A stretch of 64,000 bases of DNA, taken from assembly GCF_035609205.1 (NCBI RefSeq), contig NZ_CP141184.1, positions 5,277,001-5,341,000 on the forward strand, given 5' to 3'. The DNA is from Hymenobacter sp. GOD-10R (GTDB lineage: Bacteria; Bacteroidota; Bacteroidia; Cytophagales; Hymenobacteraceae). A program made the position numbers and the translations under genes. The notes under the pieces were generated by a model that was not told where the DNA came from, did not search any database, and worked only from the letters and a program-made list of their open reading frames with translations. Shown here one piece after another: positions 1 through 64,000 of this stretch; position 1 is the first letter of the stretch, and the number at the start of each line of letters is the position of its first letter.

Positions 1-1
1 C

Positions 2-3000
2 ACGCCTTACCTGGAAATGAGCGCGCCGCAGGTGTTCTGGGGCCGGTCGCGGCGGGTGAGTGGCTCGGCAGAGATGCGCGCCAACCTCGTGTTCAACTAC
101 TCGGTGCGGCCCAGCGACGTGCGCGGCAAGCTGCGCGTTACGCAAGATGGGCAGCCGGTAGCCTTCGAGGTCGTATCGGCCGAGCCAGACAAGCTGGTAG
201 GTATCAGCTTTACCCAGCAAGTGCGGCCCTACTCGCCTTTGACGCTGACCGTGGAGCCGGGCCTGCGCGCCGTGGGCAGCGACCGAGCTACCACCAAACC
301 ACTCACCGCCGACGGCGACGTGCCCGACCAGCAAACCCTGCAAGTGCGCGAACTGACCGGCTCCTTGCAAGATGGCGAACCCGTCGTGACGGTGCTCACC
401 AACCAGCCCGTTTCGGCGGATGATATTCGGGAGCAGCTGAAGGTGTCGCCGGAGGTGCCGTTTGCGGTGGAGGCGTTAGAAAGCGGCTTTGCCCTGAAAG
501 GCGGTTTCGAAGTGGGCCGCAGCTACCAGGTGAGCCTAAGTGGCGGCACGCGCGGCGCCCTGGGCGGACAACTCGCCGAGCCTTTCAGCCAGACCGTAAG
601 CTTCGGCGACGAGCAACCTAGCCTCTCGTTCGCCAACGGCGACAAAGCCATGTACCTCGACGCGCTGGGCGCCCGCAACCTAGGTATCCGCATCAACGAG
701 GTGGAGAAGGTGAAGGTGACCATTGCCAAGGTGTACGCCAACAACATTCAGCAACTAATGCGCGGCGGCAGCCAGTACGGCTACCCCGAATACAATGAGG
801 ATGAGCCCAGTACCGACGACGAAGGCGGCTACATCGACCGCTCTTTCCAATACTACGACGTCGAAAACCTAGGTAATGTGCTCACCGAGCGCACCTACAC
901 CGTGTCGGGTTTGCCGAAGCAGCAGGGTTTGCGGCTGCTCAACCTGAGCATGAAGGACCTGGAATTTACGGGGCCGCTGAAGGGGCTGTACATCGTAAAA
1001 ATTGAAGACACCGAGCATCAATGGCTGCAAGTATCGAAGCTGGTAGCAGTGTCAGATATCGGGCTGATTGTGAAACAGGGCAAGGCTGGCAGCACGCTGG
1101 TGTTTGCCAACTCCATCCGCAATGCCAAGCCGCTTTCGGGCGTGTCGGTGCAGTTTGTAAGTTCTAATAACCAAGTTATTGCGTCGAGCACGACGAACGG
1201 CGACGGCCTAGCGAAATTCGACAGCACGGCCGCCACGAGCCGCTTCCGCCTGAGCATGGTGACGGCCCAACGCGAGTCGGATTTTACGTTCCTCGACTTG
1301 CCGCGCAGCCGCGTTGAGACGTCGCGGTTTGAGGTGGGCGGTTTGCAGAGCAACGCAGCCCGCTACCAAGCCTTCCTCTACGGCGACCGGGACCTGTACC
1401 GCCCCGGCGACACGATTCGCACCAACACCGTTATCCGGACCGAAAACTGGAAAACGCCGCCCGCCAACTTGCCGGTCAAGATTCGGCTGCTGTTGCCCAC
1501 GGGCAAGGAGTACGCGAGCTTGCGCAAGAAGCTGTCGGCGGCGGGCTCGTTTGAGTCGAGCTTCATTCTGCCGCCGAGTATCATGACGGGCCTTTACACG
1601 CTGGAAATCCTCACCGGAAACGACGTGCTGCTCACCTCGCGCCAGCTCAGCGTGGAAGAATTTATTCCCGACCGCCTGAAAGTGACGGTGAAAGCTAGCC
1701 CCGCCGTCGTGCGTCCGGGGCAAACGGTGACAGCCAACATCACGGCCACCAACCTGTTCGGCCCGCCCGCCACCGACCGCAAGTTTGAGGTGGAGTTCTC
1801 GCTGAAAGAGAAGTCCTTCAACCCCAAGAAATACCCTGATTACGACTTCCAAATCAGCACCGGGGAAGAGCGCCGCGCGAGCTACGAAGAGGAATCGGAA
1901 AGCACGTCGGCCATTTCGAGCCGCTTTGAGAAAGCCGTGCGCGAAGGCAACACCGACGCGGCCGGCCGGGGGGCGGCCACGTACGAGGTGCCGGGCTACT
2001 CCGACCTAGGTATTCTGGAAGGCGCGGCGTTTACGACGGTGTTCGACGAAACCGGCCGGCCAGTTAACCGCTTGGCCACGTTTGAGGTACAAACCCAGCC
2101 GGTACTATACGGGCTCCAACGCCTCAGCGACTTAATCAGCACGCGCCAGCAATTGCCGGTGCGCATCGTGGCCCTCACGCCGGCCGGTCAGCCGACGAAT
2201 GCCAGCGCGCAGGTGACCATTGTACGACTGTTGTGGGAAACGGTGATTGAGCGCCGCGGCGGTCGTTACCTCTACAACTCGCAAAAGCGCGAGCAGGTGG
2301 TGATGAACCGCACCATTCCGCTGTACGCGGGCGGCAACCCCGATGCGAACCTAGGTTTTGCGCCCACCTACTCCGGCGAATACGAAGTGCGGGTGAGTCG
2401 GCCCGGCGCCCGCACCTACGTGGCGCAACGCGTGTACGCCTATGGCTACGGCGATACGCAGAGCAATTCCTTCGAAGTAAACAACGAGGGCGAGGTGACC
2501 ATTGAGGCCGACAAGGCCAAGTACCAACCTGGCGAAACCGCCAACCTGCTGCTGAAAACACCTTTCCCCGGCCGCGTGCTCGTGACGGTGGAGCGCGACC
2601 GGGTGCTCGACCATTTCTACGTGACCACCGACGAGAAATCGGCCCGCGTGCGCATCCCGATTCGCGGCAACCACGTGCCCAATATCTATGTGACGGCCAC
2701 CGCCATCCGCGAAATCACCGACAACCGCCTGCCGCTCACGGTGGCCCGCGGCTTCGTGCCGCTCACGGTGGAGAAGCCTGAGGCCCAGCTGCAAGTCGCC
2801 CTGAACGTGCCCCAGCAAAGCCGCTCCCAAACCTGGCAAACCATCGAAGCCACAACCGCGCCCGGCGCCAACGTGACCCTGGCCGTGGTGGACGAAGGCA
2901 TTCTACAACTCAAGGATTACCGCACGCCCGACCCCTACGGCTACTTCTACCAGAAGCGCGCCCTCGAAGTGCAGGCCTACGACGTGTACCCCTTCCTGCT

Positions 3001-5167
3001 GCCCGAGCTAGGTACCAGCAGCTCCGGGGGCGACGCCGCCGACCTCTCGCGCCGCACCACGCCCGTGCCCTCGCGCCGCGTGAAGCTGCTCGCTAAATGG
3101 AGCGGCGTGCTGAAGGCCGATGCCAGCGGCAAAGTGCGCTACAAAGTGCGCATTCCGCAGTTCTCGGGCGCCGTGCGGGTCATGGCCCTCGCTTACAAAG
3201 ACGACGCGTTTGGCTCCGCCGAAAAAACCATGAAAGTGGCTGACCCGGTGGTAATCAGCACCGCGCTACCTAGGTTCCTAAGCCCCGGCGACACGATTGA
3301 CGTGCCGGTGACGCTGACGAACACGACGGGGAAAGAGATGCGAATTGTAGTTAATGCTCAGACAGGAAGCTTACTCCAATTGATTGACAACGGATCAGCA
3401 GAGCGTGGAGGCAAGCTAAATTTCAAGTATATGAACCTTAAGCCTAACACTGAAGGGCGAGTTCTTTTCCAGCTTAAAGCTTTACAAGCATTAGGCAACG
3501 AGAAAGTAACAATCGTAGCTCAATCTGGTCAGGATGCTGCTAATAAAGGAGAAACCTTCACCGAAACTATCGAAATACCCGTCCGACCCGCCTCACCGCT
3601 TGAAAAGCGCAACGGCTCCGGTGTCATAGCAGGTGGTAGCGACGCGACGTTGAACCTGAAAACCAACTTCCTGCCGTCGTCGCTGCGGAGCCAGCTGGTG
3701 GTGAGCCGCTCGCCGATGACGGAGTTTGCCAAAGACCTGCGCTATCTACTGCAATACCCTTACGGCTGCCTGGAGCAAACCGTGTCGGCCGCTTTTCCAC
3801 AGCTCTATTACGGCGACCTAACTGCCACGCTTCAGCAGAAAACCGGGCAGGCCGCCAAGGCCCAGCGCTACAACCCAAACTACAACGTGCAGGAAGCCAT
3901 TCGCAAAATCGAGTCGATGCAGCTCTACAACGGCTCGCTCAGCTACTGGCCCGGCGGCGACTACGACAACTGGTGGGCCACCGCCTACGCCGCGCACTTC
4001 TTGCTGGAAGCCCAGCGCGCCGGCTTCGACGTGAATAAAATCGTGCTTGACAAAGTGCTGCGCTACCTGCAATTCCGCAACCGCAAGCGCGAAACCGAGC
4101 CCTACCAGTACTTCGACGCCAATAACATTGCCCGCCAGAAAACCATTGCCAAAAAGGAAATCACCTACAGCCTCTACGTGCTAGCCCTGGCCGGTCGGCA
4201 AGACCCCGTGGCGATGAACTACTACAAAGCCAATCGGCCGCTGCTCGCCCAGGATGCTCGGTTCCTGTTGGCCTGTACCTTCGCCCTCAACGGCAACGAG
4301 CGCAGCTTCCGCGACGTGCTGCCCACTAAGTTCGGGGGCGAAACCGCCGCGGCCCGCGCCCTCGATGGCTCGTTCTACTCCCCCATCCGCGACGAAGCCC
4401 TGGTACTCAACGCCCTGCTCGCCGCCGACCCCGGCAACGCGCAAGTCGTGAGCCTCACGCGCCAGCTGAGCCGCCAGGTAAAGCAAGCGGGCTGGCTCAG
4501 CACCCAAGAGCGGGCATTTGCCCTGCTAGCCCTCGGCAAAGTAGCGCGCCAGAACGCAGGCAGCACCGTCACGGCCTCCCTCCTTGCTGACAGCAAGAAG
4601 ATCGGAGAGTTTTCGGGCAAAGACCTCACGGTGAATAACGTAGCCAATCGGCAGCTAGCCTTGCGCACGGCGGGCAGCGGTAGCCTCTATTACTTCTGGG
4701 AAACGGAAGGCATTTCGCCCACCAACACCATCCGCGAGGAAGACGCCTACCTGCGCGTGCGCCGCCAGTTCCTCGACCGCAACGGTCAGCCCCTAGGCTC
4801 GCCCACCTTCCGCCAGAATGATTTGGTAGTCGTAAAAATCACCCTGCAAGCCGCCGACGCGGCCGGCGAGGTGAAGAACGTCGCCGTCACCGACCTACTG
4901 CCCGCCGGCCTCGAAATCGAAAACCCACGCATCGGCGCCGTCCGCGACCTAGCCTGGGCCACCGATGCCGCCCAACCCGACTACCTGGATATGCGCGACG
5001 ACCGCATCAACCTATTCACCACCGCCACAGGTCAGTCCAAGTCGTTCTACTACCTGGCGCGGGCGGTGAGCAAAGGTACTTTCAGGCTAGGTCCGGTGAG
5101 TGCTGATGCGATGTATAACGCGGAGTACCATAGCTATAATGGAGCTGGCGTAGTACGAGTGAAGTAG
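2..5167 (+). CDS. alpha-2-macroglobulin family protein (5' end outside window)
   Basis: Bacterial alpha-2-macroglobulins are large periplasmic protease traps: cleavage of a bait region exposes a thioester that covalently captures the protease. The frame is open to the window edge with no stop before the first ATG (17), so the N-terminus, including any lipoprotein signal, is missing. What remains is about 1,720 residues. The thioester motif CLEQ is present within YGCLEQ (Cys codon at 3767), about residue 1251 counted from the ATG. Upstream lies the family signature VDEGILQL (about 2890) followed by TPDPYGYF. A Ser/Gly/Arg-rich stretch at about 3015-3085 is a plausible bait region. PBP1C follows on the same strand, the classical A2M partner. 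The TAG stop is part of a hairpin repeat. Codons at about 3340-3560 are much more A/T-rich than the rest. The family call is very secure. Confidence 0.96.
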   Translation, partial: TPYLEMSAPQVFWGRSRRVSGSAEMRANLVFNYSVRPSDVRGKLRVTQDGQPVAFEVVSAEPDKLVGISFTQQVRPYSPLTLTVEPGLRAVGSDRATTKPLTADGDVPDQQTLQVRELTGSLQDGEPVVTVLTNQPVSADDIREQLKVSPEVPFAVEALESGFALKGGFEVGRSYQVSLSGGTRGALGGQLAEPFSQTVSFGDEQPSLSFANGDKAMYLDALGARNLGIRINEVEKVKVTIAKVYANNIQQLMRGGSQYGYPEYNEDEPSTDDEGGYIDRSFQYYDVENLGNVLTERTYTVSGLPKQQGLRLLNLSMKDLEFTGPLKGLYIVKIEDTEHQWLQVSKLVAVSDIGLIVKQGKAGSTLVFANSIRNAKPLSGVSVQFVSSNNQVIASSTTNGDGLAKFDSTAATSRFRLSMVTAQRESDFTFLDLPRSRVETSRFEVGGLQSNAARYQAFLYGDRDLYRPGDTIRTNTVIRTENWKTPPANLPVKIRLLLPTGKEYASLRKKLSAAGSFESSFILPPSIMTGLYTLEILTGNDVLLTSRQLSVEEFIPDRLKVTVKASPAVVRPGQTVTANITATNLFGPPATDRKFEVEFSLKEKSFNPKKYPDYDFQISTGEERRASYEEESESTSAISSRFEKAVREGNTDAAGRGAATYEVPGYSDLGILEGAAFTTVFDETGRPVNRLATFEVQTQPVLYGLQRLSDLISTRQQLPVRIVALTPAGQPTNASAQVTIVRLLWETVIERRGGRYLYNSQKREQVVMNRTIPLYAGGNPDANLGFAPTYSGEYEVRVSRPGARTYVAQRVYAYGYGDTQSNSFEVNNEGEVTIEADKAKYQPGETANLLLKTPFPGRVLVTVERDRVLDHFYVTTDEKSARVRIPIRGNHVPNIYVTATAIREITDNRLPLTVARGFVPLTVEKPEAQLQVALNVPQQSRSQTWQTIEATTAPGANVTLAVVDEGILQLKDYRTPDPYGYFYQKRALEVQAYDVYPFLLPELGTSSSGGDAADLSRRTTPVPSRRVKLLAKWSGVLKADASGKVRYKVRIPQFSGAVRVMALAYKDDAFGSAEKTMKVADPVVISTALPRFLSPGDTIDVPVTLTNTTGKEMRIVVNAQTGSLLQLIDNGSAERGGKLNFKYMNLKPNTEGRVLFQLKALQALGNEKVTIVAQSGQDAANKGETFTETIEIPVRPASPLEKRNGSGVIAGGSDATLNLKTNFLPSSLRSQLVVSRSPMTEFAKDLRYLLQYPYGCLEQTVSAAFPQLYYGDLTATLQQKTGQAAKAQRYNPNYNVQEAIRKIESMQLYNGSLSYWPGGDYDNWWATAYAAHFLLEAQRAGFDVNKIVLDKVLRYLQFRNRKRETEPYQYFDANNIARQKTIAKKEITYSLYVLALAGRQDPVAMNYYKANRPLLAQDARFLLACTFALNGNERSFRDVLPTKFGGETAAARALDGSFYSPIRDEALVLNALLAADPGNAQVVSLTRQLSRQVKQAGWLSTQERAFALLALGKVARQNAGSTVTASLLADSKKIGEFSGKDLTVNNVANRQLALRTAGSGSLYYFWETEGISPTNTIREEDAYLRVRRQFLDRNGQPLGSPTFRQNDLVVVKITLQAADAAGEVKNVAVTDLLPAGLEIENPRIGAVRDLAWATDAAQPDYLDMRDDRINLFTTATGQSKSFYYLARAVSKGTFRLGPVSADAMYNAEYHSYNGAGVVRVK

Positions 5168-5283
5168 AGACACATACTTGTGTCTCGTCGTTGAACGATC
5201 GACCTTGCGCCGTATGGTTGCATTCTTGCAGAAGGTGCCTGACAAACAACATCAGCAACGATTGAGACACAAGTATGTGTCTC
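5167..5283. repeat. inverted pair of REP-like hairpins, left of the RAYT gene
   Basis: Two 20-bp hairpin units, GAGACACA-TACT-TGTGTCTC at 5167-5186 and its reverse complement (loop AGTA) at 5264-5283, face each other across about 77 bases. Each unit folds alone and the two can also pair as a long cruciform, the layout of a REPIN/BIME. The first unit starts inside the TAG stop codon of the alpha-2-macroglobulin gene. An equivalent pair lies at 5859-5984, and the spacers share the strings CGTTGAAC and TGCGCCGTATG. This arrangement around a RAYT gene is the known substrate layout for that family. Confidence 0.85.
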
Positions 5284-5301
5284 TACACGCAGTGTCGGGC
5301 T

Positions 5302-5859
5302 ATGGAACAGGAGCTCTACCAAGATAAATACCGCACGCAGTCAATCCGCCTCGCGGGGTACGACTATGGGCAAAACGGCGCTTACTTCATCACGATTTGT
5401 ACCAGCAACCGAGCTAAGTCGTTCGGCGAAATCATCATACCGAACCAAGATTGGGATCAAGCCTACCTTCGGTCTACGGAGCTGGGCATTGTGGTGCAAG
5501 AATGTTAGCAGTCTATTCCACAACGTTTTTCTTTTGCCTGCTCAGATGCTTTTATCCTGATGCCAGATCATCTGCACGCTATTCTCATCTTTGACAAATC
5601 AGCCACAGTCACTTCTAAATTATCTTACCAAAGCAAATTTGGACCGCAGCGCGACAACCTAGCTGCTATCGTGCGCGGCTTTAAGGCGGGAGTGAGTTCA
5701 TGGGCACGCAGCAAAGCACTGGATTTCAAATGGCAACCGGGCTTTTATGATCGAATTATTCGCAATGAAACTGAGTTCGATAAAATCCGCCACTACATTG
5801 CTACTAATCCCAGCCGCTGGCAGCACGAGCAGTTCAGCGAGGAGAACCTGTACCGGTAG
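5302..5859 (+). pseudogene. REP-associated tyrosine transposase (RAYT, IS200-like Y1) interrupted by one amber codon
   Basis: RAYTs are single-strand HUH nucleases related to IS200/IS605 transposases that mobilise REP hairpins. The frame opens at ATG 5302, runs to TAG 5506-5508, and continues in the same frame to the stop at 5857-5859. Family features lie on both sides of the stop: GAYFITICT before it, and after it MPDHLHAILIF with the HLH metal-binding pair and YIATNPSRW with the candidate catalytic Tyr. Family sequences usually have Trp at the stop position (ECW-QSIP), so one TGG to TAG change explains the break. An ATG at 5275 in the same frame lies inside the hairpin repeat and is unlikely to be the start. 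The two hairpin pairs flanking the gene fit this identity. Expression would need amber readthrough, so I call it a pseudogene; a sequencing error is the alternative. Confidence 0.85.
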
Positions 5860-5984
5860 AGACACATACTTGTGTCTCCTCGTTGAACAATCGTTGCTGC
5901 GCCGTATGAAAGGTTATCTGATGAACGTTCAACGATGACTGTTCAACGCAAGATGTTCAACGAGGAGACACAAGTATGTGTCTC
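5859..5984. repeat. inverted pair of REP-like hairpins, right of the RAYT gene
   Basis: This is a second copy of the hairpin pair: GAGACACA-TACT-TGTGTCTC at 5859-5878 and the reverse-complement unit (loop AGTA) at 5965-5984. As on the left side, the first unit overlaps the TAG stop of the preceding gene, here the transposase. The right unit ends 12 bases before the PBP1C start codon, so transcripts reading into pbpC must cross this structure. The spacer repeats GTTCAACG-type words several times. Confidence 0.85.
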
Positions 5985-5996
5985 TACATTGCACCT

Positions 5997-8303
5997 ATGA
6001 AGCGGCGCGTCAGCATACGTTTTTTTGCAGGGCTAGGGCTGCTAGTGCTTTTGCTGGCTGGCCTCAACCTTGCCTTTCCGCTGCCGCATGCGCCGCAATA
6101 TTCCCCCATCGTCACAGCTGCTGATGGCTCGGTGCTCCATGCCTTTCTGAACCCGACGCAGAAGTGGCGCATGAAAACCGAACTGCGCGAAATCACGCCG
6201 GCGCTTCGCAAGGCCATTATTGCGAAGGAAGACCGGTGGTTTTATTATCATCTCGGCGTCAATCCGCTGGCGATAGTGAAAGCAACGGGGCGCAACCTGT
6301 TCGGCCAGGGTCGCACGACGGGCGCCAGCACCATTACGATGCAGGTGGCGCGTTTGCTGGAGCCCAAGGAACGCACCCTCGGTAATAAGCTGCTGGAGAT
6401 GCTGCGCGCTGTGCAACTCGAAGCGCATTACAGCAAAGATGAAATCTTGCAGCTTTACCTCAACCTAGTGCCCTACGGCGGCAACGTGGAAGGCGTGAAG
6501 TCGGCCGCACTGCTCTACTTTCAGCAGCCGCCTGATTACTTATCACTGGCACAAACCGTGACGCTCGCCATTATTCCAAACCGACCTAGGGGTTTGGTCT
6601 TAGGGAAAAACAATGCGGCCGTATTGCAAGAGCGCAACCGTTGGCTGCGGCGCTTTGGCAAGCTAGGTTTGTTTCCTGCAAAGGATATTGTAGACGCGCT
6701 ATTGGAGCCGCTCGATGTGCAACGCCATGCGGCCCCGACGCTCGCACCGCACCTCGCCCGCCGGTTGGTACGGCAGTTTCCCCACGAGGCCATTATTGCT
6801 TCCACGCTAAGCCGCAGCAAGCAGGCCAAAGCCGAAGACCTAACGCGCAACTATGTGCGTCGTCTGCACGAGCTAGGTATTTCGAATGCGGCGGTGCTGG
6901 TCATCAACAACCGCACTCGGGCCGTGGAAGCCTACGTCGGCTCGGCAGATTTCCGGGATGCTTTCAACCAAGGGCAGGTTGATGGCATTCAAGCGATTCG
7001 CTCGCCGGGCAGCACGCTGAAGCCATTCCTCTATGCCCTCGCCATGGACCGTGGCCTGCTCACGCCCAAGCTCGTGCTGCCCGACGTGCCGACCAACTTC
7101 GACGGCTACCGGCCCGAGAACTTCGACAAACACTGCAACGGCGAAGTGACGCTGGAGCGCGCTCTGGCGTATTCGCTCAATATTCCGGCCGTGCGTGTGC
7201 TCTCCGAAATGGGCGTGCCGACGTTCACGGACAAGCTGCGCGAAGCGGGTTTTCAGCGAGTCAGTCGAGATGCACCTCGGTTGGGTTTGTCCAGTATCCT
7301 AGGTGGTTGTGGCGCCAGCTTAGAAGAGTTGACGGACCTTTATGTGACGCTGGCTAATGCCGGGAAATATGCGCCGTTACGGTGGACCTCGAAGCTAGGG
7401 CATAAGGTCAAAGAAATTCCACTCGTCTCCGACGCTTCCGCCTTCCTCGTCACCGACATTCTCAGCCAACTCACCCGCCCCGATTTACCCATCAACTACC
7501 AGAGCAGCACGCGCCTGCCGAAAGTGGCCTGGAAAACCGGTACGAGCTACGGCCGCCGCGACGCCTGGAGCATCGGCTACAACCGCGAGTACACTATTGG
7601 CGTGTGGGTGGGCAACTTTAGCGGGCAAGGCGCGCCGGCCCTCACCGGCGCGGATGTGGCCACGCCGCTGCTCTTCGACTTGTTCAACACCATCGCTTAC
7701 AACTCGCCTAACGATTGGTTTCAGCCGCCCGCTTCGCTCGATTTCCGCCTAGTGTGCGCCGAAACGGGGTTGCTGCCCGGCGAGCATTGCCCCAACCAAA
7801 TCATCGACTATTTCTTACCCGGCACCTCCTCCACGCAACGCTGCCAGCACCAGAAAGAGATACTTGTTTCGGGTGATGGGCAATATGCTTACTGCCGCGC
7901 CTGCGCCCCAGCGGCGGGTTTTCGGCGCGAGCTATACCCGAATTTGCTACCGGAGGTGCTAGCTTATAAGGAGACGCAGGGCATCCCCTACCGTCGTTTG
8001 CCGCCCCACAACCCTGAGTGCCAGTTGGTGCGCAGCAGCGCAGAGCGGGCACCCAGCATCACCTCGCCCCTAGCCAATACCGAATACGTGCTCAACCGCC
8101 ACGAGCAGCAACAGCTCCTGCTCAGCTGCGCCGCCGACAACGAGGTGCGGCAAGTATATTGGTACGTGAACGACCGGTTCCTGCGAGCCGCCGCCGCTTC
8201 GGAGCGCGTGTTTTTCAAACCATCACCTGGCCCGCTGAAAATATCCTGCGCCGACGACCACGGCCGGAACACCAATATTCAAGTGACGGTTACAGAGATG
8301 TAA
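5997..8303 (+). CDS. pbpC: penicillin-binding protein 1C (bifunctional glycosyltransferase/transpeptidase)
   Basis: Class A penicillin-binding protein of 768 residues that polymerises lipid II and may cross-link peptidoglycan at the outer face of the inner membrane. Order: N-terminal membrane anchor (about residues 5-30); glycosyltransferase 51 domain with the EDRWFYYH catalytic-Glu motif (about residue 78) and TTGASTITMQ; transpeptidase domain with STLK (Ser about 339), SLN and KTGTS (Lys about 513); then the C-terminal BiPBP_C domain typical of PBP1C. ATG 5997 is chosen because the upstream in-frame ATG (5976) lies inside the hairpin repeat and the anchor starts directly after 5997 with MKRRV. 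In many bacteria pbpC directly follows an A2M gene, and it does here except for the inserted RAYT element. PBP1C is thought to repair the wall when A2M traps invading proteases. Confidence 0.96.
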   Translation: MKRRVSIRFFAGLGLLVLLLAGLNLAFPLPHAPQYSPIVTAADGSVLHAFLNPTQKWRMKTELREITPALRKAIIAKEDRWFYYHLGVNPLAIVKATGRNLFGQGRTTGASTITMQVARLLEPKERTLGNKLLEMLRAVQLEAHYSKDEILQLYLNLVPYGGNVEGVKSAALLYFQQPPDYLSLAQTVTLAIIPNRPRGLVLGKNNAAVLQERNRWLRRFGKLGLFPAKDIVDALLEPLDVQRHAAPTLAPHLARRLVRQFPHEAIIASTLSRSKQAKAEDLTRNYVRRLHELGISNAAVLVINNRTRAVEAYVGSADFRDAFNQGQVDGIQAIRSPGSTLKPFLYALAMDRGLLTPKLVLPDVPTNFDGYRPENFDKHCNGEVTLERALAYSLNIPAVRVLSEMGVPTFTDKLREAGFQRVSRDAPRLGLSSILGGCGASLEELTDLYVTLANAGKYAPLRWTSKLGHKVKEIPLVSDASAFLVTDILSQLTRPDLPINYQSSTRLPKVAWKTGTSYGRRDAWSIGYNREYTIGVWVGNFSGQGAPALTGADVATPLLFDLFNTIAYNSPNDWFQPPASLDFRLVCAETGLLPGEHCPNQIIDYFLPGTSSTQRCQHQKEILVSGDGQYAYCRACAPAAGFRRELYPNLLPEVLAYKETQGIPYRRLPPHNPECQLVRSSAERAPSITSPLANTEYVLNRHEQQQLLLSCAADNEVRQVYWYVNDRFLRAAAASERVFFKPSPGPLKISCADDHGRNTNIQVTVTEM

Positions 8304-8330
8304 GCCAAAGACAAAGCAAGAACGGTCACG

Positions 8331-8422
8331 GTCATGCTGAGCTTGCCGAAGCATCTCTACGGCAGTGCTAACTCCAACAGTTCAACGAAGCGGTAGAGAT
8401 GCTTCGGCAAGCTCAGCATGAC
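8331..8422. repeat. 30-bp perfect intergenic inverted repeat
   Basis: Arms at 8331-8360 and 8393-8422 are exact reverse complements separated by 32 bases. Each arm also contains a small hairpin, ATGCT...AGCAT, around GAGCTTGCC. The element sits downstream of pbpC and upstream of the cytochrome b gene. A related element lies at 12045-12138. It has no U-tract, so it is more likely a dispersed repeat than a terminator. Confidence 0.85.
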
Positions 8423-8487
8423 GTTCTGATGATAAACTTTCAACCGGCACAAAGCTGAGCTTGCTTGAATTACGTACAGTTCACCCT

Positions 8488-9198
8488 ATGAAACAGCTTA
8501 AAGAAAAGCACCCCCTAGCCATTCGCTGGTTTCACTGGGTCAATTTTCCAGTGTTGATGTTGATGATTTGGAGTGGCTTGCTCATCTACTGGGCCAACGA
8601 CATTTACCGCATTGGCTGGGGCAAAACCACGCTTTTCCGCTTTTTCCCCGATTCCTTCTACAAAGCGCTGAATGTGCCGTTTCGTTTGGCGGAGGGCATG
8701 TCGCTGCACTTTGTGTTTATGTGGCTGTTTGTCATCAACGGCGCGCTGTATGTGCTCTACACGCTGATTTCCGGCGAGTGGCGCTACTTGCTGCCCGACC
8801 GGCACTCTTTCCGTGAGGCTTGGCAAGTCACGTTGCACGACCTAGGTCTGCGAAAAACGGCGCCTCCTGTGCGCAAATACAACGGGGCTCAACGCATTGC
8901 CTACACCGCCGTCGTGCTGATGGGCTTCGGTTCATTGCTCACAGGCCTAGCTATTTACAAGCCCATTCAAGTGGCGTGGCTGACCCAGGGGCTCGGCGGC
9001 TACGAAGCGGCACGCACCCAGCATTTCGTGCTCACCATCGGCTACGTTCTCTTCTTCGTAGTGCATGTGTTGCAAGTGATACGAGCGGGCTGGAACAATT
9101 TCCGCTCAATGATTGCTGGCTTTGAAGTAATCGACACGCCTGCTCCCACTCCCTCTACGGCCCCCGCTGCCGACCGCCCTGCCCCTTCTTCGATCTAG
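8488..9198 (+). CDS. membrane cytochrome b (b561/Ni-hydrogenase type), partner of the molybdoenzyme
   Basis: A 236-residue integral membrane protein with about four to five hydrophobic segments. Histidines in RWFHWVNF, MSLHFVFMW and VLFFVVHVLQV are placed where this family binds haem b. Such subunits pass electrons between the quinone pool and a periplasmic redox enzyme. The molybdopterin oxidoreductase gene begins 4 bases after the stop, so the two are very probably cotranscribed and form one complex. ATG 8488 gives a normal start (MKQLKEKHP, cytoplasmic and basic); a TTG 27 bases upstream extends the frame but adds nothing recognisable. The C-terminal tail is Pro/Ala/Ser-rich and probably disordered. 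The electron donor and acceptor cannot be read from the sequence. Confidence 0.85.
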   Translation: MKQLKEKHPLAIRWFHWVNFPVLMLMIWSGLLIYWANDIYRIGWGKTTLFRFFPDSFYKALNVPFRLAEGMSLHFVFMWLFVINGALYVLYTLISGEWRYLLPDRHSFREAWQVTLHDLGLRKTAPPVRKYNGAQRIAYTAVVLMGFGSLLTGLAIYKPIQVAWLTQGLGGYEAARTQHFVLTIGYVLFFVVHVLQVIRAGWNNFRSMIAGFEVIDTPAPTPSTAPAADRPAPSSI

Positions 9199-9202
9199 CT
9201 TT

Positions 9203-10009
9203 ATGGCCGATACTCCACAAGAACCCACTTCCCCCTCTGACGAGCAAGTACAGCGCGAAGCTACGCGCCGTTCGCGTCGTGCCTTTTTGGTGGCGGGCGC
9301 GGCAGCCGTGGCGAGCCTAGGTGGCTGGCGCTGGTTGGTTTCGCAGCCAAAAGAGGCGGGCATTCCGCGCCCGTTACGCAGCGTGCTCGATGCTAACGGT
9401 AAGCTAGCCGGCGAGTATTTCAGCAATGCCCACCTAGCCCCTGTGTTTCCGAAACACTTGGTGCGAGAGCCACGCGTGAATGGCAAAATCGGGATGCGCG
9501 GTGAGTTCGACCCGGCCGCGTGGCGCTTGCAGGTTAGCTCTTACGCCGAGCCAAAACAGGTCCGTACCTTTTCAATCGACGACATCAAGGCTCTCCCGCG
9601 CGTCGAAATAACGACGGAGCTAAAGTGCATCGAAGGCTGGAGCGTAGTAGTAAATTGGGTCGGCGCCCGCTTCTCCGATTTTGCCACTAAGTACGGCCTA
9701 GCTACTCCCAACGGCAGCGCTACGGCTGCCAGCGCCGATGCGCTAGCTCCCTACGTGCGCGTGGCCACCCCCGATAATGCCTACTATGTCGGTCTTGATA
9801 TTGCCAGCGCTATGCACCCCCAAACGCTGCTCTGCTACGAAATGAACGGAGAGCCGCTCAGCATCACGCACGGCGCCCCCCTACGTTTGGCAATGCCAGT
9901 GAAGTACGGCATCAAATACCTCAAACGAATTGGTACCATCCAGTTTATGGACCAGCGCCCCGCCGACTATTGGGCCGACCGCGGCTATGACTGGAACGCG
10001 GGCCATTAA
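9203..10009 (+). CDS. Tat-exported molybdopterin-dependent oxidoreductase (sulfite oxidase/MsrP fold)
   Basis: A 268-residue periplasmic oxidoreductase of the sulfite-oxidase fold. A twin-arginine signal is visible at about residues 20-40: SRRAFLVAGAAA followed by a hydrophobic run. The core carries ELKCIEGW, whose Cys is the expected molybdenum ligand, then NWVGARFSDF, and near the C-terminus THGAPLRL and the pterin-pocket stretch KYLKRIG. The cytochrome b directly upstream is the likely redox partner, as MsrQ is for MsrP, although this cytochrome looks more like the b561 class than MsrQ. Possible substrates include oxidised methionine, sulfite or other S/N-oxides; none can be chosen from the sequence. 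The gene ends at a palindromic bidirectional terminator. Confidence 0.88.
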   Translation: MADTPQEPTSPSDEQVQREATRRSRRAFLVAGAAAVASLGGWRWLVSQPKEAGIPRPLRSVLDANGKLAGEYFSNAHLAPVFPKHLVREPRVNGKIGMRGEFDPAAWRLQVSSYAEPKQVRTFSIDDIKALPRVEITTELKCIEGWSVVVNWVGARFSDFATKYGLATPNGSATAASADALAPYVRVATPDNAYYVGLDIASAMHPQTLLCYEMNGEPLSITHGAPLRLAMPVKYGIKYLKRIGTIQFMDQRPADYWADRGYDWNAGH

Positions 10010-10018
10010 GTTTCTCTC

Positions 10019-10064
10019 AAAACAAAGCGCCCCGACTACCTAGGTAGTCGGGGCGCTTTGTTTT
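10019..10064. terminator. 46-bp perfect palindrome, bidirectional terminator
   Basis: The sequence is an exact palindrome of 46 bases centred between 10041 and 10042. It has ACCTAGGT at the centre, a G/C-rich stem, and A- and T-tracts outside (AAAACAAA / TTTGTTTT). It lies between the convergent molybdoenzyme and manganese catalase genes, so it can stop transcription from both sides. Confidence 0.9.
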
Positions 10065-10084
10065 GTAAAAGCTAAGCTAGCTGC

Positions 10085-10993
10085 TTACACACCGTCGCTA
10101 TTATGGCTGCCGCTGCCGCTCAAAGTGCCTCTTACTTTGTCGCTGATGGTACCCGCTATCGAGTCCGTAGTGGTCATTTGCTCTTTCTGGGCGTGGCCGC
10201 GTGGATCCGGGGGAGCTAGCACGGGCACACCACCGAGGGGAGCGGCTTTTTCCAAGTGGAACTCACCCTTGCCATCAATTGATGGGCCCGATACCCAACG
10301 ACCAGCCGGCGTAGGCTCGTTGCCAACGTAGGTGCTTACGAAGGCATAATTGAAGCCTTGTACTTCTTCGCTCTGGGGGAAGCTATTGGGAATGGGCATG
10401 GCGTTGAGGCCGCCGTTCTCTTCAATCACCGCCATCCACTGGTTCTGGTGCATGGTATCGCGGGCGATGAGGAAAGCTAGCATGTCTTTCATGCCGGAGT
10501 CGTCGGTCATTTCCCAAAGGCGGGTAGCGAGGGTACGGCCGGTGCTTTCGGCGGCTACGTTGGTGTACATATCGGCTACGATGTTGCCGCTACCTACTAC
10601 CCAAGAGCCATTGAAAGGCACGCCGTTCGCATCGGTAGCCAGTGCCGACATACCAGCCGACAGGATATGACGGGGGTCCATGCCACCCATGATAGCACCT
10701 ACTACTTTATCTTTTGCAAACTCATCCTGCATGCTCATCGGAGCACCTTCTAGGTTGAGCGCCACGGCCGTAGCCAGCATTTCGATGTGGGCAATTTCCT
10801 CCGTGCCCGTTTCGAGCAGCATGTCGCGGTACTTCACCGGGCCGCGCGAGCCCCAAGCTTGAAAGAGGTACTGCAAACAAACGCGAATTTCGCCTTCGAT
10901 ACCGCCAATGGCTTGTTGCAACATGCGGGCAAATACGGGATTGGGCTTATCTACCCGCACTTTGTACTGGAGTTCTCGGTCGTGATAAAACAT
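10085..10993 (-). CDS. manganese catalase
   Basis: A 302-residue ferritin-like protein that disproportionates hydrogen peroxide at a dimanganese centre. All five ligands known from manganese catalases can be placed: Glu35 (GGIEGEI), Glu66 and His69 (EEIAHIE), Glu149 (VAAESTGR) and His182 (DTMHQNQW). Numbering of the first three coincides with the Lactobacillus enzyme. Family-typical patches such as QYLFQAWGSRGP and GNEPTPAGRW are present. The C-terminal 50 residues are Ser/Gly/Thr-rich and variable. The protein has no signal peptide and is presumably cytosolic. It is a single gene, separated from the DUF779 gene upstream by 171 bases. Identification is secure. Confidence 0.95.
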   Translation of the reverse strand: MFYHDRELQYKVRVDKPNPVFARMLQQAIGGIEGEIRVCLQYLFQAWGSRGPVKYRDMLLETGTEEIAHIEMLATAVALNLEGAPMSMQDEFAKDKVVGAIMGGMDPRHILSAGMSALATDANGVPFNGSWVVGSGNIVADMYTNVAAESTGRTLATRLWEMTDDSGMKDMLAFLIARDTMHQNQWMAVIEENGGLNAMPIPNSFPQSEEVQGFNYAFVSTYVGNEPTPAGRWVSGPSIDGKGEFHLEKAAPLGGVPVLAPPDPRGHAQKEQMTTTDSIAGTISDKVRGTLSGSGSHNSDGV

Positions 10994-11164
10994 GGTGAGA
11001 GGGTGTGGTGTGTGAAAGAATCACCGTTAGTATGTATGCCAACGGGTCTGCTTTCTATACGCCCTCGTGCTTTGCTTCAACAATCCGATAAATACGGATT
11101 TTAACAATAGAATCTTGGGGCAGCATTTGCGTATAAATCCGGTTTGCTGCGGAGTTATACCCAA

Positions 11165-11569
11165 TTAGCTTGCAAGATTTGGGTATTCTTCCCCGTCAAA
11201 CACCGGCTCCAAGTTGGATTCTTCCTCCTGCGTAAACATGCGTGAGCGAATTAGAAAGCGGACGCCGTGCGGAATTTCCAACGAAAAGCTAGCTCCGCGG
11301 CCTTTGGTCACGTCGACGGTGAGCTGCGTGTGCTTCCAGTACTCAAACTGGCTGGCGCTCATGAAAAAGTCGCAGCCGTGAATGCGCCCTAGCCACACGT
11401 CGTTCGTGCCCACTTTGAACTCGCCCGCCGCAAAGCACATGGGTGAAGACCCGTCGCAGCAGCCGCCACTTTGGTGGAACATCAGCGGGCCATGTTCGTC
11501 GCGGAGAATATCGATTAGAGCTTCAGCGGCGGTAGTTACTAGCACGCGGGGCACAGGGTTAGTAGGCAT
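11165..11569 (-). CDS. DUF779 domain-containing protein
   Basis: A 134-residue soluble protein with the DUF779 signature SGGCCDGSSPMC at about residues 34-45, WLGRIHGCDFFMS, and a conserved QFEYWKHTQLTVDVT block. The clustered Cys residues suggest a metal or redox function, but no activity is established for the family. DUF779 genes are commonly found beside NAD-dependent aldehyde dehydrogenases of the ExaC/AldB group, and one lies about 600 bases upstream on the same strand. A small secreted protein gene and an inverted repeat lie between them. A role as an accessory to aldehyde oxidation is inferred from this linkage only. Confidence 0.88.
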   Translation of the reverse strand: MPTNPVPRVLVTTAAEALIDILRDEHGPLMFHQSGGCCDGSSPMCFAAGEFKVGTNDVWLGRIHGCDFFMSASQFEYWKHTQLTVDVTKGRGASFSLEIPHGVRFLIRSRMFTQEEESNLEPVFDGEEYPNLAS

Positions 11570-11605
11570 AGGGTGGGAAGAAAAGCGTGAAAGTGGTTAT
11601 AGCAG

Positions 11606-11953
11606 TTACTCCTTGCGCGTAAATGTGTACGTCGTACCCGTTCGCTCATCGCGCACTAGTAATTGTTTATCAGGAGCTATGCTGCCGCTGCTGGGTTGAC
11701 TCAGCCAGGCGTAAGCAAGTTGCTGCTGAGCATCCCAGTGATAGTGACGGTTACCGCTGCTCGAAATACTTTTCAGGCCATTGGGCATGTAGTCGGTGGC
11801 AGGTGGCAGTTGCTTAAATACGTCACTGTTAGTTGGCGCCTCTACTTTCTGAAGCGTCCAATTTGGGTTCTGTTTGCCCGGAATAGGCAGCACTTGAGCG
11901 TGAGCAGCAGAGCATACGAAACCCAGCGCAAGAGCAATAAACAACCGTTTCAT
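11606..11953 (-). CDS. small secreted protein of unknown function
   Basis: This 115-residue protein is not recognised. It begins with a clear signal peptide (MKRLFIALALGFVCSAAHA, cleavage after AHA). The mature part is short, polar and rich in Gln, Pro and aromatic residues, ending in LLVRDERTGTTYTFTRKE. It has no cysteine after the signal and so is not a lipoprotein. It lies between the DUF779 and aldehyde dehydrogenase genes on the same strand, 36 bases from DUF779. The signal peptide and compact gene spacing support a real gene. Confidence 0.7.
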   Translation of the reverse strand: MKRLFIALALGFVCSAAHAQVLPIPGKQNPNWTLQKVEAPTNSDVFKQLPPATDYMPNGLKSISSSGNRHYHWDAQQQLAYAWLSQPSSGSIAPDKQLLVRDERTGTTYTFTRKE

Positions 11954-12044
11954 AAGCAGAGAATGTTAGTTTACAACAGCTTAAGACAAAGACGCAATCT
12001 ATTATCAGAAAGATGCTGCTATTCTCGCTCCTAACATAAAATGC

Positions 12045-12138
12045 CATCCTGAGCTTGCGAAGGATCTTATCACGCGAGAACAAGTCGTTTGCGAACGTTA
12101 TGTTCTTGCGTGATAAGATCCTTCGCAAGCTCAGGATG
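12045..12138. repeat. 38-bp inverted repeat, related to the 8331-8422 element
   Basis: Arms at 12045-12082 and 12101-12138 are reverse complements with a single mismatch, around an 18-base loop. Each arm contains a smaller hairpin, ATCCT...AGGAT around GAGCTTGC, equivalent to ATGCT...AGCAT in the element at 8331. The paired bases have changed together between the two elements. It is intergenic, downstream of the aldehyde dehydrogenase gene. Confidence 0.85.
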
Positions 12139-12180
12139 ACAAGAGGTTTACATTAAACACTCAGATTCTATGGCTAGCTC

Positions 12181-13707
12181 CTAGAAGAAACCTAGCTTTT
12201 GCTGGCTGTAAGAAATGAGCATGTTCTTGGTTTGGCGATAGTGCTCGAGCATCATCTTGTGATTCTCGCGACCAAAACCCGACTTCTTGTAGCCACCGAA
12301 GGGCGCACCAGCGGGATAGTCGTGGTAGCAGTTCACCCACACGCGGCCGGCCTGAATGGCGCGCGGCACTTGGTACAGCTCGTGCGCGTCGCGGCTCCAC
12401 ACGCCGGCCCCTAGGCCATAAAGCGTGTCGTTGGCAATTTCCAAGGCTTCTTCCACCGTCTTGAACGTGGTGACGGACACTACTGGGCCGAAGATTTCTT
12501 CTTGGAAGATGCGCATCTTGTTGTGGCCGCGGAACACGGTGGGCTGGATGTAGTAGCCTTCCGCTAGGGCGCCGTCTTCCTGGTGGTAGGCGTCGCCGCC
12601 GGTCAGTACTTCGGCGCCTTCGTCTTTGCCAATTTCCAGGTAGCTCAGGATTTTCTCAAACTGGTCGTTGCTTGCCTGGGCGCCCATCATGGTTTCCTTA
12701 TCGAGCGGGTTGCCTAGCTTGATGGCCTTCACGCGCTCAATGACGCGGGCAATAAACTCGTCGTAGATGTCTTCCTGAATCAGCATGCGCGAGGGGCAGG
12801 TGCAGATTTCGCCTTGGTTCAGGGCAAACATCACGGCACCTTCAATGGCTTTGTCGAGGAAGTCATCGTCTGCATCCATCACGCTCTTGAAGAAGATGTT
12901 AGGCGACTTACCGCCTAGCTCCATCGTCACGGGGATAATGTTTTCGGAAGCGTACTGCATAATAAGGCGGCCCGTGGTGGTTTCGCCCGTAAACGACACC
13001 TTCTGAATGCGCGGCGACGAGGCCAGCGGTTTGCCTGCTTCCAGCCCAAAGCCGTTCACTACGTTTACCACACCGGCCGGAATCAGGTCCCCGATCAACT
13101 CCATCAGCACCATAATGCTGGCAGGCGTCTGCTCGGCGGGCTTCATCACCACGCAGCAACCGGCGGCCAGCGCGGGGGCTAGCTTCCAGGTAGCCATCAG
13201 CAGCGGAAAGTTCCAGGGAATAATCTGGCCAATTACGCCCAGTGGCTCATTGATATTCAGCGACAAGGTACTCTCATTCAACTCAGTGGCCGAACCTTCC
13301 TCGGCCCGAATAACGGCCCCGAAGTAGCGGAAGTGGTCGACGACCAAAGGCAGGTCGGCGTTCAGGGTTTCGCGGATGGCTTTGCCGTTTTCCACGCACT
13401 CCACGGCAGCTAGGTGCTCTAGGTTCTGCTCGATGCGGTCGGCTATTTTCATCAGCATATTGCTGCGCGTAGTCGCCGACGAGTTTTTCCAAGTCTTGAA
13501 CGCTTCGTGCGCCGCGTCGAGGGCTAGCTCGATATCTTCTTTGGTGGAGCGCGCTACCTTGGTAAAGGCCTTGCCGTCGATGGGCGAAGGATTATCAAAG
13601 TATTGGCCTTTCACCGGGGCGACCCATTTGCCACCAATAAAGTTATCGTAGTGCTCTTTGAACTGCGGGCGGGCAACGAGGGTGGTGCTTTCTACTAAGG
13701 TTTCCAT
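12181..13707 (-). CDS. NAD-dependent aldehyde dehydrogenase (ExaC/AldB type)
   Basis: A 508-residue aldehyde dehydrogenase oxidising an aldehyde to its acid with NAD(P). Seen in order: [19 protein letters not shown], the nucleotide-binding FTGETTTGR, the catalytic-Glu block [12 protein letters not shown], and the catalytic Cys in [11 protein letters not shown]. The C-terminal block [22 protein letters not shown] and the ending near QKLGFF are typical of the acetaldehyde dehydrogenase subgroup. Length is normal for the family. The gene is divergent from an AraC regulator, and a DUF779 gene lies downstream, the usual setting for this subgroup. Acetaldehyde or another short aldehyde is the likely substrate, but specificity is inferred. 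Confidence 0.93.
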
Positions 13708-13800
13708 GAGGTAGAAGTTAGAACGTAAAGACTAGGTCCAAGGTAGCTCTCGTTATAGCTTCAAGAGGTGTAGTATCCTCTCAACATCCTCTTCGATAAT

Positions 13801-13886
13801 TGCAAACGTTTTAGAACCACCTCCGCTGGGTTTTTCACCTTTGTCGCGTTCGAAAACTAGGTCTAAAGCGACTGGTGCAAACGTTT
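13801..13886. promoter_or_regulatory. candidate operator: two copies of TGCAAACGTTT between aldehyde dehydrogenase and the AraC gene
   Basis: The 11-mer TGCAAACGTTT occurs at 13801-13811 and again at 13876-13886, in direct orientation, 75 bases apart start to start (about seven helical turns). Each contains the palindrome AAACGTTT. The pair sits in the 247-base divergent promoter region, as expected for AraC-type sites acting on both genes. The binding protein is inferred from position alone. Confidence 0.5.
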
Positions 13887-13954
13887 GTTGTCGAGGCTAG
13901 TTATATTGCATAGTCAGTCGAAGTGTTGTCGCGTTTTCCCAAAGCCACCTGTTC

Positions 13955-14881
13955 ATGCCTCGTACTTCCCTCTCGAACGCCGTTGCGCTGCACCGTCCCG
14001 ATCAGCTCTTGACCTTAGTTGAAAACCGCACCGTCTACTCTCTCGACGCTTTCGAGTTGAACATCTTTGAGACCCACCAAACGGCCAACCGCGTTCCGCT
14101 CAACATGGGAAGCCTCGTACTCACCACCATGCTGCGCGGCAAGAAAGTGATGCACCTAGCTGGCCGCGACGCCTTCGAGTACCTGCCCGGCGAGTCGGTG
14201 GTGGTGGGCGAGCAACAGACCATGGAAATTGATTTTCCGGAAGCCAATGAGGATAACCCCACGCAGTGCCTAGCCGTCGCCATTCCCGCCGACACCATTC
14301 GCTACACCGTCGATTTACTAAATGAGCGGTTTCCACTAGCCGAAGACCACAAGCCCTGGCACCTCAACGACTCGGATTCGGCCCACCTTACCAACACCCC
14401 CGAGCTAACTGGCACGCTGGAACGCCTTGTGCATCTCTCGCAGGAAACCCACGCCGCCAAAGATGTGCTAGCTAGCTTCACGCTTCAGGAGTTGCTCGTG
14501 CGCCTGATGCAAACTCAGGCACGCGAGCTAATTTTCCGCAACTACGCCCAGCATCTCACCTCCCACCGCTTCGCCGCTGTGGTGCAATACATCAAGCAGC
14601 ACCTCACCGAGCAGATTACGGTGGAGAAGCTGAGCGAGCTAGCCTGCATGAGCAAAGCCACGTTCTTCCGCATCTTCAAGCGCGAGTTTGGCCTTACACC
14701 GGTCGAATATATTATTCAGGAGCGCCTAAGTGAAGCAAAACGCCTGTTGCGCAACCCACTAGCGACAGTAGCTGATGTTTGTTTTCGGGTGGGCTTCAAC
14801 AATACGAATTACTTCCAGGTGCTTTTCAAGAAGTACGAAGGCATCACGCCGGGCTTGTACAAGAAGCGTTGCGCGCTGTAA
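13955..14881 (+). CDS. AraC family transcriptional regulator
   Basis: A 308-residue regulator. The N-terminal half (about residues 15-180) fits the AraC_N/cupin-like sensing domain, with GRDAFEYLPGES. The C-terminal 100 residues hold two helix-turn-helix motifs: LSELACMSKATFFRIFKREF and the second in ATVADVCFRVGFNNTNYFQV, followed by the family ending GITPGLYKKR. It is divergent from the aldehyde dehydrogenase gene, and AraC proteins of this AraC_N type commonly control neighbouring dehydrogenases. It probably activates that gene in response to an aldehyde or alcohol. The inducer is unknown. Confidence 0.93.
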   Translation: MPRTSLSNAVALHRPDQLLTLVENRTVYSLDAFELNIFETHQTANRVPLNMGSLVLTTMLRGKKVMHLAGRDAFEYLPGESVVVGEQQTMEIDFPEANEDNPTQCLAVAIPADTIRYTVDLLNERFPLAEDHKPWHLNDSDSAHLTNTPELTGTLERLVHLSQETHAAKDVLASFTLQELLVRLMQTQARELIFRNYAQHLTSHRFAAVVQYIKQHLTEQITVEKLSELACMSKATFFRIFKREFGLTPVEYIIQERLSEAKRLLRNPLATVADVCFRVGFNNTNYFQVLFKKYEGITPGLYKKRCAL

Positions 14882-14892
14882 AAACCCGTCGC

Positions 14893-14966
14893 GGCGCGTT
14901 CTCGCTTGAACGACCGAGCAAGCATAACTTAGGGGCCTGTTCCATGGGCGCAGGTGAGAACGCGCC
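14893..14966. repeat. long-loop inverted repeat downstream of the AraC gene
   Basis: GGCGCGTTCTC at 14893-14903 pairs with GAGAACGCGCC at 14956-14966 across a loop of 52 bases. There is no T-tract, so a terminator role is doubtful. It may be another dispersed repeat of this genome. Confidence 0.45.
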
Positions 14967-15045
14967 GTGGCATGCTCCTACAAGCAACCCCAAGGCTGGT
15001 GTTTTGTCTTCTGCTAACTTAGCCAGAACCAAAACTCTATAGTCT

Positions 15046-17493
15046 ATGCAAAAGCTCTCCGCACTCACCGGAGCGTTGTGGTTGTCTGCCTTGGCGGCCC
15101 AAGGCCAAGACGCTACCTACCAAACGCCTCCTAAAACTATTGTCGATCTAGTCGACGCGCCCGCCACTCCCCGCGTGAGCCTTTCATCCGACGGAAAATG
15201 GATGGTGCTCATGCCCATTCAGGATTTCCCATCTATTGCGGAGCTGTCGCAGCCGGAGCTGCGTATCGCGGGCCTGCGCCTAAACCCGCGGACCAACGGG
15301 CCAAGCCGCGTGAGCTACTCCACCAACCTTATGCTGAAGCGCCTCGGCAACAGCAAGGAGATACCTGTACAGGGCTTGCCCAAACCCGCTAAAATCAGCG
15401 AGGTAAGCTGGTCGCCCGATAATACGAAGCTAGCTTTTGCTCTCACCACCGACGCCACGCCTACCGACAGCCGCATGGAGCTGTGGTTGGTAGACGTAGC
15501 CACCGCGAAGGCAAATAAGCTGATGAATCTGCCATTGAATGGTGTGTTCGGCAGTTCCTTCGAGTGGGTTGCCGATAGCCGCACCCTCATTGCGCACACG
15601 GTGCTGCCCAACCGCGGTGAGGTGCCCGCCAGCAACGCCGTTCCGACTGGCCCGATTGTGCAGGAAAACGTGGGCAAGAAAGCGGCTGCTCGCACCTACC
15701 AAGATTTGCTGAAAAATCCCAGCGACGAAAAGATCTTTGACTACTACGCCACGACTCAGCTCGTGAAAGTCAACCTTAATGGCAAAACGACGCCTCTCGG
15801 TCAACCCGGCGTGATCCAAGTAGCTAGCCCCTCGCCCGATGGCAAGTACGTGCTGGTAAAAACCCGCCACCTTCCCTACTCTTATCAGCTCACGGTGGGC
15901 AGCTTCCCAGTGAAAGTCGATGTGCTCGACATGAGCGGCCAGCCGGTGAAAACCATCGCCGACCTTCCTCTTGCCGATAACGTACCCACCAATTTTGACG
16001 CCGTTGCCACCGGCCAGCGTCGCCATGATTGGCGGGAAGATGCCCCTGCTACCCTTTACTGGGTAGAAGCGCAAGACGGCGGCGACCCCAAAGTACAAGC
16101 GCCCGTGCGCGACAAGATCTTCACGCTGGAGGCGCCCTTCTCTGCGCCTGCCCAGGAGCTAGCGGCCTTGCCGTTGCGCTACAGCGACATCTACTGGGGC
16201 ACTTCGTCGCTGGCGCTGGTGCAAGGCTACCGCTGGGCCGACCGTAAGGAGATGACCTGGACGATCAACCCATCGGCGAAAAGCGCACCGGCTGTTCTCT
16301 TCGACCGCTCGTCGCAGGATACCTACAACGACCCCGGCGCTCCCTACCAGCACCGTAACGCTGCTGGTCGCTACGTGCTGGCCACCGACGCCAAAAGCCA
16401 GACGATTTACATGGTCGGCAATGGCGCCTCACCCGAAGGCGACCGGCCGTTCGTCGATCAGCTCGATTTGAAAACCAAGAAAGCTAGCCGCTGGTGGCGG
16501 TCGGAGGCACCGTATTTCGAAGTGCCGGTAGCCATTCTTGACACCGATAAGCGCCTGCTCGTCATACGTCGCGAATCGCAGAAGGAAAACCCGAACTACT
16601 TCCTGCGCGACGTCAACAAGAAGAAGCTCACGGCGCTTACCAAGTTTCCCAACCCCTACGCATCGGTAGGCAGCCTGCAAAAGCAAGTGCTTAAATACAA
16701 GCGCGCCGACGGTGTCGACCTAACGGCCAACCTTTACCTACCCCCAAACTATAAGAAATCGGACGGCCCGCTGCCGACGCTCATGGAGGCCTATCCGGTA
16801 GAGTTTAAGGATAAGAGCGACGCGGGTCAGGTAAAAGGTTCGCCCTACACCTTCACGCGTCTGAGCTGGGCTTCGCCGATCTTCTGGGTCACGCAAGGGT
16901 ATGCCGTACTGCAAGGCACTTCCATCCCGATTGTAGGGGAAGGCAACAAAGAGCCCAACGACACTTACACCGAGCAGCTTGTAGCCAGCGCTAAAGCTGC
17001 TATCGACGAAGGAGCTAGGCTAGGTGTAGTAGACCGCAACCGCGTGGGAGTAATGGGCCACTCCTACGGCGCCTTTATGACCGCCAACTTACTTGCCCAC
17101 AGCAATTTATTTAAGGCAGGCATCGCTCGGAGCGGCGCTTACAACCGCACCCTCACGCCCTTCGGCTTCCAAGCGGAGGAGCGCACCTACTGGCAAGCTC
17201 CCGAGGTGTACAATGCTATGTCCCCTTTCAACTACGCCGACAAAGTGAAGACTCCCATCCTGCTCATTCACGGTGAGGCTGATAACAACTCCGGCACGTT
17301 CCCACTGCAAAGCGAGCGTTTCTACAATGCCCTGAAAGGCCACGGCGCGACCGTGCGCTACGTAGTGCTGCCCTTCGAAGCACACAGCTACGCTTCGCGT
17401 GAGAATATTATGCACATGTTGTGGGAGATGAATACATGGTTGGATAAGTACGTGAAGAGCGCACCTGCTGCGCCAACCCAACCAGCGCAGTAA
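15046..17493 (+). CDS. S9 family serine peptidase (prolyl oligopeptidase fold), secreted
   Basis: An 815-residue exported peptidase. An N-terminal signal (MQKLSALTGALWLSALAAQG) is followed by a beta-propeller region to about residue 540, then an alpha/beta-hydrolase domain. The nucleophile is in GHSYGAFMT (Ser about 673), the Asp is probably in HGEADNNSG, and the His is in FEAHSYASRENIMHML. TLMEAYPVEF and GYAVLQGTSIPIVGEG resemble the glutamyl-endopeptidase/aminopeptidase subgroup of S9 enzymes. Length is normal for that subgroup. It would act on peptides in the periplasm. It stands alone between the AraC gene and a convergent rmlD-like gene. Substrate preference is not certain. Confidence 0.92.
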   Translation: MQKLSALTGALWLSALAAQGQDATYQTPPKTIVDLVDAPATPRVSLSSDGKWMVLMPIQDFPSIAELSQPELRIAGLRLNPRTNGPSRVSYSTNLMLKRLGNSKEIPVQGLPKPAKISEVSWSPDNTKLAFALTTDATPTDSRMELWLVDVATAKANKLMNLPLNGVFGSSFEWVADSRTLIAHTVLPNRGEVPASNAVPTGPIVQENVGKKAAARTYQDLLKNPSDEKIFDYYATTQLVKVNLNGKTTPLGQPGVIQVASPSPDGKYVLVKTRHLPYSYQLTVGSFPVKVDVLDMSGQPVKTIADLPLADNVPTNFDAVATGQRRHDWREDAPATLYWVEAQDGGDPKVQAPVRDKIFTLEAPFSAPAQELAALPLRYSDIYWGTSSLALVQGYRWADRKEMTWTINPSAKSAPAVLFDRSSQDTYNDPGAPYQHRNAAGRYVLATDAKSQTIYMVGNGASPEGDRPFVDQLDLKTKKASRWWRSEAPYFEVPVAILDTDKRLLVIRRESQKENPNYFLRDVNKKKLTALTKFPNPYASVGSLQKQVLKYKRADGVDLTANLYLPPNYKKSDGPLPTLMEAYPVEFKDKSDAGQVKGSPYTFTRLSWASPIFWVTQGYAVLQGTSIPIVGEGNKEPNDTYTEQLVASAKAAIDEGARLGVVDRNRVGVMGHSYGAFMTANLLAHSNLFKAGIARSGAYNRTLTPFGFQAEERTYWQAPEVYNAMSPFNYADKVKTPILLIHGEADNNSGTFPLQSERFYNALKGHGATVRYVVLPFEAHSYASRENIMHMLWEMNTWLDKYVKSAPAAPTQPAQ

Positions 17494-17580
17494 TTCGGTA
17501 ACTGTGTTAAAAAGCAGGTTTGCGTCTCTTTACACGATAGGCCAACTTTTGCCCAATACTTGAACAATTTTATCCAATAC

Positions 17581-17612
17581 AAAAGGCGTCATCCGTGTGG
17601 ATGACGCCTTTT
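17581..17612. terminator. bidirectional intrinsic terminator
   Basis: A 14-bp perfect stem, AAAAGGCGTCATCC (17581-17594) and its complement (17599-17612), with a GTGT loop and A/T tracts on both sides, lies between the convergent S9 peptidase and RmlD-like genes. Confidence 0.9.
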
Positions 17613-17642
17613 GTATTTATAAGCTTAGAAAGACCAAAAGGC

Positions 17643-18494
17643 TTATAAACGACCCAAGCACACTTTTAGGCTGTCGCGCCAATGCGGAATGGCGATACCT
17701 AGGTTAGTCTTCGCCTTTGTCTTATCCATTACGGAAAAAGCTGGGCGCGTGGCTTTCGTGGGATATTCAGAAGTGCGAATTGGTACAGTGCGCACCACTG
17801 TGTTGCTCAGCTCAAAAATAGCCGTGGCAAAGTCGTACCACGACGTCACGCCTTCATTGCTGTAGTGATAGATGCCGTATTGCTGATTCTGGCGTTCAAT
17901 GATGCTGAGAATGCAGCCGGCTAAGTCAATGGCATAGGTGGGTGTACCAACCTGGTCCCAAATGATGCGAAGCTCCTCCCGCTCCCGGCCCAGCTTCAGC
18001 ATCGTTTTCACGAAGTTGTTGGCGTATTCAGAGTAGAGCCAGCTAGTACGCAAGATGAAATACCGCTCTGCATGCGCCGGAATGACCTGCTCACCTTCCA
18101 GCTTCGTGAGGCCATATACGCTAATAGGTTCGGCCGCATCCGTTTCCACGAGAGGCTGATTACCGGTGCCGGCAAACACAAAATCGGTGGAAATATGGAT
18201 GAGCGTAGTACCAAATTCACCGCACAGTCGGGCTAGGTTCTCGGCACCGTCCTTGTTGATTTTTCGAGCTAGTTCTACCTCGTCCTCAGCCTTGTCAACG
18301 GCGGTATAAGCTGCGCAGTTGATACAATAAGCTGGCTTATGCTGCTCAAATACCGTCCGCAGCTTATCTGTATCTAAGATGTTGGCTTGGTCTTCTGCTG
18401 GGAAAATAATGCCATCCATGTTTCGCTCTTGTGAAACATGGCGAAGGCACTGACCTAGCTGGCCGGAGGCCCCAAAAACCACTGTTGAACTCAT
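17643..18494 (-). CDS. rfbD: dTDP-4-dehydrorhamnose reductase family protein (RmlD/RfbD)
   Basis: A 283-residue extended short-chain dehydrogenase. It has the NAD(P)-binding FGASGQLGQ at the N-terminus, CINCAAYTAVDKAE, STDFVFAG, and the catalytic YGLTK (Tyr-x3-Lys). RmlD reduces dTDP-4-dehydro-L-rhamnose to dTDP-L-rhamnose in the cytosol for surface polysaccharides. The other rml genes are not in the window, so the pathway role is inferred from family. It is the last gene of a same-strand run with the DUF4130 gene, 86 bases downstream of it. Confidence 0.9.
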   Translation of the reverse strand: MSSTVVFGASGQLGQCLRHVSQERNMDGIIFPAEDQANILDTDKLRTVFEQHKPAYCINCAAYTAVDKAEDEVELARKINKDGAENLARLCGEFGTTLIHISTDFVFAGTGNQPLVETDAAEPISVYGLTKLEGEQVIPAHAERYFILRTSWLYSEYANNFVKTMLKLGREREELRIIWDQVGTPTYAIDLAGCILSIIERQNQQYGIYHYSNEGVTSWYDFATAIFELSNTVVRTVPIRTSEYPTKATRPAFSVMDKTKAKTNLGIAIPHWRDSLKVCLGRL

Positions 18495-18580
18495 ATGCTA
18501 TGTTGGGTTAATAACGCAAGTTGGTATTGAGCCCGAAAGTAGTTCTTTTGCGGGAACGCACTGTGGTGCCTTCTCACTCC

Positions 18581-19399
18581 TTACAAAGACGAGCGCTTAT
18601 TTTTGATCGGCTCGAAGCGCTGCTCACGCGGTTGCTTTTCACTCAGATACTTCCAATACCGCAGCGGAATATGACGTCGGTGCAGCTTCAGGTTTTTACG
18701 CTCCGGGATATTAGCGTGGTCGAAATACGTTTGCCAGAGCAGCTTGAACAAGGGCTCCCGCTCATCCAGCACCGTCGCCGACACATCGGAGCGGCGCTGG
18801 GGCGCTTCTGTTTCAAACTCGACAATGTCGGTGCGAGCTAGGTCGTAGTAAAGGCCGTAGCGGCGGCGCTGGTCAAAAATAAGCCAGCGCTGGTCAGCGT
18901 AGCGCTTGGTGAAATGCGGCGCAATGAGCGGCAGCACGTCGAAATCGGGCTCAATGGTAGCGTGGAATAACTCTTCGGAAGTTTTCTCAAAGCGCACGAA
19001 GGCTTCCATCCGGTGCTTCTCACGCCCTAGCTGCTGACTAATGTGGTGCACGAGCCGCACCGTATCGTCGGCATAATTCTCTGAAACATCTACCCGTCCG
19101 CGTGCCGTTACGGCTTGCTGCACAAAGCGGCAGATAAGCATTTCGCGGTCGGGGCGCTCAGAAAGGAAGACATGATACAGCTTCGTGCGCGTGTCGTTAT
19201 CCATGTACTTTAGCATGCCCTTCCAGACCCGTTCCGCCTTTTCCTCGTTCGTTTGAATGGGTACTGTAGCGGTGAACAGTCCGCCCTGCACGGCGTCGGC
19301 TGGCTGGATGCTGTTTGGCTGCACTTTGCGCTCGTACATCTCCAGCAGCACCGTTAATAAGCCATCAAAAGAGCCGTCGTACGTATAGTCGTGGGTCAT
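18581..19399 (-). CDS. TIGR03915/DUF4130 family DNA metabolism protein
   Basis: A 272-residue protein matching the TIGR03915 pattern: YDGSFDGLLTVLLEMYERK at the N-terminus, then FVRFEKTSEELFHATIEPD, DVLPLIAPHFTKRYADQRW, and IFDQRRRYGLYYD. The family is described as a probable DNA metabolism protein that co-occurs with the radical SAM family TIGR03916; related domains are fused to uracil-DNA glycosylase-like UdgX proteins. No catalytic activity is established. The TIGR03916 partner is encoded upstream on the same strand, but an alpha/beta hydrolase gene lies between them. The two probably act together on damaged or modified DNA bases (inference). Confidence 0.85.
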   Translation of the reverse strand: MTHDYTYDGSFDGLLTVLLEMYERKVQPNSIQPADAVQGGLFTATVPIQTNEEKAERVWKGMLKYMDNDTRTKLYHVFLSERPDREMLICRFVQQAVTARGRVDVSENYADDTVRLVHHISQQLGREKHRMEAFVRFEKTSEELFHATIEPDFDVLPLIAPHFTKRYADQRWLIFDQRRRYGLYYDLARTDIVEFETEAPQRRSDVSATVLDEREPLFKLLWQTYFDHANIPERKNLKLHRRHIPLRYWKYLSEKQPREQRFEPIKNKRSSL

Positions 19400-19493
19400 G
19401 GGCAGGGAGTGTCACAGCTCATTTGGCGTTGAATGAGGCCGTGCAGGCTACTACTTTCAGGTGATACGGAGTATTTCTAAGTTACGCGGCCAC

Positions 19494-20363
19494 TTAATAC
19501 GCCTTTGCGCGTTCCTTGGCCTGCAAAAACTTGATAAGCAACTCATTCACTTCAGTGGGTTTTTCTAATTGCACCCAGTGCGTAGCGTCGGGGAAGTAGT
19601 GCAACTCTCCGTTTTCGCATAGCTTGAAGCTCAGTTCCGCTAGCTTGGCATTCAGCGTCACATCTTGCTTGCCCCAAATAAGTTGAACAGGCGTTGTGAC
19701 CCGTGGCTCTTTGTCTTTGTTGCCTAATGTATAGCGGAAGGCGCGATACCAATTGATCATGCCCCGCATTGCATTAGGGCGCATCCAAGCCGCTCGGTAG
19801 CGCTGCAAATCGGCTTGGCGGAAGGCGCCCCGGTGGCTAGTGCTGGTCAGCAGACCTAGGTTGTTGAGCATAAATTGCTCAGGTAGCCAGGGCAGTTGAA
19901 AGAAGAACATGTACCAACTTCGCACCACCTGATCGGGGATGCGAAGAAATGCGCTTGGCAGCACCGCTGGATGCGGTACATTCAGAACAGAAGCATTAAG
20001 AATGCGGGTTTCGTGATACGTAGCCAGGTACCATGTCACGATACCGCCCCAGTCGTGGCCGATGAGGCTAGCTTGCTCACGGCCCGCTGCATCAATTAAC
20101 CCCACAATGTCGTGAGCAAGCGTCGGCAAGGTGTACTCACGGATGCGCGACGGTTTGTCGCTCAGGTTATACCCCCGCTGATCGGGTACCCACACGCGGT
20201 AGCCAGCCGCGGCCAATGGCTCAATCTGATGCCGCCACCCATACCAAAAATCTGGGAAGCCGTGCAGCAGAATCACGAGTGGGCCCTCCTTGGGCCCACA
20301 CTGCACCACATGCAGCGTGACGCCGTTGGTCCAGATGTAATGATGTTCGAGTTCATAGCGCAT
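19494..20363 (-). CDS. alpha/beta hydrolase, epoxide hydrolase-like
   Basis: A 289-residue hydrolase. The oxyanion motif HGFPDFWYGW, the nucleophile elbow GHDWGG with Asp rather than Ser, GKQDVTLN and the catalytic His in DATHWVQLEKP all fit soluble epoxide hydrolases and haloalkane dehalogenases. A Tyr in the cap (YRAFRYTLG) favours epoxide hydrolase. There is no signal peptide. It sits between the TIGR03916 and TIGR03915 genes on the same strand, with 94 bases to the latter. Whether it belongs functionally with them is unknown. Confidence 0.88.
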   Translation of the reverse strand: MRYELEHHYIWTNGVTLHVVQCGPKEGPLVILLHGFPDFWYGWRHQIEPLAAAGYRVWVPDQRGYNLSDKPSRIREYTLPTLAHDIVGLIDAAGREQASLIGHDWGGIVTWYLATYHETRILNASVLNVPHPAVLPSAFLRIPDQVVRSWYMFFFQLPWLPEQFMLNNLGLLTSTSHRGAFRQADLQRYRAAWMRPNAMRGMINWYRAFRYTLGNKDKEPRVTTPVQLIWGKQDVTLNAKLAELSFKLCENGELHYFPDATHWVQLEKPTEVNELLIKFLQAKERAKAY

Positions 20364-20411
20364 ACCTGCTATACCGAGGCCTACGCTAACGAGTTGCGGC
20401 TGAGTTGTACC

Positions 20412-20576
20412 TTAAGCCGCCTTGGCAGGATTGGTAGGCGGTGTCGGCGACGACTGCGTGAGCTGCTTCACATGCGGAATCAAGTCATCAAGCTTACAAT
20501 AGCATGACAGCGGCGCAAGTTTCACGGGCTTGGCAGCAGTTGGCATTTCGGCGGGAGAGCGATGCGAGATGTTCAT
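20412..20576 (-). CDS. possible small protein, 54 residues
   Basis: A short frame reading from MNISHRSPAEM to PTPPTNPAKAA, with one clearly protein-like stretch, CYCKLDDLIPHVKQL. No family is recognised. It lies 49 bases upstream of the hydrolase gene in the 382-base gap after the radical SAM gene, on the same strand. Codon use is compatible with coding, but the frame is short and a chance ORF is possible. An upstream in-frame ATG would add 33 residues from an A/T-rich stretch that looks noncoding. Confidence 0.35.
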   Translation of the reverse strand: MNISHRSPAEMPTAAKPVKLAPLSCYCKLDDLIPHVKQLTQSSPTPPTNPAKAA

Positions 20577-20745
20577 GGGTAGAAGTGCTACTGTAATCAA
20601 TGCGTTAAAAAGTTGATTTACTGAGGAGTTAACCAACCTATGTACAAACACTATATTTTGTGCGCTGAATATCAATAAGCTAGCCAGAATGCTTCTTGGC
20701 CAAAAACTTGTTCATTCACCTAGCTCCTTACAGCAGGTCAGCACG
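20577..20745. other. A/T-rich intergenic stretch
   Basis: Apart from the small ORF at 20412-20576, the 382 bases between the hydrolase and radical SAM genes hold nothing I can name. This part is noticeably A/T-rich (for example ACTATATTTTGTGC near 20650), which suits a promoter for the downstream minus-strand genes, but I see no clear consensus. Confidence 0.4.
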
Positions 20746-22011
20746 TTAGCCGGCCTGCGCAAAGAGGTCGAGTTGCTGCGTCACCAGAGCCGAGCGGACC
20801 GAACCAGCCCCAAACAGGATTTGGCGGCGGATGCTTTGCTCATCGAAGTCGCGGCGTTCGAGGGCTTGACCACGGCAGGTAATGAAGAACTTAGCCCGCT
20901 TCATCACCACCCCAAACTTCTGCAAATGATCGAGCGCAAGGCTGGTGAAGCGGCGAGCTGCCACAATCCGTTTCGCTGACTTTGCTCCGATACCTGGCAC
21001 GCGCAGAATCATCTCGTAGTCAGCCGTATTCACATCAATTGGAAACACGTGGCGGTTGCGTAGGGCCCAAGCTAGCTTTGGGTCAATTTCCAGATCCAAG
21101 TGCGGATGTTGCGGGTCCAGAATTTCGTCGGCTTGGAAACCATAGAAGCGCATCAACCAGTCAGACTGATACAAGCGGTGCTCCCGGATAACTGGCGGCT
21201 GGGTAAGCTGCGGCAAACGGGCGTCGTCGGTAATAGGCACGTACCCAGAGTAGTACACGCGCTTCAAACCGTAACCTTTATAGAGGGAGTCGGAAAGCTG
21301 CAAGATCTGATGGTCGGTTTCGGGCGAGGCACCTACGATCAACTGCGTGCTCTGACCAGCGGCAGCAAACTGCGGCACCTTCTTGAACAACGCCTTTTCT
21401 TCCTTATTCTGCACGATGTTGTCGCGGATCTGCTCCATCGGCGTCAGAATCTCCTCGTAGTTTTTCTCGGGAGCTAGGTTGGTCAGGCTCATCTCCGAGG
21501 GCAACTCGATATTCACACTGAGGCGGTCGGCGTAGAGGCCCGCCTCCTGGATGAGTTCGGGCGAAGCACCCGGAATCGTCTTGACGTGGATATAGCCGTT
21601 GAATTTGTGCTCGGTGCGCAACTTCTTAATGATGCGGACGAGGCGCTCCATGGTGTAGTCAGGCGAGGAGAAGATGCCCGAACTTAAGAACAAGCCCTCG
21701 ATGTAGTTGCGACGGTAGAAGTTCATGGTAAGGTCCACAACTTCATCCACCGTGAAGGCAGCCCGCTTCACATCGTTGCTCTTGCGCGACACGCAGTAAG
21801 CACAATCGAAGATGCAATGGTTGGTGAGCAGAATCTTGAGCAGCGACACGCACCGCCCGTCCTCTGTGAAGCTGTGGCAAATGCCCATGCCCTCCGCATT
21901 ACCGAGGCCACGGTTCTCGTTTTTACGCTTGCCACCGCTGCTAGAGCACGATACATCGTACTTCGCTGCGTCTGCCAAAATACTTAGCTTTTCCTGAATC
22001 CGCTCGTTCAT
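20746..22011 (-). CDS. radical SAM protein, TIGR03916 (putative DNA modification/repair)
   Basis: A 421-residue radical SAM enzyme. The 4Fe-4S cluster cysteines are in HCIFDCAYC (Cys-x3-Cys-x2-Cys, about residues 66-74), preceded by the family motif GICHSF with CVSLLKILLTN. The C-terminal part holds a helix-hairpin-helix, LRVPGIGAKSAKRIVAARR, which usually contacts DNA. The N-terminal SCSSSGG block is also family-typical. TIGR03916 proteins occur together with TIGR03915 proteins, and that partner is encoded 1.3 kb downstream on the same strand. The reaction is not known; repair or modification of DNA is inferred from the HhH domain and the partner. Confidence 0.92.
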   Translation of the reverse strand: MNERIQEKLSILADAAKYDVSCSSSGGKRKNENRGLGNAEGMGICHSFTEDGRCVSLLKILLTNHCIFDCAYCVSRKSNDVKRAAFTVDEVVDLTMNFYRRNYIEGLFLSSGIFSSPDYTMERLVRIIKKLRTEHKFNGYIHVKTIPGASPELIQEAGLYADRLSVNIELPSEMSLTNLAPEKNYEEILTPMEQIRDNIVQNKEEKALFKKVPQFAAAGQSTQLIVGASPETDHQILQLSDSLYKGYGLKRVYYSGYVPITDDARLPQLTQPPVIREHRLYQSDWLMRFYGFQADEILDPQHPHLDLEIDPKLAWALRNRHVFPIDVNTADYEMILRVPGIGAKSAKRIVAARRFTSLALDHLQKFGVVMKRAKFFITCRGQALERRDFDEQSIRRQILFGAGSVRSALVTQQLDLFAQAG

Positions 22012-22311
22012 TTTGAACTAATTTTGCCTTAAAAATAGAAGCTTGTTCTCAAATAAGCACCATATTACTAAGCTAATTTTTTTAGGAAAAGTTTCTTCTC
22101 TCCAGCTTCTTTTCTACCGTAAAAGCCTTACTTCCGCTCACACGAAATATGTCCTCCTAACGTTAAATCTAGGAGTAAGCTAGCCGGCCTACGCTAGGAT
22201 GCACGCAGCAAGGCTGTGGCTTTCCACTCCCCCGATCAATTCGTACCTTGCTTGTTGTCTAGCGGCCGCTATTACTTGTTAGCAGAATGCTTTGGTTTGT
22301 CCTTCTCGATA
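22012..22311. promoter_or_regulatory. divergent intergenic region
   Basis: About 300 bases between the minus-strand radical SAM gene and the plus-strand Omp85-like gene. The part next to the radical SAM gene (22012-22160) is A/T-rich with several A and T runs, consistent with promoters in both directions. No clear TTTG/TAnnTTTG pair, hairpin or repeat could be assigned. Confidence 0.4.
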
Positions 22312-24258
22312 ATGTCTTGCTTTGTGTCTGCTCCTCGCCTGCTTGGCCAATTCCTGTTAGGGTTGGGTTTGCTGCTGTTGCTAGTCACAAGCAACCCGCT
22401 GCACGCGCAGCAAACCACAAAGCCCGTCATCACCGATTCTGTACGGACGCAGCCCGAGACACGCCCCGACTCCCTGCGCCGACGCTTTGACCAAGAGCGT
22501 GTGCTAAACGGCTTGAAGGCATACACGAAGCGCAAAACAATAGCTGGGAAGGCAGCAGCGGCGCTGCTAAACTTTCGTACGCGCCAAGAAGACCGGGCGG
22601 GACTCGATGTGGCGCTACTCGACCGGCAATTCGATCAGCACAACTACAAGATTGTGCGCAGCATCAACATCACCACGCTCGATGCGTTTGGCTTCAGCAT
22701 TGCCGACCCGAATCGGGAGCCGCGCAACATCCTGGAGAAAAGTGGCAATATGCTGCACATCAAAACCTCACGGGCCCGCGTGCGCCAGGTGCTGCTCTTT
22801 CGGGTTGGCGACGAGCTAGAGCCGCAAGACCTATCTGAGTCAGAACGCTTGTTACGGCAGACCTCCGAAATTTTGGATGCGCGTGTGTTCGTGAACGAAG
22901 CCACCACCACCGCCGATAGTGTCGACGTGCAGGTTATCACGAAAGACGTATTCAGCATTAGCGGTACGCTGCAAGTACGCGACGTAGCGGCAGGCGTCAT
23001 TGGGCTGCGCGACAACAACTTCTTAGGGCAGGGTCACCAGTTTCGCAACCGCTACGAGTATGGTCGGGGCAAAACGCAAAGCTGGAGCTACCGAGGCAGC
23101 TATCAGGTGCCGTTTCGCAATTTTATCTACGCTCAAGCGCGCTACCGCAACGAAGACCAGTACCGGCAGGGTGGCTTTTCGGTGTTCCGCGACTTTGCTT
23201 CTGTTAATACCAAATATGCGGGAGCTTTCTCCATGGAGTCGTATTATCAGGGTGTCGCCTTCATTCCCGCGCCCGGTACTTCAGACCAGGAATACGTGTT
23301 TTACCCGCTCCGCTACAACACGCAAGACTTGTGGCTTGGCCGAGCGTTCCACTTGCGTAGCTACGACTTAGGTTATGAAAATCCTGGCCGCATGATTGTA
23401 TCCGGGCGCTTGCTGCGTACACGCTACACCGAAGTTGCCGATTCGATTAAGGCTAATCCGGATTATCAATACGACAATGCCTTATTGGGTATAGCTACTA
23501 TCGGCTATAGTGTGCGTCGCTATTACAAAGACAGATATCTTTTTGGCTTTGGTCGCACCGAAGATATCCCAACTGGCTCCCTTGTGAGCCTTACCACGGG
23601 GTATGAGCTAAATGCGCGGCAGAACCGCCGCTACGTGGGCCTACGCACGGCGTATGCCGGCTACAGCTTACGCCATGGCTATCTGTATATAAGCGGCGAG
23701 TTTGGTAGCTACGTGCGCACCGGAGATAATGATTGGCAGCAAGGCTCGCTCAATAACGAGCTACTATGCTTCACCCGGCTTTATCACGCAGGTAACTATC
23801 AATGGCGCAGCTTCTTGTGGGTGCGCTCGCTCATAGGTTTGCACCGGCGCCCAACTGACTACTTAATCTTAGACACGCGGCGCGGCGTCCGCGGGTTTTC
23901 AATTGATGGGCAGTTGCAAGGGCAAAGCCGTTTTTTGCTCAACTACGAAGCTACCGTCTTCACTCCTGTTTCTGTTTTAGGTTTTCGGTTAGCCGGAGTA
24001 GCCTTTATCGATGCGGCTTGGCTAGCCACCAAGCCTGGGCGTTCCAACCCTTTTTACGACAAGCCATATACTGGTTTTGGTATTGGCTTTCGCTTCCGCA
24101 ATGAGTACACAGCCATCCGAACTATTCAGATTTCGCTTGGCTTCTACCCGCGCGGTCAAGTCAGCGGCAGCGGTTTTCGGCTGTTTGAAAACACCTCCAA
24201 CTACTACAACTTCAGCGACTTTAGCTTCGCGCAGCCTGGCGTAGTGCGCTACGAATAA
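22312..24258 (+). CDS. BamA/TamA (Omp85)-like outer membrane protein
   Basis: A 648-residue outer membrane protein. A signal peptide (about 33 residues, ending NPLHAQQ) is followed by a Lys/Arg-rich linker, one POTRA-like unit (YKIVRSINITTLDAFGFS, then LLFRVGDELEPQDLSESERLLR), and a long beta-barrel with alternating aromatic and polar residues to the C-terminus. ATG 22312 is chosen because the signal peptide starts there; an upstream in-frame start at 22216 adds 32 residues unlike an export signal. The length is shorter than BamA and the protein has few POTRA units, so it is not the essential BamA but one of the D15-type paralogues common in Bacteroidota. Its cargo is unknown. Confidence 0.8.
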   Translation: MSCFVSAPRLLGQFLLGLGLLLLLVTSNPLHAQQTTKPVITDSVRTQPETRPDSLRRRFDQERVLNGLKAYTKRKTIAGKAAAALLNFRTRQEDRAGLDVALLDRQFDQHNYKIVRSINITTLDAFGFSIADPNREPRNILEKSGNMLHIKTSRARVRQVLLFRVGDELEPQDLSESERLLRQTSEILDARVFVNEATTTADSVDVQVITKDVFSISGTLQVRDVAAGVIGLRDNNFLGQGHQFRNRYEYGRGKTQSWSYRGSYQVPFRNFIYAQARYRNEDQYRQGGFSVFRDFASVNTKYAGAFSMESYYQGVAFIPAPGTSDQEYVFYPLRYNTQDLWLGRAFHLRSYDLGYENPGRMIVSGRLLRTRYTEVADSIKANPDYQYDNALLGIATIGYSVRRYYKDRYLFGFGRTEDIPTGSLVSLTTGYELNARQNRRYVGLRTAYAGYSLRHGYLYISGEFGSYVRTGDNDWQQGSLNNELLCFTRLYHAGNYQWRSFLWVRSLIGLHRRPTDYLILDTRRGVRGFSIDGQLQGQSRFLLNYEATVFTPVSVLGFRLAGVAFIDAAWLATKPGRSNPFYDKPYTGFGIGFRFRNEYTAIRTIQISLGFYPRGQVSGSGFRLFENTSNYYNFSDFSFAQPGVVRYE

Positions 24259-24457
24259 CCTTTATTAGCGACCAGTTGGTAGTTGCCAGCTAATAGAGGC
24301 TCGACGGCAGAATAGCCTTTGCACATAACCTTATCTTCTTTCTGACGCGTTGCCGTATATACGATATGCGCTTGTTTAGAACGTGTTACTTGTGGTATGC
24401 ACATGTGTTTATCGGCGTACCTTGCTGCCCCAAACCTGATAACTGGCAACTGAATAG

Positions 24458-25297
24458 ATGAACCTAGGTGATTATAATGATTTGGAAGTAGCACGCTTCG
24501 TTGATTTCGGACTGTACTTAAGCTCCGACGATGGCGACTTGCTGCTGCCGAACAAGTACGTTCCCGAGGGCACCGAGATTGGCGATGTGCTGCGCGTATT
24601 TGTGTACCGTGACTCGGAAGACCGCCTGATTGCCACCACCTTGAAGCCGCTGGCGCGGGTAAACGAACTGGCTGCGCTAACCGTACGCGACGTATCCGAC
24701 CACGGCGCTTTCCTGGACTGGGGCTTGGAGAAGGATCTGTTTCTGCCTTACCGCAACCAGCGCAACAACGTGCGCCCCGGCCAGCGCCTGACGGTGTACG
24801 TGTACCTCGACGAAACGTCCGACCGCATTGTGGCCTCGGCGCGTTGGGAGAATTTTCTGAAGCCCGACAAGCCCTTCGAAGGTAAGCCGGGGGAAGCAGT
24901 GCAGCTGTTCGTAGCTCAGGAAACCGACCTAGGGTATACCGCCGTGGTGAACGGTCAGTACCTAGGTTTGCTGTATTACAACGAAGTATTTCGCCCGCTT
25001 CGTCTCGGCGATACGCCCACTGGCTACGTACGCCAAGTGCGCCCCGATGGCAAGATTGACCTACGCCTCCAAAAGCCCGGCTACGAGGAAGCTGTGGATG
25101 CCGCCGACACCTTACTGAACGCCCTGCGCGCGGCCCCGAACCAGCGGATACCGCTTTCTGACAAGAGCGAACCCGACGACATTTACCGGCGCCTAGGCAT
25201 GAGCAAGAAAGTCTTCAAGAAGGCGCTCGGCAGCTTATACAAGCAAGGTTTGGTAGAGTTGGCACCCGAACATACGCAGCTAGTGAATAAGGCATAG
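24458..25297 (+). CDS. cvfB: CvfB family S1 RNA-binding protein
   Basis: A 279-residue cytosolic protein with tandem S1-type OB domains and a C-terminal winged helix, the CvfB/YitL architecture. Visible are FVDFGLYL, VSDHGAFLDWGLEKDLFLP, VRQVRPDGKIDLRLQ, and the wHTH stretch DDIYRRLGMSKKVFKKALGSLYKQGLVEL. CvfB proteins bind RNA; in staphylococci CvfB affects virulence gene expression. The ACCTAGGT palindrome covers codons 2-4 of this gene (24462-24469). The gene stands alone, preceded by about 200 bases that contain only degenerate copies of the word AACTGGCAACTG. Confidence 0.9.
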   Translation: MNLGDYNDLEVARFVDFGLYLSSDDGDLLLPNKYVPEGTEIGDVLRVFVYRDSEDRLIATTLKPLARVNELAALTVRDVSDHGAFLDWGLEKDLFLPYRNQRNNVRPGQRLTVYVYLDETSDRIVASARWENFLKPDKPFEGKPGEAVQLFVAQETDLGYTAVVNGQYLGLLYYNEVFRPLRLGDTPTGYVRQVRPDGKIDLRLQKPGYEEAVDAADTLLNALRAAPNQRIPLSDKSEPDDIYRRLGMSKKVFKKALGSLYKQGLVELAPEHTQLVNKA

Positions 25298-25441
25298 GTC
25301 ACATCACTGGATTCTGCCGCAAAGCCGTTGTAAGCAGACAACCTCTGCTTGCTTCGTATCGTCTTATGGCTCGGATACTCTCCTAGCGCCACGATTTGTA
25401 GTGGCTGCTACGGCGCAAATGCGCCTCCTACTCCGACTGCT

Positions 25442-26110
25442 ATGAAACCGAATAAGACTGCGCTCATTGCTGGCGCTACCGGCCTAGTGGGCAGCCAAGT
25501 GCTGCCCCTTTTGCTCGCCTCCGACCGCTACGCCAAAGTCATTGCCGTGGGGCGCCGGCCGCTGCCGCAAGTGCATCCCAAGCTTGAGCAGCGCGTGCTC
25601 GATATGGACCACCTAGAAGAAGCCCGACTCTCGCTCATTGCCGATGATGTGTACTGCTGCCTAGGTACCACCATGAAGCAGGCTGGCTCGAAAGAAGCCT
25701 TTTACAAAGTCGACTACTTGTACGTGGTGAAGCTGGCTGCTCTCACGGCCACCAACTTTGCTTCACAACTCTTGGTGGTGTCTGCCATGGGCGCCGACGC
25801 CGAGTCGCGCTTCTATTACAACCGGGTAAAAGGCGAAATGGAAGATGCCGTGCGGCAAACGCCATTTCGGGCGATTCACTTGTTTCGGCCGTCGCTGCTG
25901 CTCGGGGAGCGCGCCGACAAACGCGTGGGCGAGCAGATTGGCGCCGTTCTGATGAAGCTACTCAATCCTCTGATGCTAGGTCCATTACGCAAGTACCGGG
26001 CGGTGCCGGCGCAAGTTGTAGCCCGGGCCATGTTGCAGGCGGCAGCAGAAGAAGGTGGCGGGGTACGCGTGCACTTGTCAGACGAAATTGCGGCGGTGGG
26101 TAGCTGTTAG
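25442..26110 (+). CDS. NAD(P)-binding oxidoreductase (atypical short-chain reductase)
   Basis: A 222-residue Rossmann protein with the glycine motif IAGATGLVGSQVL at the N-terminus, VIAVGRRPL, CLGTTMKQAGS, and VSAMGADAESRFYYNRVKGEME, which has the spacing of the atypical SDR group including HTATIP2-like proteins. Then comes IHLFRPSLLLGERAD. ATG 25442 is chosen because the upstream extension reads as noncoding. Substrate is unknown; such proteins reduce small metabolites or act as NADPH sensors. It is not clearly cotranscribed with either neighbour. Confidence 0.85.
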   Translation: MKPNKTALIAGATGLVGSQVLPLLLASDRYAKVIAVGRRPLPQVHPKLEQRVLDMDHLEEARLSLIADDVYCCLGTTMKQAGSKEAFYKVDYLYVVKLAALTATNFASQLLVVSAMGADAESRFYYNRVKGEMEDAVRQTPFRAIHLFRPSLLLGERADKRVGEQIGAVLMKLLNPLMLGPLRKYRAVPAQVVARAMLQAAAEEGGGVRVHLSDEIAAVGSC

Positions 26111-26188
26111 GAGGAAACAGACCTCAACAGGTTTGGCATGTTAAGTGTTTGCTCGCGGGAAATACCTTACCTCTATTTCCCCGTTTTC

Positions 26189-26761
26189 ATGAAAACACGG
26201 TTATTCCACCTTACACTTCTGGCACTCTGCTTTTCTTCCGTAGCTAGCTTCGCCCAACGTAAGAAGAGCGCTTCGGCACCCAGCGCTGGCTATCAAACGG
26301 GTATTGGTCTGCGCGCTGGAGGCTACTCTTCGGGCCTCACGATCAAGCACTTCATGAGCGGCAAAAACAACGTAGCCGTCGAAGGCCTGGTTACGACGGA
26401 GTACGCCGCGCATGGTGCCCGCTTTACGTTGCTGTTGGAAAAGCATGTACCGGTGAAAGACCTCAAAGGCTTGCAATTTTACTATGGTGCCGGGGCACAC
26501 CTAGGAGCTTACCGCGGCCGCTACTACTTCGAAGATGTGCGGTATCGTCGAGGCAAGAAGTACGATTACTACTATGTGTACTACGTCGACGAAGACCGGG
26601 CGCGCATAGCTGGAGGCGCCGACTTGATCCTAGGCTTTGAGTACAAAATGGACGACCTTCCCTTCGTTATCGGTGTTGACTACAAGCCATTTTTCGAAGT
26701 ATTCAATGGCTACACGGGCTTCTACCAGGATGCAGCCGTAAACCTGCGATTTACATTCTAA
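26189..26761 (+). CDS. small outer membrane beta-barrel protein
   Basis: A 190-residue protein with a signal peptide ending SVASFAQ, then amphipathic beta strands rich in Tyr and Gly (YQTGIGLRAGGYSSGLTIKHF, then LHFYYGAGAHLG-like strands) and the ending AAVNLRFTF, whose terminal Phe is typical of outer membrane barrels. Probably an eight-stranded barrel. Function unknown. ATG 26189 begins the signal peptide; an upstream in-frame ATG (26138) adds 17 unlikely residues. Confidence 0.75.
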   Translation: MKTRLFHLTLLALCFSSVASFAQRKKSASAPSAGYQTGIGLRAGGYSSGLTIKHFMSGKNNVAVEGLVTTEYAAHGARFTLLLEKHVPVKDLKGLQFYYGAGAHLGAYRGRYYFEDVRYRRGKKYDYYYVYYVDEDRARIAGGADLILGFEYKMDDLPFVIGVDYKPFFEVFNGYTGFYQDAAVNLRFTF

Positions 26762-26879
26762 TTAGCGAGCAATCCTAGCTAGCTTTCCTCGCCTCTAGTA
26801 GCAGGCTGGCTTACAGCTTCTCTCCTTCCTTCTCGACCAGTCAGCAGCCAATGCGGCCGCGGCAAGGAAGCTTGAGCGC

Positions 26880-26972
26880 GACCCTCTACTTGCACGAGCT
26901 AGCCGTGGGGTTTACCTGGTGCGGGTACGTACCGCGGAGGGCACCGTAGTGAAGCGACTGATGCGCCACTAG
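26880..26972 (+). pseudogene. orphan fragment of a T9SS C-terminal sorting domain
   Basis: Translation of 26898-26972 gives ASRGVYLVRVRTAEGTVVKR then LMRH and a stop. This is the end of a type IX secretion sorting domain (the GVYLVRV...KR pattern). No start codon or cargo domain is attached: the frame stays open upstream but reads as unstructured Ala/Arg-rich sequence. It is probably the leftover 3' end of a deleted secreted-protein gene. Confidence 0.6.
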
Positions 26973-26999
26973 CTCTCTAGCAATCCCTACCCCAAAAGC

Positions 27000-27034
27000 A
27001 AAAGCCCCGTTGCGAGAGACACAGCGGGGCTTTT
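27000..27034. terminator. intrinsic terminator
   Basis: AAAAGCCCCG (27000-27009) pairs with CGGGGCTTTT (27025-27034), flanked by A and T tracts. It serves the minus-strand Tyr/Pro-rich lipoprotein gene and may also stop plus-strand transcription. Confidence 0.85.
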
Positions 27035-27050
27035 CTTATAGCTAGGTTGA

Positions 27051-27329
27051 CTAACGAACCCTAATGGACCGATGCGGCCGCACATTGTTTTGGTAGTAAC
27101 CGGGGCGTGGGCCCGGTGCCGGGCGGTAATACCGTGGGCGGTCGACAATAACGGTACGTGGACGGTAGTAGGGCCGGGCTGGGTAGTAGCGTGGACCATA
27201 GTAAGGGCGATAATAAGGATTAGGTGCCCCAACCCCCACCCCTACGTAAGCAGGACCGGAAGCAACGCAGCTAAAAAGCAGTTGGCTAGCTAAAGCCAGC
27301 ACGACAAATATTGGAAGGCGCGTTTTCAT
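27051..27329 (-). CDS. small Tyr/Pro/Arg-rich lipoprotein
   Basis: A 92-residue protein with a lipoprotein signal (hydrophobic run, lipobox LLFSC at about residues 17-21) and a mature part made almost entirely of Pro, Tyr, Arg and Gly (for example YYRPYYGPRYYPARPYYRP). It has no known domain. Low-complexity basic, Tyr-rich lipoproteins like this are common in Cytophagales and may coat the envelope or bind polyanions (inference). The start at 27329 is chosen because the signal peptide (MKTRLPIF) begins there. Confidence 0.7.
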   Translation of the reverse strand: MKTRLPIFVVLALASQLLFSCVASGPAYVGVGVGAPNPYYRPYYGPRYYPARPYYRPRTVIVDRPRYYRPAPGPRPGYYQNNVRPHRSIRVR

Positions 27330-27438
27330 AAGTAGAATGACTGCCTGGGAATTATAACCAGGAACCATGTCTTTTAGACGCTAAAAAATTACGAAGGTTT
27401 AATCAATACCTAGTTTTTTCATTACTCCCAATGCGAGC

Positions 27439-28437
27439 CTAAAACAGCTTGATACGGTACGTGGCATCGGCTGCGCCACCGAACAAGCCGTAACCGGGTT
27501 TGATGTTGAAAGCTAGGGGCGCGGGTTCGGCGAAGGGGTTGTCCCGCGTGTCATTGTAGCTACGGCTCGACTGATAGAACCGGTACGCGTCCGGCGTCAT
27601 GTTACTTACCTTAACCTCGACATACCCTAGCTCCTGACAGACGACAGGCCGCGACGGCGAGCTGTAGCAGCCCCCTACATAATATTGCACATTGGCGCTG
27701 AGGGAGAACTGTTTGCCGCTCACATTGGTATCCGCGTAAGGCTTCAGATTGTTGCCGAAGTAGTAGCTATCAGACGAAAGCTCAAAGCGCCCGATTTCGA
27801 AGTCGCTATTCTGATCTTCGAAGTCAGTATAGATGGAGGAGTTTAGGATGGGCTTTCCTTGCTTATCTAACAAGCGAACAAAAGCGGCGTAGTAATTCGC
27901 GGTAGTGGGGTTGTCGGTGAGCGTAATGGTAAGCCGCGCTTTGCCTTGCGTGTTCCCGCCCAATACGCCGCCAGAGCGCACCACGAAAGTAGCATCGTCG
28001 ATGACGGGCTTCGTGGGCATCGTCAGGGTGCTTTCCACGGTTTCGAAGCCGGGCATGGAGGTACGTAACGTGTACGTACGCCCGGCTTGTCCTACCAAGC
28101 CCATCGTGGGCGTGTAGTAGCCGGACGATCTGCCGTAAACGTTCTGCTTACGCGGGTAACCCGCCTTAAAGCGCTCTACGACCGTGCCGCCTTCGTCCTC
28201 GATTTCGATGGTGGCATCATCGCGCCCCATGAGTGCTTTTGTGTCGAATACTCGCTGACTGTAGCTCACAAACGGTTGGCGCGTCACCATTAAGTTACTG
28301 CTAGTATCGAGAGGCTGGTCGCTGAGCGTGTACAGCAGCGCGATGCGTGGTGTATGGGCCGGTTCGGGTAGCGTCACCGTTGATTCGCAACCGGCCAAAC
28401 CTAGGGTAAGCAGTAAAATGGAGGATAGCTTTTTCAT
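27439..28437 (-). CDS. DUF4249 domain-containing lipoprotein
   Basis: A 332-residue lipoprotein with lipobox LGLAGC (Cys about 17) and the DUF4249 pattern: TPRIALLYTLSDQPLD, an Ig-like fold with GQAGRTYTLRTSMPGFETVESTLTMPTKP, and late aromatic repeats (AYRFYQSSRSYNDTRDNPFAEP). DUF4249 proteins are found beside TonB-dependent receptors in Bacteroidota and probably form the surface lid or binding partner. The receptor gene ends about 100 bases upstream on the same strand. Ligand unknown. Confidence 0.9.
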   Translation of the reverse strand: MKKLSSILLLTLGLAGCESTVTLPEPAHTPRIALLYTLSDQPLDTSSNLMVTRQPFVSYSQRVFDTKALMGRDDATIEIEDEGGTVVERFKAGYPRKQNVYGRSSGYYTPTMGLVGQAGRTYTLRTSMPGFETVESTLTMPTKPVIDDATFVVRSGGVLGGNTQGKARLTITLTDNPTTANYYAAFVRLLDKQGKPILNSSIYTDFEDQNSDFEIGRFELSSDSYYFGNNLKPYADTNVSGKQFSLSANVQYYVGGCYSSPSRPVVCQELGYVEVKVSNMTPDAYRFYQSSRSYNDTRDNPFAEPAPLAFNIKPGYGLFGGAADATYRIKLF

Positions 28438-28539
28438 AGTTACACTTGATAAGTAACGGAATCTTCGGCTAGGTGGGCGCTGCTCCTAGGCCTTGTGTTT
28501 AGCAGCTTAGGTAGCGCCCACCGCTTCTCCGATCTTTGA

Positions 28540-30933
28540 TTAGAATCGGAAGCTTTTGCTGAAAGATGGAATGATTGGAAAAAGTGAGATTTGCTTGTAA
28601 GCGGGCTGTCTCTCCACATTACCATTCTGATCTTCGCGCCCTTGCTGGAAGTAGATGTAGTAAGGATTCTTGCGGCTATAGAGATTATAGAAGCTGAGGC
28701 TGTTCACCACCTCGCCCCACCGTTTCTTTTTGGTTTTGCTTAAGTCAAGATCCATGCGGTGATAGGCGCGCATGCGGTAGCTATTCCGGTCGCCGTAGTC
28801 GTCGTAAGTACTATAAGGACCTAGCTGAAACCTACCTTGGGAAAGCGTCACGGCGTTGCCGGTGCCGTATACCCACGTGCCAGAAAGCGTGAGCGTGGGG
28901 CTAAACTTGTGAATCACAACCAAGGACGCATCGTGGCGACGGTCGTACTTATAGGGGAAAATGCGGCCTTGGTTCAGGTCGGGGAAGCGACGCTTGCTCC
29001 AGGCCAGCGTATAGCCGATCCAGCCGGTGGTGCGGCCGGTTTTCTTCTGAATAAAAAACTCACCGCCGTAGGCCCAGCCTTTGCCGCTGGTCACTTTATC
29101 CTGCCAATTGTTATCGGTAGTACCCAAGAAGCTAGCTCCTTCGCGGTACTCGATGAGGTGGCGCATGGGCTTGTAGTAGGTCTCGAAGCTGAACTCGTAG
29201 TCTTCGTCGTGGAAGCGCAGGTCGCGGGCAAAACCTAGGCTCACTTGCTGGGCGCGTTGGGGCTGCACCTTAGCGGTGGCGGGTACCCACAAGTCGGTGG
29301 GCAGGCCAATGCCACTATTGGTGAGCAAGTGAATAAACTGCGTGGTGCGGGCATAGGAAGCTTTCAAGGCCCACTCATTCGTCAGTAGGAAGCGAGCAGA
29401 TACCCTAGGTTCGATGGAGTTGTAGAACTTTTGCTCCACTAAAAAGCCATTCAGCCGCAGGCCGCCGTTCACTTTTAAGCGCTGCGTCACGCGATAATCG
29501 TCTTCGGCGTAGATACCGGCTTCGCTGGCCATGGTGCGGGCCACCGAGTTCAGCTGATTACCTAGGTCGCTGGAATTATCCTTGACCTGCAAGGCCCCTG
29601 GGCGAAACGAGTGCAGAATATACTGCCCGCCGAAGCGGATGTAGTGGTCAGGATTAGGCGCATAATCGAGGTCCGTTTTAATGCTCAAGTCTCGAATATT
29701 GGACAGGTAGCGCAGGTTAAACTTGTCGGTGCGCACCTCGTCTTGCGTGTGGTAGCGGTTCTCCTGTTCAATGCCGACGTTGAACTGATACTTGCTGTAG
29801 GTCACGTGCGTATTCATGAACAGCTGGTCGTTCAGCAGGTGGTTCCAGCGCAGGCCCGTTGTCAGGTTGCCCCACCCTAGGTTCGAGTTGTTGCGGTCAT
29901 AGTCACCATCCTCTTCTTTATCGGTGTAGCGCGCATAAAACTTATCGTAGCCCGTGTAAGCGCTCAGGTAAAGTCGGTCGCGGCTACTTACTTTCCAGTT
30001 GAGCTTCGCATTGAGGTCGTGAAAGAAGTAGCCTGCCGTTACGCCATCGGCCGCCGCCAAAATGATGGGCCGGGCCAGTAAGTCGATGTAGGTGCGGCGC
30101 GCCGAGATAATAAACGACGCCGTGTCCTTTTTGATCGGCCCTTCCAGAGTGAGTTTAGAAGCAATAATACCGATGGCACCTTCCCCCTGAAACTTCTGCA
30201 TGTTGCCCTCCTTCATGGATATATCCAGCACTGACGAGAGGCGGCCACCGTAGCGCGCCGGAAAGCCCCCTTTGATGAGCTCTACGTTGTTCAAAGCGTC
30301 GGCATTGAACACCGAGAAAAAGCCAAACAAGTGGGCCGCATTGTACACCGGCGTGCCATCCAGCAAGATCAGGTTCTGGTCGGGGGAGCCGCCACGCACA
30401 TAGAGGCCGCTGGTGCCTTCGCTACCGCTCTGCACGCCGGGTAGCAGTTGCAGCACCTTCAGCACGTCGGTTTCTCCTAGCAGCGCGGGCAAGTTCTTGA
30501 TCTGAGCCACGGGCACGTTGATGGTGCCCATCCGCGTGGACTGCGCAATTTTCTCTTCCTGGCTGCGACTTCCGACTACTTCCACGCCTGCTAGCTCCGA
30601 AGTAGCGGAACGCAGTTGAAAGTTGTGCACCACGTTGCGCCCGGCGGCAGCCGCAAACCGCATCTTCTCATACCCTAGGTACGACACCAGCAACCGCGCC
30701 GAGTCGCCTTGAGCTACTGGCAAAGTCAGTGAATAGAAGCCGTAGTTATTGGTGGCCGTGCCCTGCCCCGTGCCCGGACTCACCACTGCCACCCCGATGA
30801 GGTTTTCACCCGTGCTCCGGTCGCGCACGTACCCGATGATCGTCACCTTCCCCGCTTGTTGTGCCCACCCCGCCGATCCAGTCACTACTACTATCCCAAC
30901 ACACGTAATCATCCCGCGGAAAAATCTCATCAT
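28540..30933 (-). CDS. TonB-dependent receptor with carboxypeptidase-like regulatory N-domain
   Basis: A 797-residue outer membrane receptor. After a signal peptide (ending SAGWAQQ) comes a CarboxypepD_reg-like beta domain (VTIIGYVRDRSTGENLIGVAV, about residues 28-115), then the plug (ARMGTINVPVAQIKNLPALLG-type region with GLYVRGGSPDQNLILLDGTP) and a 22-strand barrel ending near FSKSFRF with the terminal Phe. This is the SusC-like/FecA-like receptor class that takes up ligands through TonB and the proton motive force. The adjacent DUF4249 lipoprotein is its usual partner. The transported compound cannot be deduced. Confidence 0.93.
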   Translation of the reverse strand: MMRFFRGMITCVGIVVVTGSAGWAQQAGKVTIIGYVRDRSTGENLIGVAVVSPGTGQGTATNNYGFYSLTLPVAQGDSARLLVSYLGYEKMRFAAAAGRNVVHNFQLRSATSELAGVEVVGSRSQEEKIAQSTRMGTINVPVAQIKNLPALLGETDVLKVLQLLPGVQSGSEGTSGLYVRGGSPDQNLILLDGTPVYNAAHLFGFFSVFNADALNNVELIKGGFPARYGGRLSSVLDISMKEGNMQKFQGEGAIGIIASKLTLEGPIKKDTASFIISARRTYIDLLARPIILAAADGVTAGYFFHDLNAKLNWKVSSRDRLYLSAYTGYDKFYARYTDKEEDGDYDRNNSNLGWGNLTTGLRWNHLLNDQLFMNTHVTYSKYQFNVGIEQENRYHTQDEVRTDKFNLRYLSNIRDLSIKTDLDYAPNPDHYIRFGGQYILHSFRPGALQVKDNSSDLGNQLNSVARTMASEAGIYAEDDYRVTQRLKVNGGLRLNGFLVEQKFYNSIEPRVSARFLLTNEWALKASYARTTQFIHLLTNSGIGLPTDLWVPATAKVQPQRAQQVSLGFARDLRFHDEDYEFSFETYYKPMRHLIEYREGASFLGTTDNNWQDKVTSGKGWAYGGEFFIQKKTGRTTGWIGYTLAWSKRRFPDLNQGRIFPYKYDRRHDASLVVIHKFSPTLTLSGTWVYGTGNAVTLSQGRFQLGPYSTYDDYGDRNSYRMRAYHRMDLDLSKTKKKRWGEVVNSLSFYNLYSRKNPYYIYFQQGREDQNGNVERQPAYKQISLFPIIPSFSKSFRF

Positions 30934-31103
30934 AGAGAAATAGTTTAATTATTGCTAGCTATTAATTATCAAATATATACGCCTAACGACGCAGCAATCC
31001 ATTTCTTATGGCTAAAGAGCCAACATTCACAAAAATGGTTGGCAGGCACTTACAGAATGATAAATGTGCTAGGGCGATTTGTGACGCACTCCGGCACCAC
31101 AAA

Positions 31104-31136
31104 AAAGCCCGTTGCTTCCAGGAAGCAACGGGCTTT
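31104..31136 (-). terminator. intrinsic terminator of the OmpH gene
   Basis: A near-perfect inverted repeat (31104-31119 with 31121-31136, core AAAGCCCGTTGCTTCC) with an A-run on the plus strand that becomes a T-run for minus-strand transcripts. It lies just downstream of the OmpH-family gene. Confidence 0.85.
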
Positions 31137-31158
31137 AGATACTTTGATAAGCTAGGTC

Positions 31159-31833
31159 TTACTTTTTCGAGTAAGCAGCATTGAGGTGCTTTAGTACCTG
31201 CGGTGTGATATCGAGGTCCTTGCGGCCGTAGGCGATGGTGCCGCTGGGTGCCGCAATCAGGATCATCTCGTAACCGTTGTCTTTGCCGTATTGCTCCACG
31301 AGCTTGTTCACGCGCTCCAACACTTGCTGGGTTACTTTCGCTTCCTCCTCCGAGGCTTGCTGCTGAAGTTTCTGCTGTTGCTGGCCTACTTCGGCCTGCT
31401 GCGCCTGGAGGCGCTGCTCGGTGGCAGCGCGCTGCTCCGGGGTGAGGCTAGCTGCCTGCTGTTGGTACTTCTGTACGGCCGCCTGAAAGCCTCCTACCAA
31501 GTTCCGGTTCTGCCGATCCCAACCTTTGGCTTTGGTTTCGAAGTTCCGGCGAGCATCCTGCATGCCTTTGTAGCCATCCAGCATCTTGCTCGACTCGACG
31601 TAGGCAATTTTGCCGTGCAGAATCGGGGTTGCTGCCGCTGGAGCCACTTTGGTAGCGGCGGTGTCTGTGCTGGCAACGGTAGTCGTTTTGGTCGTGTCGG
31701 CGCTGGTACTAGCTTGCACCGCAGCGGGTTGCGCAGGCGCCTTAGCCGACTTATCGGAGAAATGCAGGTAAAACAACACGGCTACGGCTACAACGAGCAC
31801 CGCGTCGATAATCAGGCGCAATGGATTATTCAT
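31159..31833 (-). CDS. OmpH/Skp family periplasmic chaperone
   Basis: A 224-residue protein anchored by one N-terminal hydrophobic segment (LIIDAVLVVAVAVLFYLHF), followed by a Thr/Ala-rich linker (about residues 30-70). The OmpH/Skp domain begins at KIAYVESSKMLDGYKGMQ, has a long Gln-rich coiled coil (about 110-170), and ends with EMILIAAPSGTIAYGRKDLDIT. Skp proteins hold unfolded outer membrane proteins in the periplasm. The membrane anchor and linker replace the usual cleavable signal, so this is likely a tethered variant. Single gene with its own terminator. Confidence 0.88.
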   Translation of the reverse strand: MNNPLRLIIDAVLVVAVAVLFYLHFSDKSAKAPAQPAAVQASTSADTTKTTTVASTDTAATKVAPAAATPILHGKIAYVESSKMLDGYKGMQDARRNFETKAKGWDRQNRNLVGGFQAAVQKYQQQAASLTPEQRAATEQRLQAQQAEVGQQQQKLQQQASEEEAKVTQQVLERVNKLVEQYGKDNGYEMILIAAPSGTIAYGRKDLDITPQVLKHLNAAYSKK

Positions 31834-32012
31834 CAGGTGGGATTAGTGAAAAGAAAACACCCCGAAAGGCAAGCCAAAGAAACACAGAAACTAGCAGGCA
31901 CGAAAATCGGGCGCCTACAGCACAGCCGTAGTGCAGACTTTTTAGTCCGCGCAGTGGTAATCTATCCCCTAAGTATTCTGTGCCGCGCCGACTACAGAGT
32001 CCGCGCTCCGAG

Positions 32013-32966
32013 CTAGAACGCCGCTACGTCCGATTGTGTATCGGGCGCCTTGCTTTTGCCTTTGGCTTTTTTAGGCTTGCCCTTGCCTTTGCGCTTGGTC
32101 AGCTCTTCCGTGTACTCAATGATTTTACCGGCAATATCGAGGCCGGTTGCTTTCTCAATACCTTCCAGGCCCGGCGAGGAGTTGACTTCCAGCACCAGCG
32201 GCCCGCGCTTACTTTGCAGCATATCGACGCCCGCTATATCTAGCCCTAAAGCTTTAGTGGCCAGCAACGCGGCCGCCTTTTCCGCCCGGCTTAGCTTCAC
32301 TAGCTGCCCCGTGCCACCGCGGTGCAGGTTGGAGCGAAACTCGCCCTCTTTGCCCTGCCGCTTCATAGCGCCTACTACTTCGCCGTTCACCACAAACGCC
32401 CGCAGGTCAGCCCCTTTGCTTTCGGCAATGAACTCCTGCACGATGATGCGCGCCTTAAGGTTGTGGAAAGCTTCGATGACTGATTGCGCCGCCTTGGCCG
32501 TCTCGGCTAGCACGACACCTAGGCCCTGCGTGCCTTCTAGCAGCTTGATAATAACAGGAGCACCACCGACCTGCTCAATCATCTGCGGCACTTCGTCGGA
32601 GTAATTAGTAAAGGCCGTTTTGGGCATGCCAACACCAGCACGGGCTAGGATCTGCATAGAGCGCAACTTGTCGCGCGAACGCACAATTGCTTGGCTATCA
32701 ACCGCCGTGCGCACTTTCATCATCTCAAACTGTCGCACCACAGCCGTGCCGTAGAACGTGACCGAAGCCCCAATGCGCGGAATAACCGCGTCAAAGTCCG
32801 TGAGTGGCTCGCCTTGGTAGATGATACCAGGCTTTCCTTTCTCCAGCACGAGGTTGCACCGCAAATGGTCCACCACGATGGCTTCATGGCCGCGCAGCTC
32901 GGCTGCTTCTACCAAGCGCTTCGTGGAATAGAGCTTGGGCTCGCGCGACAAAATCGCCAGTTTCAT
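32013..32966 (-). CDS. rimK: RimK family ATP-grasp alpha-L-glutamate ligase
   Basis: A 317-residue ATP-grasp ligase. RimK adds glutamate residues to the C-terminus of ribosomal protein S6. The N-terminal preATP-grasp domain starts [24 protein letters not shown]-grasp motifs follow: [61 protein letters not shown], and [19 protein letters not shown]. An added Lys-rich tail ([16 protein letters not shown]) of about 25 residues is unusual and could bind RNA. The retropepsin-like RimB gene lies 88 bases upstream on the same strand, as expected for the pair. Confidence 0.94.
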
Positions 32967-33054
32967 GCAGAAGGATTTCGTGAAGGGTGGGACGCGGAAA
33001 CTGGGTCAAAAATACGCTACCTAGCTTTCAGAACCGCGCAGTTCCGGGCGCAAA

Positions 33055-33507
33055 TCATTTTTTATGGGCCACATACCGCTTCGACACGTTGACCAAAAAG
33101 CCGCCGCGCCGCAGCAATGACCGCCCGATGAGAACGGGGTATTTCATGTCGGAGCGGTCGGAGAGAGAAAACTCCGTCGTGAAATCTTCGTCGAACAGCC
33201 GAATGACCGTTCGAATGATGTAACGCCGTTGCGCTTCGCCAATGGAGCTCTTAATAGTACGCAGCGAAAAGTCAGTAAATTCCATTAGGCACCCATCAAA
33301 ATTCGGGTGTGCGTCGTCGAGCAGATTCACGCGCAGCCGCATTTGCCCGTCGTCAAGCTTCACTACCTGCATGTTGGAGCAATGGATAGCGCCGGTGTAG
33401 GCACCCGTATCAATTTTGGCTTCTACGCCTTCAATCTGAAACTGAGGAAAATCTACCAACTCCAGGCGCCCAATGATGCGCTTCGGAACTTGCTTCTTTT
33501 TCTTCAT
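33055..33507 (-). CDS. retropepsin-like RimB/ATP-dependent zinc protease family protein
   Basis: A 150-residue protein of the PF05618 family. The aspartic-protease motif is KIDTGAYTGAIHCS (Asp-Thr-Gly, about residues 31-33), in the usual context after GRLELVDFPQFQIEG. Other family blocks are YIIRTVIRLFDEDFTTEFSLSDRSDMKYPVLIGRSLL. In pseudomonads RimB acts with RimK to trim or control glutamylation of ribosomal protein S6. It lies directly upstream of rimK in the same orientation, which supports this assignment. Basic N-terminus, no signal, cytosolic. Confidence 0.88.
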   Translation of the reverse strand: MKKKKQVPKRIIGRLELVDFPQFQIEGVEAKIDTGAYTGAIHCSNMQVVKLDDGQMRLRVNLLDDAHPNFDGCLMEFTDFSLRTIKSSIGEAQRRYIIRTVIRLFDEDFTTEFSLSDRSDMKYPVLIGRSLLRRGGFLVNVSKRYVAHKK

Positions 33508-33539
33508 GGGCCGAATGTAGCGCGCAGCAGGAAGGTTTG

Positions 33540-34664
33540 TTAGCCTTTGTAGCTGATACGGTATACCGCATCGTTTTGATCATCAGAAACTAGCAAGGAG
33601 CCATCCGGCATTTGCAGTAAGCATACCGGGCGCCCCCATGGCGTCTGGCCTTGCAGCCAGCCTTGGGCGAAGGTAGTATACCCGGTGGCTTTTTGGCCAC
33701 TGGCGTCGAGCGTTACTACGCTAATACGGTAGCCGATTTTCTGGCTACGGTTCCAGGAGCCGTGTTCGGGAATGAAGATCTGGTTGCGGTACTTGGCCGG
33801 AAACAGCTTGCCCGTATAGAACTTCATGCCCAGCGCCGCTACGTGCGGACCTAGCTTCTGGGCTGGCTTCACGAAGCTAGCTGCCGATTTACCTTTGCTC
33901 AGCTCGGGGTCGGGCACGTCGCCGGCAAAAAAGTATGGAAAGCCGAAGTTGAGGCCCGCTGTTGGGGCCCGGTTTAGTTCATCGGATGGCTTGTCGTCGC
34001 CGAGTTGGTCGCGGCCGTTGTCGGTGAACCAGAGTGCTTTGTCTACCGGACTCCAGTCAAAGCCGACCGTGTTGCGCACGCCCTTGGCAATAATTTGAAA
34101 GCCTGAGCCATCCGGGTTCATGCGGTTGATGGTGGCGAAAATGGGGGCTTCGGGTAAGCAGGAGTTGCAGGGCGCACCCACCGGCACGTAGAGCTTGCCA
34201 TCAGGTCCAAAGGCAATGTAGCGGTAGCCGTGCCACTCTTTGTCGGGCAGCTTGCTGTACACCACCACGGGTTTGGGGCTAGCTTTTAGCTGCTTGGCAA
34301 TGTTGTCGTAGCGCAGCACGCGGTTGATTTCAGCCACGTACAAGGCGCCGTTGCGCACGGCCACGCCGTTGGGTGAGTTTAGGCCAGTAGCAATCGTAAT
34401 GACTTCATCTGCCCGGCCATCTTTGTTGCGGTCGGGCATGGCGTACACTTTGTTGCCAACGCTACCCGCGTACACCGTACCATCAGGTCCGACGGCTATT
34501 TCGCGGGCGCCGCCTACGTTCTGCGCGAAATAGCTGATGGTGAAGCCCGGCGGCAGCTTGATCTTGCTCAGGTTTGCATCGGCCGGAGCCATGGGGCGCT
34601 CGGGCGCAAATGCGAGGGCTAGCGGCGTTAGTAAGGCAAGCGGTACGAATCGGCGGAAGCTCAT
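33540..34664 (-). CDS. sorbosone dehydrogenase-type PQQ/sugar dehydrogenase, exported
   Basis: A 374-residue six-bladed beta-propeller protein with a signal peptide (ending ALAFAPE). Propeller features include REIAVGPDGTVYAGSVGNKVY, YIAFGPDGKLYVPVGAPCNSC, GFDWSPVDKALWFTDNGRD and FIPEHGSWNRSQKIGYR, all typical of the L-sorbosone/glucose dehydrogenase group. Such proteins are periplasmic and often, but not always, use PQQ. A Cys pair in APCNSCLPEAP is a family feature that could bind haem or form a disulfide. No PQQ synthesis genes are in the window, so cofactor and substrate are open. Confidence 0.88.
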   Translation of the reverse strand: MSFRRFVPLALLTPLALAFAPERPMAPADANLSKIKLPPGFTISYFAQNVGGAREIAVGPDGTVYAGSVGNKVYAMPDRNKDGRADEVITIATGLNSPNGVAVRNGALYVAEINRVLRYDNIAKQLKASPKPVVVYSKLPDKEWHGYRYIAFGPDGKLYVPVGAPCNSCLPEAPIFATINRMNPDGSGFQIIAKGVRNTVGFDWSPVDKALWFTDNGRDQLGDDKPSDELNRAPTAGLNFGFPYFFAGDVPDPELSKGKSAASFVKPAQKLGPHVAALGMKFYTGKLFPAKYRNQIFIPEHGSWNRSQKIGYRISVVTLDASGQKATGYTTFAQGWLQGQTPWGRPVCLLQMPDGSLLVSDDQNDAVYRISYKG

Positions 34665-34750
34665 AATGGAGTAAGGGAGTAGCGAAGGAAGACTTTATCC
34701 TATTCAACGGATTTTTCTCTTCCTCAGCTACTCCCTTACTGCGTTACTTT

Positions 34751-35041
34751 TTAGCGAAGCCGCTCTTGTTTTTCACGAAGCAAGCGCTCGTACTCGCGCT
34801 CCATCATGGTTCCTCTGCCGTAACCACCGTAGGTATTAACGCCTTGGATAAGCAAACCAAAGCCCCAGAAGATGGTGGACCAAGCAGGCCAAGGCAATGG
34901 ATAAAATTGATGCCGTGAGGTAACCGCCCATATCACCCACAGCAGCGCGTTGACGGCGAAGTAAGTAAACAAGCTTGCCTTGAAGCGGGCACGGGATTTT
35001 GCTTGGTGCCAGAGTTGGGGGTCGCGGGGTGTCGTTTCCAT
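34751..35041 (-). CDS. 2TM domain-containing membrane protein
   Basis: A 96-residue protein with two transmembrane segments (about residues 20-40 and 50-72) separated by a short loop with SRHQFYPLPWPAW, the 2TM-domain pattern common in Bacteroidota. It has a basic/charged C-terminal tail (MMEREYERLLREKQERLR). Function unknown. The start at 35041 (METTPRDPQLW) is chosen because upstream residues do not look coding. Confidence 0.82.
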   Translation of the reverse strand: METTPRDPQLWHQAKSRARFKASLFTYFAVNALLWVIWAVTSRHQFYPLPWPAWSTIFWGFGLLIQGVNTYGGYGRGTMMEREYERLLREKQERLR

Positions 35042-35218
35042 GGTGCAGCTATTGGGGGTAGAGAGAAGTTGTTCTTGATTGATGATCAAAGCTAGCTTTC
35101 CCACTTGCCCCCTGAAAAACAAAGCTACCCAAGCAGTAATTTTCGAGGTTAAACTGTTCGAAAAAGCAGATGAATGGTTAATACTTCGTGCTACCTTTTC
35201 GCTTTTCTAATCGCTCTT

Positions 35219-35812
35219 ATGTCTACCTCCTCCCCTTCTGCCGATTGGCGCACCCAGGCCCAGGCGTTTGGCCGCATTCTACTCTACCAGGGTGACATTA
35301 CGAAGCTCGACACCACTGCCATCGTTAATGCGGCTAATTCGTCGTTGCTGGGTGGCGGTGGCGTGGATGGCGCCATTCACCGCGCCGGTGGTCCCGAAAT
35401 TCTAGAAGCTTGCCGCCGCTTGCGGGCTGGGCATTATGGCAAAGGCTTAGCAACCGGCGATGTCGTCATAACAACTGGCGGGCGGTTACCAGCGAAGTAC
35501 GTTATTCATACCGTTGGCCCGGTGTGGAATGGCGGCCACAAACGGGAGCCAGAGCTACTAGCAAATTGCTACCGCAACAACTTGCACCTAACTACAGAGA
35601 ACCAGGTAGCAAGCATTGCCTTCCCTGGTATCAGCACGGGCATTTACGGTTATCCAAAACCAGAAGCTACAGCTATTGCAGTCCACGAAGTACGTGCGTT
35701 CTTGGCAGAGAATGCTTTGCCAGAAACCGTGGTATTCGTCGCCTTCGATGCGGAGAGTTACCGACTATACCAACAAGCATTACAAGAACCAGCAACGGAT
35801 CCGACGCCCTAG
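35219..35812 (+). CDS. macrodomain protein, O-acetyl-ADP-ribose deacetylase-like
   Basis: A 197-residue macrodomain protein of the YmdB/MacroD type. Motifs: GDITKLDTTAIVNAANSSL, the diagnostic GGGGVDGAIHRAGG, GDVVITTGGRLPAKYVIHTVGPVW, and AFPGISTGIYGYP. These enzymes hydrolyse O-acetyl-ADP-ribose or remove mono-ADP-ribose from proteins. The start at 35219 (MSTSSPSADW) is chosen; an upstream in-frame ATG (35174) adds a short hydrophobic stretch. The stop codon and the last residues (DPTP) lie inside a dispersed repeat with a CCTAGG core. No partner gene is evident nearby. Confidence 0.92.
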   Translation: MSTSSPSADWRTQAQAFGRILLYQGDITKLDTTAIVNAANSSLLGGGGVDGAIHRAGGPEILEACRRLRAGHYGKGLATGDVVITTGGRLPAKYVIHTVGPVWNGGHKREPELLANCYRNNLHLTTENQVASIAFPGISTGIYGYPKPEATAIAVHEVRAFLAENALPETVVFVAFDAESYRLYQQALQEPATDPTP

Positions 35813-35852
35813 GCGTCGGACCCGTTACCGCCAGAACGACGATCGTGCACCT
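35794..35852. repeat. dispersed repeat with CCTAGG core (copy 1)
   Basis: A 15-bp hairpin with one mismatch (35794-35808 with 35812-35826, core CCGACGCC-CTA-GGCGTCGG) followed by CGTTACCG, AGAACG and ACGATCGTGCACCTAG. The same words in the same order occur at 55796-55869. The hairpin contains the TAG stop codon of the macrodomain gene. It could also act as a terminator, but lacks a T-tract directly after the stem. Confidence 0.75.
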
Positions 35853-35861
35853 AGCTTTTCC

Positions 35862-36689
35862 TCACAACCGCGTTTCCGGATGGCGGCGCAGGTACGACGC
35901 AACATCGTAGATGAGTCCTGCATGACCTGCGTCTAGCAGCACGGTGTTTACCGTCTGCAAAGACCCAATAAACTGTCTTAGGCCAGCGTGCGGAATCACT
36001 CGGTCGTATTTGCCCAGGAAAAAAGTCACCGGTATAGGCTTGTGGTTCAGCAACGAGGCCAGACGCTTTAGGTCAAAGGTTAAGTTTTTGAACCCTACCC
36101 AACTCCGGTACACACGCAGTCGTTTTTCGCGGCTATCCAGCTGCCATTCAGCAAAGCGCACGAGCCCCGGATCAACTAGTCGTTTCTCGCTCAGCTTATT
36201 GATAAAGCCCAGCAGCCGCTGTGGTCGCAGTACCGCCCGGCCTAGCATGCCGCGCATCAATAGCGGTGAGGTAGCTAGCGTGTACCAAAGCTGCGTGCGA
36301 ATTCCATCTGGCGCAATCAGCCAAACTTGCTCTATTTGGTCAGCAAAGCTCTCGGCTGCCGTCAGGGCAAACTTAGCGCCCATGCTAAAAGCCAGGAGGC
36401 TGAACTTCGTAATCTTCTGTTCGTGCAGAAACTGCCCAAGCAGCTCGGCCAACCGCTTCTTCGTGATAGGCGAGTCGGCTTTGGTCATCCGGCTTTGGCC
36501 GTGGTAGAATAAATCGAAGGAGTATACGCTCACCTCCGGACCTAGCACAGAAGCTACCGAGCGCCAGTGGCCTTCGCTCTGCCCGTAGCCGTGAAAAGCA
36601 AGCACCACCCGCGGCCCGTCGCCGTAGCGTTGGTAGTGCAGCTTCGTTATGCTCTTTACGAGCTTCTTTTCCGTTGTTACTTGCTCCAT
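35862..36689 (-). CDS. alpha/beta hydrolase
   Basis: A hydrolase of about 276 residues. The oxyanion block is VLAFHGYGQSEGHWRSV, the nucleophile elbow is LLAFSMGAKFALTAAE (Ser in F-S-M-G), the Asp is probably in LGKYDRVIP, and the His is in DAGHAGLIYDV. There is no signal peptide. Substrate is unknown. The start at 36689 (MEQVTTEKK) is preferred, with two further ATGs 6 and 15 bases upstream in frame. It is convergent with the macrodomain gene. Confidence 0.85.
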   Translation of the reverse strand: MEQVTTEKKLVKSITKLHYQRYGDGPRVVLAFHGYGQSEGHWRSVASVLGPEVSVYSFDLFYHGQSRMTKADSPITKKRLAELLGQFLHEQKITKFSLLAFSMGAKFALTAAESFADQIEQVWLIAPDGIRTQLWYTLATSPLLMRGMLGRAVLRPQRLLGFINKLSEKRLVDPGLVRFAEWQLDSREKRLRVYRSWVGFKNLTFDLKRLASLLNHKPIPVTFFLGKYDRVIPHAGLRQFIGSLQTVNTVLLDAGHAGLIYDVASYLRRHPETRL

Positions 36690-36785
36690 AATCATCAAGA
36701 ACATAACATAATTATGTCCTTATTCGTCCCCGATGACCAGCAATAAGAGTAGGTAAGGCAAAGCCGAATCTTCGCGCGATAGGCC

Positions 36786-37337
36786 TCAGCTTAACCGCGA
36801 TACACCACCCGACACAATAAACTTCATCACCTCGCTGCTCGGCAGCTCCAGGTACGTCACGTTTTCTTTGGGCACCAGCACCAGCTCGCCGGAGAAGTTA
36901 TAAGAGTGGGGAAAGTACACAGCCAGCAGTTGCTCGCGGTTGATAGACGCCATGTGGTCCTGCGTGACAAACCCTAGCTTGAACACCTTGTCCGTAGCGT
37001 TAAGCTGCACTAGCACCGGGCAATTAAACTTCTGGTTGTCACCCACGAAGGCATCAAATAGATCCTTTAGACTGGAGTAAATGATACTAACCAATGGCGT
37101 GCGATGCAGAATACGCTCGGTGATCACCAGAAACGGCCGCACCATGAAGGACTTCGCAATGTAGCCGACCACCGTCAGCACCACGATGGCCGAGAGCAGG
37201 CCTAGGCCCGGCGGCATCCCATTGAACCGAAATAGCGCATCGAGCCAACTGATGCTCGCATAAAGAATGTACATCGTGAGGCTGATAGGCGCCACGATCA
37301 GAAAGCCGTTGAGGAAGTAATTGAAAAACTTGCGCAT
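36786..37337 (-). CDS. DUF502 domain-containing membrane protein
   Basis: A 183-residue protein with two N-terminal transmembrane segments (FLNGFLIVAPISLTMYILY and LGLLSAIVVLTVVGYIAKS) and the DUF502 core, including RTPLVSIIYSSLKDLFDAFVG, VLVQLN, KLGFVTQ and AVYFPHSYNFSGELVLVPKE. Function of the family is not established; plant homologues (LCV/COV1) are linked to vascular patterning. It is the first gene after the terminator of ispH on the same strand. Confidence 0.9.
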   Translation of the reverse strand: MRKFFNYFLNGFLIVAPISLTMYILYASISWLDALFRFNGMPPGLGLLSAIVVLTVVGYIAKSFMVRPFLVITERILHRTPLVSIIYSSLKDLFDAFVGDNQKFNCPVLVQLNATDKVFKLGFVTQDHMASINREQLLAVYFPHSYNFSGELVLVPKENVTYLELPSSEVMKFIVSGGVSRLS

Positions 37338-37350
37338 AGCGGAGAGAGCT

Positions 37351-37380
37351 AAAAAAATACCCGGCCAACTTGACCGGGTA
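37351..37380 (-). terminator. intrinsic terminator of ispH
   Basis: TACCCGG (37358-37364) pairs with CCGGGTA (37374-37380), and the A-run at 37351-37357 becomes a U-run for minus-strand transcripts. It follows ispH and precedes the DUF502 gene. Confidence 0.8.
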
Positions 37381-37410
37381 AATAACTAAAGATCAAAAGC
37401 TAGGTCCGAC

Positions 37411-38292
37411 TCAGACACCTACAGCGACTTGCTCGATGCGGTCGGCCACGCGCTGCATCAGCCACATGGGCGTGCTGGTTGCGCCGCAAATGCCCACCGA
37501 TTCGACGCCGTGGAACCACTCGTCGTCTAGATCCTGCTCGTTCTCCACGAAGTAGCTACGGGAATTGGTCTTATTCACCACGCTGAACAAGGCCTTGCCA
37601 TTCGAGCTCTTGCGGCCACTCACGAATACAACCACATCGTGTTGCAAAGCGAACTTAGCCAAGGCAGGCTCGCGGTTGCTTACCTGGCGGCAAATGCTGT
37701 CGTTGGCATCGAACGAGTCTAGCTCGCCGCCAGCTAGCGCAATGCGCTCCTCGATAAGCTGCTTCATGCGGTAGAAGCCAGCCGTGCTTTTGGTCGTTTG
37801 GCTGAAGAGCGTAACGGGCCGCGCAAAATCGATCTGGTCGAGGTCAGCTTCGGTCATCACGATGAGGGCGCGGTTGCCCGTCTGGCCCGTAAGGCCCGTT
37901 ACTTCCGCGTGGCCAGGCTGACCATAAATGACAATCTGGCCGTTCTGGCGCTTGGATGCGTCATAGGCGTGTTTCACGCGGTTCTGCAACTTGAGCACTA
38001 CCGGGCACGAAGCATCAATGAGTTCCAGATTATTGCGTAGTGCTAGCGCGTAGGTTTCCGGCGGCTCGCCATGAGCCCGGATGAGCACTTTACAATCGTG
38101 GAGTTCGGCCAGCTGTTCTCGGTCGATAATGCGCAGGCCTTGTTGATAGAGGCGTTCTACCTCCATGCGGTTGTGCACAATATCGCCGAGACAATACAAA
38201 GTCTCTTCGTGCGCCAGTTCGTCTTCGGCCATCTGAATGGCAAACTCGACGCCGAAGCAGTAGCCGGAATTCTTATCTATGGTAACGTTCAT
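37411..38292 (-). CDS. ispH: 4-hydroxy-3-methylbut-2-enyl diphosphate reductase
   Basis: A 293-residue iron-sulfur enzyme, the last step of the MEP isoprenoid pathway, converting HMBPP to IPP and DMAPP. The three cluster cysteines are in SGYCFGVE (Cys12), ASCPVVLKLQ and DSICRQVSNRE. Other family signatures are GDIVHNRMEV, IRAHGEPPE, IYGQPGHAEVTGL, VSGRKSSNGKALF and ICGATSTPMWLM. Length and start (MNVTIDKNSGYC) are normal. It is a single gene with its own terminator. Confidence 0.96.
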   Translation of the reverse strand: MNVTIDKNSGYCFGVEFAIQMAEDELAHEETLYCLGDIVHNRMEVERLYQQGLRIIDREQLAELHDCKVLIRAHGEPPETYALALRNNLELIDASCPVVLKLQNRVKHAYDASKRQNGQIVIYGQPGHAEVTGLTGQTGNRALIVMTEADLDQIDFARPVTLFSQTTKSTAGFYRMKQLIEERIALAGGELDSFDANDSICRQVSNREPALAKFALQHDVVVFVSGRKSSNGKALFSVVNKTNSRSYFVENEQDLDDEWFHGVESVGICGATSTPMWLMQRVADRIEQVAVGV

Positions 38293-38368
38293 GCGCTTTC
38301 TTCAACAAACGAACATATTCTTACAACTTTCGCGCCCCAATCCGGGCTGGCAGTCTAGCTAGGTTTTC

Positions 38369-39079
38369 TTAATTCCCCTGCGACTGCGCCAACATAGCCC
38401 GCGAAAACAAAGCGGCCGATACCCGCTCCAACACAAAATCTACTTGCTCATCAATGGTGATGTGCGTGGTGTCGAGCAGCACAGCATCGGCGGCCCGGCG
38501 TAGGGGGCTTTCGGCGCGGGTCGAGTCAATATAGTCACGCTTGGTGAGGTTTTCGATAATGGCATCCAACTCCACCTGCTCTCCCTTGTCTGCCAACTCC
38601 TCCTGTCGGCGCAAGGCGCGGGTGTGGGTGTCGGCCGTCATAAACACCTTCACTTCGGCGTCGGGGAAGACGGTGGTGCCAATGTCGCGCCCATCCATCA
38701 CGATGCCGCGCTTGCGGCCCATGCGCTGCTGCTGCCGCACCATGGCGTGGCGCACAGCCGGAATAACCGACACTTCGCTCACATTATTGGAGATGTACAT
38801 CTGCCGGATTTCATCCTCACGCACCTGCCCATCAAGGCACAGCTCATTGCGGCCCGAGCGGCGGTTGTGCTTGAAGCTGATGTGCATGTCGTGCAGCGCT
38901 TGCTCGATGCGGGGCAGATCATCGAAAGCAATTTTGTTTTCGAGCAAGTACAGCGTCACGGCGCGATACATGGCACCAGTGTCAATATAGGCGTAGCCCA
39001 ACGCGGCGGCTACAGCTTTGGCCGTAGTACTTTTTCCGCAGGAAGAATAGCCGTCGATGGCAATGACAAGTTTCTGCAT
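38369..39079 (-). CDS. cmk: cytidylate kinase
   Basis: A 236-residue (d)CMP kinase with P-loop GYSSCGKSTTAK at the N-terminus, DTGAMYRAVTLYL, MDGRDIGTTVFPDAEVKVFM, and the LID-type region RALRRQEELADKG. It phosphorylates CMP and dCMP in pyrimidine salvage. ATG 39079 (MQKLVIAIDGYSS) is chosen; a GTG at 39115 extends it by 12 unlikely residues and would overlap the upstream gene. The upstream hypothetical gene ends 32 bases before it. Confidence 0.95.
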   Translation of the reverse strand: MQKLVIAIDGYSSCGKSTTAKAVAAALGYAYIDTGAMYRAVTLYLLENKIAFDDLPRIEQALHDMHISFKHNRRSGRNELCLDGQVREDEIRQMYISNNVSEVSVIPAVRHAMVRQQQRMGRKRGIVMDGRDIGTTVFPDAEVKVFMTADTHTRALRRQEELADKGEQVELDAIIENLTKRDYIDSTRAESPLRRAADAVLLDTTHITIDEQVDFVLERVSAALFSRAMLAQSQGN

Positions 39080-39111
39080 GGCAAGATCGGTCGGCTGAGG
39101 GCTAGGTTGAG

Positions 39112-39507
39112 TCACGAATGTTGTTCTTTACGGCCGGCAGCAGCAGCCAGACGTTCAGGTAGTTCCGCAAAGAATACGGCTACCGACGAAGGTCGGCCGT
39201 GAGTAAGCTGCTCGGCAACGCGGTAAAAGGGATTAAAAAAGGAGTGTCCGCCGAAGCCGATACCCGTTGTACCATCGGGCCCGGCAGCCCATTGTCCGCC
39301 GTAAGTCTGTACCAAGCACTGACCTAGGAAGCAGCCCAGCGCCGTCACGACGCTTTCCTGACTGCTACTTGTCAGGCTAGGCCGTTGCGCCTCAACAACT
39401 TCTGCTAAACGCTGTACGGCTTCTGTATCAAAGGCGGTAAGCCGTAGCTGTTGGCGAACAGCATCAGCAGCGTTTTGGAGAGAGTCAAGGGGCGATTCGG
39501 CAGACAT
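39112..39507 (-). CDS. conserved-looking hypothetical protein
   Basis: A 131-residue soluble protein that I do not recognise. It is mainly helical by appearance: an N-terminal Leu/Ala/Gln-rich segment, then GCFLGQCLVQTYGGQWAAGP, GFGGHSFFNPFYRVAEQLTHG and SVAVFFAELPERLAAA. The pattern of GxFLGxxLxxxYGGxW followed by NPFxxVxxQL looks like a conserved small family rather than chance coding. It lies 32 bases upstream of cmk on the same strand and may be cotranscribed with it. Confidence 0.7.
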   Translation of the reverse strand: MSAESPLDSLQNAADAVRQQLRLTAFDTEAVQRLAEVVEAQRPSLTSSSQESVVTALGCFLGQCLVQTYGGQWAAGPDGTTGIGFGGHSFFNPFYRVAEQLTHGRPSSVAVFFAELPERLAAAAGRKEQHS

Positions 39508-39543
39508 TGAGTTGTTAGGAGAGCGATGCTGATTCTTTGGAAC

Positions 39544-39702
39544 CTAATGACTGTCGCACGGACAAGGAATGTGGCCGGATTTGGCTTTGCGTTTATAAGA
39601 AGCCGTTTTCTTCTGCTGCGCTGTGCGACCCGCGCAACCGGTAGTAGCCACGCCCGAACCCAGGAATAGGGCAACCCAAAGCATCGTTATTATCTTTTTC
39701 AC
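39544..39702 (-). CDS. very small lipoprotein, GTG start
   Basis: A 52-residue frame from GTG at 39702: a hydrophobic signal (KKIITMLWVALFLGSG), lipobox VATTGC, then a short basic tail with a CPC pair near the end (HIPCPCDSH). A CAAATATA box (reverse of TAnnTTTG) lies 18 bases upstream at 39720-39727, fitting a minus-strand promoter -7 element. Mature length would be only about 30 residues. Function unknown. The lipobox and promoter box support a real gene. Confidence 0.6.
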   Translation of the reverse strand: MKKIITMLWVALFLGSGVATTGCAGRTAQQKKTASYKRKAKSGHIPCPCDSH

Positions 39703-39788
39703 GGGAGTGGATTTTCCCACAAATATAAGGTTCTTTAGCCGTCCGCCGTTCTGCGGCTCCAACTTTACCCTTGTCTTGTACCTATCTT

Positions 39789-41441
39789 ATGTCCGCTGAC
39801 TTCTCTCTTCGTGCCAACGTTATCAACCTATTTACCAACACCATAACGCCGGGTACCGTTCATGTGGCGGAAGGTAAGATTCAGCGAATTGAGCCATCTG
39901 AGGCACCTAGCCCCGATCCGGCGTTACCGTATGCACTGCCGGGCTTCGTGGATGCGCATGTGCATGTGGAGAGCTCCTTATTAGTGCCAGCCGAGTTTGC
40001 CAGGCTAGCCGTAGCGCATGGCACAGTAGCCACTGTATCGGACCCGCACGAAATCGGCAATGTGCTCGGCGTAGCGGGCGTGGAGTATATGTTAGAAAGT
40101 GGCGGCACGGTTCCCTTCAAGTTTTGCTTCGGGGCGCCCTCGTGCGTGCCCGCTACGCCTTTTGAAACGGCCGGCGCCACCATCACTGCCGCCGATATTG
40201 AGCAACTTTTTCAAAATCCGGCCGTGGGTTATCTGGCTGAGATGATGAACTGGCCCGGCGTGCTGCACCGCGACCCGCTGGTGATGGAGAAAATAGCATT
40301 GGCACAGCGCTATAATCGCCCCGTAGATGGTCACGCGCCTGGCCTGCGCGGCGACGACGCCCGACAGTATGCCAGTGCTGGCATTAGCACCGACCACGAG
40401 TGCTTCACCGCGGAAGAGGCTCTCGACAAGCTAGCGGTGGGCATGAAGATCCTGATTCGCGAAGGCTCGGCGGCCCGCAACTTTGAGGCGCTGATTGACC
40501 TGCTGCCGGAGCACTACGAGAACATGATGTTCTGCTCCGACGATAAGCACCCCGATACGCTCGTGCTAGGTCACATAGATCAGCTGGTACAACGGGCCGT
40601 GGCTCGCGGCCAGGATGTATTAAAGGTGCTGCGCGTAGCCTGCCTAAACCCATTAGAGCATTATAAACTGCCTGTAGGCTTGCTGCGCGAAGGAGACGCG
40701 GCAGACTTTATTGTAGTCAATAACTTACAGGAGTTCCGGGTTCAGCAGACGTATATCAATGGCGAGCTGGTAGCCGAAAACGGTCAAACGCGCATTCCAG
40801 CTGCGCCAGTGGCTGTCGTTAATAACTTCCATACTGAACTTGTAAAAGCCCAGGGTTTTCAATTACTCGCTCCTACTGATGCGGCGACAGTTCGTGTTAT
40901 TGAATGCTTCGATGGGCAACTCATCACCGCTCGCCACGACCTAGCTGCTACAGTAAACAACGGTCTTGTAGTACCCGATGTAGCGAATGACATATTGAAG
41001 CTGACGGTCGTCAATCGATATACTTCCGCTCCGCCGGCTGTAGCTTTCATCAAAGGCTTCGGCTTGCGGCGTGGCGCCCTGGCTTCTAGCGTCGGCCACG
41101 ACTCGCACAATATTACTGCCGTCGGCTGCGATGACGAGAGCCTAGCCCGCGCCGTGAACCTGGTCATTGAAGCAAAAGGCGGCCTAGCGGCTGTTGGCGA
41201 AAACGGTGAGGAATTGCTATTGCCCCTGCCAGTAGCAGGACTCATGTCGGACCAAGATGGCTACACGGTAGCTGGAGCCTACTCAGCCGTCGATGCGCTG
41301 GCAAAAAAGCTAGGTAGTCCGCTTGGCGCGCCGTTCATGACGCTCTCGTTCATGGCCTTGCTCGTTATTCCAAGCTTGAAACTCAGCGACAAAGGCCTAT
41401 TCGATGGCGAAGCCTTCCAATTTGTAGAGGCTGTCGTGTAA
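39789..41441 (+). CDS. ade: adenine deaminase
   Basis: A 550-residue amidohydrolase that converts adenine to hypoxanthine and ammonia in purine salvage. Family blocks in order: FVDAHVHVESSLLVPAEFARL (the metal-binding HxH is HVH), HGTVATVSDPHEIGNVLG, DGHAPGLRGDDARQYASAGI, TDHECFTAEEA, FCSDDKHPDTL, then the C-terminal VGHDSHNITAVGCDD domain. Length is normal. ATG 39789 starts the protein just before the first beta domain; an upstream in-frame ATG (39771) adds six residues. A palindromic terminator follows. Confidence 0.95.
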   Translation: MSADFSLRANVINLFTNTITPGTVHVAEGKIQRIEPSEAPSPDPALPYALPGFVDAHVHVESSLLVPAEFARLAVAHGTVATVSDPHEIGNVLGVAGVEYMLESGGTVPFKFCFGAPSCVPATPFETAGATITAADIEQLFQNPAVGYLAEMMNWPGVLHRDPLVMEKIALAQRYNRPVDGHAPGLRGDDARQYASAGISTDHECFTAEEALDKLAVGMKILIREGSAARNFEALIDLLPEHYENMMFCSDDKHPDTLVLGHIDQLVQRAVARGQDVLKVLRVACLNPLEHYKLPVGLLREGDAADFIVVNNLQEFRVQQTYINGELVAENGQTRIPAAPVAVVNNFHTELVKAQGFQLLAPTDAATVRVIECFDGQLITARHDLAATVNNGLVVPDVANDILKLTVVNRYTSAPPAVAFIKGFGLRRGALASSVGHDSHNITAVGCDDESLARAVNLVIEAKGGLAAVGENGEELLLPLPVAGLMSDQDGYTVAGAYSAVDALAKKLGSPLGAPFMTLSFMALLVIPSLKLSDKGLFDGEAFQFVEAVV

Positions 41442-41449
41442 TCACAAAA

Positions 41450-41483
41450 AACCCTGACAGGGGCTTAAAGCCCCTGTCAGGGT
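41450..41483 (+). terminator. perfect 34-bp palindromic terminator
   Basis: AACCCTGACAGGGGCTT (41450-41466) is followed at once by its exact reverse complement. An A-run precedes it. It lies 8 bases after the adenine deaminase stop and about 70 bases before the end of the convergent response regulator gene, so it may serve both. Confidence 0.85.
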
Positions 41484-41554
41484 TGCAATGACGGTACGAG
41501 ACTCATTTAACAATACCGGTCTGATGGCTGAGCGCTGCCAGACCGGGAGGTGAC

Positions 41555-41977
41555 CTAGCTCAAGGAAAACCGCTTTGCCAGCAGCTTCTGCATTTTTTCC
41601 TCGGTGAGCGGCTTGGTGAGGTATTCTACATCTTTAAACTGCGACACGCGGGCTGTATCAGCAGCGTGCATGGAGGTGGTCAGCACGGCCATTACCGTCT
41701 TGCTTTTCACCTCAGGAGGCAGGCCGTCGTAGTGCTTGAGGAACTCAAAGCCATCCATGCCCGGCATTTTCAAGTCGACGAAAACTAGTTCGGGCAGGTG
41801 GTCAGCAGCCTCTGATGGCTGCCGCCCATTTCCCCACAAGAACTCATAGGCTTCTTCTGCGCGGGTGAACGTACGTACTTGCTCCGCAATAGCAAGGCGG
41901 TTAAGCAAGCGATTATTCAGAAAGCTAGTTGTCTCGTTGTCGTCTACCAGCACAATATTCTGAAGCTTTTTGGTCAT
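41555..41977 (-). CDS. single-domain response regulator (CheY-like receiver)
   Basis: A 140-residue receiver domain without an output domain. Acidic pocket VLVDDNET (about residues 9-16), phosphorylation Asp in VFVDLKMPGMDGFEF, the conserved Thr/Ser in VLTTSMH, and Lys in YLTKPLTEEKM. The insertion around WGNGRQPSEAADHLPE is typical of Bacteroidota receivers fed by hybrid kinases. No kinase gene is in the window, so its partner is unknown. The start at 41977 (MTKKLQN) is preferred. Confidence 0.92.
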   Translation of the reverse strand: MTKKLQNIVLVDDNETTSFLNNRLLNRLAIAEQVRTFTRAEEAYEFLWGNGRQPSEAADHLPELVFVDLKMPGMDGFEFLKHYDGLPPEVKSKTVMAVLTTSMHAADTARVSQFKDVEYLTKPLTEEKMQKLLAKRFSLS

Positions 41978-42027
41978 ATTCAAAAGCACTAAAGCCAATG
42001 GTTACGTAGTTCTAAATTAAAGATTTA

Positions 42028-43005
42028 TCACAACCAACCTTGCGCACGCATCCAGTCGTCGTTATAAATCTTTGCTAGGTAGCGCGTGCCGTGGTCAGGC
42101 AGGATAACTACCATCGTATCCTCTTCCTTCAAATGTTCGCGGGCATATTCCAGTGCTCCAAACACCGCCGAGCCGCAAGACCAGCCTACGAATAGGCCTT
42201 CTTCCTTCGCTAAGCGACGTGTCATCAGAGCACCATCACGGTCAGCAACTTTGATAAACAGGTCAATTTGATCGAAGTCAACGTTCTTCGGCAGAATATC
42301 CTCCCCAATACCTTCGGTTTTGTAAGGATAAATTTCGTTTTGGTCGAAGATGCCGGTCTCTTTATACTTCTTAAACACTGAGCCGTAGGTGTCGATTCCA
42401 ACCGTAACTAGTTGTGAGTTTTGCTCTTTCAGATACTTGCTAGTGCCGCAGATGGTGCCGCCGGTACCCACGCCGCAAGCTAGGTGCGTGATTTTGCCGT
42501 CGGTTTGCTCCCACAGCTCAGGGCCCGTTTCCTCGTAATGGGCGGCGGTGTTAGAAAGGTTATCGTACTGATTAGGGTAGAAGGAATTCGGAATTTCGGC
42601 GTTGAGCTTGCGAGCTACCGAGTAGTAAGAGCGGGGGTCGTCGGGGGTGACGTCGGTGGGGCAAATAATGATTTCGGCGCCTACTGCTTTCAGAATGTCC
42701 CGCTTTTCCTGCCCCTGCTTGTCGCTCATCGTGAAGATGCAGCGGTAGCCTTTGCTGATGGCAGCAAGCGCTAGGCCCATACCCGTGTTGCCGCTGGTGC
42801 CCTCAATGATGGTACCACCGGGCTTGAGCAAACCTGCTTTTTCGGCATCTTCAATCATTTTTACCGCCATGCGGTCTTTCACGGAGTTGCCGGGGTTGAA
42901 ATATTCAACCTTAGCCAGTACAGTGCCGCGGATGCCGTCGGTTACTTTATTCAGTTTCACCAGGGGCGTGTTGCCAATGGCTTCCACTATGTTATTCAGG
43001 TACAT
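42028..43005 (-). CDS. PLP-dependent cysteine synthase / cystathionine beta-synthase-type enzyme
   Basis: A 325-residue fold-type II PLP enzyme. The PLP Lys is in NPGNSVKDRMAV, the phosphate loop in GTSGNTGMGLALA, and GVGTGGTICGTSKYL and GWSCGSAVFGALEYA follow. The EGIGEDILPKNVD segment is typical of the CBS-like branch, but the C-terminal CBS regulatory domains are absent. It makes cysteine from O-acetylserine or cystathionine from homocysteine; the sequence does not decide which. The start at 43005 (MYLNNIVEAIG) is chosen. A CAAAGGTA box 22 bases upstream (43028-43035) fits a minus-strand -7 element. Confidence 0.92.
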   Translation of the reverse strand: MYLNNIVEAIGNTPLVKLNKVTDGIRGTVLAKVEYFNPGNSVKDRMAVKMIEDAEKAGLLKPGGTIIEGTSGNTGMGLALAAISKGYRCIFTMSDKQGQEKRDILKAVGAEIIICPTDVTPDDPRSYYSVARKLNAEIPNSFYPNQYDNLSNTAAHYEETGPELWEQTDGKITHLACGVGTGGTICGTSKYLKEQNSQLVTVGIDTYGSVFKKYKETGIFDQNEIYPYKTEGIGEDILPKNVDFDQIDLFIKVADRDGALMTRRLAKEEGLFVGWSCGSAVFGALEYAREHLKEEDTMVVILPDHGTRYLAKIYNDDWMRAQGWL

Positions 43006-43124
43006 GAGCTTGGGGTGGTTAGAACTGCAAAGGTACAAAAGAGTAACGGAGCGACTGAGTAATGAAACAAACTGTTAAACAACATTACTCCGTTGCGCCC
43101 CTACTCAGTAACTCCGTAGCTTGC

Positions 43125-43155
43125 CTTGCAGCCGCACCAAAAAAGCCTACTTTTG
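43125..43155 (+). promoter_or_regulatory. sucD promoter, Bacteroidota type
   Basis: CTTG (43125-43128), 19 bases, then TACTTTTG (43148-43155) matches the Bacteroidota consensus TTTG-N19-TAnnTTTG with one mismatch in the -33 box. It ends 68 bases before the sucD start codon. Confidence 0.6.
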
Positions 43156-43223
43156 TGCGCCGGCATTTTTCCGATGCCGATGTTCTTACCCCAACGGAAT
43201 AGTTACTCTAAAACCCGCTTCGA

Positions 43224-44102
43224 ATGAGTGTTCTGGTTAACAAGGATTCTAAAGTGATTGTGCAGGGCTTCACTGGCTCGGAAGGCTCCTTCCACGCTCA
43301 GCAAATGATTGAGTACGGCACCAACGTGGTAGGTGGTGTAACGCCCGGTAAAGGTGGCACGCAACACCTCGACCGTCCCGTGTTCAACACGGTTGCTGAA
43401 GCCGTTGAGCAAGCCGGCGCCGATACGAGCATCATCTTCGTGCCCCCGGCTTTCGCCGCCGATGCCATCATGGAAGCCGCCGACGCTGGTATTAAAGTTA
43501 TTGTAACCATCACCGAAGGCATTCCGACCAAGGACATGATTGCGGTGAAAGAATACCTCAAAGACCGCGAAGGTCTGCGCATGATCGGCCCGAACTGCCC
43601 CGGCGTGATGACCGCTGGCGAGTGCAAAGTGGGTATCATGCCCGGCTTTATCTTCACGAAAGGCCGAGTTGGTATCGTGTCGAAGTCGGGTACGCTGACC
43701 TACGAAGCCGTAGACCAGCTCACCAAAGCGGGCCTAGGTCAGACGACGGCTATCGGTATTGGCGGTGACCCCATCATCGGTACCACGACGAAAGAGGCAG
43801 TAGAACTGCTCATGAACGACCCCGAAACCGAAGGCATCGTGATGATCGGTGAAATCGGTGGCGGCATGGAAGCCGAAGCGGCTCGCTGGATCAAAGAAAA
43901 CGGCAACAAGAAGCCCGTTGTAGGCTTCATTGCTGGCCAAACGGCTCCTCCCGGCCGTCGCATGGGCCACGCGGGTGCTATCGTGGGCGGCGCCGACGAC
44001 ACGGCTGCTGCTAAGATGGCCATCATGCGTGAGTGCGGCATCCACGTAGTGGATTCGCCCGCTGAAATTGGCGACACGATGTTGCGCGTACTGAACGGCT
44101 AG
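43224..44102 (+). CDS. sucD: succinyl-CoA synthetase alpha subunit
   Basis: A 292-residue subunit of the citric acid cycle enzyme that interconverts succinyl-CoA and succinate with ATP or GTP formation. Family blocks: [80 protein letters not shown], and the phosphorylated His in [12 protein letters not shown]. Codon use is even and highly biased to common codons, as in strongly expressed genes. sucC is not adjacent, which is common in Bacteroidota. It has its own promoter and terminator. Confidence 0.97.
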
Positions 44103-44123
44103 GTTTTCTAGCTTCTGCGTTAT

Positions 44124-44155
44124 AAAAAAGCCTCGGTTTGCGCCGGGGCTTTTTT
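44124..44155 (+). terminator. intrinsic terminator of sucD
   Basis: AAAAAAGCCTCGG (44124-44136) pairs, with one G-U, with CCGGGGCTTTTTT. It lies 21 bases after the sucD stop. Confidence 0.9.
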
Positions 44156-44299
44156 TATATCACATTCTTAATCAACGTTTTTCCTGCTTAATAGCCGTAG
44201 GACCTAGGTATCATCAAGAAAGCTAACTGGCGTTGCCTAATTCACGCAGTCAGCTTAAGCGTACCAGGGCATGCAGCACGTAGCCGAGTTTTTACTCCA

Positions 44300-45040
44300 A
44301 TGTCTACATCATCTCGCATAACTACCGTCCTCTTCGACCTCGACGACACGCTCTTCGATCATGCGGGTACCGCACGGGCGGCACTGGCGGCCAGCACGAG
44401 TGGGTTGCCATTCGCCAGCGAAATTGTGCTGGATGAGCTGTACAACCGCTATAGCGAACTGCTGGAAGAAATGCACCCGCAGGTGCTCGCCGGCCGCTAC
44501 AGCTACTTAGATGCGCGGCGCATACGGTTCCAGCGTTTGCTCGCTCCTTATAATGCGCTAACAACCGAAACCGAAGCCGACGAGTTTGCGCAGTTTCACT
44601 ACACGCACTATCGCAATTTGCGGCAGCCAATCGTGGGCGCCTTGGCGCTGCTGGAAGCGTTGAAGCCGCACTACCGCATTGGTATCGTGACCAACAACCG
44701 CACCACCGAGCAGGAAGACAAGCTGGACTACCTAGGTATGACGCACTTGGTTGATGCCCTGATTACCTCGGAAGATGTAGGCGTCCTCAAACCCGATCCG
44801 CGCATCTTTGCAGCAGCTTTGCAGCGCCTGAACGCGGAAGCCGCTGCAACAGTGATGGTGGGCGACAACTGGACTGCTGATGTGTTAGGGGCTTTGGCAG
44901 TAGGCATACGACCCGTGTGGCTGAACCGCTTCGGCGCTGTCCGGCTGCTCCCTGATGTAGAAGAAATTACCGGTTTTGAGCCGCTAGCCGATGTAGTGCG
45001 CAAGATTGTGGGGGCTATGCCGGAAGCTGCCCGCGTTTAG
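44300..45040 (+). CDS. HAD family hydrolase (YjjG-like phosphatase)
   Basis: A 246-residue haloacid dehalogenase-type phosphatase. Motif I is FDLDDTLFDH, motif II is VTNNRTTEQ, motif III/IV is KPDPRIFAAAL and MVGDNWTADVLGA. The alpha-helical C1 cap between motifs I and II has the size seen in YjjG/HAD-IA proteins, which dephosphorylate nucleotides. Substrate not determinable. The ACCTAGGT palindrome lies in codons for YLG (44730-44737). Confidence 0.9.
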   Translation: MSTSSRITTVLFDLDDTLFDHAGTARAALAASTSGLPFASEIVLDELYNRYSELLEEMHPQVLAGRYSYLDARRIRFQRLLAPYNALTTETEADEFAQFHYTHYRNLRQPIVGALALLEALKPHYRIGIVTNNRTTEQEDKLDYLGMTHLVDALITSEDVGVLKPDPRIFAAALQRLNAEAAATVMVGDNWTADVLGALAVGIRPVWLNRFGAVRLLPDVEEITGFEPLADVVRKIVGAMPEAARV

Positions 45041-45072
45041 CTCTGTGAAGCCGCTTCGCCTACACAAATACG

Positions 45073-45804
45073 TTACCGCTTACCCTCCTGACCGCCGATA
45101 TTCACAACCACACCGAAGTTAAATACCGAGTTTGCTGCCTTCAAAAACTTGCGCTGACGCAAGCCAAAGTTGCTGCCACTGATGAGCTGCAGTTGCACCG
45201 GCCCAACGAGTTGCACGCGGGTGTACGTAATAGGTTCGATGAAGACGTTTTCTTCGCCCACTGTCGCCACGTTGTCGAGCTTGAAGTTCTCGAGCTGCAA
45301 ATAGCTCAGGCGCATTGCTGTGCCATACGTAATCGGGAAGTCGCGGCCGAAGACGTGCACGTTGCTGTTGTCTTTGGAGCTGTAGTTGACCTGCACGAAG
45401 TACTTGGTCAGGCCACTTTCCAGTGTGCGCGTAGTCACTTTTTCGGCATCGCGCTCCACGCGTTTGGAGTGCCCGCCTCCTAGACCGCCGTACACCTCTA
45501 GCACCCGCCGGTCGCTCAAGCGCGTGTAGTAACCTAGCCCTACTTCCCCGAAGTCATGATCAACGGCTCTCTTTTTCTTATCAGTGTGCAAGAAAGAGGC
45601 ACTCCCCATCACCCCTAGGTGCTCGCCCACAGCATAGGCTCCCTGCAACGATACGTTGTTGTCTAAGTTCGTGTGGATGCCCCCGCTGAACTCGCCCTTT
45701 TGGGTAAGCAACGGTACCTGCGGCGGTGGCGGAAAATACAAGGACGAGCAACTCGCCAGAAAGGGTACGAAGAGCGTCAGCAGCGCCCGTAACAAGAGCT
45801 TCAT
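45073..45804 (-). CDS. outer membrane beta-barrel lipoprotein, unknown function (paralogue 1)
   Basis: A 243-residue protein with a lipoprotein signal and lipobox FLASC (Cys about 19), then a Pro-rich linker (SSLYFPPPPQVPLLTQKGE) and Gly- and aromatic-rich beta strands: AYAVGEHLGVMGSASF, EVGLGYYTRL, LEVYGGLGGG. The layout (SC-S-x-Y-P linker, then LLTQKGE, then repeating barrel strands) is shared with the protein at 48762-49532, so the two are probably paralogues. Function unknown. It lies convergent with the HAD gene. Confidence 0.75.
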   Translation of the reverse strand: MKLLLRALLTLFVPFLASCSSLYFPPPPQVPLLTQKGEFSGGIHTNLDNNVSLQGAYAVGEHLGVMGSASFLHTDKKKRAVDHDFGEVGLGYYTRLSDRRVLEVYGGLGGGHSKRVERDAEKVTTRTLESGLTKYFVQVNYSSKDNSNVHVFGRDFPITYGTAMRLSYLQLENFKLDNVATVGEENVFIEPITYTRVQLVGPVQLQLISGSNFGLRQRKFLKAANSVFNFGVVVNIGGQEGKR

Positions 45805-45945
45805 ATCCGAAAGCTAAGCAGATTGTGGAGCCAAAACGAATAGAGTAGCATTTCGTTGCCGACCCTTCGGCGCGTACCTGCGTATAGCAAGCCCAACCGT
45901 AGGCTACTTCTATCACCTAGGGGCCACCCATTCTGCGCACATTCC

Positions 45946-47346
45946 ATGCCCACTTCTTACGACGTTCTAATTATAGGTTCCGGTCAAGCCGGCAACCCAC
46001 TAGCTGTTTCTTTTGCCAAAGCCGGCCGCAAGGTGGTGCTAGTGGAAGAAAAGTTTTTCGGCGGCTCCTGCATCAACTATGGCTGCACTCCGACCAAAGC
46101 CTTACTAGCTTCCGCCGAGCGGGCGCACCAAGTTCGGACGGCCGAGGCCTATGGCATTGGAGCGGAAGAGCCCAAGGTGGATTTTGCTGCTGTGATGGCC
46201 CGTAAGAATCACATTGTCGAAGAAATGCGCGAGGGCACGGTCAAGAACCTGACGGAGGAGCAGCCCAACATCACCGTATTGCACGGTCACGCTGAGTTTA
46301 CGGGGCCGCACAGCCTGCGCGTCACGCTCGATGATGCCAAGACGCAAGAGATTGAGGCAGAGCTAATCTTCATCAACACAGGTACGCACGCTGCTGCTCC
46401 CAATATCGAGGGACTACTGGACGTACCCTACTTGACCCCCACCCAAATGCTTGACAACCCGGAGCTTCCCGAGCACTTGTTGATTTTGGGTGGGAGCTAT
46501 ATTGGGCTGGAGTTTGGTCAAATTTTCCGCCGCCTAGGTAGCAAGGTCACAATCATTGAATCAAACCCGAAGGTATTATCCCGCGAAGACGACGACGTGT
46601 GCGATGCCATGCAACAGCTGCTCGCCGATGAAGGCGTGGAGTTCGTGCTAGGTGTCGAGGCCCGCCGCGTGTCGCAGAACGCGGAAGGCGTGCTGACGCT
46701 GACCGTCGACACCGAGGAGGGTGAGCGGCGCCTACGAGGCACGCACCTGCTCGTCGCTACGGGTCGCGAGCCCAACACTAACAAGCTAGGTCTAGATAAA
46801 GCCGGGGTGGAACTCGATGAGGATGGCTATATCAAAGTCAATGATGATCTGCTCACCAATGTACCCGGCGTGTATGCCCTTGGCGATGTGCACGGGGGGC
46901 CTCAATTCACGCATATCAGCTACGACGATTACCGCGTGGTGCGCGATGCTATTCTGCACGATAAGCCTCGCTCAGCTAAAAAGCGTCCGCTTCCCTACGT
47001 GGTGTTTACGCAACCTCAGCTTGGTCGCGTCGGCTTGTCGGAGAAGCAAGCCCAGGAAGACAAGATCCCCTACCGAGTGGCTTCTTTACCCGTCTCGACC
47101 ATTGGCCGCGCCCGTGAAACGGGGCATACCGCTGGCTTTATCAAAGTGTTGGTCGACGAGGACAACCACATTCTCGGTACGGCTGTCTTAAGTGAGCAAG
47201 GCGGCGAAATCATGACGATGCTTCAGCTAGCAATGACCGGTAATCTTACGTGCAATGTGCTGCAAGGAATGGTAATCGCCCACCCGACCTGGGCTGAGGC
47301 GTTGAACAACTTGTTTACCAAACTAGTGCAGCCCGAGGAGGCGTAA
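45946..47346 (+). CDS. FAD-dependent pyridine nucleotide-disulfide oxidoreductase (mercuric reductase/lipoamide dehydrogenase-like)
   Basis: A 466-residue flavoenzyme. It has the FAD-binding VLIIGSGQAGNPLAV, the redox-active disulfide GGSCINYGCTPTKALL (Cys-x4-Cys), the NAD-binding LILGGSYIGLEFGQIF, and a second FAD motif GVYALGDVHGG. The dimerisation domain ends NLFTKLVQPEEA. It lacks the extra cysteines of MerA C-termini and the HMA domain, so mercury reduction is unlikely; the class reduces disulfides or quinones. The start at 45946 (MPTSYDVLIIG) is chosen. Single gene. Confidence 0.88.
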   Translation: MPTSYDVLIIGSGQAGNPLAVSFAKAGRKVVLVEEKFFGGSCINYGCTPTKALLASAERAHQVRTAEAYGIGAEEPKVDFAAVMARKNHIVEEMREGTVKNLTEEQPNITVLHGHAEFTGPHSLRVTLDDAKTQEIEAELIFINTGTHAAAPNIEGLLDVPYLTPTQMLDNPELPEHLLILGGSYIGLEFGQIFRRLGSKVTIIESNPKVLSREDDDVCDAMQQLLADEGVEFVLGVEARRVSQNAEGVLTLTVDTEEGERRLRGTHLLVATGREPNTNKLGLDKAGVELDEDGYIKVNDDLLTNVPGVYALGDVHGGPQFTHISYDDYRVVRDAILHDKPRSAKKRPLPYVVFTQPQLGRVGLSEKQAQEDKIPYRVASLPVSTIGRARETGHTAGFIKVLVDEDNHILGTAVLSEQGGEIMTMLQLAMTGNLTCNVLQGMVIAHPTWAEALNNLFTKLVQPEEA

Positions 47347-47377
47347 CAGCTAGCCTCTTGTAGTTATTGCTCCGCTT

Positions 47378-47403
47378 AAGGCTGCTCGAACTCGGGCAGC
47401 CTT
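47378..47403 (+). terminator. intrinsic terminator
   Basis: AAGGCTGC at 47378 pairs with GCAGCCTT at 47396-47403, then a T-rich tail (CCTTTTT). It lies 32 bases after the flavoenzyme stop. Confidence 0.8.
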
Positions 47404-47537
47404 CCTTTTTATGACTGTATATAGAATAAATTTAATAATATCTGTATATGAATTTGTATTTAAACTTTTCTTTTACAAAATTTGACATACCGTAGAATAC
47501 AGACAAAAAATCATAAACATAATTCAATACTTGCCGC

Positions 47538-48749
47538 ATGAGAAAAGCTCTACTTTTCGCTAATCTGCTTCTTTCATTCGGTGCTTTTAGCCAGAGTGCT
47601 CCTACTCCCGCCCCCAAGGCACCCCAGGATGCGAATGGTTTTCCCTCGGGCAACGTTGCCACCCACAGCCAGACTACCTCACCTAGCGCAAGCACGACAG
47701 CCACCACTTACTCGTACACCGGCGTGCGGGCGCTCACCGAGATTAATGATGCCAATGACGCTGATGCTTATCCTTGGCTTTCCCCCAGTGGCCTGCGCTT
47801 GTACTACATCACCGGCACCGATAGCAAGCTGATGTTTACGCAGCGCACGAGCATCACAGGCAGTTTCTGCGCTCCTATCACTGTGCCGCTTGCGTTACCT
47901 TATGCACCTAGCTCCTGCTGGCTCTCCGCCAATGAATTAGACATCTACTTCACGGCCAACAACTGCCTCTACTTTGCTCAGCGACCTTCGCTCACGGCTA
48001 GCTTTGGTGCGCCAGCGATGGTTTCGCTCACAGGGCTGCTTACTTCCTTCATTGCTGCCCCATCGCTCACTACTACGAAAGACCGGCTGTTTCTCTTCGC
48101 AGCAGCTATTGGCATTGTAGAGTTTGCGCGGACGTCAGCTACTTCCTTCAACTACGTCCGCACCCTGCCCGTACCAGCTGGCTACCAACCCTTCCCGGGG
48201 CAGCTCTCTAAAGATGACCTGACGTACTTCCTAGGTGCATCGCACGGCACCGCCCAACGCTCGCTGTACCAAATCACCCGCCCCACCACCACCGATGCTT
48301 TTAATGCTAGCTCCTTCCAGCAAGTACAAGGCCTCAGCGACGTAACGCTCTACAACGGCCAGCCTTCTATGTCGGCCAATATGGAGTGTATGGCCTTCAC
48401 TGGTACTTCCTTTAACAGCTGGTCTTCCAACGAGTTATACCTAGCTACGCGCAGCACCGCAACCATTCTGTCGGCTGCCAAAGGCGCCCAGCTAAACGTA
48501 GCTATTTATCCCAACCCAGCCGCTGACTACATCAAACTGAAGTATGCGTATTCGGCCGCTCACCCAGGTACGCTAGCTATTATGGCTACTACCGGCGCCA
48601 CGGTGCTCACGCAGCCGCTAAATGATGCTTCTGGCCAGCTTACGCTTAATACCCAAGGACTGCGCAACGGCGTTTACCTCTACCGCATTTCGCAGCTCGA
48701 CAATGATAAGCTAGCCGTCAGCACTGGCAAGTTTGTTGTCGCTCACTAA
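47538..48749 (+). CDS. T9SS-secreted protein with PD40-type propeller
   Basis: A 403-residue secreted protein. A signal peptide (ending LSFGAFSQS) is followed by a low-complexity Pro/Ser/Thr stretch (about residues 20-55), a beta-propeller of PD40/WD40-like repeats (for example DADAYPWLSPSGLRLYYIT, SCWLSANELDIYFTANNC), and a type IX secretion type A sorting domain at the C-terminus (VAIYPNPAADYIKLKY to RNGVYLYRIS). It is exported to the cell surface or medium. The preceding 125 bases are strongly A/T-rich, marking the promoter. The propeller ligand is unknown. Confidence 0.88.
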   Translation: MRKALLFANLLLSFGAFSQSAPTPAPKAPQDANGFPSGNVATHSQTTSPSASTTATTYSYTGVRALTEINDANDADAYPWLSPSGLRLYYITGTDSKLMFTQRTSITGSFCAPITVPLALPYAPSSCWLSANELDIYFTANNCLYFAQRPSLTASFGAPAMVSLTGLLTSFIAAPSLTTTKDRLFLFAAAIGIVEFARTSATSFNYVRTLPVPAGYQPFPGQLSKDDLTYFLGASHGTAQRSLYQITRPTTTDAFNASSFQQVQGLSDVTLYNGQPSMSANMECMAFTGTSFNSWSSNELYLATRSTATILSAAKGAQLNVAIYPNPAADYIKLKYAYSAAHPGTLAIMATTGATVLTQPLNDASGQLTLNTQGLRNGVYLYRISQLDNDKLAVSTGKFVVAH

Positions 48750-48761
48750 CGAACTTAGCGC

Positions 48762-49532
48762 TTAATCTCTCTTTTTGAAGCGGTGCGGGTAGATTACTAG
48801 TCCGAGCGAAGTAAGTACCTGCGGCTCTTTTAAATGGGAAAGCGTCTTTTTGTACACATCTTTCTTCGTGTAATCAGTTGACCACGACGCGCTAACTGCT
48901 AACTGCAGCTGCGCCCACGGGAACACCCCCTGCCGGTCCCAATAGCGCACGAAGAACATTGGCTCGTTGCGGGTCATGCGCTTTAAATTTATCGGTAAGC
49001 CATTGTTAGTTAAGGTAGGAAACCACACCTGCGACAGCCGGTACGTCACGCCCATTGTTGTCCGTTCGCCTTCGTAGGCCGCAAATACTTCCCCAAAGAG
49101 CTTGCGAAAACGTGCTTCATAATGATAAGGCGTAATCGTATCAGCTACTGACTCAAACTCGCCCTCGTTGAAGCGCCGGCTACTATTGCCGCGGCCGTAT
49201 CCACCTAGCCCACCAGCCAACCACTGCTCCGAAAGCGGCCAATACGTACCGGCGCTTGCCTCAAACTGCTGCAGGCGAAAATAGCGACGCGTAGTATCTG
49301 CTTTGCCCGGCCGCAGTCCACCCGCGGCGCGCACCAGCACATGGCGCATGGGCGAGTAAGCAATGGAGCCCTCCAGCCGCTTCGCCAAGAAAACACTACC
49401 AACCACTTCTGCTTGGCCTTTATCGCGGAGCATGGGTGCGCTTGGCTGCAAAGGAGTATATACCGAGCAGCTTGCCAGCAAACCCGTAGAAGCGAGACCT
49501 AGGTACTTATGCGTGCGTAAAGAATACTTCAT
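48762..49532 (-). CDS. outer membrane beta-barrel lipoprotein, unknown function (paralogue 2)
   Basis: A 256-residue protein with lipobox GLLASC (Cys about 22), a Pro-containing linker (SVYTPLQPSAPMLRDKGQ), then Gly- and aromatic-rich strands (SIAYSPMRHVLVRAAGGLRPG, TYWPLSEQWLAGGLGGYGRG). It shares its layout with the protein at 45073-45804. Function unknown. The ACCTAGGT palindrome lies in its signal-peptide codons (49497-49504). Confidence 0.75.
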   Translation of the reverse strand: MKYSLRTHKYLGLASTGLLASCSVYTPLQPSAPMLRDKGQAEVVGSVFLAKRLEGSIAYSPMRHVLVRAAGGLRPGKADTTRRYFRLQQFEASAGTYWPLSEQWLAGGLGGYGRGNSSRRFNEGEFESVADTITPYHYEARFRKLFGEVFAAYEGERTTMGVTYRLSQVWFPTLTNNGLPINLKRMTRNEPMFFVRYWDRQGVFPWAQLQLAVSASWSTDYTKKDVYKKTLSHLKEPQVLTSLGLVIYPHRFKKRD

Positions 49533-49608
49533 AAACGACAGATAGCTGACTCAGATAGACATACATGCGTATGAGCCGACTAGTCTGCTCGAAGTTGCAC
49601 GGGCACAA

Positions 49609-49642
49609 AAAAGCCGCCGCAACTTTCGTCACGGCGGCTTTT
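49609..49642 (-). terminator. intrinsic terminator of the RNase Y gene
   Basis: AAAAGCCGCCG (49609-49619) pairs with CGGCGGCTTTT (49632-49642); the A-run becomes a U-run for minus-strand transcripts. It lies 20 bases after the rny stop. Confidence 0.9.
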
Positions 49643-49661
49643 CAAGCTAGGTTTCCCTGTA

Positions 49662-51326
49662 TTATTTGGCGTATGCCACGGCGCGCATTTCCCGGATTAC
49701 GGTAATCTTGATCTGGCCGGGATATTGCATTTCTTTCTCAATCTTTTGCGAGATTTCGTAGCTCAGCTCTTGAGCCCGCTCATCGCTCACGTTCTCAGCA
49801 TTCACCATCACGCGCAGCTCACGGCCGGCCTGAATGGCGTAGCACTGATTTACACCTTCGAAGCCCACAGCTGTTTCTTCTAGCTGCTTTAGGCGCTTGA
49901 TGTAGCTTTCCATCATCTCGCGACGAGCACCGGGGCGCGAGCCACTGATGGCGTCGCAAGCCTGCACGAGTGGCGAAATCATGGCCGTCATTTCGATTTC
50001 GTCGTGGTGGGCACCGATGGCGTTTACTACGTCGGGGTGCTCCTTGTACTTCTTGGCCATCTCCATACCGAGGATGGCGTGGGGTAGCTCTGGCTCTTCG
50101 GTGCTTACTTTACCAATGTCGTGCAGAAGGCCAGCCCGCTTGGCGTGCTTCACGTTCAGACCTAGCTCCGCCGCCATGGTAGCGCAAAGGTTGGCTACCT
50201 CGCGCGAGTGCTGGAGCAGGTTTTGGCCGTAGCTGGAGCGGAAACGCATCCGACCTACCATCTTAATCAGCTCGGGGTGCAAGCCGTGGATACCTAGGTC
50301 GATGATGGTCCGCTCACCAATCTCTACAATCTCCTCGTCGATATTCTTGCGGGTTTTGGCCACAATCTCCTCAATACGAGCTGGGTGAATACGGCCGTCT
50401 TTCACCAGCAAGTGCAGCGACAAACGCGCTACCTCGCGGCGCACTGGGTCGAAGCCCGAAATGATGATGGCCTCAGGCGTATCATCCACAATGATTTCAA
50501 CACCCGTAGCGGCTTCCAGCGCCCGAATGTTACGGCCTTCACGGCCAATGATTTTGCCTTTTACGTCGTCGGATTCGATGTTAAAAATCGAGACGCAGTT
50601 TTCTATCGCATGCTCAGCGGCGGTGCGCTGAATAGTTTCCAATACAATCTTCTTGGCGTCTTTGGTAGCCGTAAGTTTGGCTTGGGCAACTACATCTTTG
50701 ATGTAAGAGCTAGCCTGAATCTGGGCTTCATTACGCAAAGAATCAACGAGTTGCTCACGGGCTTCGGAGGCCGAAAGGCTGGCAATGGTTTCGAGCTGGT
50801 GCTGAATCTGGAGGCGCTGCTCTTCCACTTCCTGCTGTTGGCGGGTAAGCTTTTCCAGCTGTGCTTCGTGCGTGGCACGGCGCTTTTCGTCCTGCCCTTC
50901 CATCTTTTCGCGGAGCTGCTGCGATTCAGTCTGAATCTTCTCGCGCAACATGTCCAGATCCTTTTCCTTTTTCTGGAGCTGTTCGAGTTGGCGCTGCGTG
51001 GTTTGGGTCAGCTGCTTAATGCTCTGCTCCTGCTCCTGCACCGCAAGGCGGCGCTGAGCTAGGTCAGTTTCTAATTCAGTTTTCTGCCGACGGCTGTCTA
51101 GGTCGAACTCGTTCTTGAGTTGGCGAAACTTATCCTTCGACTGCTGAATACGCTCATCGCGGATGCGGTTAGCCTTTTCTTCGGCTTCTTGGAGGAGTTG
51201 TTGGGCGCGGGCTTGCGCTTGGGCTTCGTGGTCCTGCCGGGCCTTTCCGGCCAGCAGGCGTCCTAGCACAATGCCGGCCCCGAGGGCAACGACAGTGGCA
51301 AGGACAATATACACAATGGTGGGCAT
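49662..51326 (-). CDS. rny: ribonuclease Y
   Basis: A 554-residue membrane-anchored endoribonuclease that starts mRNA decay. Order: one N-terminal transmembrane segment (about residues 3-25), a very long Gln/Glu/Lys-rich coiled coil (about 35-215), a KH RNA-binding domain ([20 protein letters not shown], about 255-330), and an HD phosphodiesterase domain ([24 protein letters not shown] with the HD pair) to the C-terminus. Length and order match RNase Y exactly. The zapA gene lies about 120 bases upstream on the same strand. Confidence 0.96.
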
Positions 51327-51449
51327 GAGCTATGGTTTATGGGAGGAATTAAAAACCATAACAACAAACGTCTGCCCAACGTCCCCGAAAAGCAGCAAAG
51401 CCGATTACTTCGCTCCTAGTCGGATAGAAAGCTGTGCCGTTACTCCGAA

Positions 51450-51740
51450 CTAACTGAGTACTAGCGTCGCAAGCAGCTTATCCAAGCGCGACAGGCGCTC
51501 GGTCAAGGCTGCATCGGTCCCATCCTTTTCCTTACTGACTTTCAGGCTATCAGCCATGGTCGACAATGCGGCCATGGCCAGCAGATCTTGCTTGTCCTGA
51601 ATGCCGTACTGTTCACGAAAATCCTTGATTCGGTCATTGAGCAGCTTTCCTGCCATGCGCAGGCGCTCCTCCTCCTGGGGGCTTACCCGCATTGGATAAT
51701 CCCGGTCGGCGACACGAATTTTAATGGATAAATCGCTCAT
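51450..51740 (-). CDS. zapA: cell division protein ZapA
   Basis: A 96-residue ZapA, which cross-links FtsZ filaments in the division ring. It has a short beta N-terminus (LSIKIRVADRDYPMRVSPQEEE), a long helix with LLNDRIKDFREQYGIQDKQDLLAMAALSTMAD, and a coiled-coil end. Length matches the family. It lies 30 bases downstream of a coiled-coil protein gene that is probably cotranscribed. Confidence 0.9.
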   Translation of the reverse strand: MSDLSIKIRVADRDYPMRVSPQEEERLRMAGKLLNDRIKDFREQYGIQDKQDLLAMAALSTMADSLKVSKEKDGTDAALTERLSRLDKLLATLVLS

Positions 51741-51770
51741 AATCAGCAACAGGTGGAATCTTGATGGTCG

Positions 51771-52067
51771 TTACTCCCTCAAATAGGCAAGGCACTTATC
51801 AATTTCTCGAATATAGTCGTTGAGGCGGTGTTTCAGCTCGGTGGCGTGGGCAGGGTCTCCTGCTATGGTATTGACAAGTTTAACGATATTCTCCTGATTT
51901 TGGAAATCCTTCACCTGCCGGTCCCGGTCGCGCACGTCGGCGCGGAGTTGCTGGATGGTGGTTTGGGCATCGGCTAGCTCCTCGCGCAACTGCTGATAAG
52001 CAGCCACTAACGACGTTACCTGCCGCTCCAAGCGGTCGAGATGGGCAAGCTGTTGGGAGGAGGCCAT
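51771..52067 (-). CDS. coiled-coil protein upstream of zapA (ZapB-like)
   Basis: A 98-residue protein that is almost one continuous coiled coil (LDRLERQVTSLVAAYQQLREEL, then TIQQLRADVRDRDRQVKDFQ). Small coiled coils directly before zapA are common in Bacteroidota and could act like ZapB as a spacer on the Z-ring. The division role is inferred from position and shape; the sequence itself is not diagnostic. The start at 52067 (MASSQQL) is preferred over one two codons upstream. Confidence 0.75.
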   Translation of the reverse strand: MASSQQLAHLDRLERQVTSLVAAYQQLREELADAQTTIQQLRADVRDRDRQVKDFQNQENIVKLVNTIAGDPAHATELKHRLNDYIREIDKCLAYLRE

Positions 52068-52111
52068 TGGCAAAAGAATCTAGGCAAGCCTCGCGGCTTT
52101 TGGTTTAAAAA

Positions 52112-52157
52112 ACCCACCGTAACGGGCCAATTCTAGATTTGGCTCGTTACGGTGGGT
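52112..52157 (-). terminator. intrinsic terminator
   Basis: ACCCACCGTAACG (52112-52124) pairs with CGTTACGGTGGGT (52145-52157) with an inner GGCCAA/TTGGCT stem, and an A-run before it. It ends minus-strand transcripts of the small membrane protein gene at 52180. Confidence 0.85.
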
Positions 52158-52179
52158 AAGTTAAGATAACGGTGAATAG

Positions 52180-52407
52180 TTAGCGGCTGGCACGCAGGTC
52201 ATCTACCTCAGTTTCTAGCTCGTGTACCCGTGCTTCCAGCCGCCGACGGTGAAAGTTGCCAGCCAATAGCATTAGCCCAAAGCTACCTACCAACAGCAAA
52301 CGACTGAAGCTCTCACTGCTCAAATGCCTAAAACTCACGAATACACTAACCATTGTTAGTACAGCGGATAGTATGTACAGCATTTTCTCTAGTCCGTTCG
52401 TAGCCAT
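52180..52407 (-). CDS. small membrane protein with C-terminal coiled coil
   Basis: A 75-residue protein with two hydrophobic segments (LYILSAVLTMVSVFVSF and LLLVGSFGLMLLAGNF) and a charged coiled-coil tail (RRRLEARVHELETEVDDLRASR). Not recognised. It lies between the pheT gene and the zapA group on the same strand and has its own terminator. The start at 52407 (MATNGLEK) is chosen. Confidence 0.7.
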   Translation of the reverse strand: MATNGLEKMLYILSAVLTMVSVFVSFRHLSSESFSRLLLVGSFGLMLLAGNFHRRRLEARVHELETEVDDLRASR

Positions 52408-52475
52408 GATATTTGGGCAGTTAGCTAACAGTTTAGTCGTCAACAAGGTATTAAAAAGCTAACGCTTCACAAATA

Positions 52476-54896
52476 TCAACGGCGGATCACAGCACCGGCT
52501 TGCTTCTCGAACTGGCCAATCAGGCGCTGCATCACCGCGTCGATGGCTTGCTCCGTGAGCGTCTGCGTGGGGTCTTGCAGGGCGAAGCTCACCGAGTACG
52601 ACTTCTTATCGGCACCTAGGTTCTCGCCCTCATACACGTCGAACACGTTCACGCTTTGCAGCAGCTTCTTCTCGGTGCGCTGGGCAATCTGGCGCAGCTG
52701 ATCGAACGTCACGGTGCGGTCGACCACCAACGACAAGTCACGGCGCACTTCGGGGAACTTCGGCAGCTCTCGAGCGACGAGTGTGGCTTTGTACTTGCGC
52801 ATCAACCACTCCCAGTCTAGTTCGGCGTACCACACGGGCTGGCTCACATCGAGACGCTTGAGCACGCCCGGCGACACAGCACCTAGCTGCGCTACGGGCT
52901 GGTTCTGCACTAAAAGCGTAAGGCCACCAGCCATATAGGGGTGCTGCACAGGTTGCGGTACCGGCGCGGCATACCCTAGGGCGCTTAGTACCTGCTGTAC
53001 TACACTAGCTAGATCGTGGAATGTTGTCTTCTCGGCTTTGTGCTGCCAGGTCTCAGCCGTGGCGTTGCCGGTCAGGTAAATAGCGAGCTTGTTCTTTTCT
53101 TGGTATTGACCGTCGGCCTGGCGGTGGTACGTTTTGCCGAACTCGTACAGCTTCAGGTCGCGCTGGCGGCGGTTTAGGTTGTAGCGCACCACTTCTAGGC
53201 CGGAGTGCAACACGCTGGGGCGCATCACGTTCAGCTCGGCGCTGTTGTAGTTGAGCACGTGCACCAATGCTTCGTTTGGCTCGCTTTCTTTCTCGAAATA
53301 CTGCGAGTTGGTGAGCGAGTTGGTGATAATTTCAGAGAAGCCTTGTCCGCTGAGCAGCCGCGCCGTGTTCTGGCGCACCACTTCCGGGTCGGGGTTTGGG
53401 AACTTGGCCAGGAAGGAAGCCGAGTTGAAGGGGCGCAACGCCACGTTGTTGTAGCCGTAGATGCGCAGGATTTCCTCAATCACGTCGGCCTCGCGGGTCA
53501 CGTCCACTTTGTGGGGCGGCACGGTCAGGTTCCACTCCTCCGCGCTTACTTCACTGATCACGATATCCAGGTCCGTCAGGATCTGGCGGATTTGCGTGGG
53601 TTCGATGTACTGACCAACCAGCCGCTCCACGCGGGCTAGGCGCAAGCGCACCGTGGTGGGCTGCACTGGCACGGGGTACTCGTCCACTACTGGCGCGGTG
53701 ATGCTAGCCCCAGCTACTTCTTGCAGCAACAGAGCCGCGCGTTGTAGCGCCACCGGCACCATGTTGGGGTCGGTGCCCCGCTCAAAGCGGAATGAAGCGT
53801 CGGTTTTAAGTTGGTGGGTTTGGGAAGTGCGGCGTACGGCCGCCGGCGCGAAGTAGGCGCTTTCCAGGAACACGCGGGTCGTGGCGTTGCTCACGCCCGA
53901 AGTCTTGCCACCGAACACGCCAGCCAGCGCCATAGGAGCACCATTGGCGTCCGCAATAACCAAGTCATCTGCTTTCAGGGTGCGCTCGGTGCCGTCGAGG
54001 GTCACGAACTTATCCCCTGCCGCAGCGCGCTTCACCCGGATTTGGCCGCCCGTAATTTGGTCGGCGTCGAAGGCGTGGAGGGGCTGGCCTAGCTCGTGCA
54101 ACACGAAGTTGGTGACGTCGACCACGTTGTTGATAGGTGACAAGTCAATGCTGCGCAAGCGGCGCTGGAGCCACTCTGGCGACGGACCTACCTGCACATT
54201 CTCCAGCAGCAAACCGGAGTAGCGCGGGCTAGCTTGCTCGTCTTCAATGGTCACGCTGATGTTGCTGGCACCCGTGGCGGGTGCTTGGAACTTGCTCACG
54301 TCGGGCAAGTGGCAGGGCTGCTGGAGCAGGGCACGCAGCTCGCGGGCCACGCCGTAGTGCGAAGCGGCATCGGCGCGGTTCGGGGTCAGGCCAATCTCGA
54401 ATACCGAGTCGGAACCTAGGCCGAAGTAGTCGGCGGCGGGGGTGCCATTCGCCAGCGGCGTATCCAGCACCATAATACCGGCGTGCGAGGTACCTAGGCC
54501 GATTTCATCCTCGGCGCAGATCATACCTTCGGAAGCCGCACCGCGAATTTTTGATTTTTTGATCTTAAATGGCTCTCCCTGCGAAGGGTACAGCATGGCA
54601 CCTTCCAGAGCCACAACTACTTTTTGGCCAGCGGCCACATTGGGCGCACCGCACACAATTTGGCGCGGAGTGCCGTCGCCGACGTCCACGGTGGTGAGGC
54701 TGAGCTTGTCGGCGTCGGGGTGTTTTTCGCAGGTGAGCACTTCGCCAAGTACGACGCCGCGCAAACCGCCCGGTACACTTTCCAGCTCCTCAATGCCTTC
54801 CACTTCCAGCCCAGAGCCGGTGAGCAGCGCGCCAATTTCGGCGGCAGATTTATCAGTAGGAATGAGCGTGCGGAGCCAGTCGAGGGAGATTTTCAT
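52476..54896 (-). CDS. pheT: phenylalanyl-tRNA synthetase beta subunit
   Basis: An 806-residue subunit of the tRNA-charging enzyme. Order: N-terminal MKISLDWLRTLIP, tRNA-binding OB domain (GEVLTCEKHPDADKLSLTTVDVG), B3/B4 editing domain, the B5 DNA-binding-like domain, a catalytic-like core, and the C-terminal anticodon-binding FDX-ACB domain (ELPKFPEVRRDLSLVVDRTVT). Length is normal. pheS is not adjacent. A likely promoter lies at 54990-55020. Confidence 0.97.
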   Translation of the reverse strand: MKISLDWLRTLIPTDKSAAEIGALLTGSGLEVEGIEELESVPGGLRGVVLGEVLTCEKHPDADKLSLTTVDVGDGTPRQIVCGAPNVAAGQKVVVALEGAMLYPSQGEPFKIKKSKIRGAASEGMICAEDEIGLGTSHAGIMVLDTPLANGTPAADYFGLGSDSVFEIGLTPNRADAASHYGVARELRALLQQPCHLPDVSKFQAPATGASNISVTIEDEQASPRYSGLLLENVQVGPSPEWLQRRLRSIDLSPINNVVDVTNFVLHELGQPLHAFDADQITGGQIRVKRAAAGDKFVTLDGTERTLKADDLVIADANGAPMALAGVFGGKTSGVSNATTRVFLESAYFAPAAVRRTSQTHQLKTDASFRFERGTDPNMVPVALQRAALLLQEVAGASITAPVVDEYPVPVQPTTVRLRLARVERLVGQYIEPTQIRQILTDLDIVISEVSAEEWNLTVPPHKVDVTREADVIEEILRIYGYNNVALRPFNSASFLAKFPNPDPEVVRQNTARLLSGQGFSEIITNSLTNSQYFEKESEPNEALVHVLNYNSAELNVMRPSVLHSGLEVVRYNLNRRQRDLKLYEFGKTYHRQADGQYQEKNKLAIYLTGNATAETWQHKAEKTTFHDLASVVQQVLSALGYAAPVPQPVQHPYMAGGLTLLVQNQPVAQLGAVSPGVLKRLDVSQPVWYAELDWEWLMRKYKATLVARELPKFPEVRRDLSLVVDRTVTFDQLRQIAQRTEKKLLQSVNVFDVYEGENLGADKKSYSVSFALQDPTQTLTEQAIDAVMQRLIGQFEKQAGAVIRR

Positions 54897-54989
54897 CAGT
54901 TAGCAGTTAACAGTTACCAGTTGCCAAGTACTAGCCGTCAATTAACTGATGATGTTAACTGATAACCATTAAGTGAAACTGGTTTAGCA

Positions 54990-55020
54990 CAAAGGTACAG
55001 ATTTGCGCAGCGGCCGGAAA
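54990..55020 (-). promoter_or_regulatory. pheT promoter, Bacteroidota type
   Basis: Read on the minus strand: TTTC (55020-55017), 19 bases, then TACCTTTG (54997-54990). This matches TTTG-N19-TAnnTTTG with one mismatch and lies about 95 bases upstream of the pheT start. Confidence 0.55.
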
Positions 55021-55109
55021 AGCAGCTTGGCCCAGGAAGTTTGCGGACGCTGTAAGAGCGCGCTTGGATTGCCTGCAAGAAGCTAGCGCGTGAGGCAAAA
55101 GAGCCTAGC

Positions 55110-55727
55110 TTACTCGTGAAATGATTTCTCGCCGGCTTTGATGGCGACTCGCAACCGGTTGTCGGCGGGTGGCACGGGGCAAGCATAGTCGCTGTTGTAA
55201 GCGCAATAGGGATTGTAAGCCGCGTTGAAATCGAGTGTAATTTCCTTGTCGTCTGGGCTAGGTTTGGGCGCGTCGAGGTAGCGGCCGCCGCCGTAGCTGT
55301 CGAAGCCGTTGGTTTTGTCGGTGAAGGGCACGAACAACGTAGTGTCCTTACCATCAGCTTTTAATAAGCAGGTTAGCTGCTGAGGCTGGTTGTCGAGCGT
55401 GAAAGAAGCCCTGCCCCAACGCAGGTACTTTTCAGCTTTGCCGTCCGTGAGCTGAATGAGTACCGTGTCGTGCGCGGCAAGTGGCTCCCACTTGGCAATG
55501 AAACGGTAGGCTTTGTCCGGGGCAAAGTAGCGTAGGCTGTCGAAGGTAGCGCGCTGAGCAGTTAGTAGTGGCGAGGTGTTGCCGCGCCGGAAAGCGTCGT
55601 TCTTCTCGGTCCTCGCTTTCTTAACGCCCGCAGCATATTGGTCACTGCCGAAAACTAGGTCTTGCAGGAAATAGCCGAAGATGAGCAGCAGCCCGAGGCC
55701 AATGAGGAGTTTGGGGTTGAGTTTCAC
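55110..55727 (-). CDS. DUF1684 domain-containing protein
   Basis: A 205-residue protein with one N-terminal membrane segment (LLIGLGLLLIFGYFLQDLVF) and the DUF1684 core: FVPFTDKTNGFDSYGGGRYLD, LDFNAAYNPYCAYNSDYACPVPP and AIKAGEKSF. The family has no proven activity. GTG 55727 is chosen because the membrane segment follows at once and upstream residues do not look coding. A CAAAGGTA box (minus-strand -7 type) lies at 55732-55739, only 4 bases before this start, so the transcript may be nearly leaderless, or the start may be different. Confidence 0.88.
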   Translation of the reverse strand: MKLNPKLLIGLGLLLIFGYFLQDLVFGSDQYAAGVKKARTEKNDAFRRGNTSPLLTAQRATFDSLRYFAPDKAYRFIAKWEPLAAHDTVLIQLTDGKAEKYLRWGRASFTLDNQPQQLTCLLKADGKDTTLFVPFTDKTNGFDSYGGGRYLDAPKPSPDDKEITLDFNAAYNPYCAYNSDYACPVPPADNRLRVAIKAGEKSFHE

Positions 55728-55795
55728 GCAGCAAAGGTACGCAAGCACCTGTAGCGCAGTGCTTGAACTTTGCGTGTTATTAATCAACTCGCGCC

Positions 55796-55926
55796 TGCCG
55801 GTCCGACGCCCTAGGCGTCCGACCGGTTATCGTGAGAACGGGCCGCTTGAATGACGATCGTGCACCTAGGTCTTGCAGATGTCAGCAGGCGACAACCGGT
55901 CGGACGCCTAGGGCGTCGGACCGGCA
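55796..55926. repeat. 33-bp perfect inverted repeat with CCTAGG cores (copy 2 of the dispersed repeat)
   Basis: Arms at 55796-55828 and 55894-55926 are exact reverse complements, each containing GACGCCCTAGGCGTC or its near-palindrome. The 65-base spacer contains ACGATCGTGCACCTAG, as in the copy at 35794-35852. It lies between the DUF1684 and radC genes, which face different promoters. It has the size and shape of a small non-coding mobile or REP-type element. Confidence 0.85.
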
Positions 55927-55973
55927 GGCACTAGGCGTTCAACCATGCGCGAAGCTGCGCTTCGCGCTACATC

Positions 55974-56717
55974 TTACAGAATACCTTCGTCGGCGAAGCT
56001 GTAATAGCCCTGGTCGGTGTAGATGAGGTGGTCGAGCACGGGCAGGTCCAGAAACTTGCCGGCTTCTTTCACTTTGCGCGTGAGGGCAATATCGGCCGCG
56101 CTGGGGTTGCGGTTGCCGCTCGGGTGGTTGTGGACCAAGATGACGGAGCTAGCAAGCTGTTCCAAGGCGTGCTTGAAGATCAACTTCGGGTCGGCGACGG
56201 TGCCGGCCACCCCACCCACGCTAATCGGCTGCTTGCGCATGACCACGTTGGCGCGGTTGAGCAGCACTACCCAGAACTCTTCGTGCGGCAAGTCTTGCAG
56301 GTTGGGGCGCACGAGGTCATATATATCTCTTGAGCAGGTGATGGTAGTGCGTTGCGCGGCCGCACTTTCCTTGCGTCGACGACCTAGCTCTAGTGCGGCC
56401 ACAATAGTAATAGCTTTGGCTTCGCCAATGCCTTTGTGGCGCATCAGTTCCTTCACCGAAAGCCGAGCCAGCTCATTTAAGTCGTTCTGCACGGCATTCA
56501 GAATCAGCTTGGCCACGTCCACGGCGGAGAGCTTAGCAGTGCCCGAACCAAGCAGAATGGCCATCAGTTCGGCATCCGACAGGGCGGCGCGGCCTTTTTG
56601 CAGGAGCTTTTCGCGGGACCGATCTTCCTCGGCCCAACTTTTAATGCTGAAGCTAGCCGGCGCTTGGTAGGGACCAGCCGGCGTTTCTTCTTCCGATAAA
56701 ATATCAACCGAATTCAT
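55974..56717 (-). CDS. radC: RadC family JAB-domain protein
   Basis: A 247-residue RadC protein with an N-terminal helix-hairpin-helix-like region (SDAELMAILLGSGT, KGIGEAKAITIVAALELGRR) and the MPN/JAB domain with the metal motif HNHPSGNRNPSAAD. Despite the name, a repair role is not firmly shown; the JAB fold suggests a metalloprotease or nuclease-like activity. Length and motifs are normal for the chromosomal form rather than a short plasmid form. Single gene. Confidence 0.94.
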   Translation of the reverse strand: MNSVDILSEEETPAGPYQAPASFSIKSWAEEDRSREKLLQKGRAALSDAELMAILLGSGTAKLSAVDVAKLILNAVQNDLNELARLSVKELMRHKGIGEAKAITIVAALELGRRRKESAAAQRTTITCSRDIYDLVRPNLQDLPHEEFWVVLLNRANVVMRKQPISVGGVAGTVADPKLIFKHALEQLASSVILVHNHPSGNRNPSAADIALTRKVKEAGKFLDLPVLDHLIYTDQGYYSFADEGIL

Positions 56718-56786
56718 TGTTCGCTGTTGTTATTACCTACCTAGCGCCTTGGGCTAACCTTGGTGAACCCAGTAAGTGGCGGCGGT

Positions 56787-56839
56787 ACCTAGGTTCTTGA
56801 ACAACAGTGGTGCCATGAAGCTCCGGCCGGGACCTAGGT
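56787..56839. repeat. two copies of ACCTAGGT in the promoter region of the phosphoesterase gene
   Basis: ACCTAGGT is present at 56787-56794 and 56832-56839, 45 bases apart, in the noncoding gap between radC and the metallophosphoesterase. These are the clearest intergenic members of a set of at least 20 exact copies in the window; the other positions are listed in the findings. Role unknown. Confidence 0.7.
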
Positions 56840-56937
56840 CTTTTTCTAAAATAAAGTAAACTCTTCCCTCATTCGTCTATTTTGGACGTAGTGCGTTTGG
56901 AAAGTTATTTCCGACGCTGTGGACTCTTAATTCTTGT

Positions 56938-58167
56938 ATGTCACGCATTTTCTCCCCTCTCATTCTGGTTTTCTTGGTGCTGGCCGAATGGTATGGTCTG
57001 CAAGCGATTCGCACCCTGATACAGGCTAGCACGCCCGGCGGACGACGCCTTACCACCGTTCTGTATTTGCTCGTTACTATTGGCATTTGGGCCCTGGGCA
57101 TTTGGGGTATGATGGCGCGGCGCGATGTACACGCTACTTACAAAGCGTACTTCGGCGGGCTGTTGATGGCTATGATAGCCGCTCAATTGCTGATTGCCCT
57201 GCCAATGCTGCTGGAAGATGCCGTGCGCTTAGGTCGCTTCGTAACGCGTCAGGTCACCCAGCCCAGCGGCGTTACTGGTCCTCCTATTTCGCGCAGCACT
57301 TTTATCAGCCAGTTGGCTCTTTTTCTCGGTGCTATTCCATTTTTTGGGTTGCTGTGGGGAATGTTCAAAGGTGGCACCGACTACCAAGTAAAACGTGTAA
57401 CGCTGCGCTTCCCGAACCTGCCCTCTGCCTTCGACGGCCTGAAAATCGCGCAGATTTCTGACCTGCACACGGGCTCTTTTCAGTCGAAAGAACCGCTGCA
57501 ACGGGCAGTAGACCTGATCAATAAGCTGAAGGCTGACCTGGTCTTCATGACCGGTGACCTGGTGAACAACTACGCCCAAGAGGTGGAAGAGCACATCGAT
57601 ACCCTGTCTGGAATCCAGTCCACGCACCCCATCTTTTCCATCCTCGGCAACCACGATTATTCCGACTACGTGCAGTGGGAAAGCGCCGAGGCCAAGCGCG
57701 CCAACCTCGACCGGCTGAAGAACAACCACGCCAAAATTGGCTGGCGCCTGATGTTGGATGAAAGCCACACCTTAGAGCGTAACGGCGAGAAGATTGCCAT
57801 TATCGGGGTGCAGAACTGGGGGACTAAGTTCGCCAAGTACGGCAACCTAGCCAAGGCGCACGCCACCTCGGGCGACGCTCCATTCAAGATTCTGCTGTCG
57901 CACGACCCTACCCACTGGGACGCGCAAGTGCGCGACTATCCCGACATCGACCTGACGCTTTCCGGCCACACGCACGGCGCTCAGTTTGGGGTTAATCTGC
58001 CCTTTATGAAGTGGAGTCCGGTGCAATACGTTTACGAGCAGTGGGCCGGGCTTTACCAGAAAGGCAAGCAGTACCTGTATGTGAATGTAGGGCTAGGATT
58101 TTTGGGCTACCCTGGGCGCGTTGGCTTCTTGCCGGAGATTACGCTGCTTGAGCTACGCCGAGCCTAG
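56938..58167 (+). CDS. membrane-anchored metallophosphoesterase
   Basis: A 409-residue protein with about four N-terminal transmembrane segments (residues 1-145) and a calcineurin-like phosphoesterase domain: KIAQISDLHTGSF (DxH), FMTGDLVNN (GD), ILGNHDY (GNHD), and LSGHTHGAQFG (GHxH). The metal ligands are complete. This YkuE/YaeI-type layout is seen in membrane phosphodiesterases such as UDP-2,3-diacylglucosamine pyrophosphatase-related proteins. Substrate unknown. It has its own terminator. Confidence 0.92.
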   Translation: MSRIFSPLILVFLVLAEWYGLQAIRTLIQASTPGGRRLTTVLYLLVTIGIWALGIWGMMARRDVHATYKAYFGGLLMAMIAAQLLIALPMLLEDAVRLGRFVTRQVTQPSGVTGPPISRSTFISQLALFLGAIPFFGLLWGMFKGGTDYQVKRVTLRFPNLPSAFDGLKIAQISDLHTGSFQSKEPLQRAVDLINKLKADLVFMTGDLVNNYAQEVEEHIDTLSGIQSTHPIFSILGNHDYSDYVQWESAEAKRANLDRLKNNHAKIGWRLMLDESHTLERNGEKIAIIGVQNWGTKFAKYGNLAKAHATSGDAPFKILLSHDPTHWDAQVRDYPDIDLTLSGHTHGAQFGVNLPFMKWSPVQYVYEQWAGLYQKGKQYLYVNVGLGFLGYPGRVGFLPEITLLELRRA

Positions 58168-58225
58168 GTCAACCACCCTTTGGAATTATCCTACGGCCTA
58201 GGTTTCGGATAAAATTTTAAGTCAA

Positions 58226-58260
58226 GAAAAAGCCGCTGGTATTCTGCCAGCGGCTTTTTC
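58226..58260 (+). terminator. intrinsic terminator
   Basis: GAAAAAGCCGCTGG (58226-58239) pairs exactly with CCAGCGGCTTTTTC (58247-58260). It lies about 60 bases after the metallophosphoesterase stop. Confidence 0.9.
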
Positions 58261-58372
58261 GGCTTTATGCATAACTGGCGAAAGAACGCCCAAAGTAACT
58301 CCTCCATAACTCATCCGTATATCCACCCACGCTAATACACTTGGCGTTTTTCTGTCCTTATTTCTCTCCCTC

Positions 58373-59023
58373 ATGAAAAAGACCATTCTCCTGCTATCGT
58401 GCGCTGCGGCACTGACGATGGCTTCCTGTTCGCAGGAAAAGACCACAGATACAGCAACAACGACGACGACCAGCACGGACGCTACTGCTACGGCCTCTAC
58501 TGGTGATGACGCAGCTTATCATAGCCGGGCGCAGCGCATTGCCCAGCGCATGGCCACCGATATGAAGATTACGGACACCGCCGTTGTGTCGCGCATCGAG
58601 AATACATACTACAACCGTTCGCGCCGCCTCGGAGAACTGAAAGCGAAATACACGTCGGATACGACGGGAATGTCGGCCGACATGCGCGGCGTGTACACCG
58701 ACACCGACGCGGAGTTCAAGGGCATCCTTACCGATCCTACGCAGTACTCGGCCTACGAGTCGAGCCGCGCAACGTACGACGAGTCGAACTACATGGACGA
58801 CAACAGCGCCTCGGCCGATAATTCAGGCACGGCCTCAGGCGTGATGGTTGACAACTCGACGCCTATGAAGGTGAAAGACGAAGCCGGCAATAAGCTGAAA
58901 GTGAAAAAAGACGGCGACGTGAAGATCAAGGATTCGGAAGATAACAAGCTGAAAATGGACGCCGACGACGGCACCATCAAAGCCAAGCCCGAAGACGGTA
59001 AGAAGCAGAAGATAGAGCAATAA
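58373..59023 (+). CDS. acidic/basic low-complexity lipoprotein of unknown function
   Basis: A 216-residue lipoprotein with lipobox LTMASC (Cys about 19). The mature N-terminus is a Thr/Ala/Ser tract (TATTTTTSTDATATAS), then a helical region (about residues 45-115), and a C-terminal tail of short imperfect repeats with alternating Lys and Asp (KVKDEAGNKLKVKKDGDVKI, then KDSEDNKLKMDADDGTIK). The tail reads as repeated beta-hairpin-like units. No family recognised. Confidence 0.8.
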   Translation: MKKTILLLSCAAALTMASCSQEKTTDTATTTTTSTDATATASTGDDAAYHSRAQRIAQRMATDMKITDTAVVSRIENTYYNRSRRLGELKAKYTSDTTGMSADMRGVYTDTDAEFKGILTDPTQYSAYESSRATYDESNYMDDNSASADNSGTASGVMVDNSTPMKVKDEAGNKLKVKKDGDVKIKDSEDNKLKMDADDGTIKAKPEDGKKQKIEQ

Positions 59024-59053
59024 GCCCTCTTAGTCGATTATTTGCCTTCTTAG

Positions 59054-59087
59054 AAGCCCACGCCTGCAACGGCGTGGGCTTTTTTTG
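59054..59087 (+). terminator. intrinsic terminator
   Basis: AAGCCCACGCC (59054-59064) pairs with GGCGTGGGCTT (59071-59081), followed by a T-run. It lies 30 bases after the preceding gene. Confidence 0.9.
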
Positions 59088-59132
59088 GTTCTAGAGTTCA
59101 TTACCTTGCCCATTGGTTACGTTTATTTGCTT

Positions 59133-59822
59133 GTGCTAAATCATTTGCGTTCCGTCTTTCCGGCTAGCTTACCACGTTGGTTTTACTTGGTGCTGCCTTT
59201 GTTGCTACTGCTTTCAGTAGCCGCCACCGCGCAGGTACGCGTAACAGGCAGTGTTTCCGATGCTTCCACCGGCAAGCCCGTACCGGGTGTCACGGTGCGC
59301 ATCAGTCGCACCAAGCAAGGCGTTATTGGCAACAATGAAGGTGAGTTCAGCATCGACGTGGCCAACTCGGCCGATACGCTGGTGTTTAGCTCCGTGGGCT
59401 ACCAACCGCAACGGCTGCCCCTAGGTCGCACGGGCATTTCCCAGATGATTTTGCAAATAAAGCTGGTGCCCGGCAACGTGCTGCTCGGCGAGGTACGCGT
59501 GCAAGAAGGTCGCCCCGACCGCAGCCAAATCAACCGGGCCCTGCGCAACCTTCGGAAACCGGTCGCGGCGCCCACAAGTGTTGTGCGTCTGCCAAAGCGG
59601 GTTCCCCTGTTCCCCGTTGACACCATACCGCCTGGCCCACCGAAAGTTACCATTCAAAGCCCCGTTAGCCTGATCTATGATCAGTTTTCCAAAGCGGGCA
59701 AAGAACGACGCAAGCTAGAATCCTTGCAGGCCGCAGACGAAGTGCAGCGGAAAGCCGAACAGGCACGCAAGGAGCGAGAACGATACAACCGCAACTTCAA
59801 AGACAACCGCGGCTACGAGTAA
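59133..59822 (+). CDS. carboxypeptidase-like regulatory domain protein
   Basis: A protein of about 229 residues with a hydrophobic export segment (WFYLVLPLLLLLSVAATAQ) and a CarboxypepD_reg-like domain (VRVTGSVSDASTGKPVPGVTV to LVFSSVGYQPQ), then a Pro-rich and finally a basic, charged tail. No ATG fits well: the frame can start at TTG 59085, inside the upstream terminator, or at GTG 59133, which I prefer. It resembles the N-terminal domain of TonB receptors but has no barrel, as in several free-standing Bacteroidota proteins. Function unknown. Confidence 0.7.
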   Translation: MLNHLRSVFPASLPRWFYLVLPLLLLLSVAATAQVRVTGSVSDASTGKPVPGVTVRISRTKQGVIGNNEGEFSIDVANSADTLVFSSVGYQPQRLPLGRTGISQMILQIKLVPGNVLLGEVRVQEGRPDRSQINRALRNLRKPVAAPTSVVRLPKRVPLFPVDTIPPGPPKVTIQSPVSLIYDQFSKAGKERRKLESLQAADEVQRKAEQARKERERYNRNFKDNRGYE

Positions 59823-59834
59823 CCTAGGGCTGAC

Positions 59835-60305
59835 CTAAACCGGTGCCGCAACGGCGGGTGGCGGCGCCAGCCGAAACTCGCGGCCAAACTGGTGCAACAG
59901 TTGCCCAACCTGCTGAGGGGTAGGCATCCCTCGTTCATTTTGCGAAGCAGCAAAAAGCTCTTCCATAAACGTTTCGGTGTTCAAGGCGGGACGCACCGCC
60001 CATCGGACAACGGCGGGCTGTTCAGCTACATTCCACATCGAATGAACTTGCCCCCGGTTAATGCGCAAGGTAGTGCCTTGGTGCAGTACACGCAGTTTGC
60101 CATCTAGTCGCACTTGCAATTCCCCTTGTAGCACTTCAAAAAACTCATCCTGCTCCGGATGAAAATGCGCAGGTGGTTCCAGGCCGCGGCCGCGGAATGT
60201 TGATTCAAGCACAAGCTCAGCGCCTGCCGATGCCTCAGCAAGCGCAACAAAGCGGATACGTTGACCGGTAACGGGATTCTCGATGACTTGGCCGGTGTAT
60301 GCCAT
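59835..60305 (-). CDS. cupin domain protein
   Basis: A 156-residue single-domain cupin. The conserved cupin motif 1 is PAHFHPEQDEFFEVLQGELQ (metal His-x-His and Glu) and motif 2 is INRGQVHSMWNVAEQPAVV. Small cupins bind metal and small ligands; function unknown. The start at 60305 (MAYTGQVIEN) is chosen. Confidence 0.88.
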   Translation of the reverse strand: MAYTGQVIENPVTGQRIRFVALAEASAGAELVLESTFRGRGLEPPAHFHPEQDEFFEVLQGELQVRLDGKLRVLHQGTTLRINRGQVHSMWNVAEQPAVVRWAVRPALNTETFMEELFAASQNERGMPTPQQVGQLLHQFGREFRLAPPPAVAAPV

Positions 60306-60501
60306 AGGGTTAGCACGATGAAGTAATTGAATGCAGCTGTTTTCTGAGACTTGGCAGCTGGTACTGTGGCAAAAGTAACTCAACCGCGTAAACCCTTGAC
60401 TCACATGATAATGTGAGTCTGCTTGCTGACCACTTCTTTTCTACGCTCCTTTCCCTTCTTTCCTACCCCAACCTGCGTGCACAGCTACCGTAAGGCTAGG
60501 T

Positions 60502-61416
60502 ATGAGAATTGGTTATCCTTGCGTCAACGAAACGCTCGACTGTACTTCTGCCACTACCTTTCGGCTGGCTTCTTATAACGATGAGCGCCTGGTGCAGACG
60601 GTGGCGAATAACCTCGCCTGCCTGCAGCGCATCCTGGAGTACAATGTAGAGCGCGGCCTGCTGTTCTTCCGGATCAGCTCGGGCATTGTACCGTTTGGCT
60701 CCCACCCGATTAATACGTTTCCCTGGCAACACCGCTTCGTCGCGGAGTTCCGCCAGATTGGCGACTACATTAAGGCCAACAACATGCGCGTGTCGCTGCA
60801 CCCCGACCAGTTTGTAGTGCTCAACTCGCCCGACGAAGGCATTGTGCAGCGCAGTATCTCGGAGCTGGTGTACCAGGGCAGCATGCTCGATCTGATGGAA
60901 CTAGACTCCACCGCCAAACTTCAGATTCACGTGGGTGGCCTCTACGGCGACCGTGACCTAGCTATCAGCCGGTTTATTGCCACCTACCAAACCCTACCCG
61001 AAGCGGTGCGCGTGCGACTGGTGATTGAGAACGACGACCGCTTGTTCAGCTTGCAGGATTGTTTGCGCGTGCACGAGGCGGTTGGCATTCCCATTCTGTT
61101 CGACAACTTCCACCACGAATGTCTCAACCACGGCGAGCCGATGGCAGAGGCCTTGCAGCTAGCTTCCAACACCTGGCACCCCACCCACGATGGTCCGCTC
61201 ATGATGGACTATAGCTCGCAACAGCTTGGTGAGCGAAAGGGTAAGCATACCAGTTCGTTGGAGGAAGATTTGTTCCGCGAGTTCTTGCCGAACGTTGGCG
61301 ACTTAGAGCCCGATATTATGCTCGAAATCAAAGACAAAGAAGCTAGCGCGCTGCGAGCCGTGGCTATTTTACGGGAGCTAGGTCGGGTGCCCGCCTGGCC
61401 CGAACCAACCACCTAG
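60502..61416 (+). CDS. uvsE: UV DNA damage endonuclease UvsE
   Basis: A 304-residue TIM-barrel endonuclease (UVDE family) that nicks DNA 5' of UV photoproducts and starts alternative excision repair. Family blocks: MRIGYPCVNETLDC, RGLLFFRISSGIVPFGSHPIN, RVSLHPDQFVVLNSP, IHVGGLYGD, LVIENDDRLFSL, IPILFDNFHHECLNHGE and DIMLEIKDKE. The metal-binding His and Glu residues lie in these. Length is typical. Useful for an organism exposed to sunlight or irradiation. Confidence 0.95.
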   Translation: MRIGYPCVNETLDCTSATTFRLASYNDERLVQTVANNLACLQRILEYNVERGLLFFRISSGIVPFGSHPINTFPWQHRFVAEFRQIGDYIKANNMRVSLHPDQFVVLNSPDEGIVQRSISELVYQGSMLDLMELDSTAKLQIHVGGLYGDRDLAISRFIATYQTLPEAVRVRLVIENDDRLFSLQDCLRVHEAVGIPILFDNFHHECLNHGEPMAEALQLASNTWHPTHDGPLMMDYSSQQLGERKGKHTSSLEEDLFREFLPNVGDLEPDIMLEIKDKEASALRAVAILRELGRVPAWPEPTT

Positions 61417-61463
61417 CTTACAAGCCATTTCAACTTATACAACTCACTAATTCCTCTCCCCTC

Positions 61464-61829
61464 ATGGCTGACGAACAACATCTCAGCGGTGCCGTCCACT
61501 TGGCGCAAACCATTCATGCCTTGCAACGTGGCCTGACCAGCATTCCCCTCAGCGACGCCATTCTTAATATTGACACCTGGTTTGATCAGTTGCAGCGTAG
61601 TGGCGTTCCGGAACTGCAAAACGTAGCCCGCGAGCTAGGCAACCTACAATCCCTTTTGAGCAGTGGCAATGCGGGCCTCGATGGCGGTGCTATCGGCGCT
61701 TCGCTAAGTATGCTTGGCTCCCAAGCCACCGAGCTAGCCGTACATGCCGACCCGGATGCTCAAGCCGAGCTTCGCACGCTGGGCGACTTGCTGTTACAGG
61801 CGGGTGCTTCCCTTTCACCGAATAGCTAG
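61464..61829 (+). CDS. small helical protein of unknown function
   Basis: A 121-residue protein (MADEQHLSGAVHLAQTIHALQ...) that appears all-helical with regular Leu spacing (VARELGNLQSLLSSG). No signal peptide, no recognised family. It lies 47 bases after uvsE on the same strand and may be cotranscribed. The even third-position codon use supports coding. Confidence 0.7.
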   Translation: MADEQHLSGAVHLAQTIHALQRGLTSIPLSDAILNIDTWFDQLQRSGVPELQNVARELGNLQSLLSSGNAGLDGGAIGASLSMLGSQATELAVHADPDAQAELRTLGDLLLQAGASLSPNS

Positions 61830-61904
61830 GGTTCGCTACCAAAGCAAGCGCATAGCAGCAGTTCTGCCGTGCAGACTGGCCCTCTTCCAAAAACGTATAA
61901 ACAG

Positions 61905-61940
61905 CAAAAGCCCGCTTGTAGTCATACAAACGGGCTTTTG
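61905..61940. terminator. bidirectional intrinsic terminator
   Basis: CAAAAGCCCGCTTGTA (61905-61920) pairs with 61925-61940 with one G-U, between the convergent small-helical and secreted protein genes. Confidence 0.85.
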
Positions 61941-61966
61941 TTTGGCTGAGTAAGCTGAGGCTTTTA

Positions 61967-62368
61967 CTAAGGACGGGGTGGCGTAGTGGGCTGCGTGGTA
62001 GTACTACTTCCCGACTTCTTAGCGGCGCGGAGTTTACTGATTTCCGACGGCTCGGAGGTTGCTTTCACCTTATTCGCTGGACGTAGCTTGACGTCTCTGT
62101 TCGGCTGAATACTACCAGTGCCCGTAACGGCCTGCTGCACTTTCGTATCGGTAGCCGTTTGATCTTTGATATCAATTGTGGCTTGCTTGACCGGGCTCTG
62201 CGTTACTACCGGGTTTTGGTTGGTAGGTGGGCCAAGGTTGATAGGCGGCACGGTGGCCTGGGGCAAAGCAGCAGCATTGGTGCTGGTAGGCGTGGGCGTC
62301 GTCTGCGCTTGTGCCGATAGGCTCAAGCTACTCGCGAGCAGGAAGGCGGCTATGTATATCGGTTTCAT
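61967..62368 (-). CDS. secreted Pro/Thr/Lys-rich protein
   Basis: A 133-residue protein with a signal peptide (ending SLSAQAQ) and a mature part rich in Thr, Pro, Lys and Val (TTPTPTSTNAAALPQATVPP, later TKVQQAVTGTGSIQ and SKLRAAKKSGSSTTTQPTTP). Probably disordered, surface-exposed. Not recognised. Confidence 0.65.
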   Translation of the reverse strand: MKPIYIAAFLLASSLSLSAQAQTTPTPTSTNAAALPQATVPPINLGPPTNQNPVVTQSPVKQATIDIKDQTATDTKVQQAVTGTGSIQPNRDVKLRPANKVKATSEPSEISKLRAAKKSGSSTTTQPTTPPRP

Positions 62369-62459
62369 GAGTGAGGCGGGGATACAAACCCTTATTGGTT
62401 AGGCCAATGTATACGTTTATACAACAGCAATAGTCGACTTCGGAGCGGTACAGCACAAA

Positions 62460-62493
62460 AAAACCGTCGCTGCCAAGCGGCAACGACGGTTTT
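62460..62493 (-). terminator. intrinsic terminator
   Basis: AAAACCGTCG (62460-62469) pairs with CGACGGTTTT (62484-62493); the preceding A-run serves minus-strand transcripts of the repeat-rich gene at 62517. Confidence 0.85.
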
Positions 62494-62516
62494 GACTTGT
62501 AAGAAAGCTAGGCAGC

Positions 62517-62936
62517 TTACATCGTCGACGAAGACGACGACTTCATTTTGCCTTTGCCTGATTTGCCAGACTTTTTCATTTTTTTGTCGGTGCTCATCGA
62601 ACCGCTCGTGCTGCTTGAGCCATCGCTCATGGTGCCCGAGGTAGTGCTCATAGAGCCTGAAGTAGTTCCCATCGAGCCCGAAGTAGAGCCGCTGGTGGTA
62701 CCCGTAGTGCCGCTAGTCGTGCCGGCTGTGGTTCCGTAGGTAGTGCTGCCTGATGTAGAGCCCGAAGTCGTGCTCATCGTGCCCGACGTGGTGCCCGTAG
62801 AGCCCGAAGTCGTGCTCATTGTACCCGACGTGGTGCCGGTCGTACCTGTTGTACCCGTAGTGCCGGTCGTCGTTTGAGCAGAAGCAGTTGTGATACCAGC
62901 AGCGAGAAGCGAAGCGAAGATGAATGCAGTTTTCAT
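62517..62936 (-). CDS. secreted Ser/Thr/Gly low-complexity repeat protein
   Basis: A 139-residue protein with a signal peptide (ending TTASAQ) and then about 90 residues built from short units such as TTSGTMSTTSGS and GTTGTTSG, closing with a strongly basic tail (KKMKKSGKSGKGKMK) and SSSSSTM. The DNA shows matching near-repeats of 9-24 bases, so the tract probably expands and contracts by slippage or recombination. Likely an unfolded, possibly glycosylated, envelope protein. Function unknown. Confidence 0.75.
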   Translation of the reverse strand: MKTAFIFASLLAAGITTASAQTTTGTTGTTGTTGTTSGTMSTTSGSTGTTSGTMSTTSGSTSGSTTYGTTAGTTSGTTGTTSGSTSGSMGTTSGSMSTTSGTMSDGSSSTSGSMSTDKKMKKSGKSGKGKMKSSSSSTM

Positions 62937-63185
62937 GTTGAGAGGTTGTGGTAAGAGAGGGATAGATTAGGGTGTAAGACTGGACGTCTTTCGTAGGGCC
63001 TTCTACGCGGCAATAGCGCTTATGTTCGCTTATGCCATGATTTTATTCAACTCTGGCTACCATTTGCCTTGGTTTAGTACAGTTGAAACGCGTCCTGGAG
63101 CATGCTAGGTCAACATTCGGGGCCAGGACAGAAATGTTGCGCGGAGTGACTATACTTGCCTATTCTGTCGTCCTACTTACCTGCT

Positions 63186-64000
63186 ATGCGCCCGGAAAAG
63201 TTCTTGTTAGTTGCCACTTTGTTAGTTGCTGGCTTGTCGTCGCTGGGGCTTGTTCCCGCTTCGCATCCCGCCCCGAAGAAGCCCAACATCATCATCATTC
63301 TGGCCGATGATATGGGCTACTCTGATATTGGCTGCTTCGGCTCCGATGCCCGCACGCCTAACCTAGATGCCATGGCGGCGGGTGGGCTCAAGATGACAAA
63401 CTTCTACAATGCGTCGCGCTGCTGCCCGAGCCGGGCGTCGTTGCTCACGGGCCTCTACCAGCACCAGGCGGGCGTAGGAGACATGGTGAACACGCGTACG
63501 CAGCCGGCCTACCAGGGCTACCTTAATAAGAACTGCGTCACGATTGCCGAAGCCCTGAAGACCGGCGGCTACAACACCTTCATGGCTGGCAAGTGGCACG
63601 TAGGCCAAGCCCCCGAGCACTGGCCGGTGAAGCGCGGCTTCGACCACTACTTCGGCCTAATCGACGGCGCCAACAGCTATTTTGAGAACCGCCCTTACCG
63701 GCCAAATCAGAAGCTGACCATTGCTCTTGATGATAAGCCTTACACGCCTGGGCCCGGCTACTACTCCACCGACGCCTACACTGACCACGCTATTGAGTTT
63801 ATCGACCAAAGCAAAAGCACGGGCAAGCCATTCTTCTTGTACCTAGCTTACCAGGCGCCGCACTGGCCACTGCACGCCCTGCCCGAAGATATTGCCAAGT
63901 ACAAAGGCAAGTTTATGGCTGGCTGGGACAAGCTGCGGGAGCAGCGCTTCGAGCGTTTGCAAAAGCTAGGTGTCATCAACAAGAACACGAAACTCTCGCC
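63186..64000 (+). CDS. sulfatase (arylsulfatase family), 3' end outside window
   Basis: The first 271 codons of an exported sulfatase. After a signal peptide (MRPEKFLLVATLLVAGLSS) come NIIIILADDMGYSDIGCFGS (metal-binding Asp pair), and the formylglycine motif CCPSRASLLTG (C-x-P-S-R, about 63419-63433), then MAGKWHVGQ and AYQAPHWPLH. The Cys type needs an anaerobic or FGE-type maturase, not present here. Bacteroidota sulfatases desulfate polysaccharides such as host or algal glycans. The frame stays open to the window end. Confidence 0.93.
   Translation, partial: MRPEKFLLVATLLVAGLSSLGLVPASHPAPKKPNIIIILADDMGYSDIGCFGSDARTPNLDAMAAGGLKMTNFYNASRCCPSRASLLTGLYQHQAGVGDMVNTRTQPAYQGYLNKNCVTIAEALKTGGYNTFMAGKWHVGQAPEHWPVKRGFDHYFGLIDGANSYFENRPYRPNQKLTIALDDKPYTPGPGYYSTDAYTDHAIEFIDQSKSTGKPFFLYLAYQAPHWPLHALPEDIAKYKGKFMAGWDKLREQRFERLQKLGVINKNTKLS

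Follow-up and report, generated by a model that had tools for sequence, protein, structure and literature searches.

Lineage-specific iterated DNA words in Hymenobacter, including a CTAG-centred palindrome in strain GOD-10R

We found that the palindrome ACCTAGGT is iterated throughout the genome of Hymenobacter sp. GOD-10R. The feature is real and striking, and it is undescribed among the literature matches listed. It is almost certainly one lineage's version of a lineage-specific iterated word, whose replacement largely tracks the species tree. The word is maintained by a process that acts at the level of DNA, and not for the sake of the encoded proteins. In what follows, G000 is the genome under study, other G-numbers are the genomes compared and C-numbers are contigs.

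Results

Abundance of the word

The window, which is the whole 64,000-nucleotide stretch that was analysed, sits on a 6.76-Mb contig. A first-pass annotation of this DNA had listed 20 start positions of ACCTAGGT, and all 20 are exact copies. Dinucleotide shuffles of the window contain 0.58 copies on average and at most 3. The shorter CCTAGG, put at about 50 copies by eye, occurs 54 times (13.3 in shuffles). The G+C content was overestimated at about 57%, given that base counts yield 55.4%.

Under a third-order model, no palindromic octamer is more over-represented than ACCTAGGT, whether in the window (20 vs 1.9) or in 464 kb of G000 (136 vs 13.8), the Markov expectations being computed from DNA that itself includes the words. 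Eight palindromes with the same base composition have 0-9 copies each in these 464 kb, where ACCTAGGT has 136. Across the whole 7.5-Mb genome there are 1,867 copies of ACCTAGGT vs 32 of the reversed word, a control that is somewhat low because it contains GATC, which is scarce in this genome. The genome-wide comparison with a Markov model that the annotation had proposed thus gives a count above expectation, not one that matches it.

Copies are spread along the chromosome of G000, each of 20 samples of 20 kb containing 1-10 of them. Contig C5 has 14 copies in 40 kb sampled, and contigs C2, C3, C4, C6 and C7 have 7 in 220 kb sampled. Across the samples so examined, site counts are near Poisson or more even, with a variance/mean ratio of 0.37-1.13 in 5-kb blocks, and the spacing of SCTAGS in G000 is also near Poisson. 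Regular spacing of sites was rejected, the distribution being near Poisson except in G084 (16 blocks).

The copies in the window

We compared the window copies with the aligned DNA of two sister species, G013 and G019. The copies are identical to G013 in 14 of 16 aligned cases and to G019 in 12 of 18, and CTAG is intact in each of the six that differ from G019.

The gene at 17-5167 contains copies in the Leu-Gly frame at 678..685, 867..874, 2004..2011 and 2349..2356, and a further one at 3268..3275, which is in the Pro-Arg frame, as the annotation had said. These are the same in both species, except that G019 has ACCTAGGC at 867. The copy at 8840..8847 is not in any ORF of at least 250 aa, and that at 10038..10045 lies in the middle of a perfect hairpin with a T-rich stretch after it, so that the terminator described there by the annotation is indeed terminator-like. 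Both copies are the same in G013 and G019, as are those at 17697..17704 (gene 17643-18494, minus strand), 24462..24469 (gene 24458-25297, plus strand) and 29560..29567 (gene 28540-30933, minus strand). A second copy in the gene at 24458-25297, at 24960..24967, is the same in G013 and reads ACCTAGGG in G019. The copy at 19854..19861 (gene 19494-20363, minus strand) is different in G013 and unaligned in G019.

In the remainder of the window, copies that are not in any ORF of at least 250 aa occur at 44202..44209 (unaligned in G013, ACCTAGAT in G019), 44730..44737 (same in both), 55864..55871 (unaligned in both), 56787..56794 (same in G019, unaligned in G013) and 56832..56839 (GCCTAGGT in G019, unaligned in G013). 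The others are at 49497..49504 in the ORF 48762-49532 on the minus strand (different in G013, CGCTAGGT in G019), at 50292..50299 in the gene 49662-51326 on the minus strand (same in G013, GCCTAGGT in G019) and at 52614..52621 in pheT, 52476-54896 on the minus strand (same in both).

DNA level and codon level

Codon usage or Leu-Gly dipeptides could be thought to explain ACCTAGGT, given that 119 of the 126 coding copies in G000 read NAC-CTA-GGT. This explanation is refuted by synonymous shuffling: the 126 copies, found in 604 kb of coding DNA, fall to 8.2 (sd 2.0) when synonymous codons are shuffled within genes. In addition, with genes called by a simple script, the density per 10 kb in G000 is 2.71 in coding and 2.95 in intergenic DNA, and in G013 it is 4.69 and 10.94, respectively. 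We see virtually no chance that codons or dipeptides account for the word. The annotation had argued that the enrichment is not only a codon effect, and this holds, since the excess outlives synonymous shuffling and the intergenic density is at least equal to the coding one.

Spread across the genus and words of other lineages

Among 120 Hymenobacter genomes, ACCTAGGT is high in five (G013, 3,262 copies; G000, 1,867; G019, 1,815; G071, 492; G087, 450), and the other 115 have 0-60 copies. In a set of 390 genomes from the order, no member outside the genus exceeds 138 copies, and two genomes of a sister genus have 106 and 138. The species tree is based on one protein, PheT, and was made in two versions of 58 rows each (57 and 58 of them Hymenobacter), with Adhaeribacter left out of the second. 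The five ACCTAGGT-rich genomes form two groups in the PheT tree, whose starred branches force two changes.

When we screened samples of 43 Hymenobacter sets, each comprising 12-464 kb of DNA, for words de novo, several other lineages proved to have words as well. Because this screen covered sampled DNA only, further words may exist. With ACCTAGGT as the word of lineage A, the others are word B, MCCTAGGK (G071 and G087); word C, GGCTAGCC (G084, G105 and G028; 47 vs 5.0 in G084); word D/F, TAGGCCAS (G024, G119, G111 and G026; 87 vs 7.7 in G119); word E, CCCTAGGG (the single genome G055; 21 vs 0.7); word H, CCCTACCC (G058 and others; 75 vs 3.8 in G058); and word I, AGGGCCCC (G049, G018, G078 and G048; 23 vs 1.8 in G049). 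The words are 8-10 bases long. Words A, B, C and E are palindromes or close to palindromes, and D/F and H are non-palindromic. The annotation's term "iterated palindrome" is therefore too narrow, because sister lineages carry words that are not palindromes.

In 42 Hymenobacter sample sets, a word-bearing genome usually shows its strongest excess for its own word, and there is largely one word per genome. The exception is G028, which has both GGCTAGCC (14 vs 4.0) and CCCTACCC (7 vs 1.5). The one-off neighbour ACCTAGGG reaches 5-8 times its expected count in lineage A and 4 times in E. In lineage B, ACCTAGGG and CCCTAGGG are both high, and ACCTAGGT stands at 3.5-4 times expectation. Modest excesses on few copies were seen for CCCTACCC in G044 (4 vs 0.8) and in H. 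sediminis (4 vs 1.0), and for AGGGCCCC in G011 (10 vs 2.0). Counted on both strands of whole genomes, the sister-lineage word CCCTACCCC exceeds 300 copies in 14 of the 120 genomes (320-3,088). It has 19-211 copies in the remaining 106, and its reversed control has tens of copies. SSCTAGSS occurs 8,799 times in G055 and 7,061-8,391 times in lineage C.

In the second PheT tree, words A, B, C, D/F and I each correspond to one clade, and H needs five changes (at least four). All seven word groups together need 6 changes, which is the minimum; the 30 rows to which no word was assigned are left uncounted. Five of the seven words (A, B, D/F, E and H) have CCTA/TAGG in common. Word C has GCTA, and word I contains CCTA/TAGG only when extended to TAGGGCCC, as it is in G049 and G018. 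Lineage B groups in the tree with G108 and G027, both carriers of word H, and its two members top the 106 for CCCTACCCC (190 and 211 copies). A natural reading is therefore that CCCTACCC shifted to CCCTAGGG in lineage B, keeping CCCTA, with leftovers of the old word.

Anatomy of the word

The word consists of a CTAG core and of flanks that are graded and almost independent of each other. In the 464 kb of G000, single changes within CTAG leave a word at background level, as with ACATAGGT (6 vs 5.6). Some flank variants are enriched (AGCTAGGT, 226 vs 40.5; CCCTAGGT, 65 vs 16.1), and the flank variant AACTAGGT is without enrichment (13 vs 18.9). Given CTAG, the ratio of seen to expected flank pairs is 1.41 for AC/AC, 1.18 for AC/AG and 0.97 for AG/AG, and ranges over 0.69-1.41 for all pairs tested. 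Because the flanks are almost independent given CTAG, each side is favoured largely alone, and the palindrome amounts to two half-sites back to back.

The annotation had called enrichment surprising because CTAG words are usually avoided in bacterial genomes. CTAG itself, at 5.0 per kb in G000, exceeds expectation only mildly, but 12 relatives have 1.0 per kb when pooled, the pool consisting of relatives with low CTAG and no CTAG-cored word, 6 of which carry words H or I, themselves without CTAG.

Conservation and gain between sister species

Comparisons between species used G000, G013 and G019 of lineage A, which are roughly 83-85% identical in aligned DNA. In the six directed pairs, aligned copies of ACCTAGGT are identical in 17/22, 17/46, 23/33, 23/38, 14/32 and 14/14 cases (37-100%). 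As a control, 8-mers of the same composition are retained at 0.24-0.29 and all 8-mers at 0.27-0.33. The low values for ACCTAGGT belong to pairs taken from G013, which with 3,262 has more copies than any other genome. Where copies differ, which is the case in five directed pairs, the changes fall most often at the ends of the word in four of these pairs, the exception being G000 to G013.

Codons within the word are also retained. At positions of conserved Leu, the CTA codon of NAC-CTA-GGT is unchanged in 24/24, 15/17, 25/27, 26/31, 20/20 and 10/10 cases (84-100%), compared with 12-24% for CTA that is not followed by G and 51-73% for CTC and CTG, which are common codons. Among [DNYH]-Leu-Gly triplets whose three residues are all conserved, those that form the word are identical in 18/21, 15/15, 17/26, 15/22, 10/17 and 10/10 cases. 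The same triplets in other codons are identical in 6/24, 1/11, 6/17, 1/3, 1/1 and 1/8, a small and mixed control in which the difference is clear in some pairs. Noncoding copies of ACCTAGGT are retained in 13 of 37 cases over directed pairs, little above the 0.21-0.29 of other 8-mers.

Gains were polarised where two species agree on a one-off site, which yielded four gains in all. In G013, a one-off site became the word in 4/30 cases, and control palindromes were gained in 23/1,792. All four gains are transversions, of two kinds, and transversions are a minority of G013 substitutions. In G019, 0/26 one-off sites became the word. The gain rates of individual control palindromes went as high as that of the word (2/16 in G013 and 4/17 in G019). 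The density of SCTAGS in the window is 3.28 per kb in the aligned part and 4.25 in the unaligned part (14 sites in 3.3 kb).

Strand, pairs and terminators

Chi and KOPS are also short words that are over-represented across a chromosome. The non-palindromic words D/F and H differ from them in having no strong orientation. Within 20-kb loci the strand preference of D/F and H is at chance: summed over 12 loci for D/F and 6 for H, the commoner strand holds 177 of 315 and 75 of 132 sites, respectively, approximately as at random. Chi-like orientation was accordingly rejected for D/F (TAGGCCA) and H (CCTACCC), which have no strand bias beyond chance. In G058 the split is mixed, from 14:14 to 20:10, and word I is somewhat more one-sided in two of three loci (17:6, 13:7 and 9:10).

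Pairs of sites within 60 bp are inverted vs same-strand in 23 vs 14 cases among the 315 D/F sites, and in 4 vs 3 among the 132 H sites. Intergenic copies extend into longer palindromes in 3/39, 2/63 and 2/16 cases, and a terminator role was rejected as a general one, given that it applies to a minority of intergenic copies. In lineage A, we found no bias of copies towards gene ends.

Methyltransferase families

The annotation had suggested a solitary methyltransferase. We searched for the profile PF01555 in 20 genomes and for PF00145, PF02384, PF02086 and PF07669 in 12 each. PF01555, PF00145 and PF02086 gave no match in G000, G019 or G087. In G000, PF02384/PF07669 match only an HsdM-like enzyme, encoded on C6, and a large MmeI-like one, encoded on C2 (labels assigned by eye), and both contigs are poor in the word, with 0 copies of ACCTAGGT in 40 kb sampled from C6 and 1 in 60 kb from C2, which speaks against the suggestion. 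The large enzymes of C2 in G000 and of C13 in G071 look alike by eye and have no NCBIfam match. No PF02384/PF07669 enzyme is common to all five ACCTAGGT genomes, the large enzymes being of several kinds when compared by eye. Among the five Pfam families, no methyltransferase candidate is common to lineage A and B genomes. Our literature search found nothing that joins Hymenobacter with CTAG and methylation, and, among the matches listed, those with the letters ACCTAGGT are all unrelated by title.

Discussion

Of the mechanisms considered, a tag that marks self DNA for uptake and recombination appears the likeliest, a choice that we make only tentatively. A single factor that reads the sequence, and whose specificity shifts from lineage to lineage, would favour DNA with the word. 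Such DNA would be preferentially taken up or recombined, and the word would then accumulate by molecular drive. Uptake might use competence machinery without known pilus parts, as in other Bacteroidota. A fuller version of this proposal is possible but doubtful, namely that Hymenobacter has an independently evolved recognition of self DNA, probably a specificity of uptake or recombination, with at least seven dialects that mostly build on the CCTA/TAGG half-site and are either palindromic or one-sided, depending on the lineage, and with a reader that is not a GspH-type pilin.

Several observations fit the tag model. These are the copy number and its confinement to lineages; the presence of largely one word per genome, with word groups that follow the tree with the minimum of 6 changes; the graded half-sites; the retention in coding DNA and of the CTA codon; the gains by transversion in G013; the scarcity of the word on five contigs; and the lack of a consistent strand bias in the non-palindromic words. 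Others go against it: inverted pairs and terminators are only weakly associated with the words, lineage A has no gene-end bias, SCTAGS is not denser in the aligned part of the window than in the unaligned part, noncoding retention is 13/37, G019 gained the word in 0/26 cases and the gain rates of individual control palindromes went as high as that of the word. Since several expected marks are weak or absent, we rank the tag model first with the reserve stated above.

The Neisseriaceae offer a close parallel. According to the published account, their uptake-sequence dialects have a CTG core in common and follow the phylogeny (PMC3630211). The Hymenobacter words resemble these dialects, as described there, in being lineage words with thousands of copies, most with a short core in common, that largely follow the species tree. 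By contrast, they are 8-10 bases long, several are palindromic, and the core is not common to every word. Known uptake sequences are described as not palindromic (PMC1939737), whereas ACCTAGGT is a palindrome, although words D/F and H are not. Moreover, the inverted-pair signal is weak in Hymenobacter, the GspH pilin family is essentially absent and the uptake role is proposed by analogy. For GspH (PF12019), the only pilin family searched, we found one weak match in 120 genomes. This near-absence does not settle the question of pilin-based uptake, because Bacteroidota competence without known pilus proteins exists: Riemerella anatipestifer is reported to transform with ComEC, DprA, ComF and several proteins unlike known machinery (PMC8459023). 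R. columbina is reported to prefer its own DNA, and the same report names frequent A-rich words as candidates, untested there (PMC7965970). Among the literature matches listed, there is no report of competence in Hymenobacter.

Three other explanations have to be weighed against the tag model. The word could be a chromosome-maintenance site, read by an abundant DNA-binding protein of the nucleoid, segregation, repair or recombination, with weak selection per site. Palindromic forms would suit a dimer and additive binding energy would fit the graded flanks, and it is consistent with this explanation that sites are spread over genes and intergenic DNA with counts near Poisson or more even, and that the word is retained and is gained by transversions. 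However, a specificity that changes between lineages and includes non-palindromic words would in our judgement be unusual for a maintenance protein, the explanation names no candidate protein, and without a consistent strand bias no orientation like that of Chi or KOPS is seen. We rank a maintenance site second, after the tag model, and consider it rather unlikely. The nearly independent half-sites can also be read as a functionless by-product of a context-dependent bias in mutation or repair, as can the similar gene and intergenic density in G000, the near-Poisson SCTAGS there and the noncoding copies, which are kept hardly better than other 8-mers. A by-product seems improbable, given that the four inferred gains in G013 are transversions of two kinds, that the word is gained and retained in coding DNA and that the preferred word differs by lineage.

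The third explanation would follow Elhai's model for HIP1, with a solitary methyltransferase for CTAG or its neighbours, coupled to mismatch repair, making and keeping the sites. It gains from the strict inner core and the varying outer bases, as in HIP1, and from the report that HIP1 also lacks a recognisable CGATCG methyltransferase in some cyanobacteria (PMC4390886). Yet G000, G019 and G087 have no PF01555, PF00145 or PF02086 matches, no PF02384/PF07669 enzyme was seen by eye in all five ACCTAGGT genomes, those of G000 lie on C6 and C2, and a palindrome-specific enzyme would be ill-suited to non-palindromic words. We regard an explanation of this kind as quite unlikely and place it third.

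HIP1 was reportedly described in 1995. The likeness to it that the annotation had pointed out is apparent in the iterated palindrome, the strict core and the variable outer bases. HIP1 (GCGATCGC), as described in one account, is likewise an octameric palindrome iterated across the genome, its core being strict and its ends variable, and some relatives have alternative words. Its cause and its use were still a matter of debate in 2015 (PMC4390886). The differences are that the core in Hymenobacter is CTAG and not GATC/CGATCG, with 0 copies of GCGATCGC in 464 kb of G000; that HIP1 is cyanobacterial and thus of another phylum; that the genome studied here is without matches to three type II methyltransferase families; and that sister lineages use non-palindromic words, with the CCTA/TAGG half-site in five of seven. 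The palindromes of Caldithrix are described as different, REP-like elements (PMC5317091). Given that the feature fully fits neither the definition of HIP1 nor that of an uptake dialect, we file it under neither.

In Hymenobacter, iterated words arise, change and vanish among close relatives, and some of them are palindromic while others are not. Because of this turnover in close relatives, and because matches to the expected methyltransferase families are absent from the genome studied here, methylation, uptake, upkeep and mutation bias can be separated as causes through comparisons of sister strains. Should the words be uptake tags, they would be, judging from the literature matches listed, the first well-marked set known in Bacteroidota.

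The tetranucleotide GATC is nearly missing from several Hymenobacter genomes (sampled loci L156-L160, L165, L166 and L267-L269). In the ACCTAGGT-rich genome G071, it occurs only twice in 100 kb (L156-L160), compared to 181 expected occurrences, and the 20 kb sampled from each of the genomes G010 and G090 contain none. Within the source genome, G000, contig C2 has 0.00 GATC per kb (60 kb, L267-L269), whereas the chromosome has roughly 1.9 per kb. Among 120 Hymenobacter genomes, G032 is the sole case in which the control word SSGATCSS (942 copies) outnumbers the CTAG-cored word SSCTAGSS (746 copies), and GATC words are therefore unusually common in this genome.

Enzymes that we labeled MmeI-like by eye occur at L110 (G000, contig C2) and L109 (G071, contig C13). 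The two proteins, of about 1,115-1,140 amino acids, appear highly alike by eye, and their host genomes represent one each of the two ACCTAGGT-rich lineages. A search of both against NCBIfam gave 0 matches.

Positions 18581-22011 of the window include family matches to a putative DNA repair protein (TIGR03915) and a radical SAM putative DNA modification/repair protein (TIGR03916), with an alpha/beta hydrolase gene between them. A UV damage endonuclease (UvsE/UvdE) gene is located at 60502-61416 of the window.

In the comparison genome G106, locus L291 has approximately 15 copies of a repeat in 20 kb, with words including ATTGGTGA and CCAATTCA. This is perhaps a clustered repeat.

Two genomes from another genus of the same family, G345 and G375, contain 106 and 138 copies of ACCTAGGT, respectively; reversed, the word occurs 2 and 7 times in them. 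These counts suggest that a word related to ACCTAGGT is also present beyond Hymenobacter.
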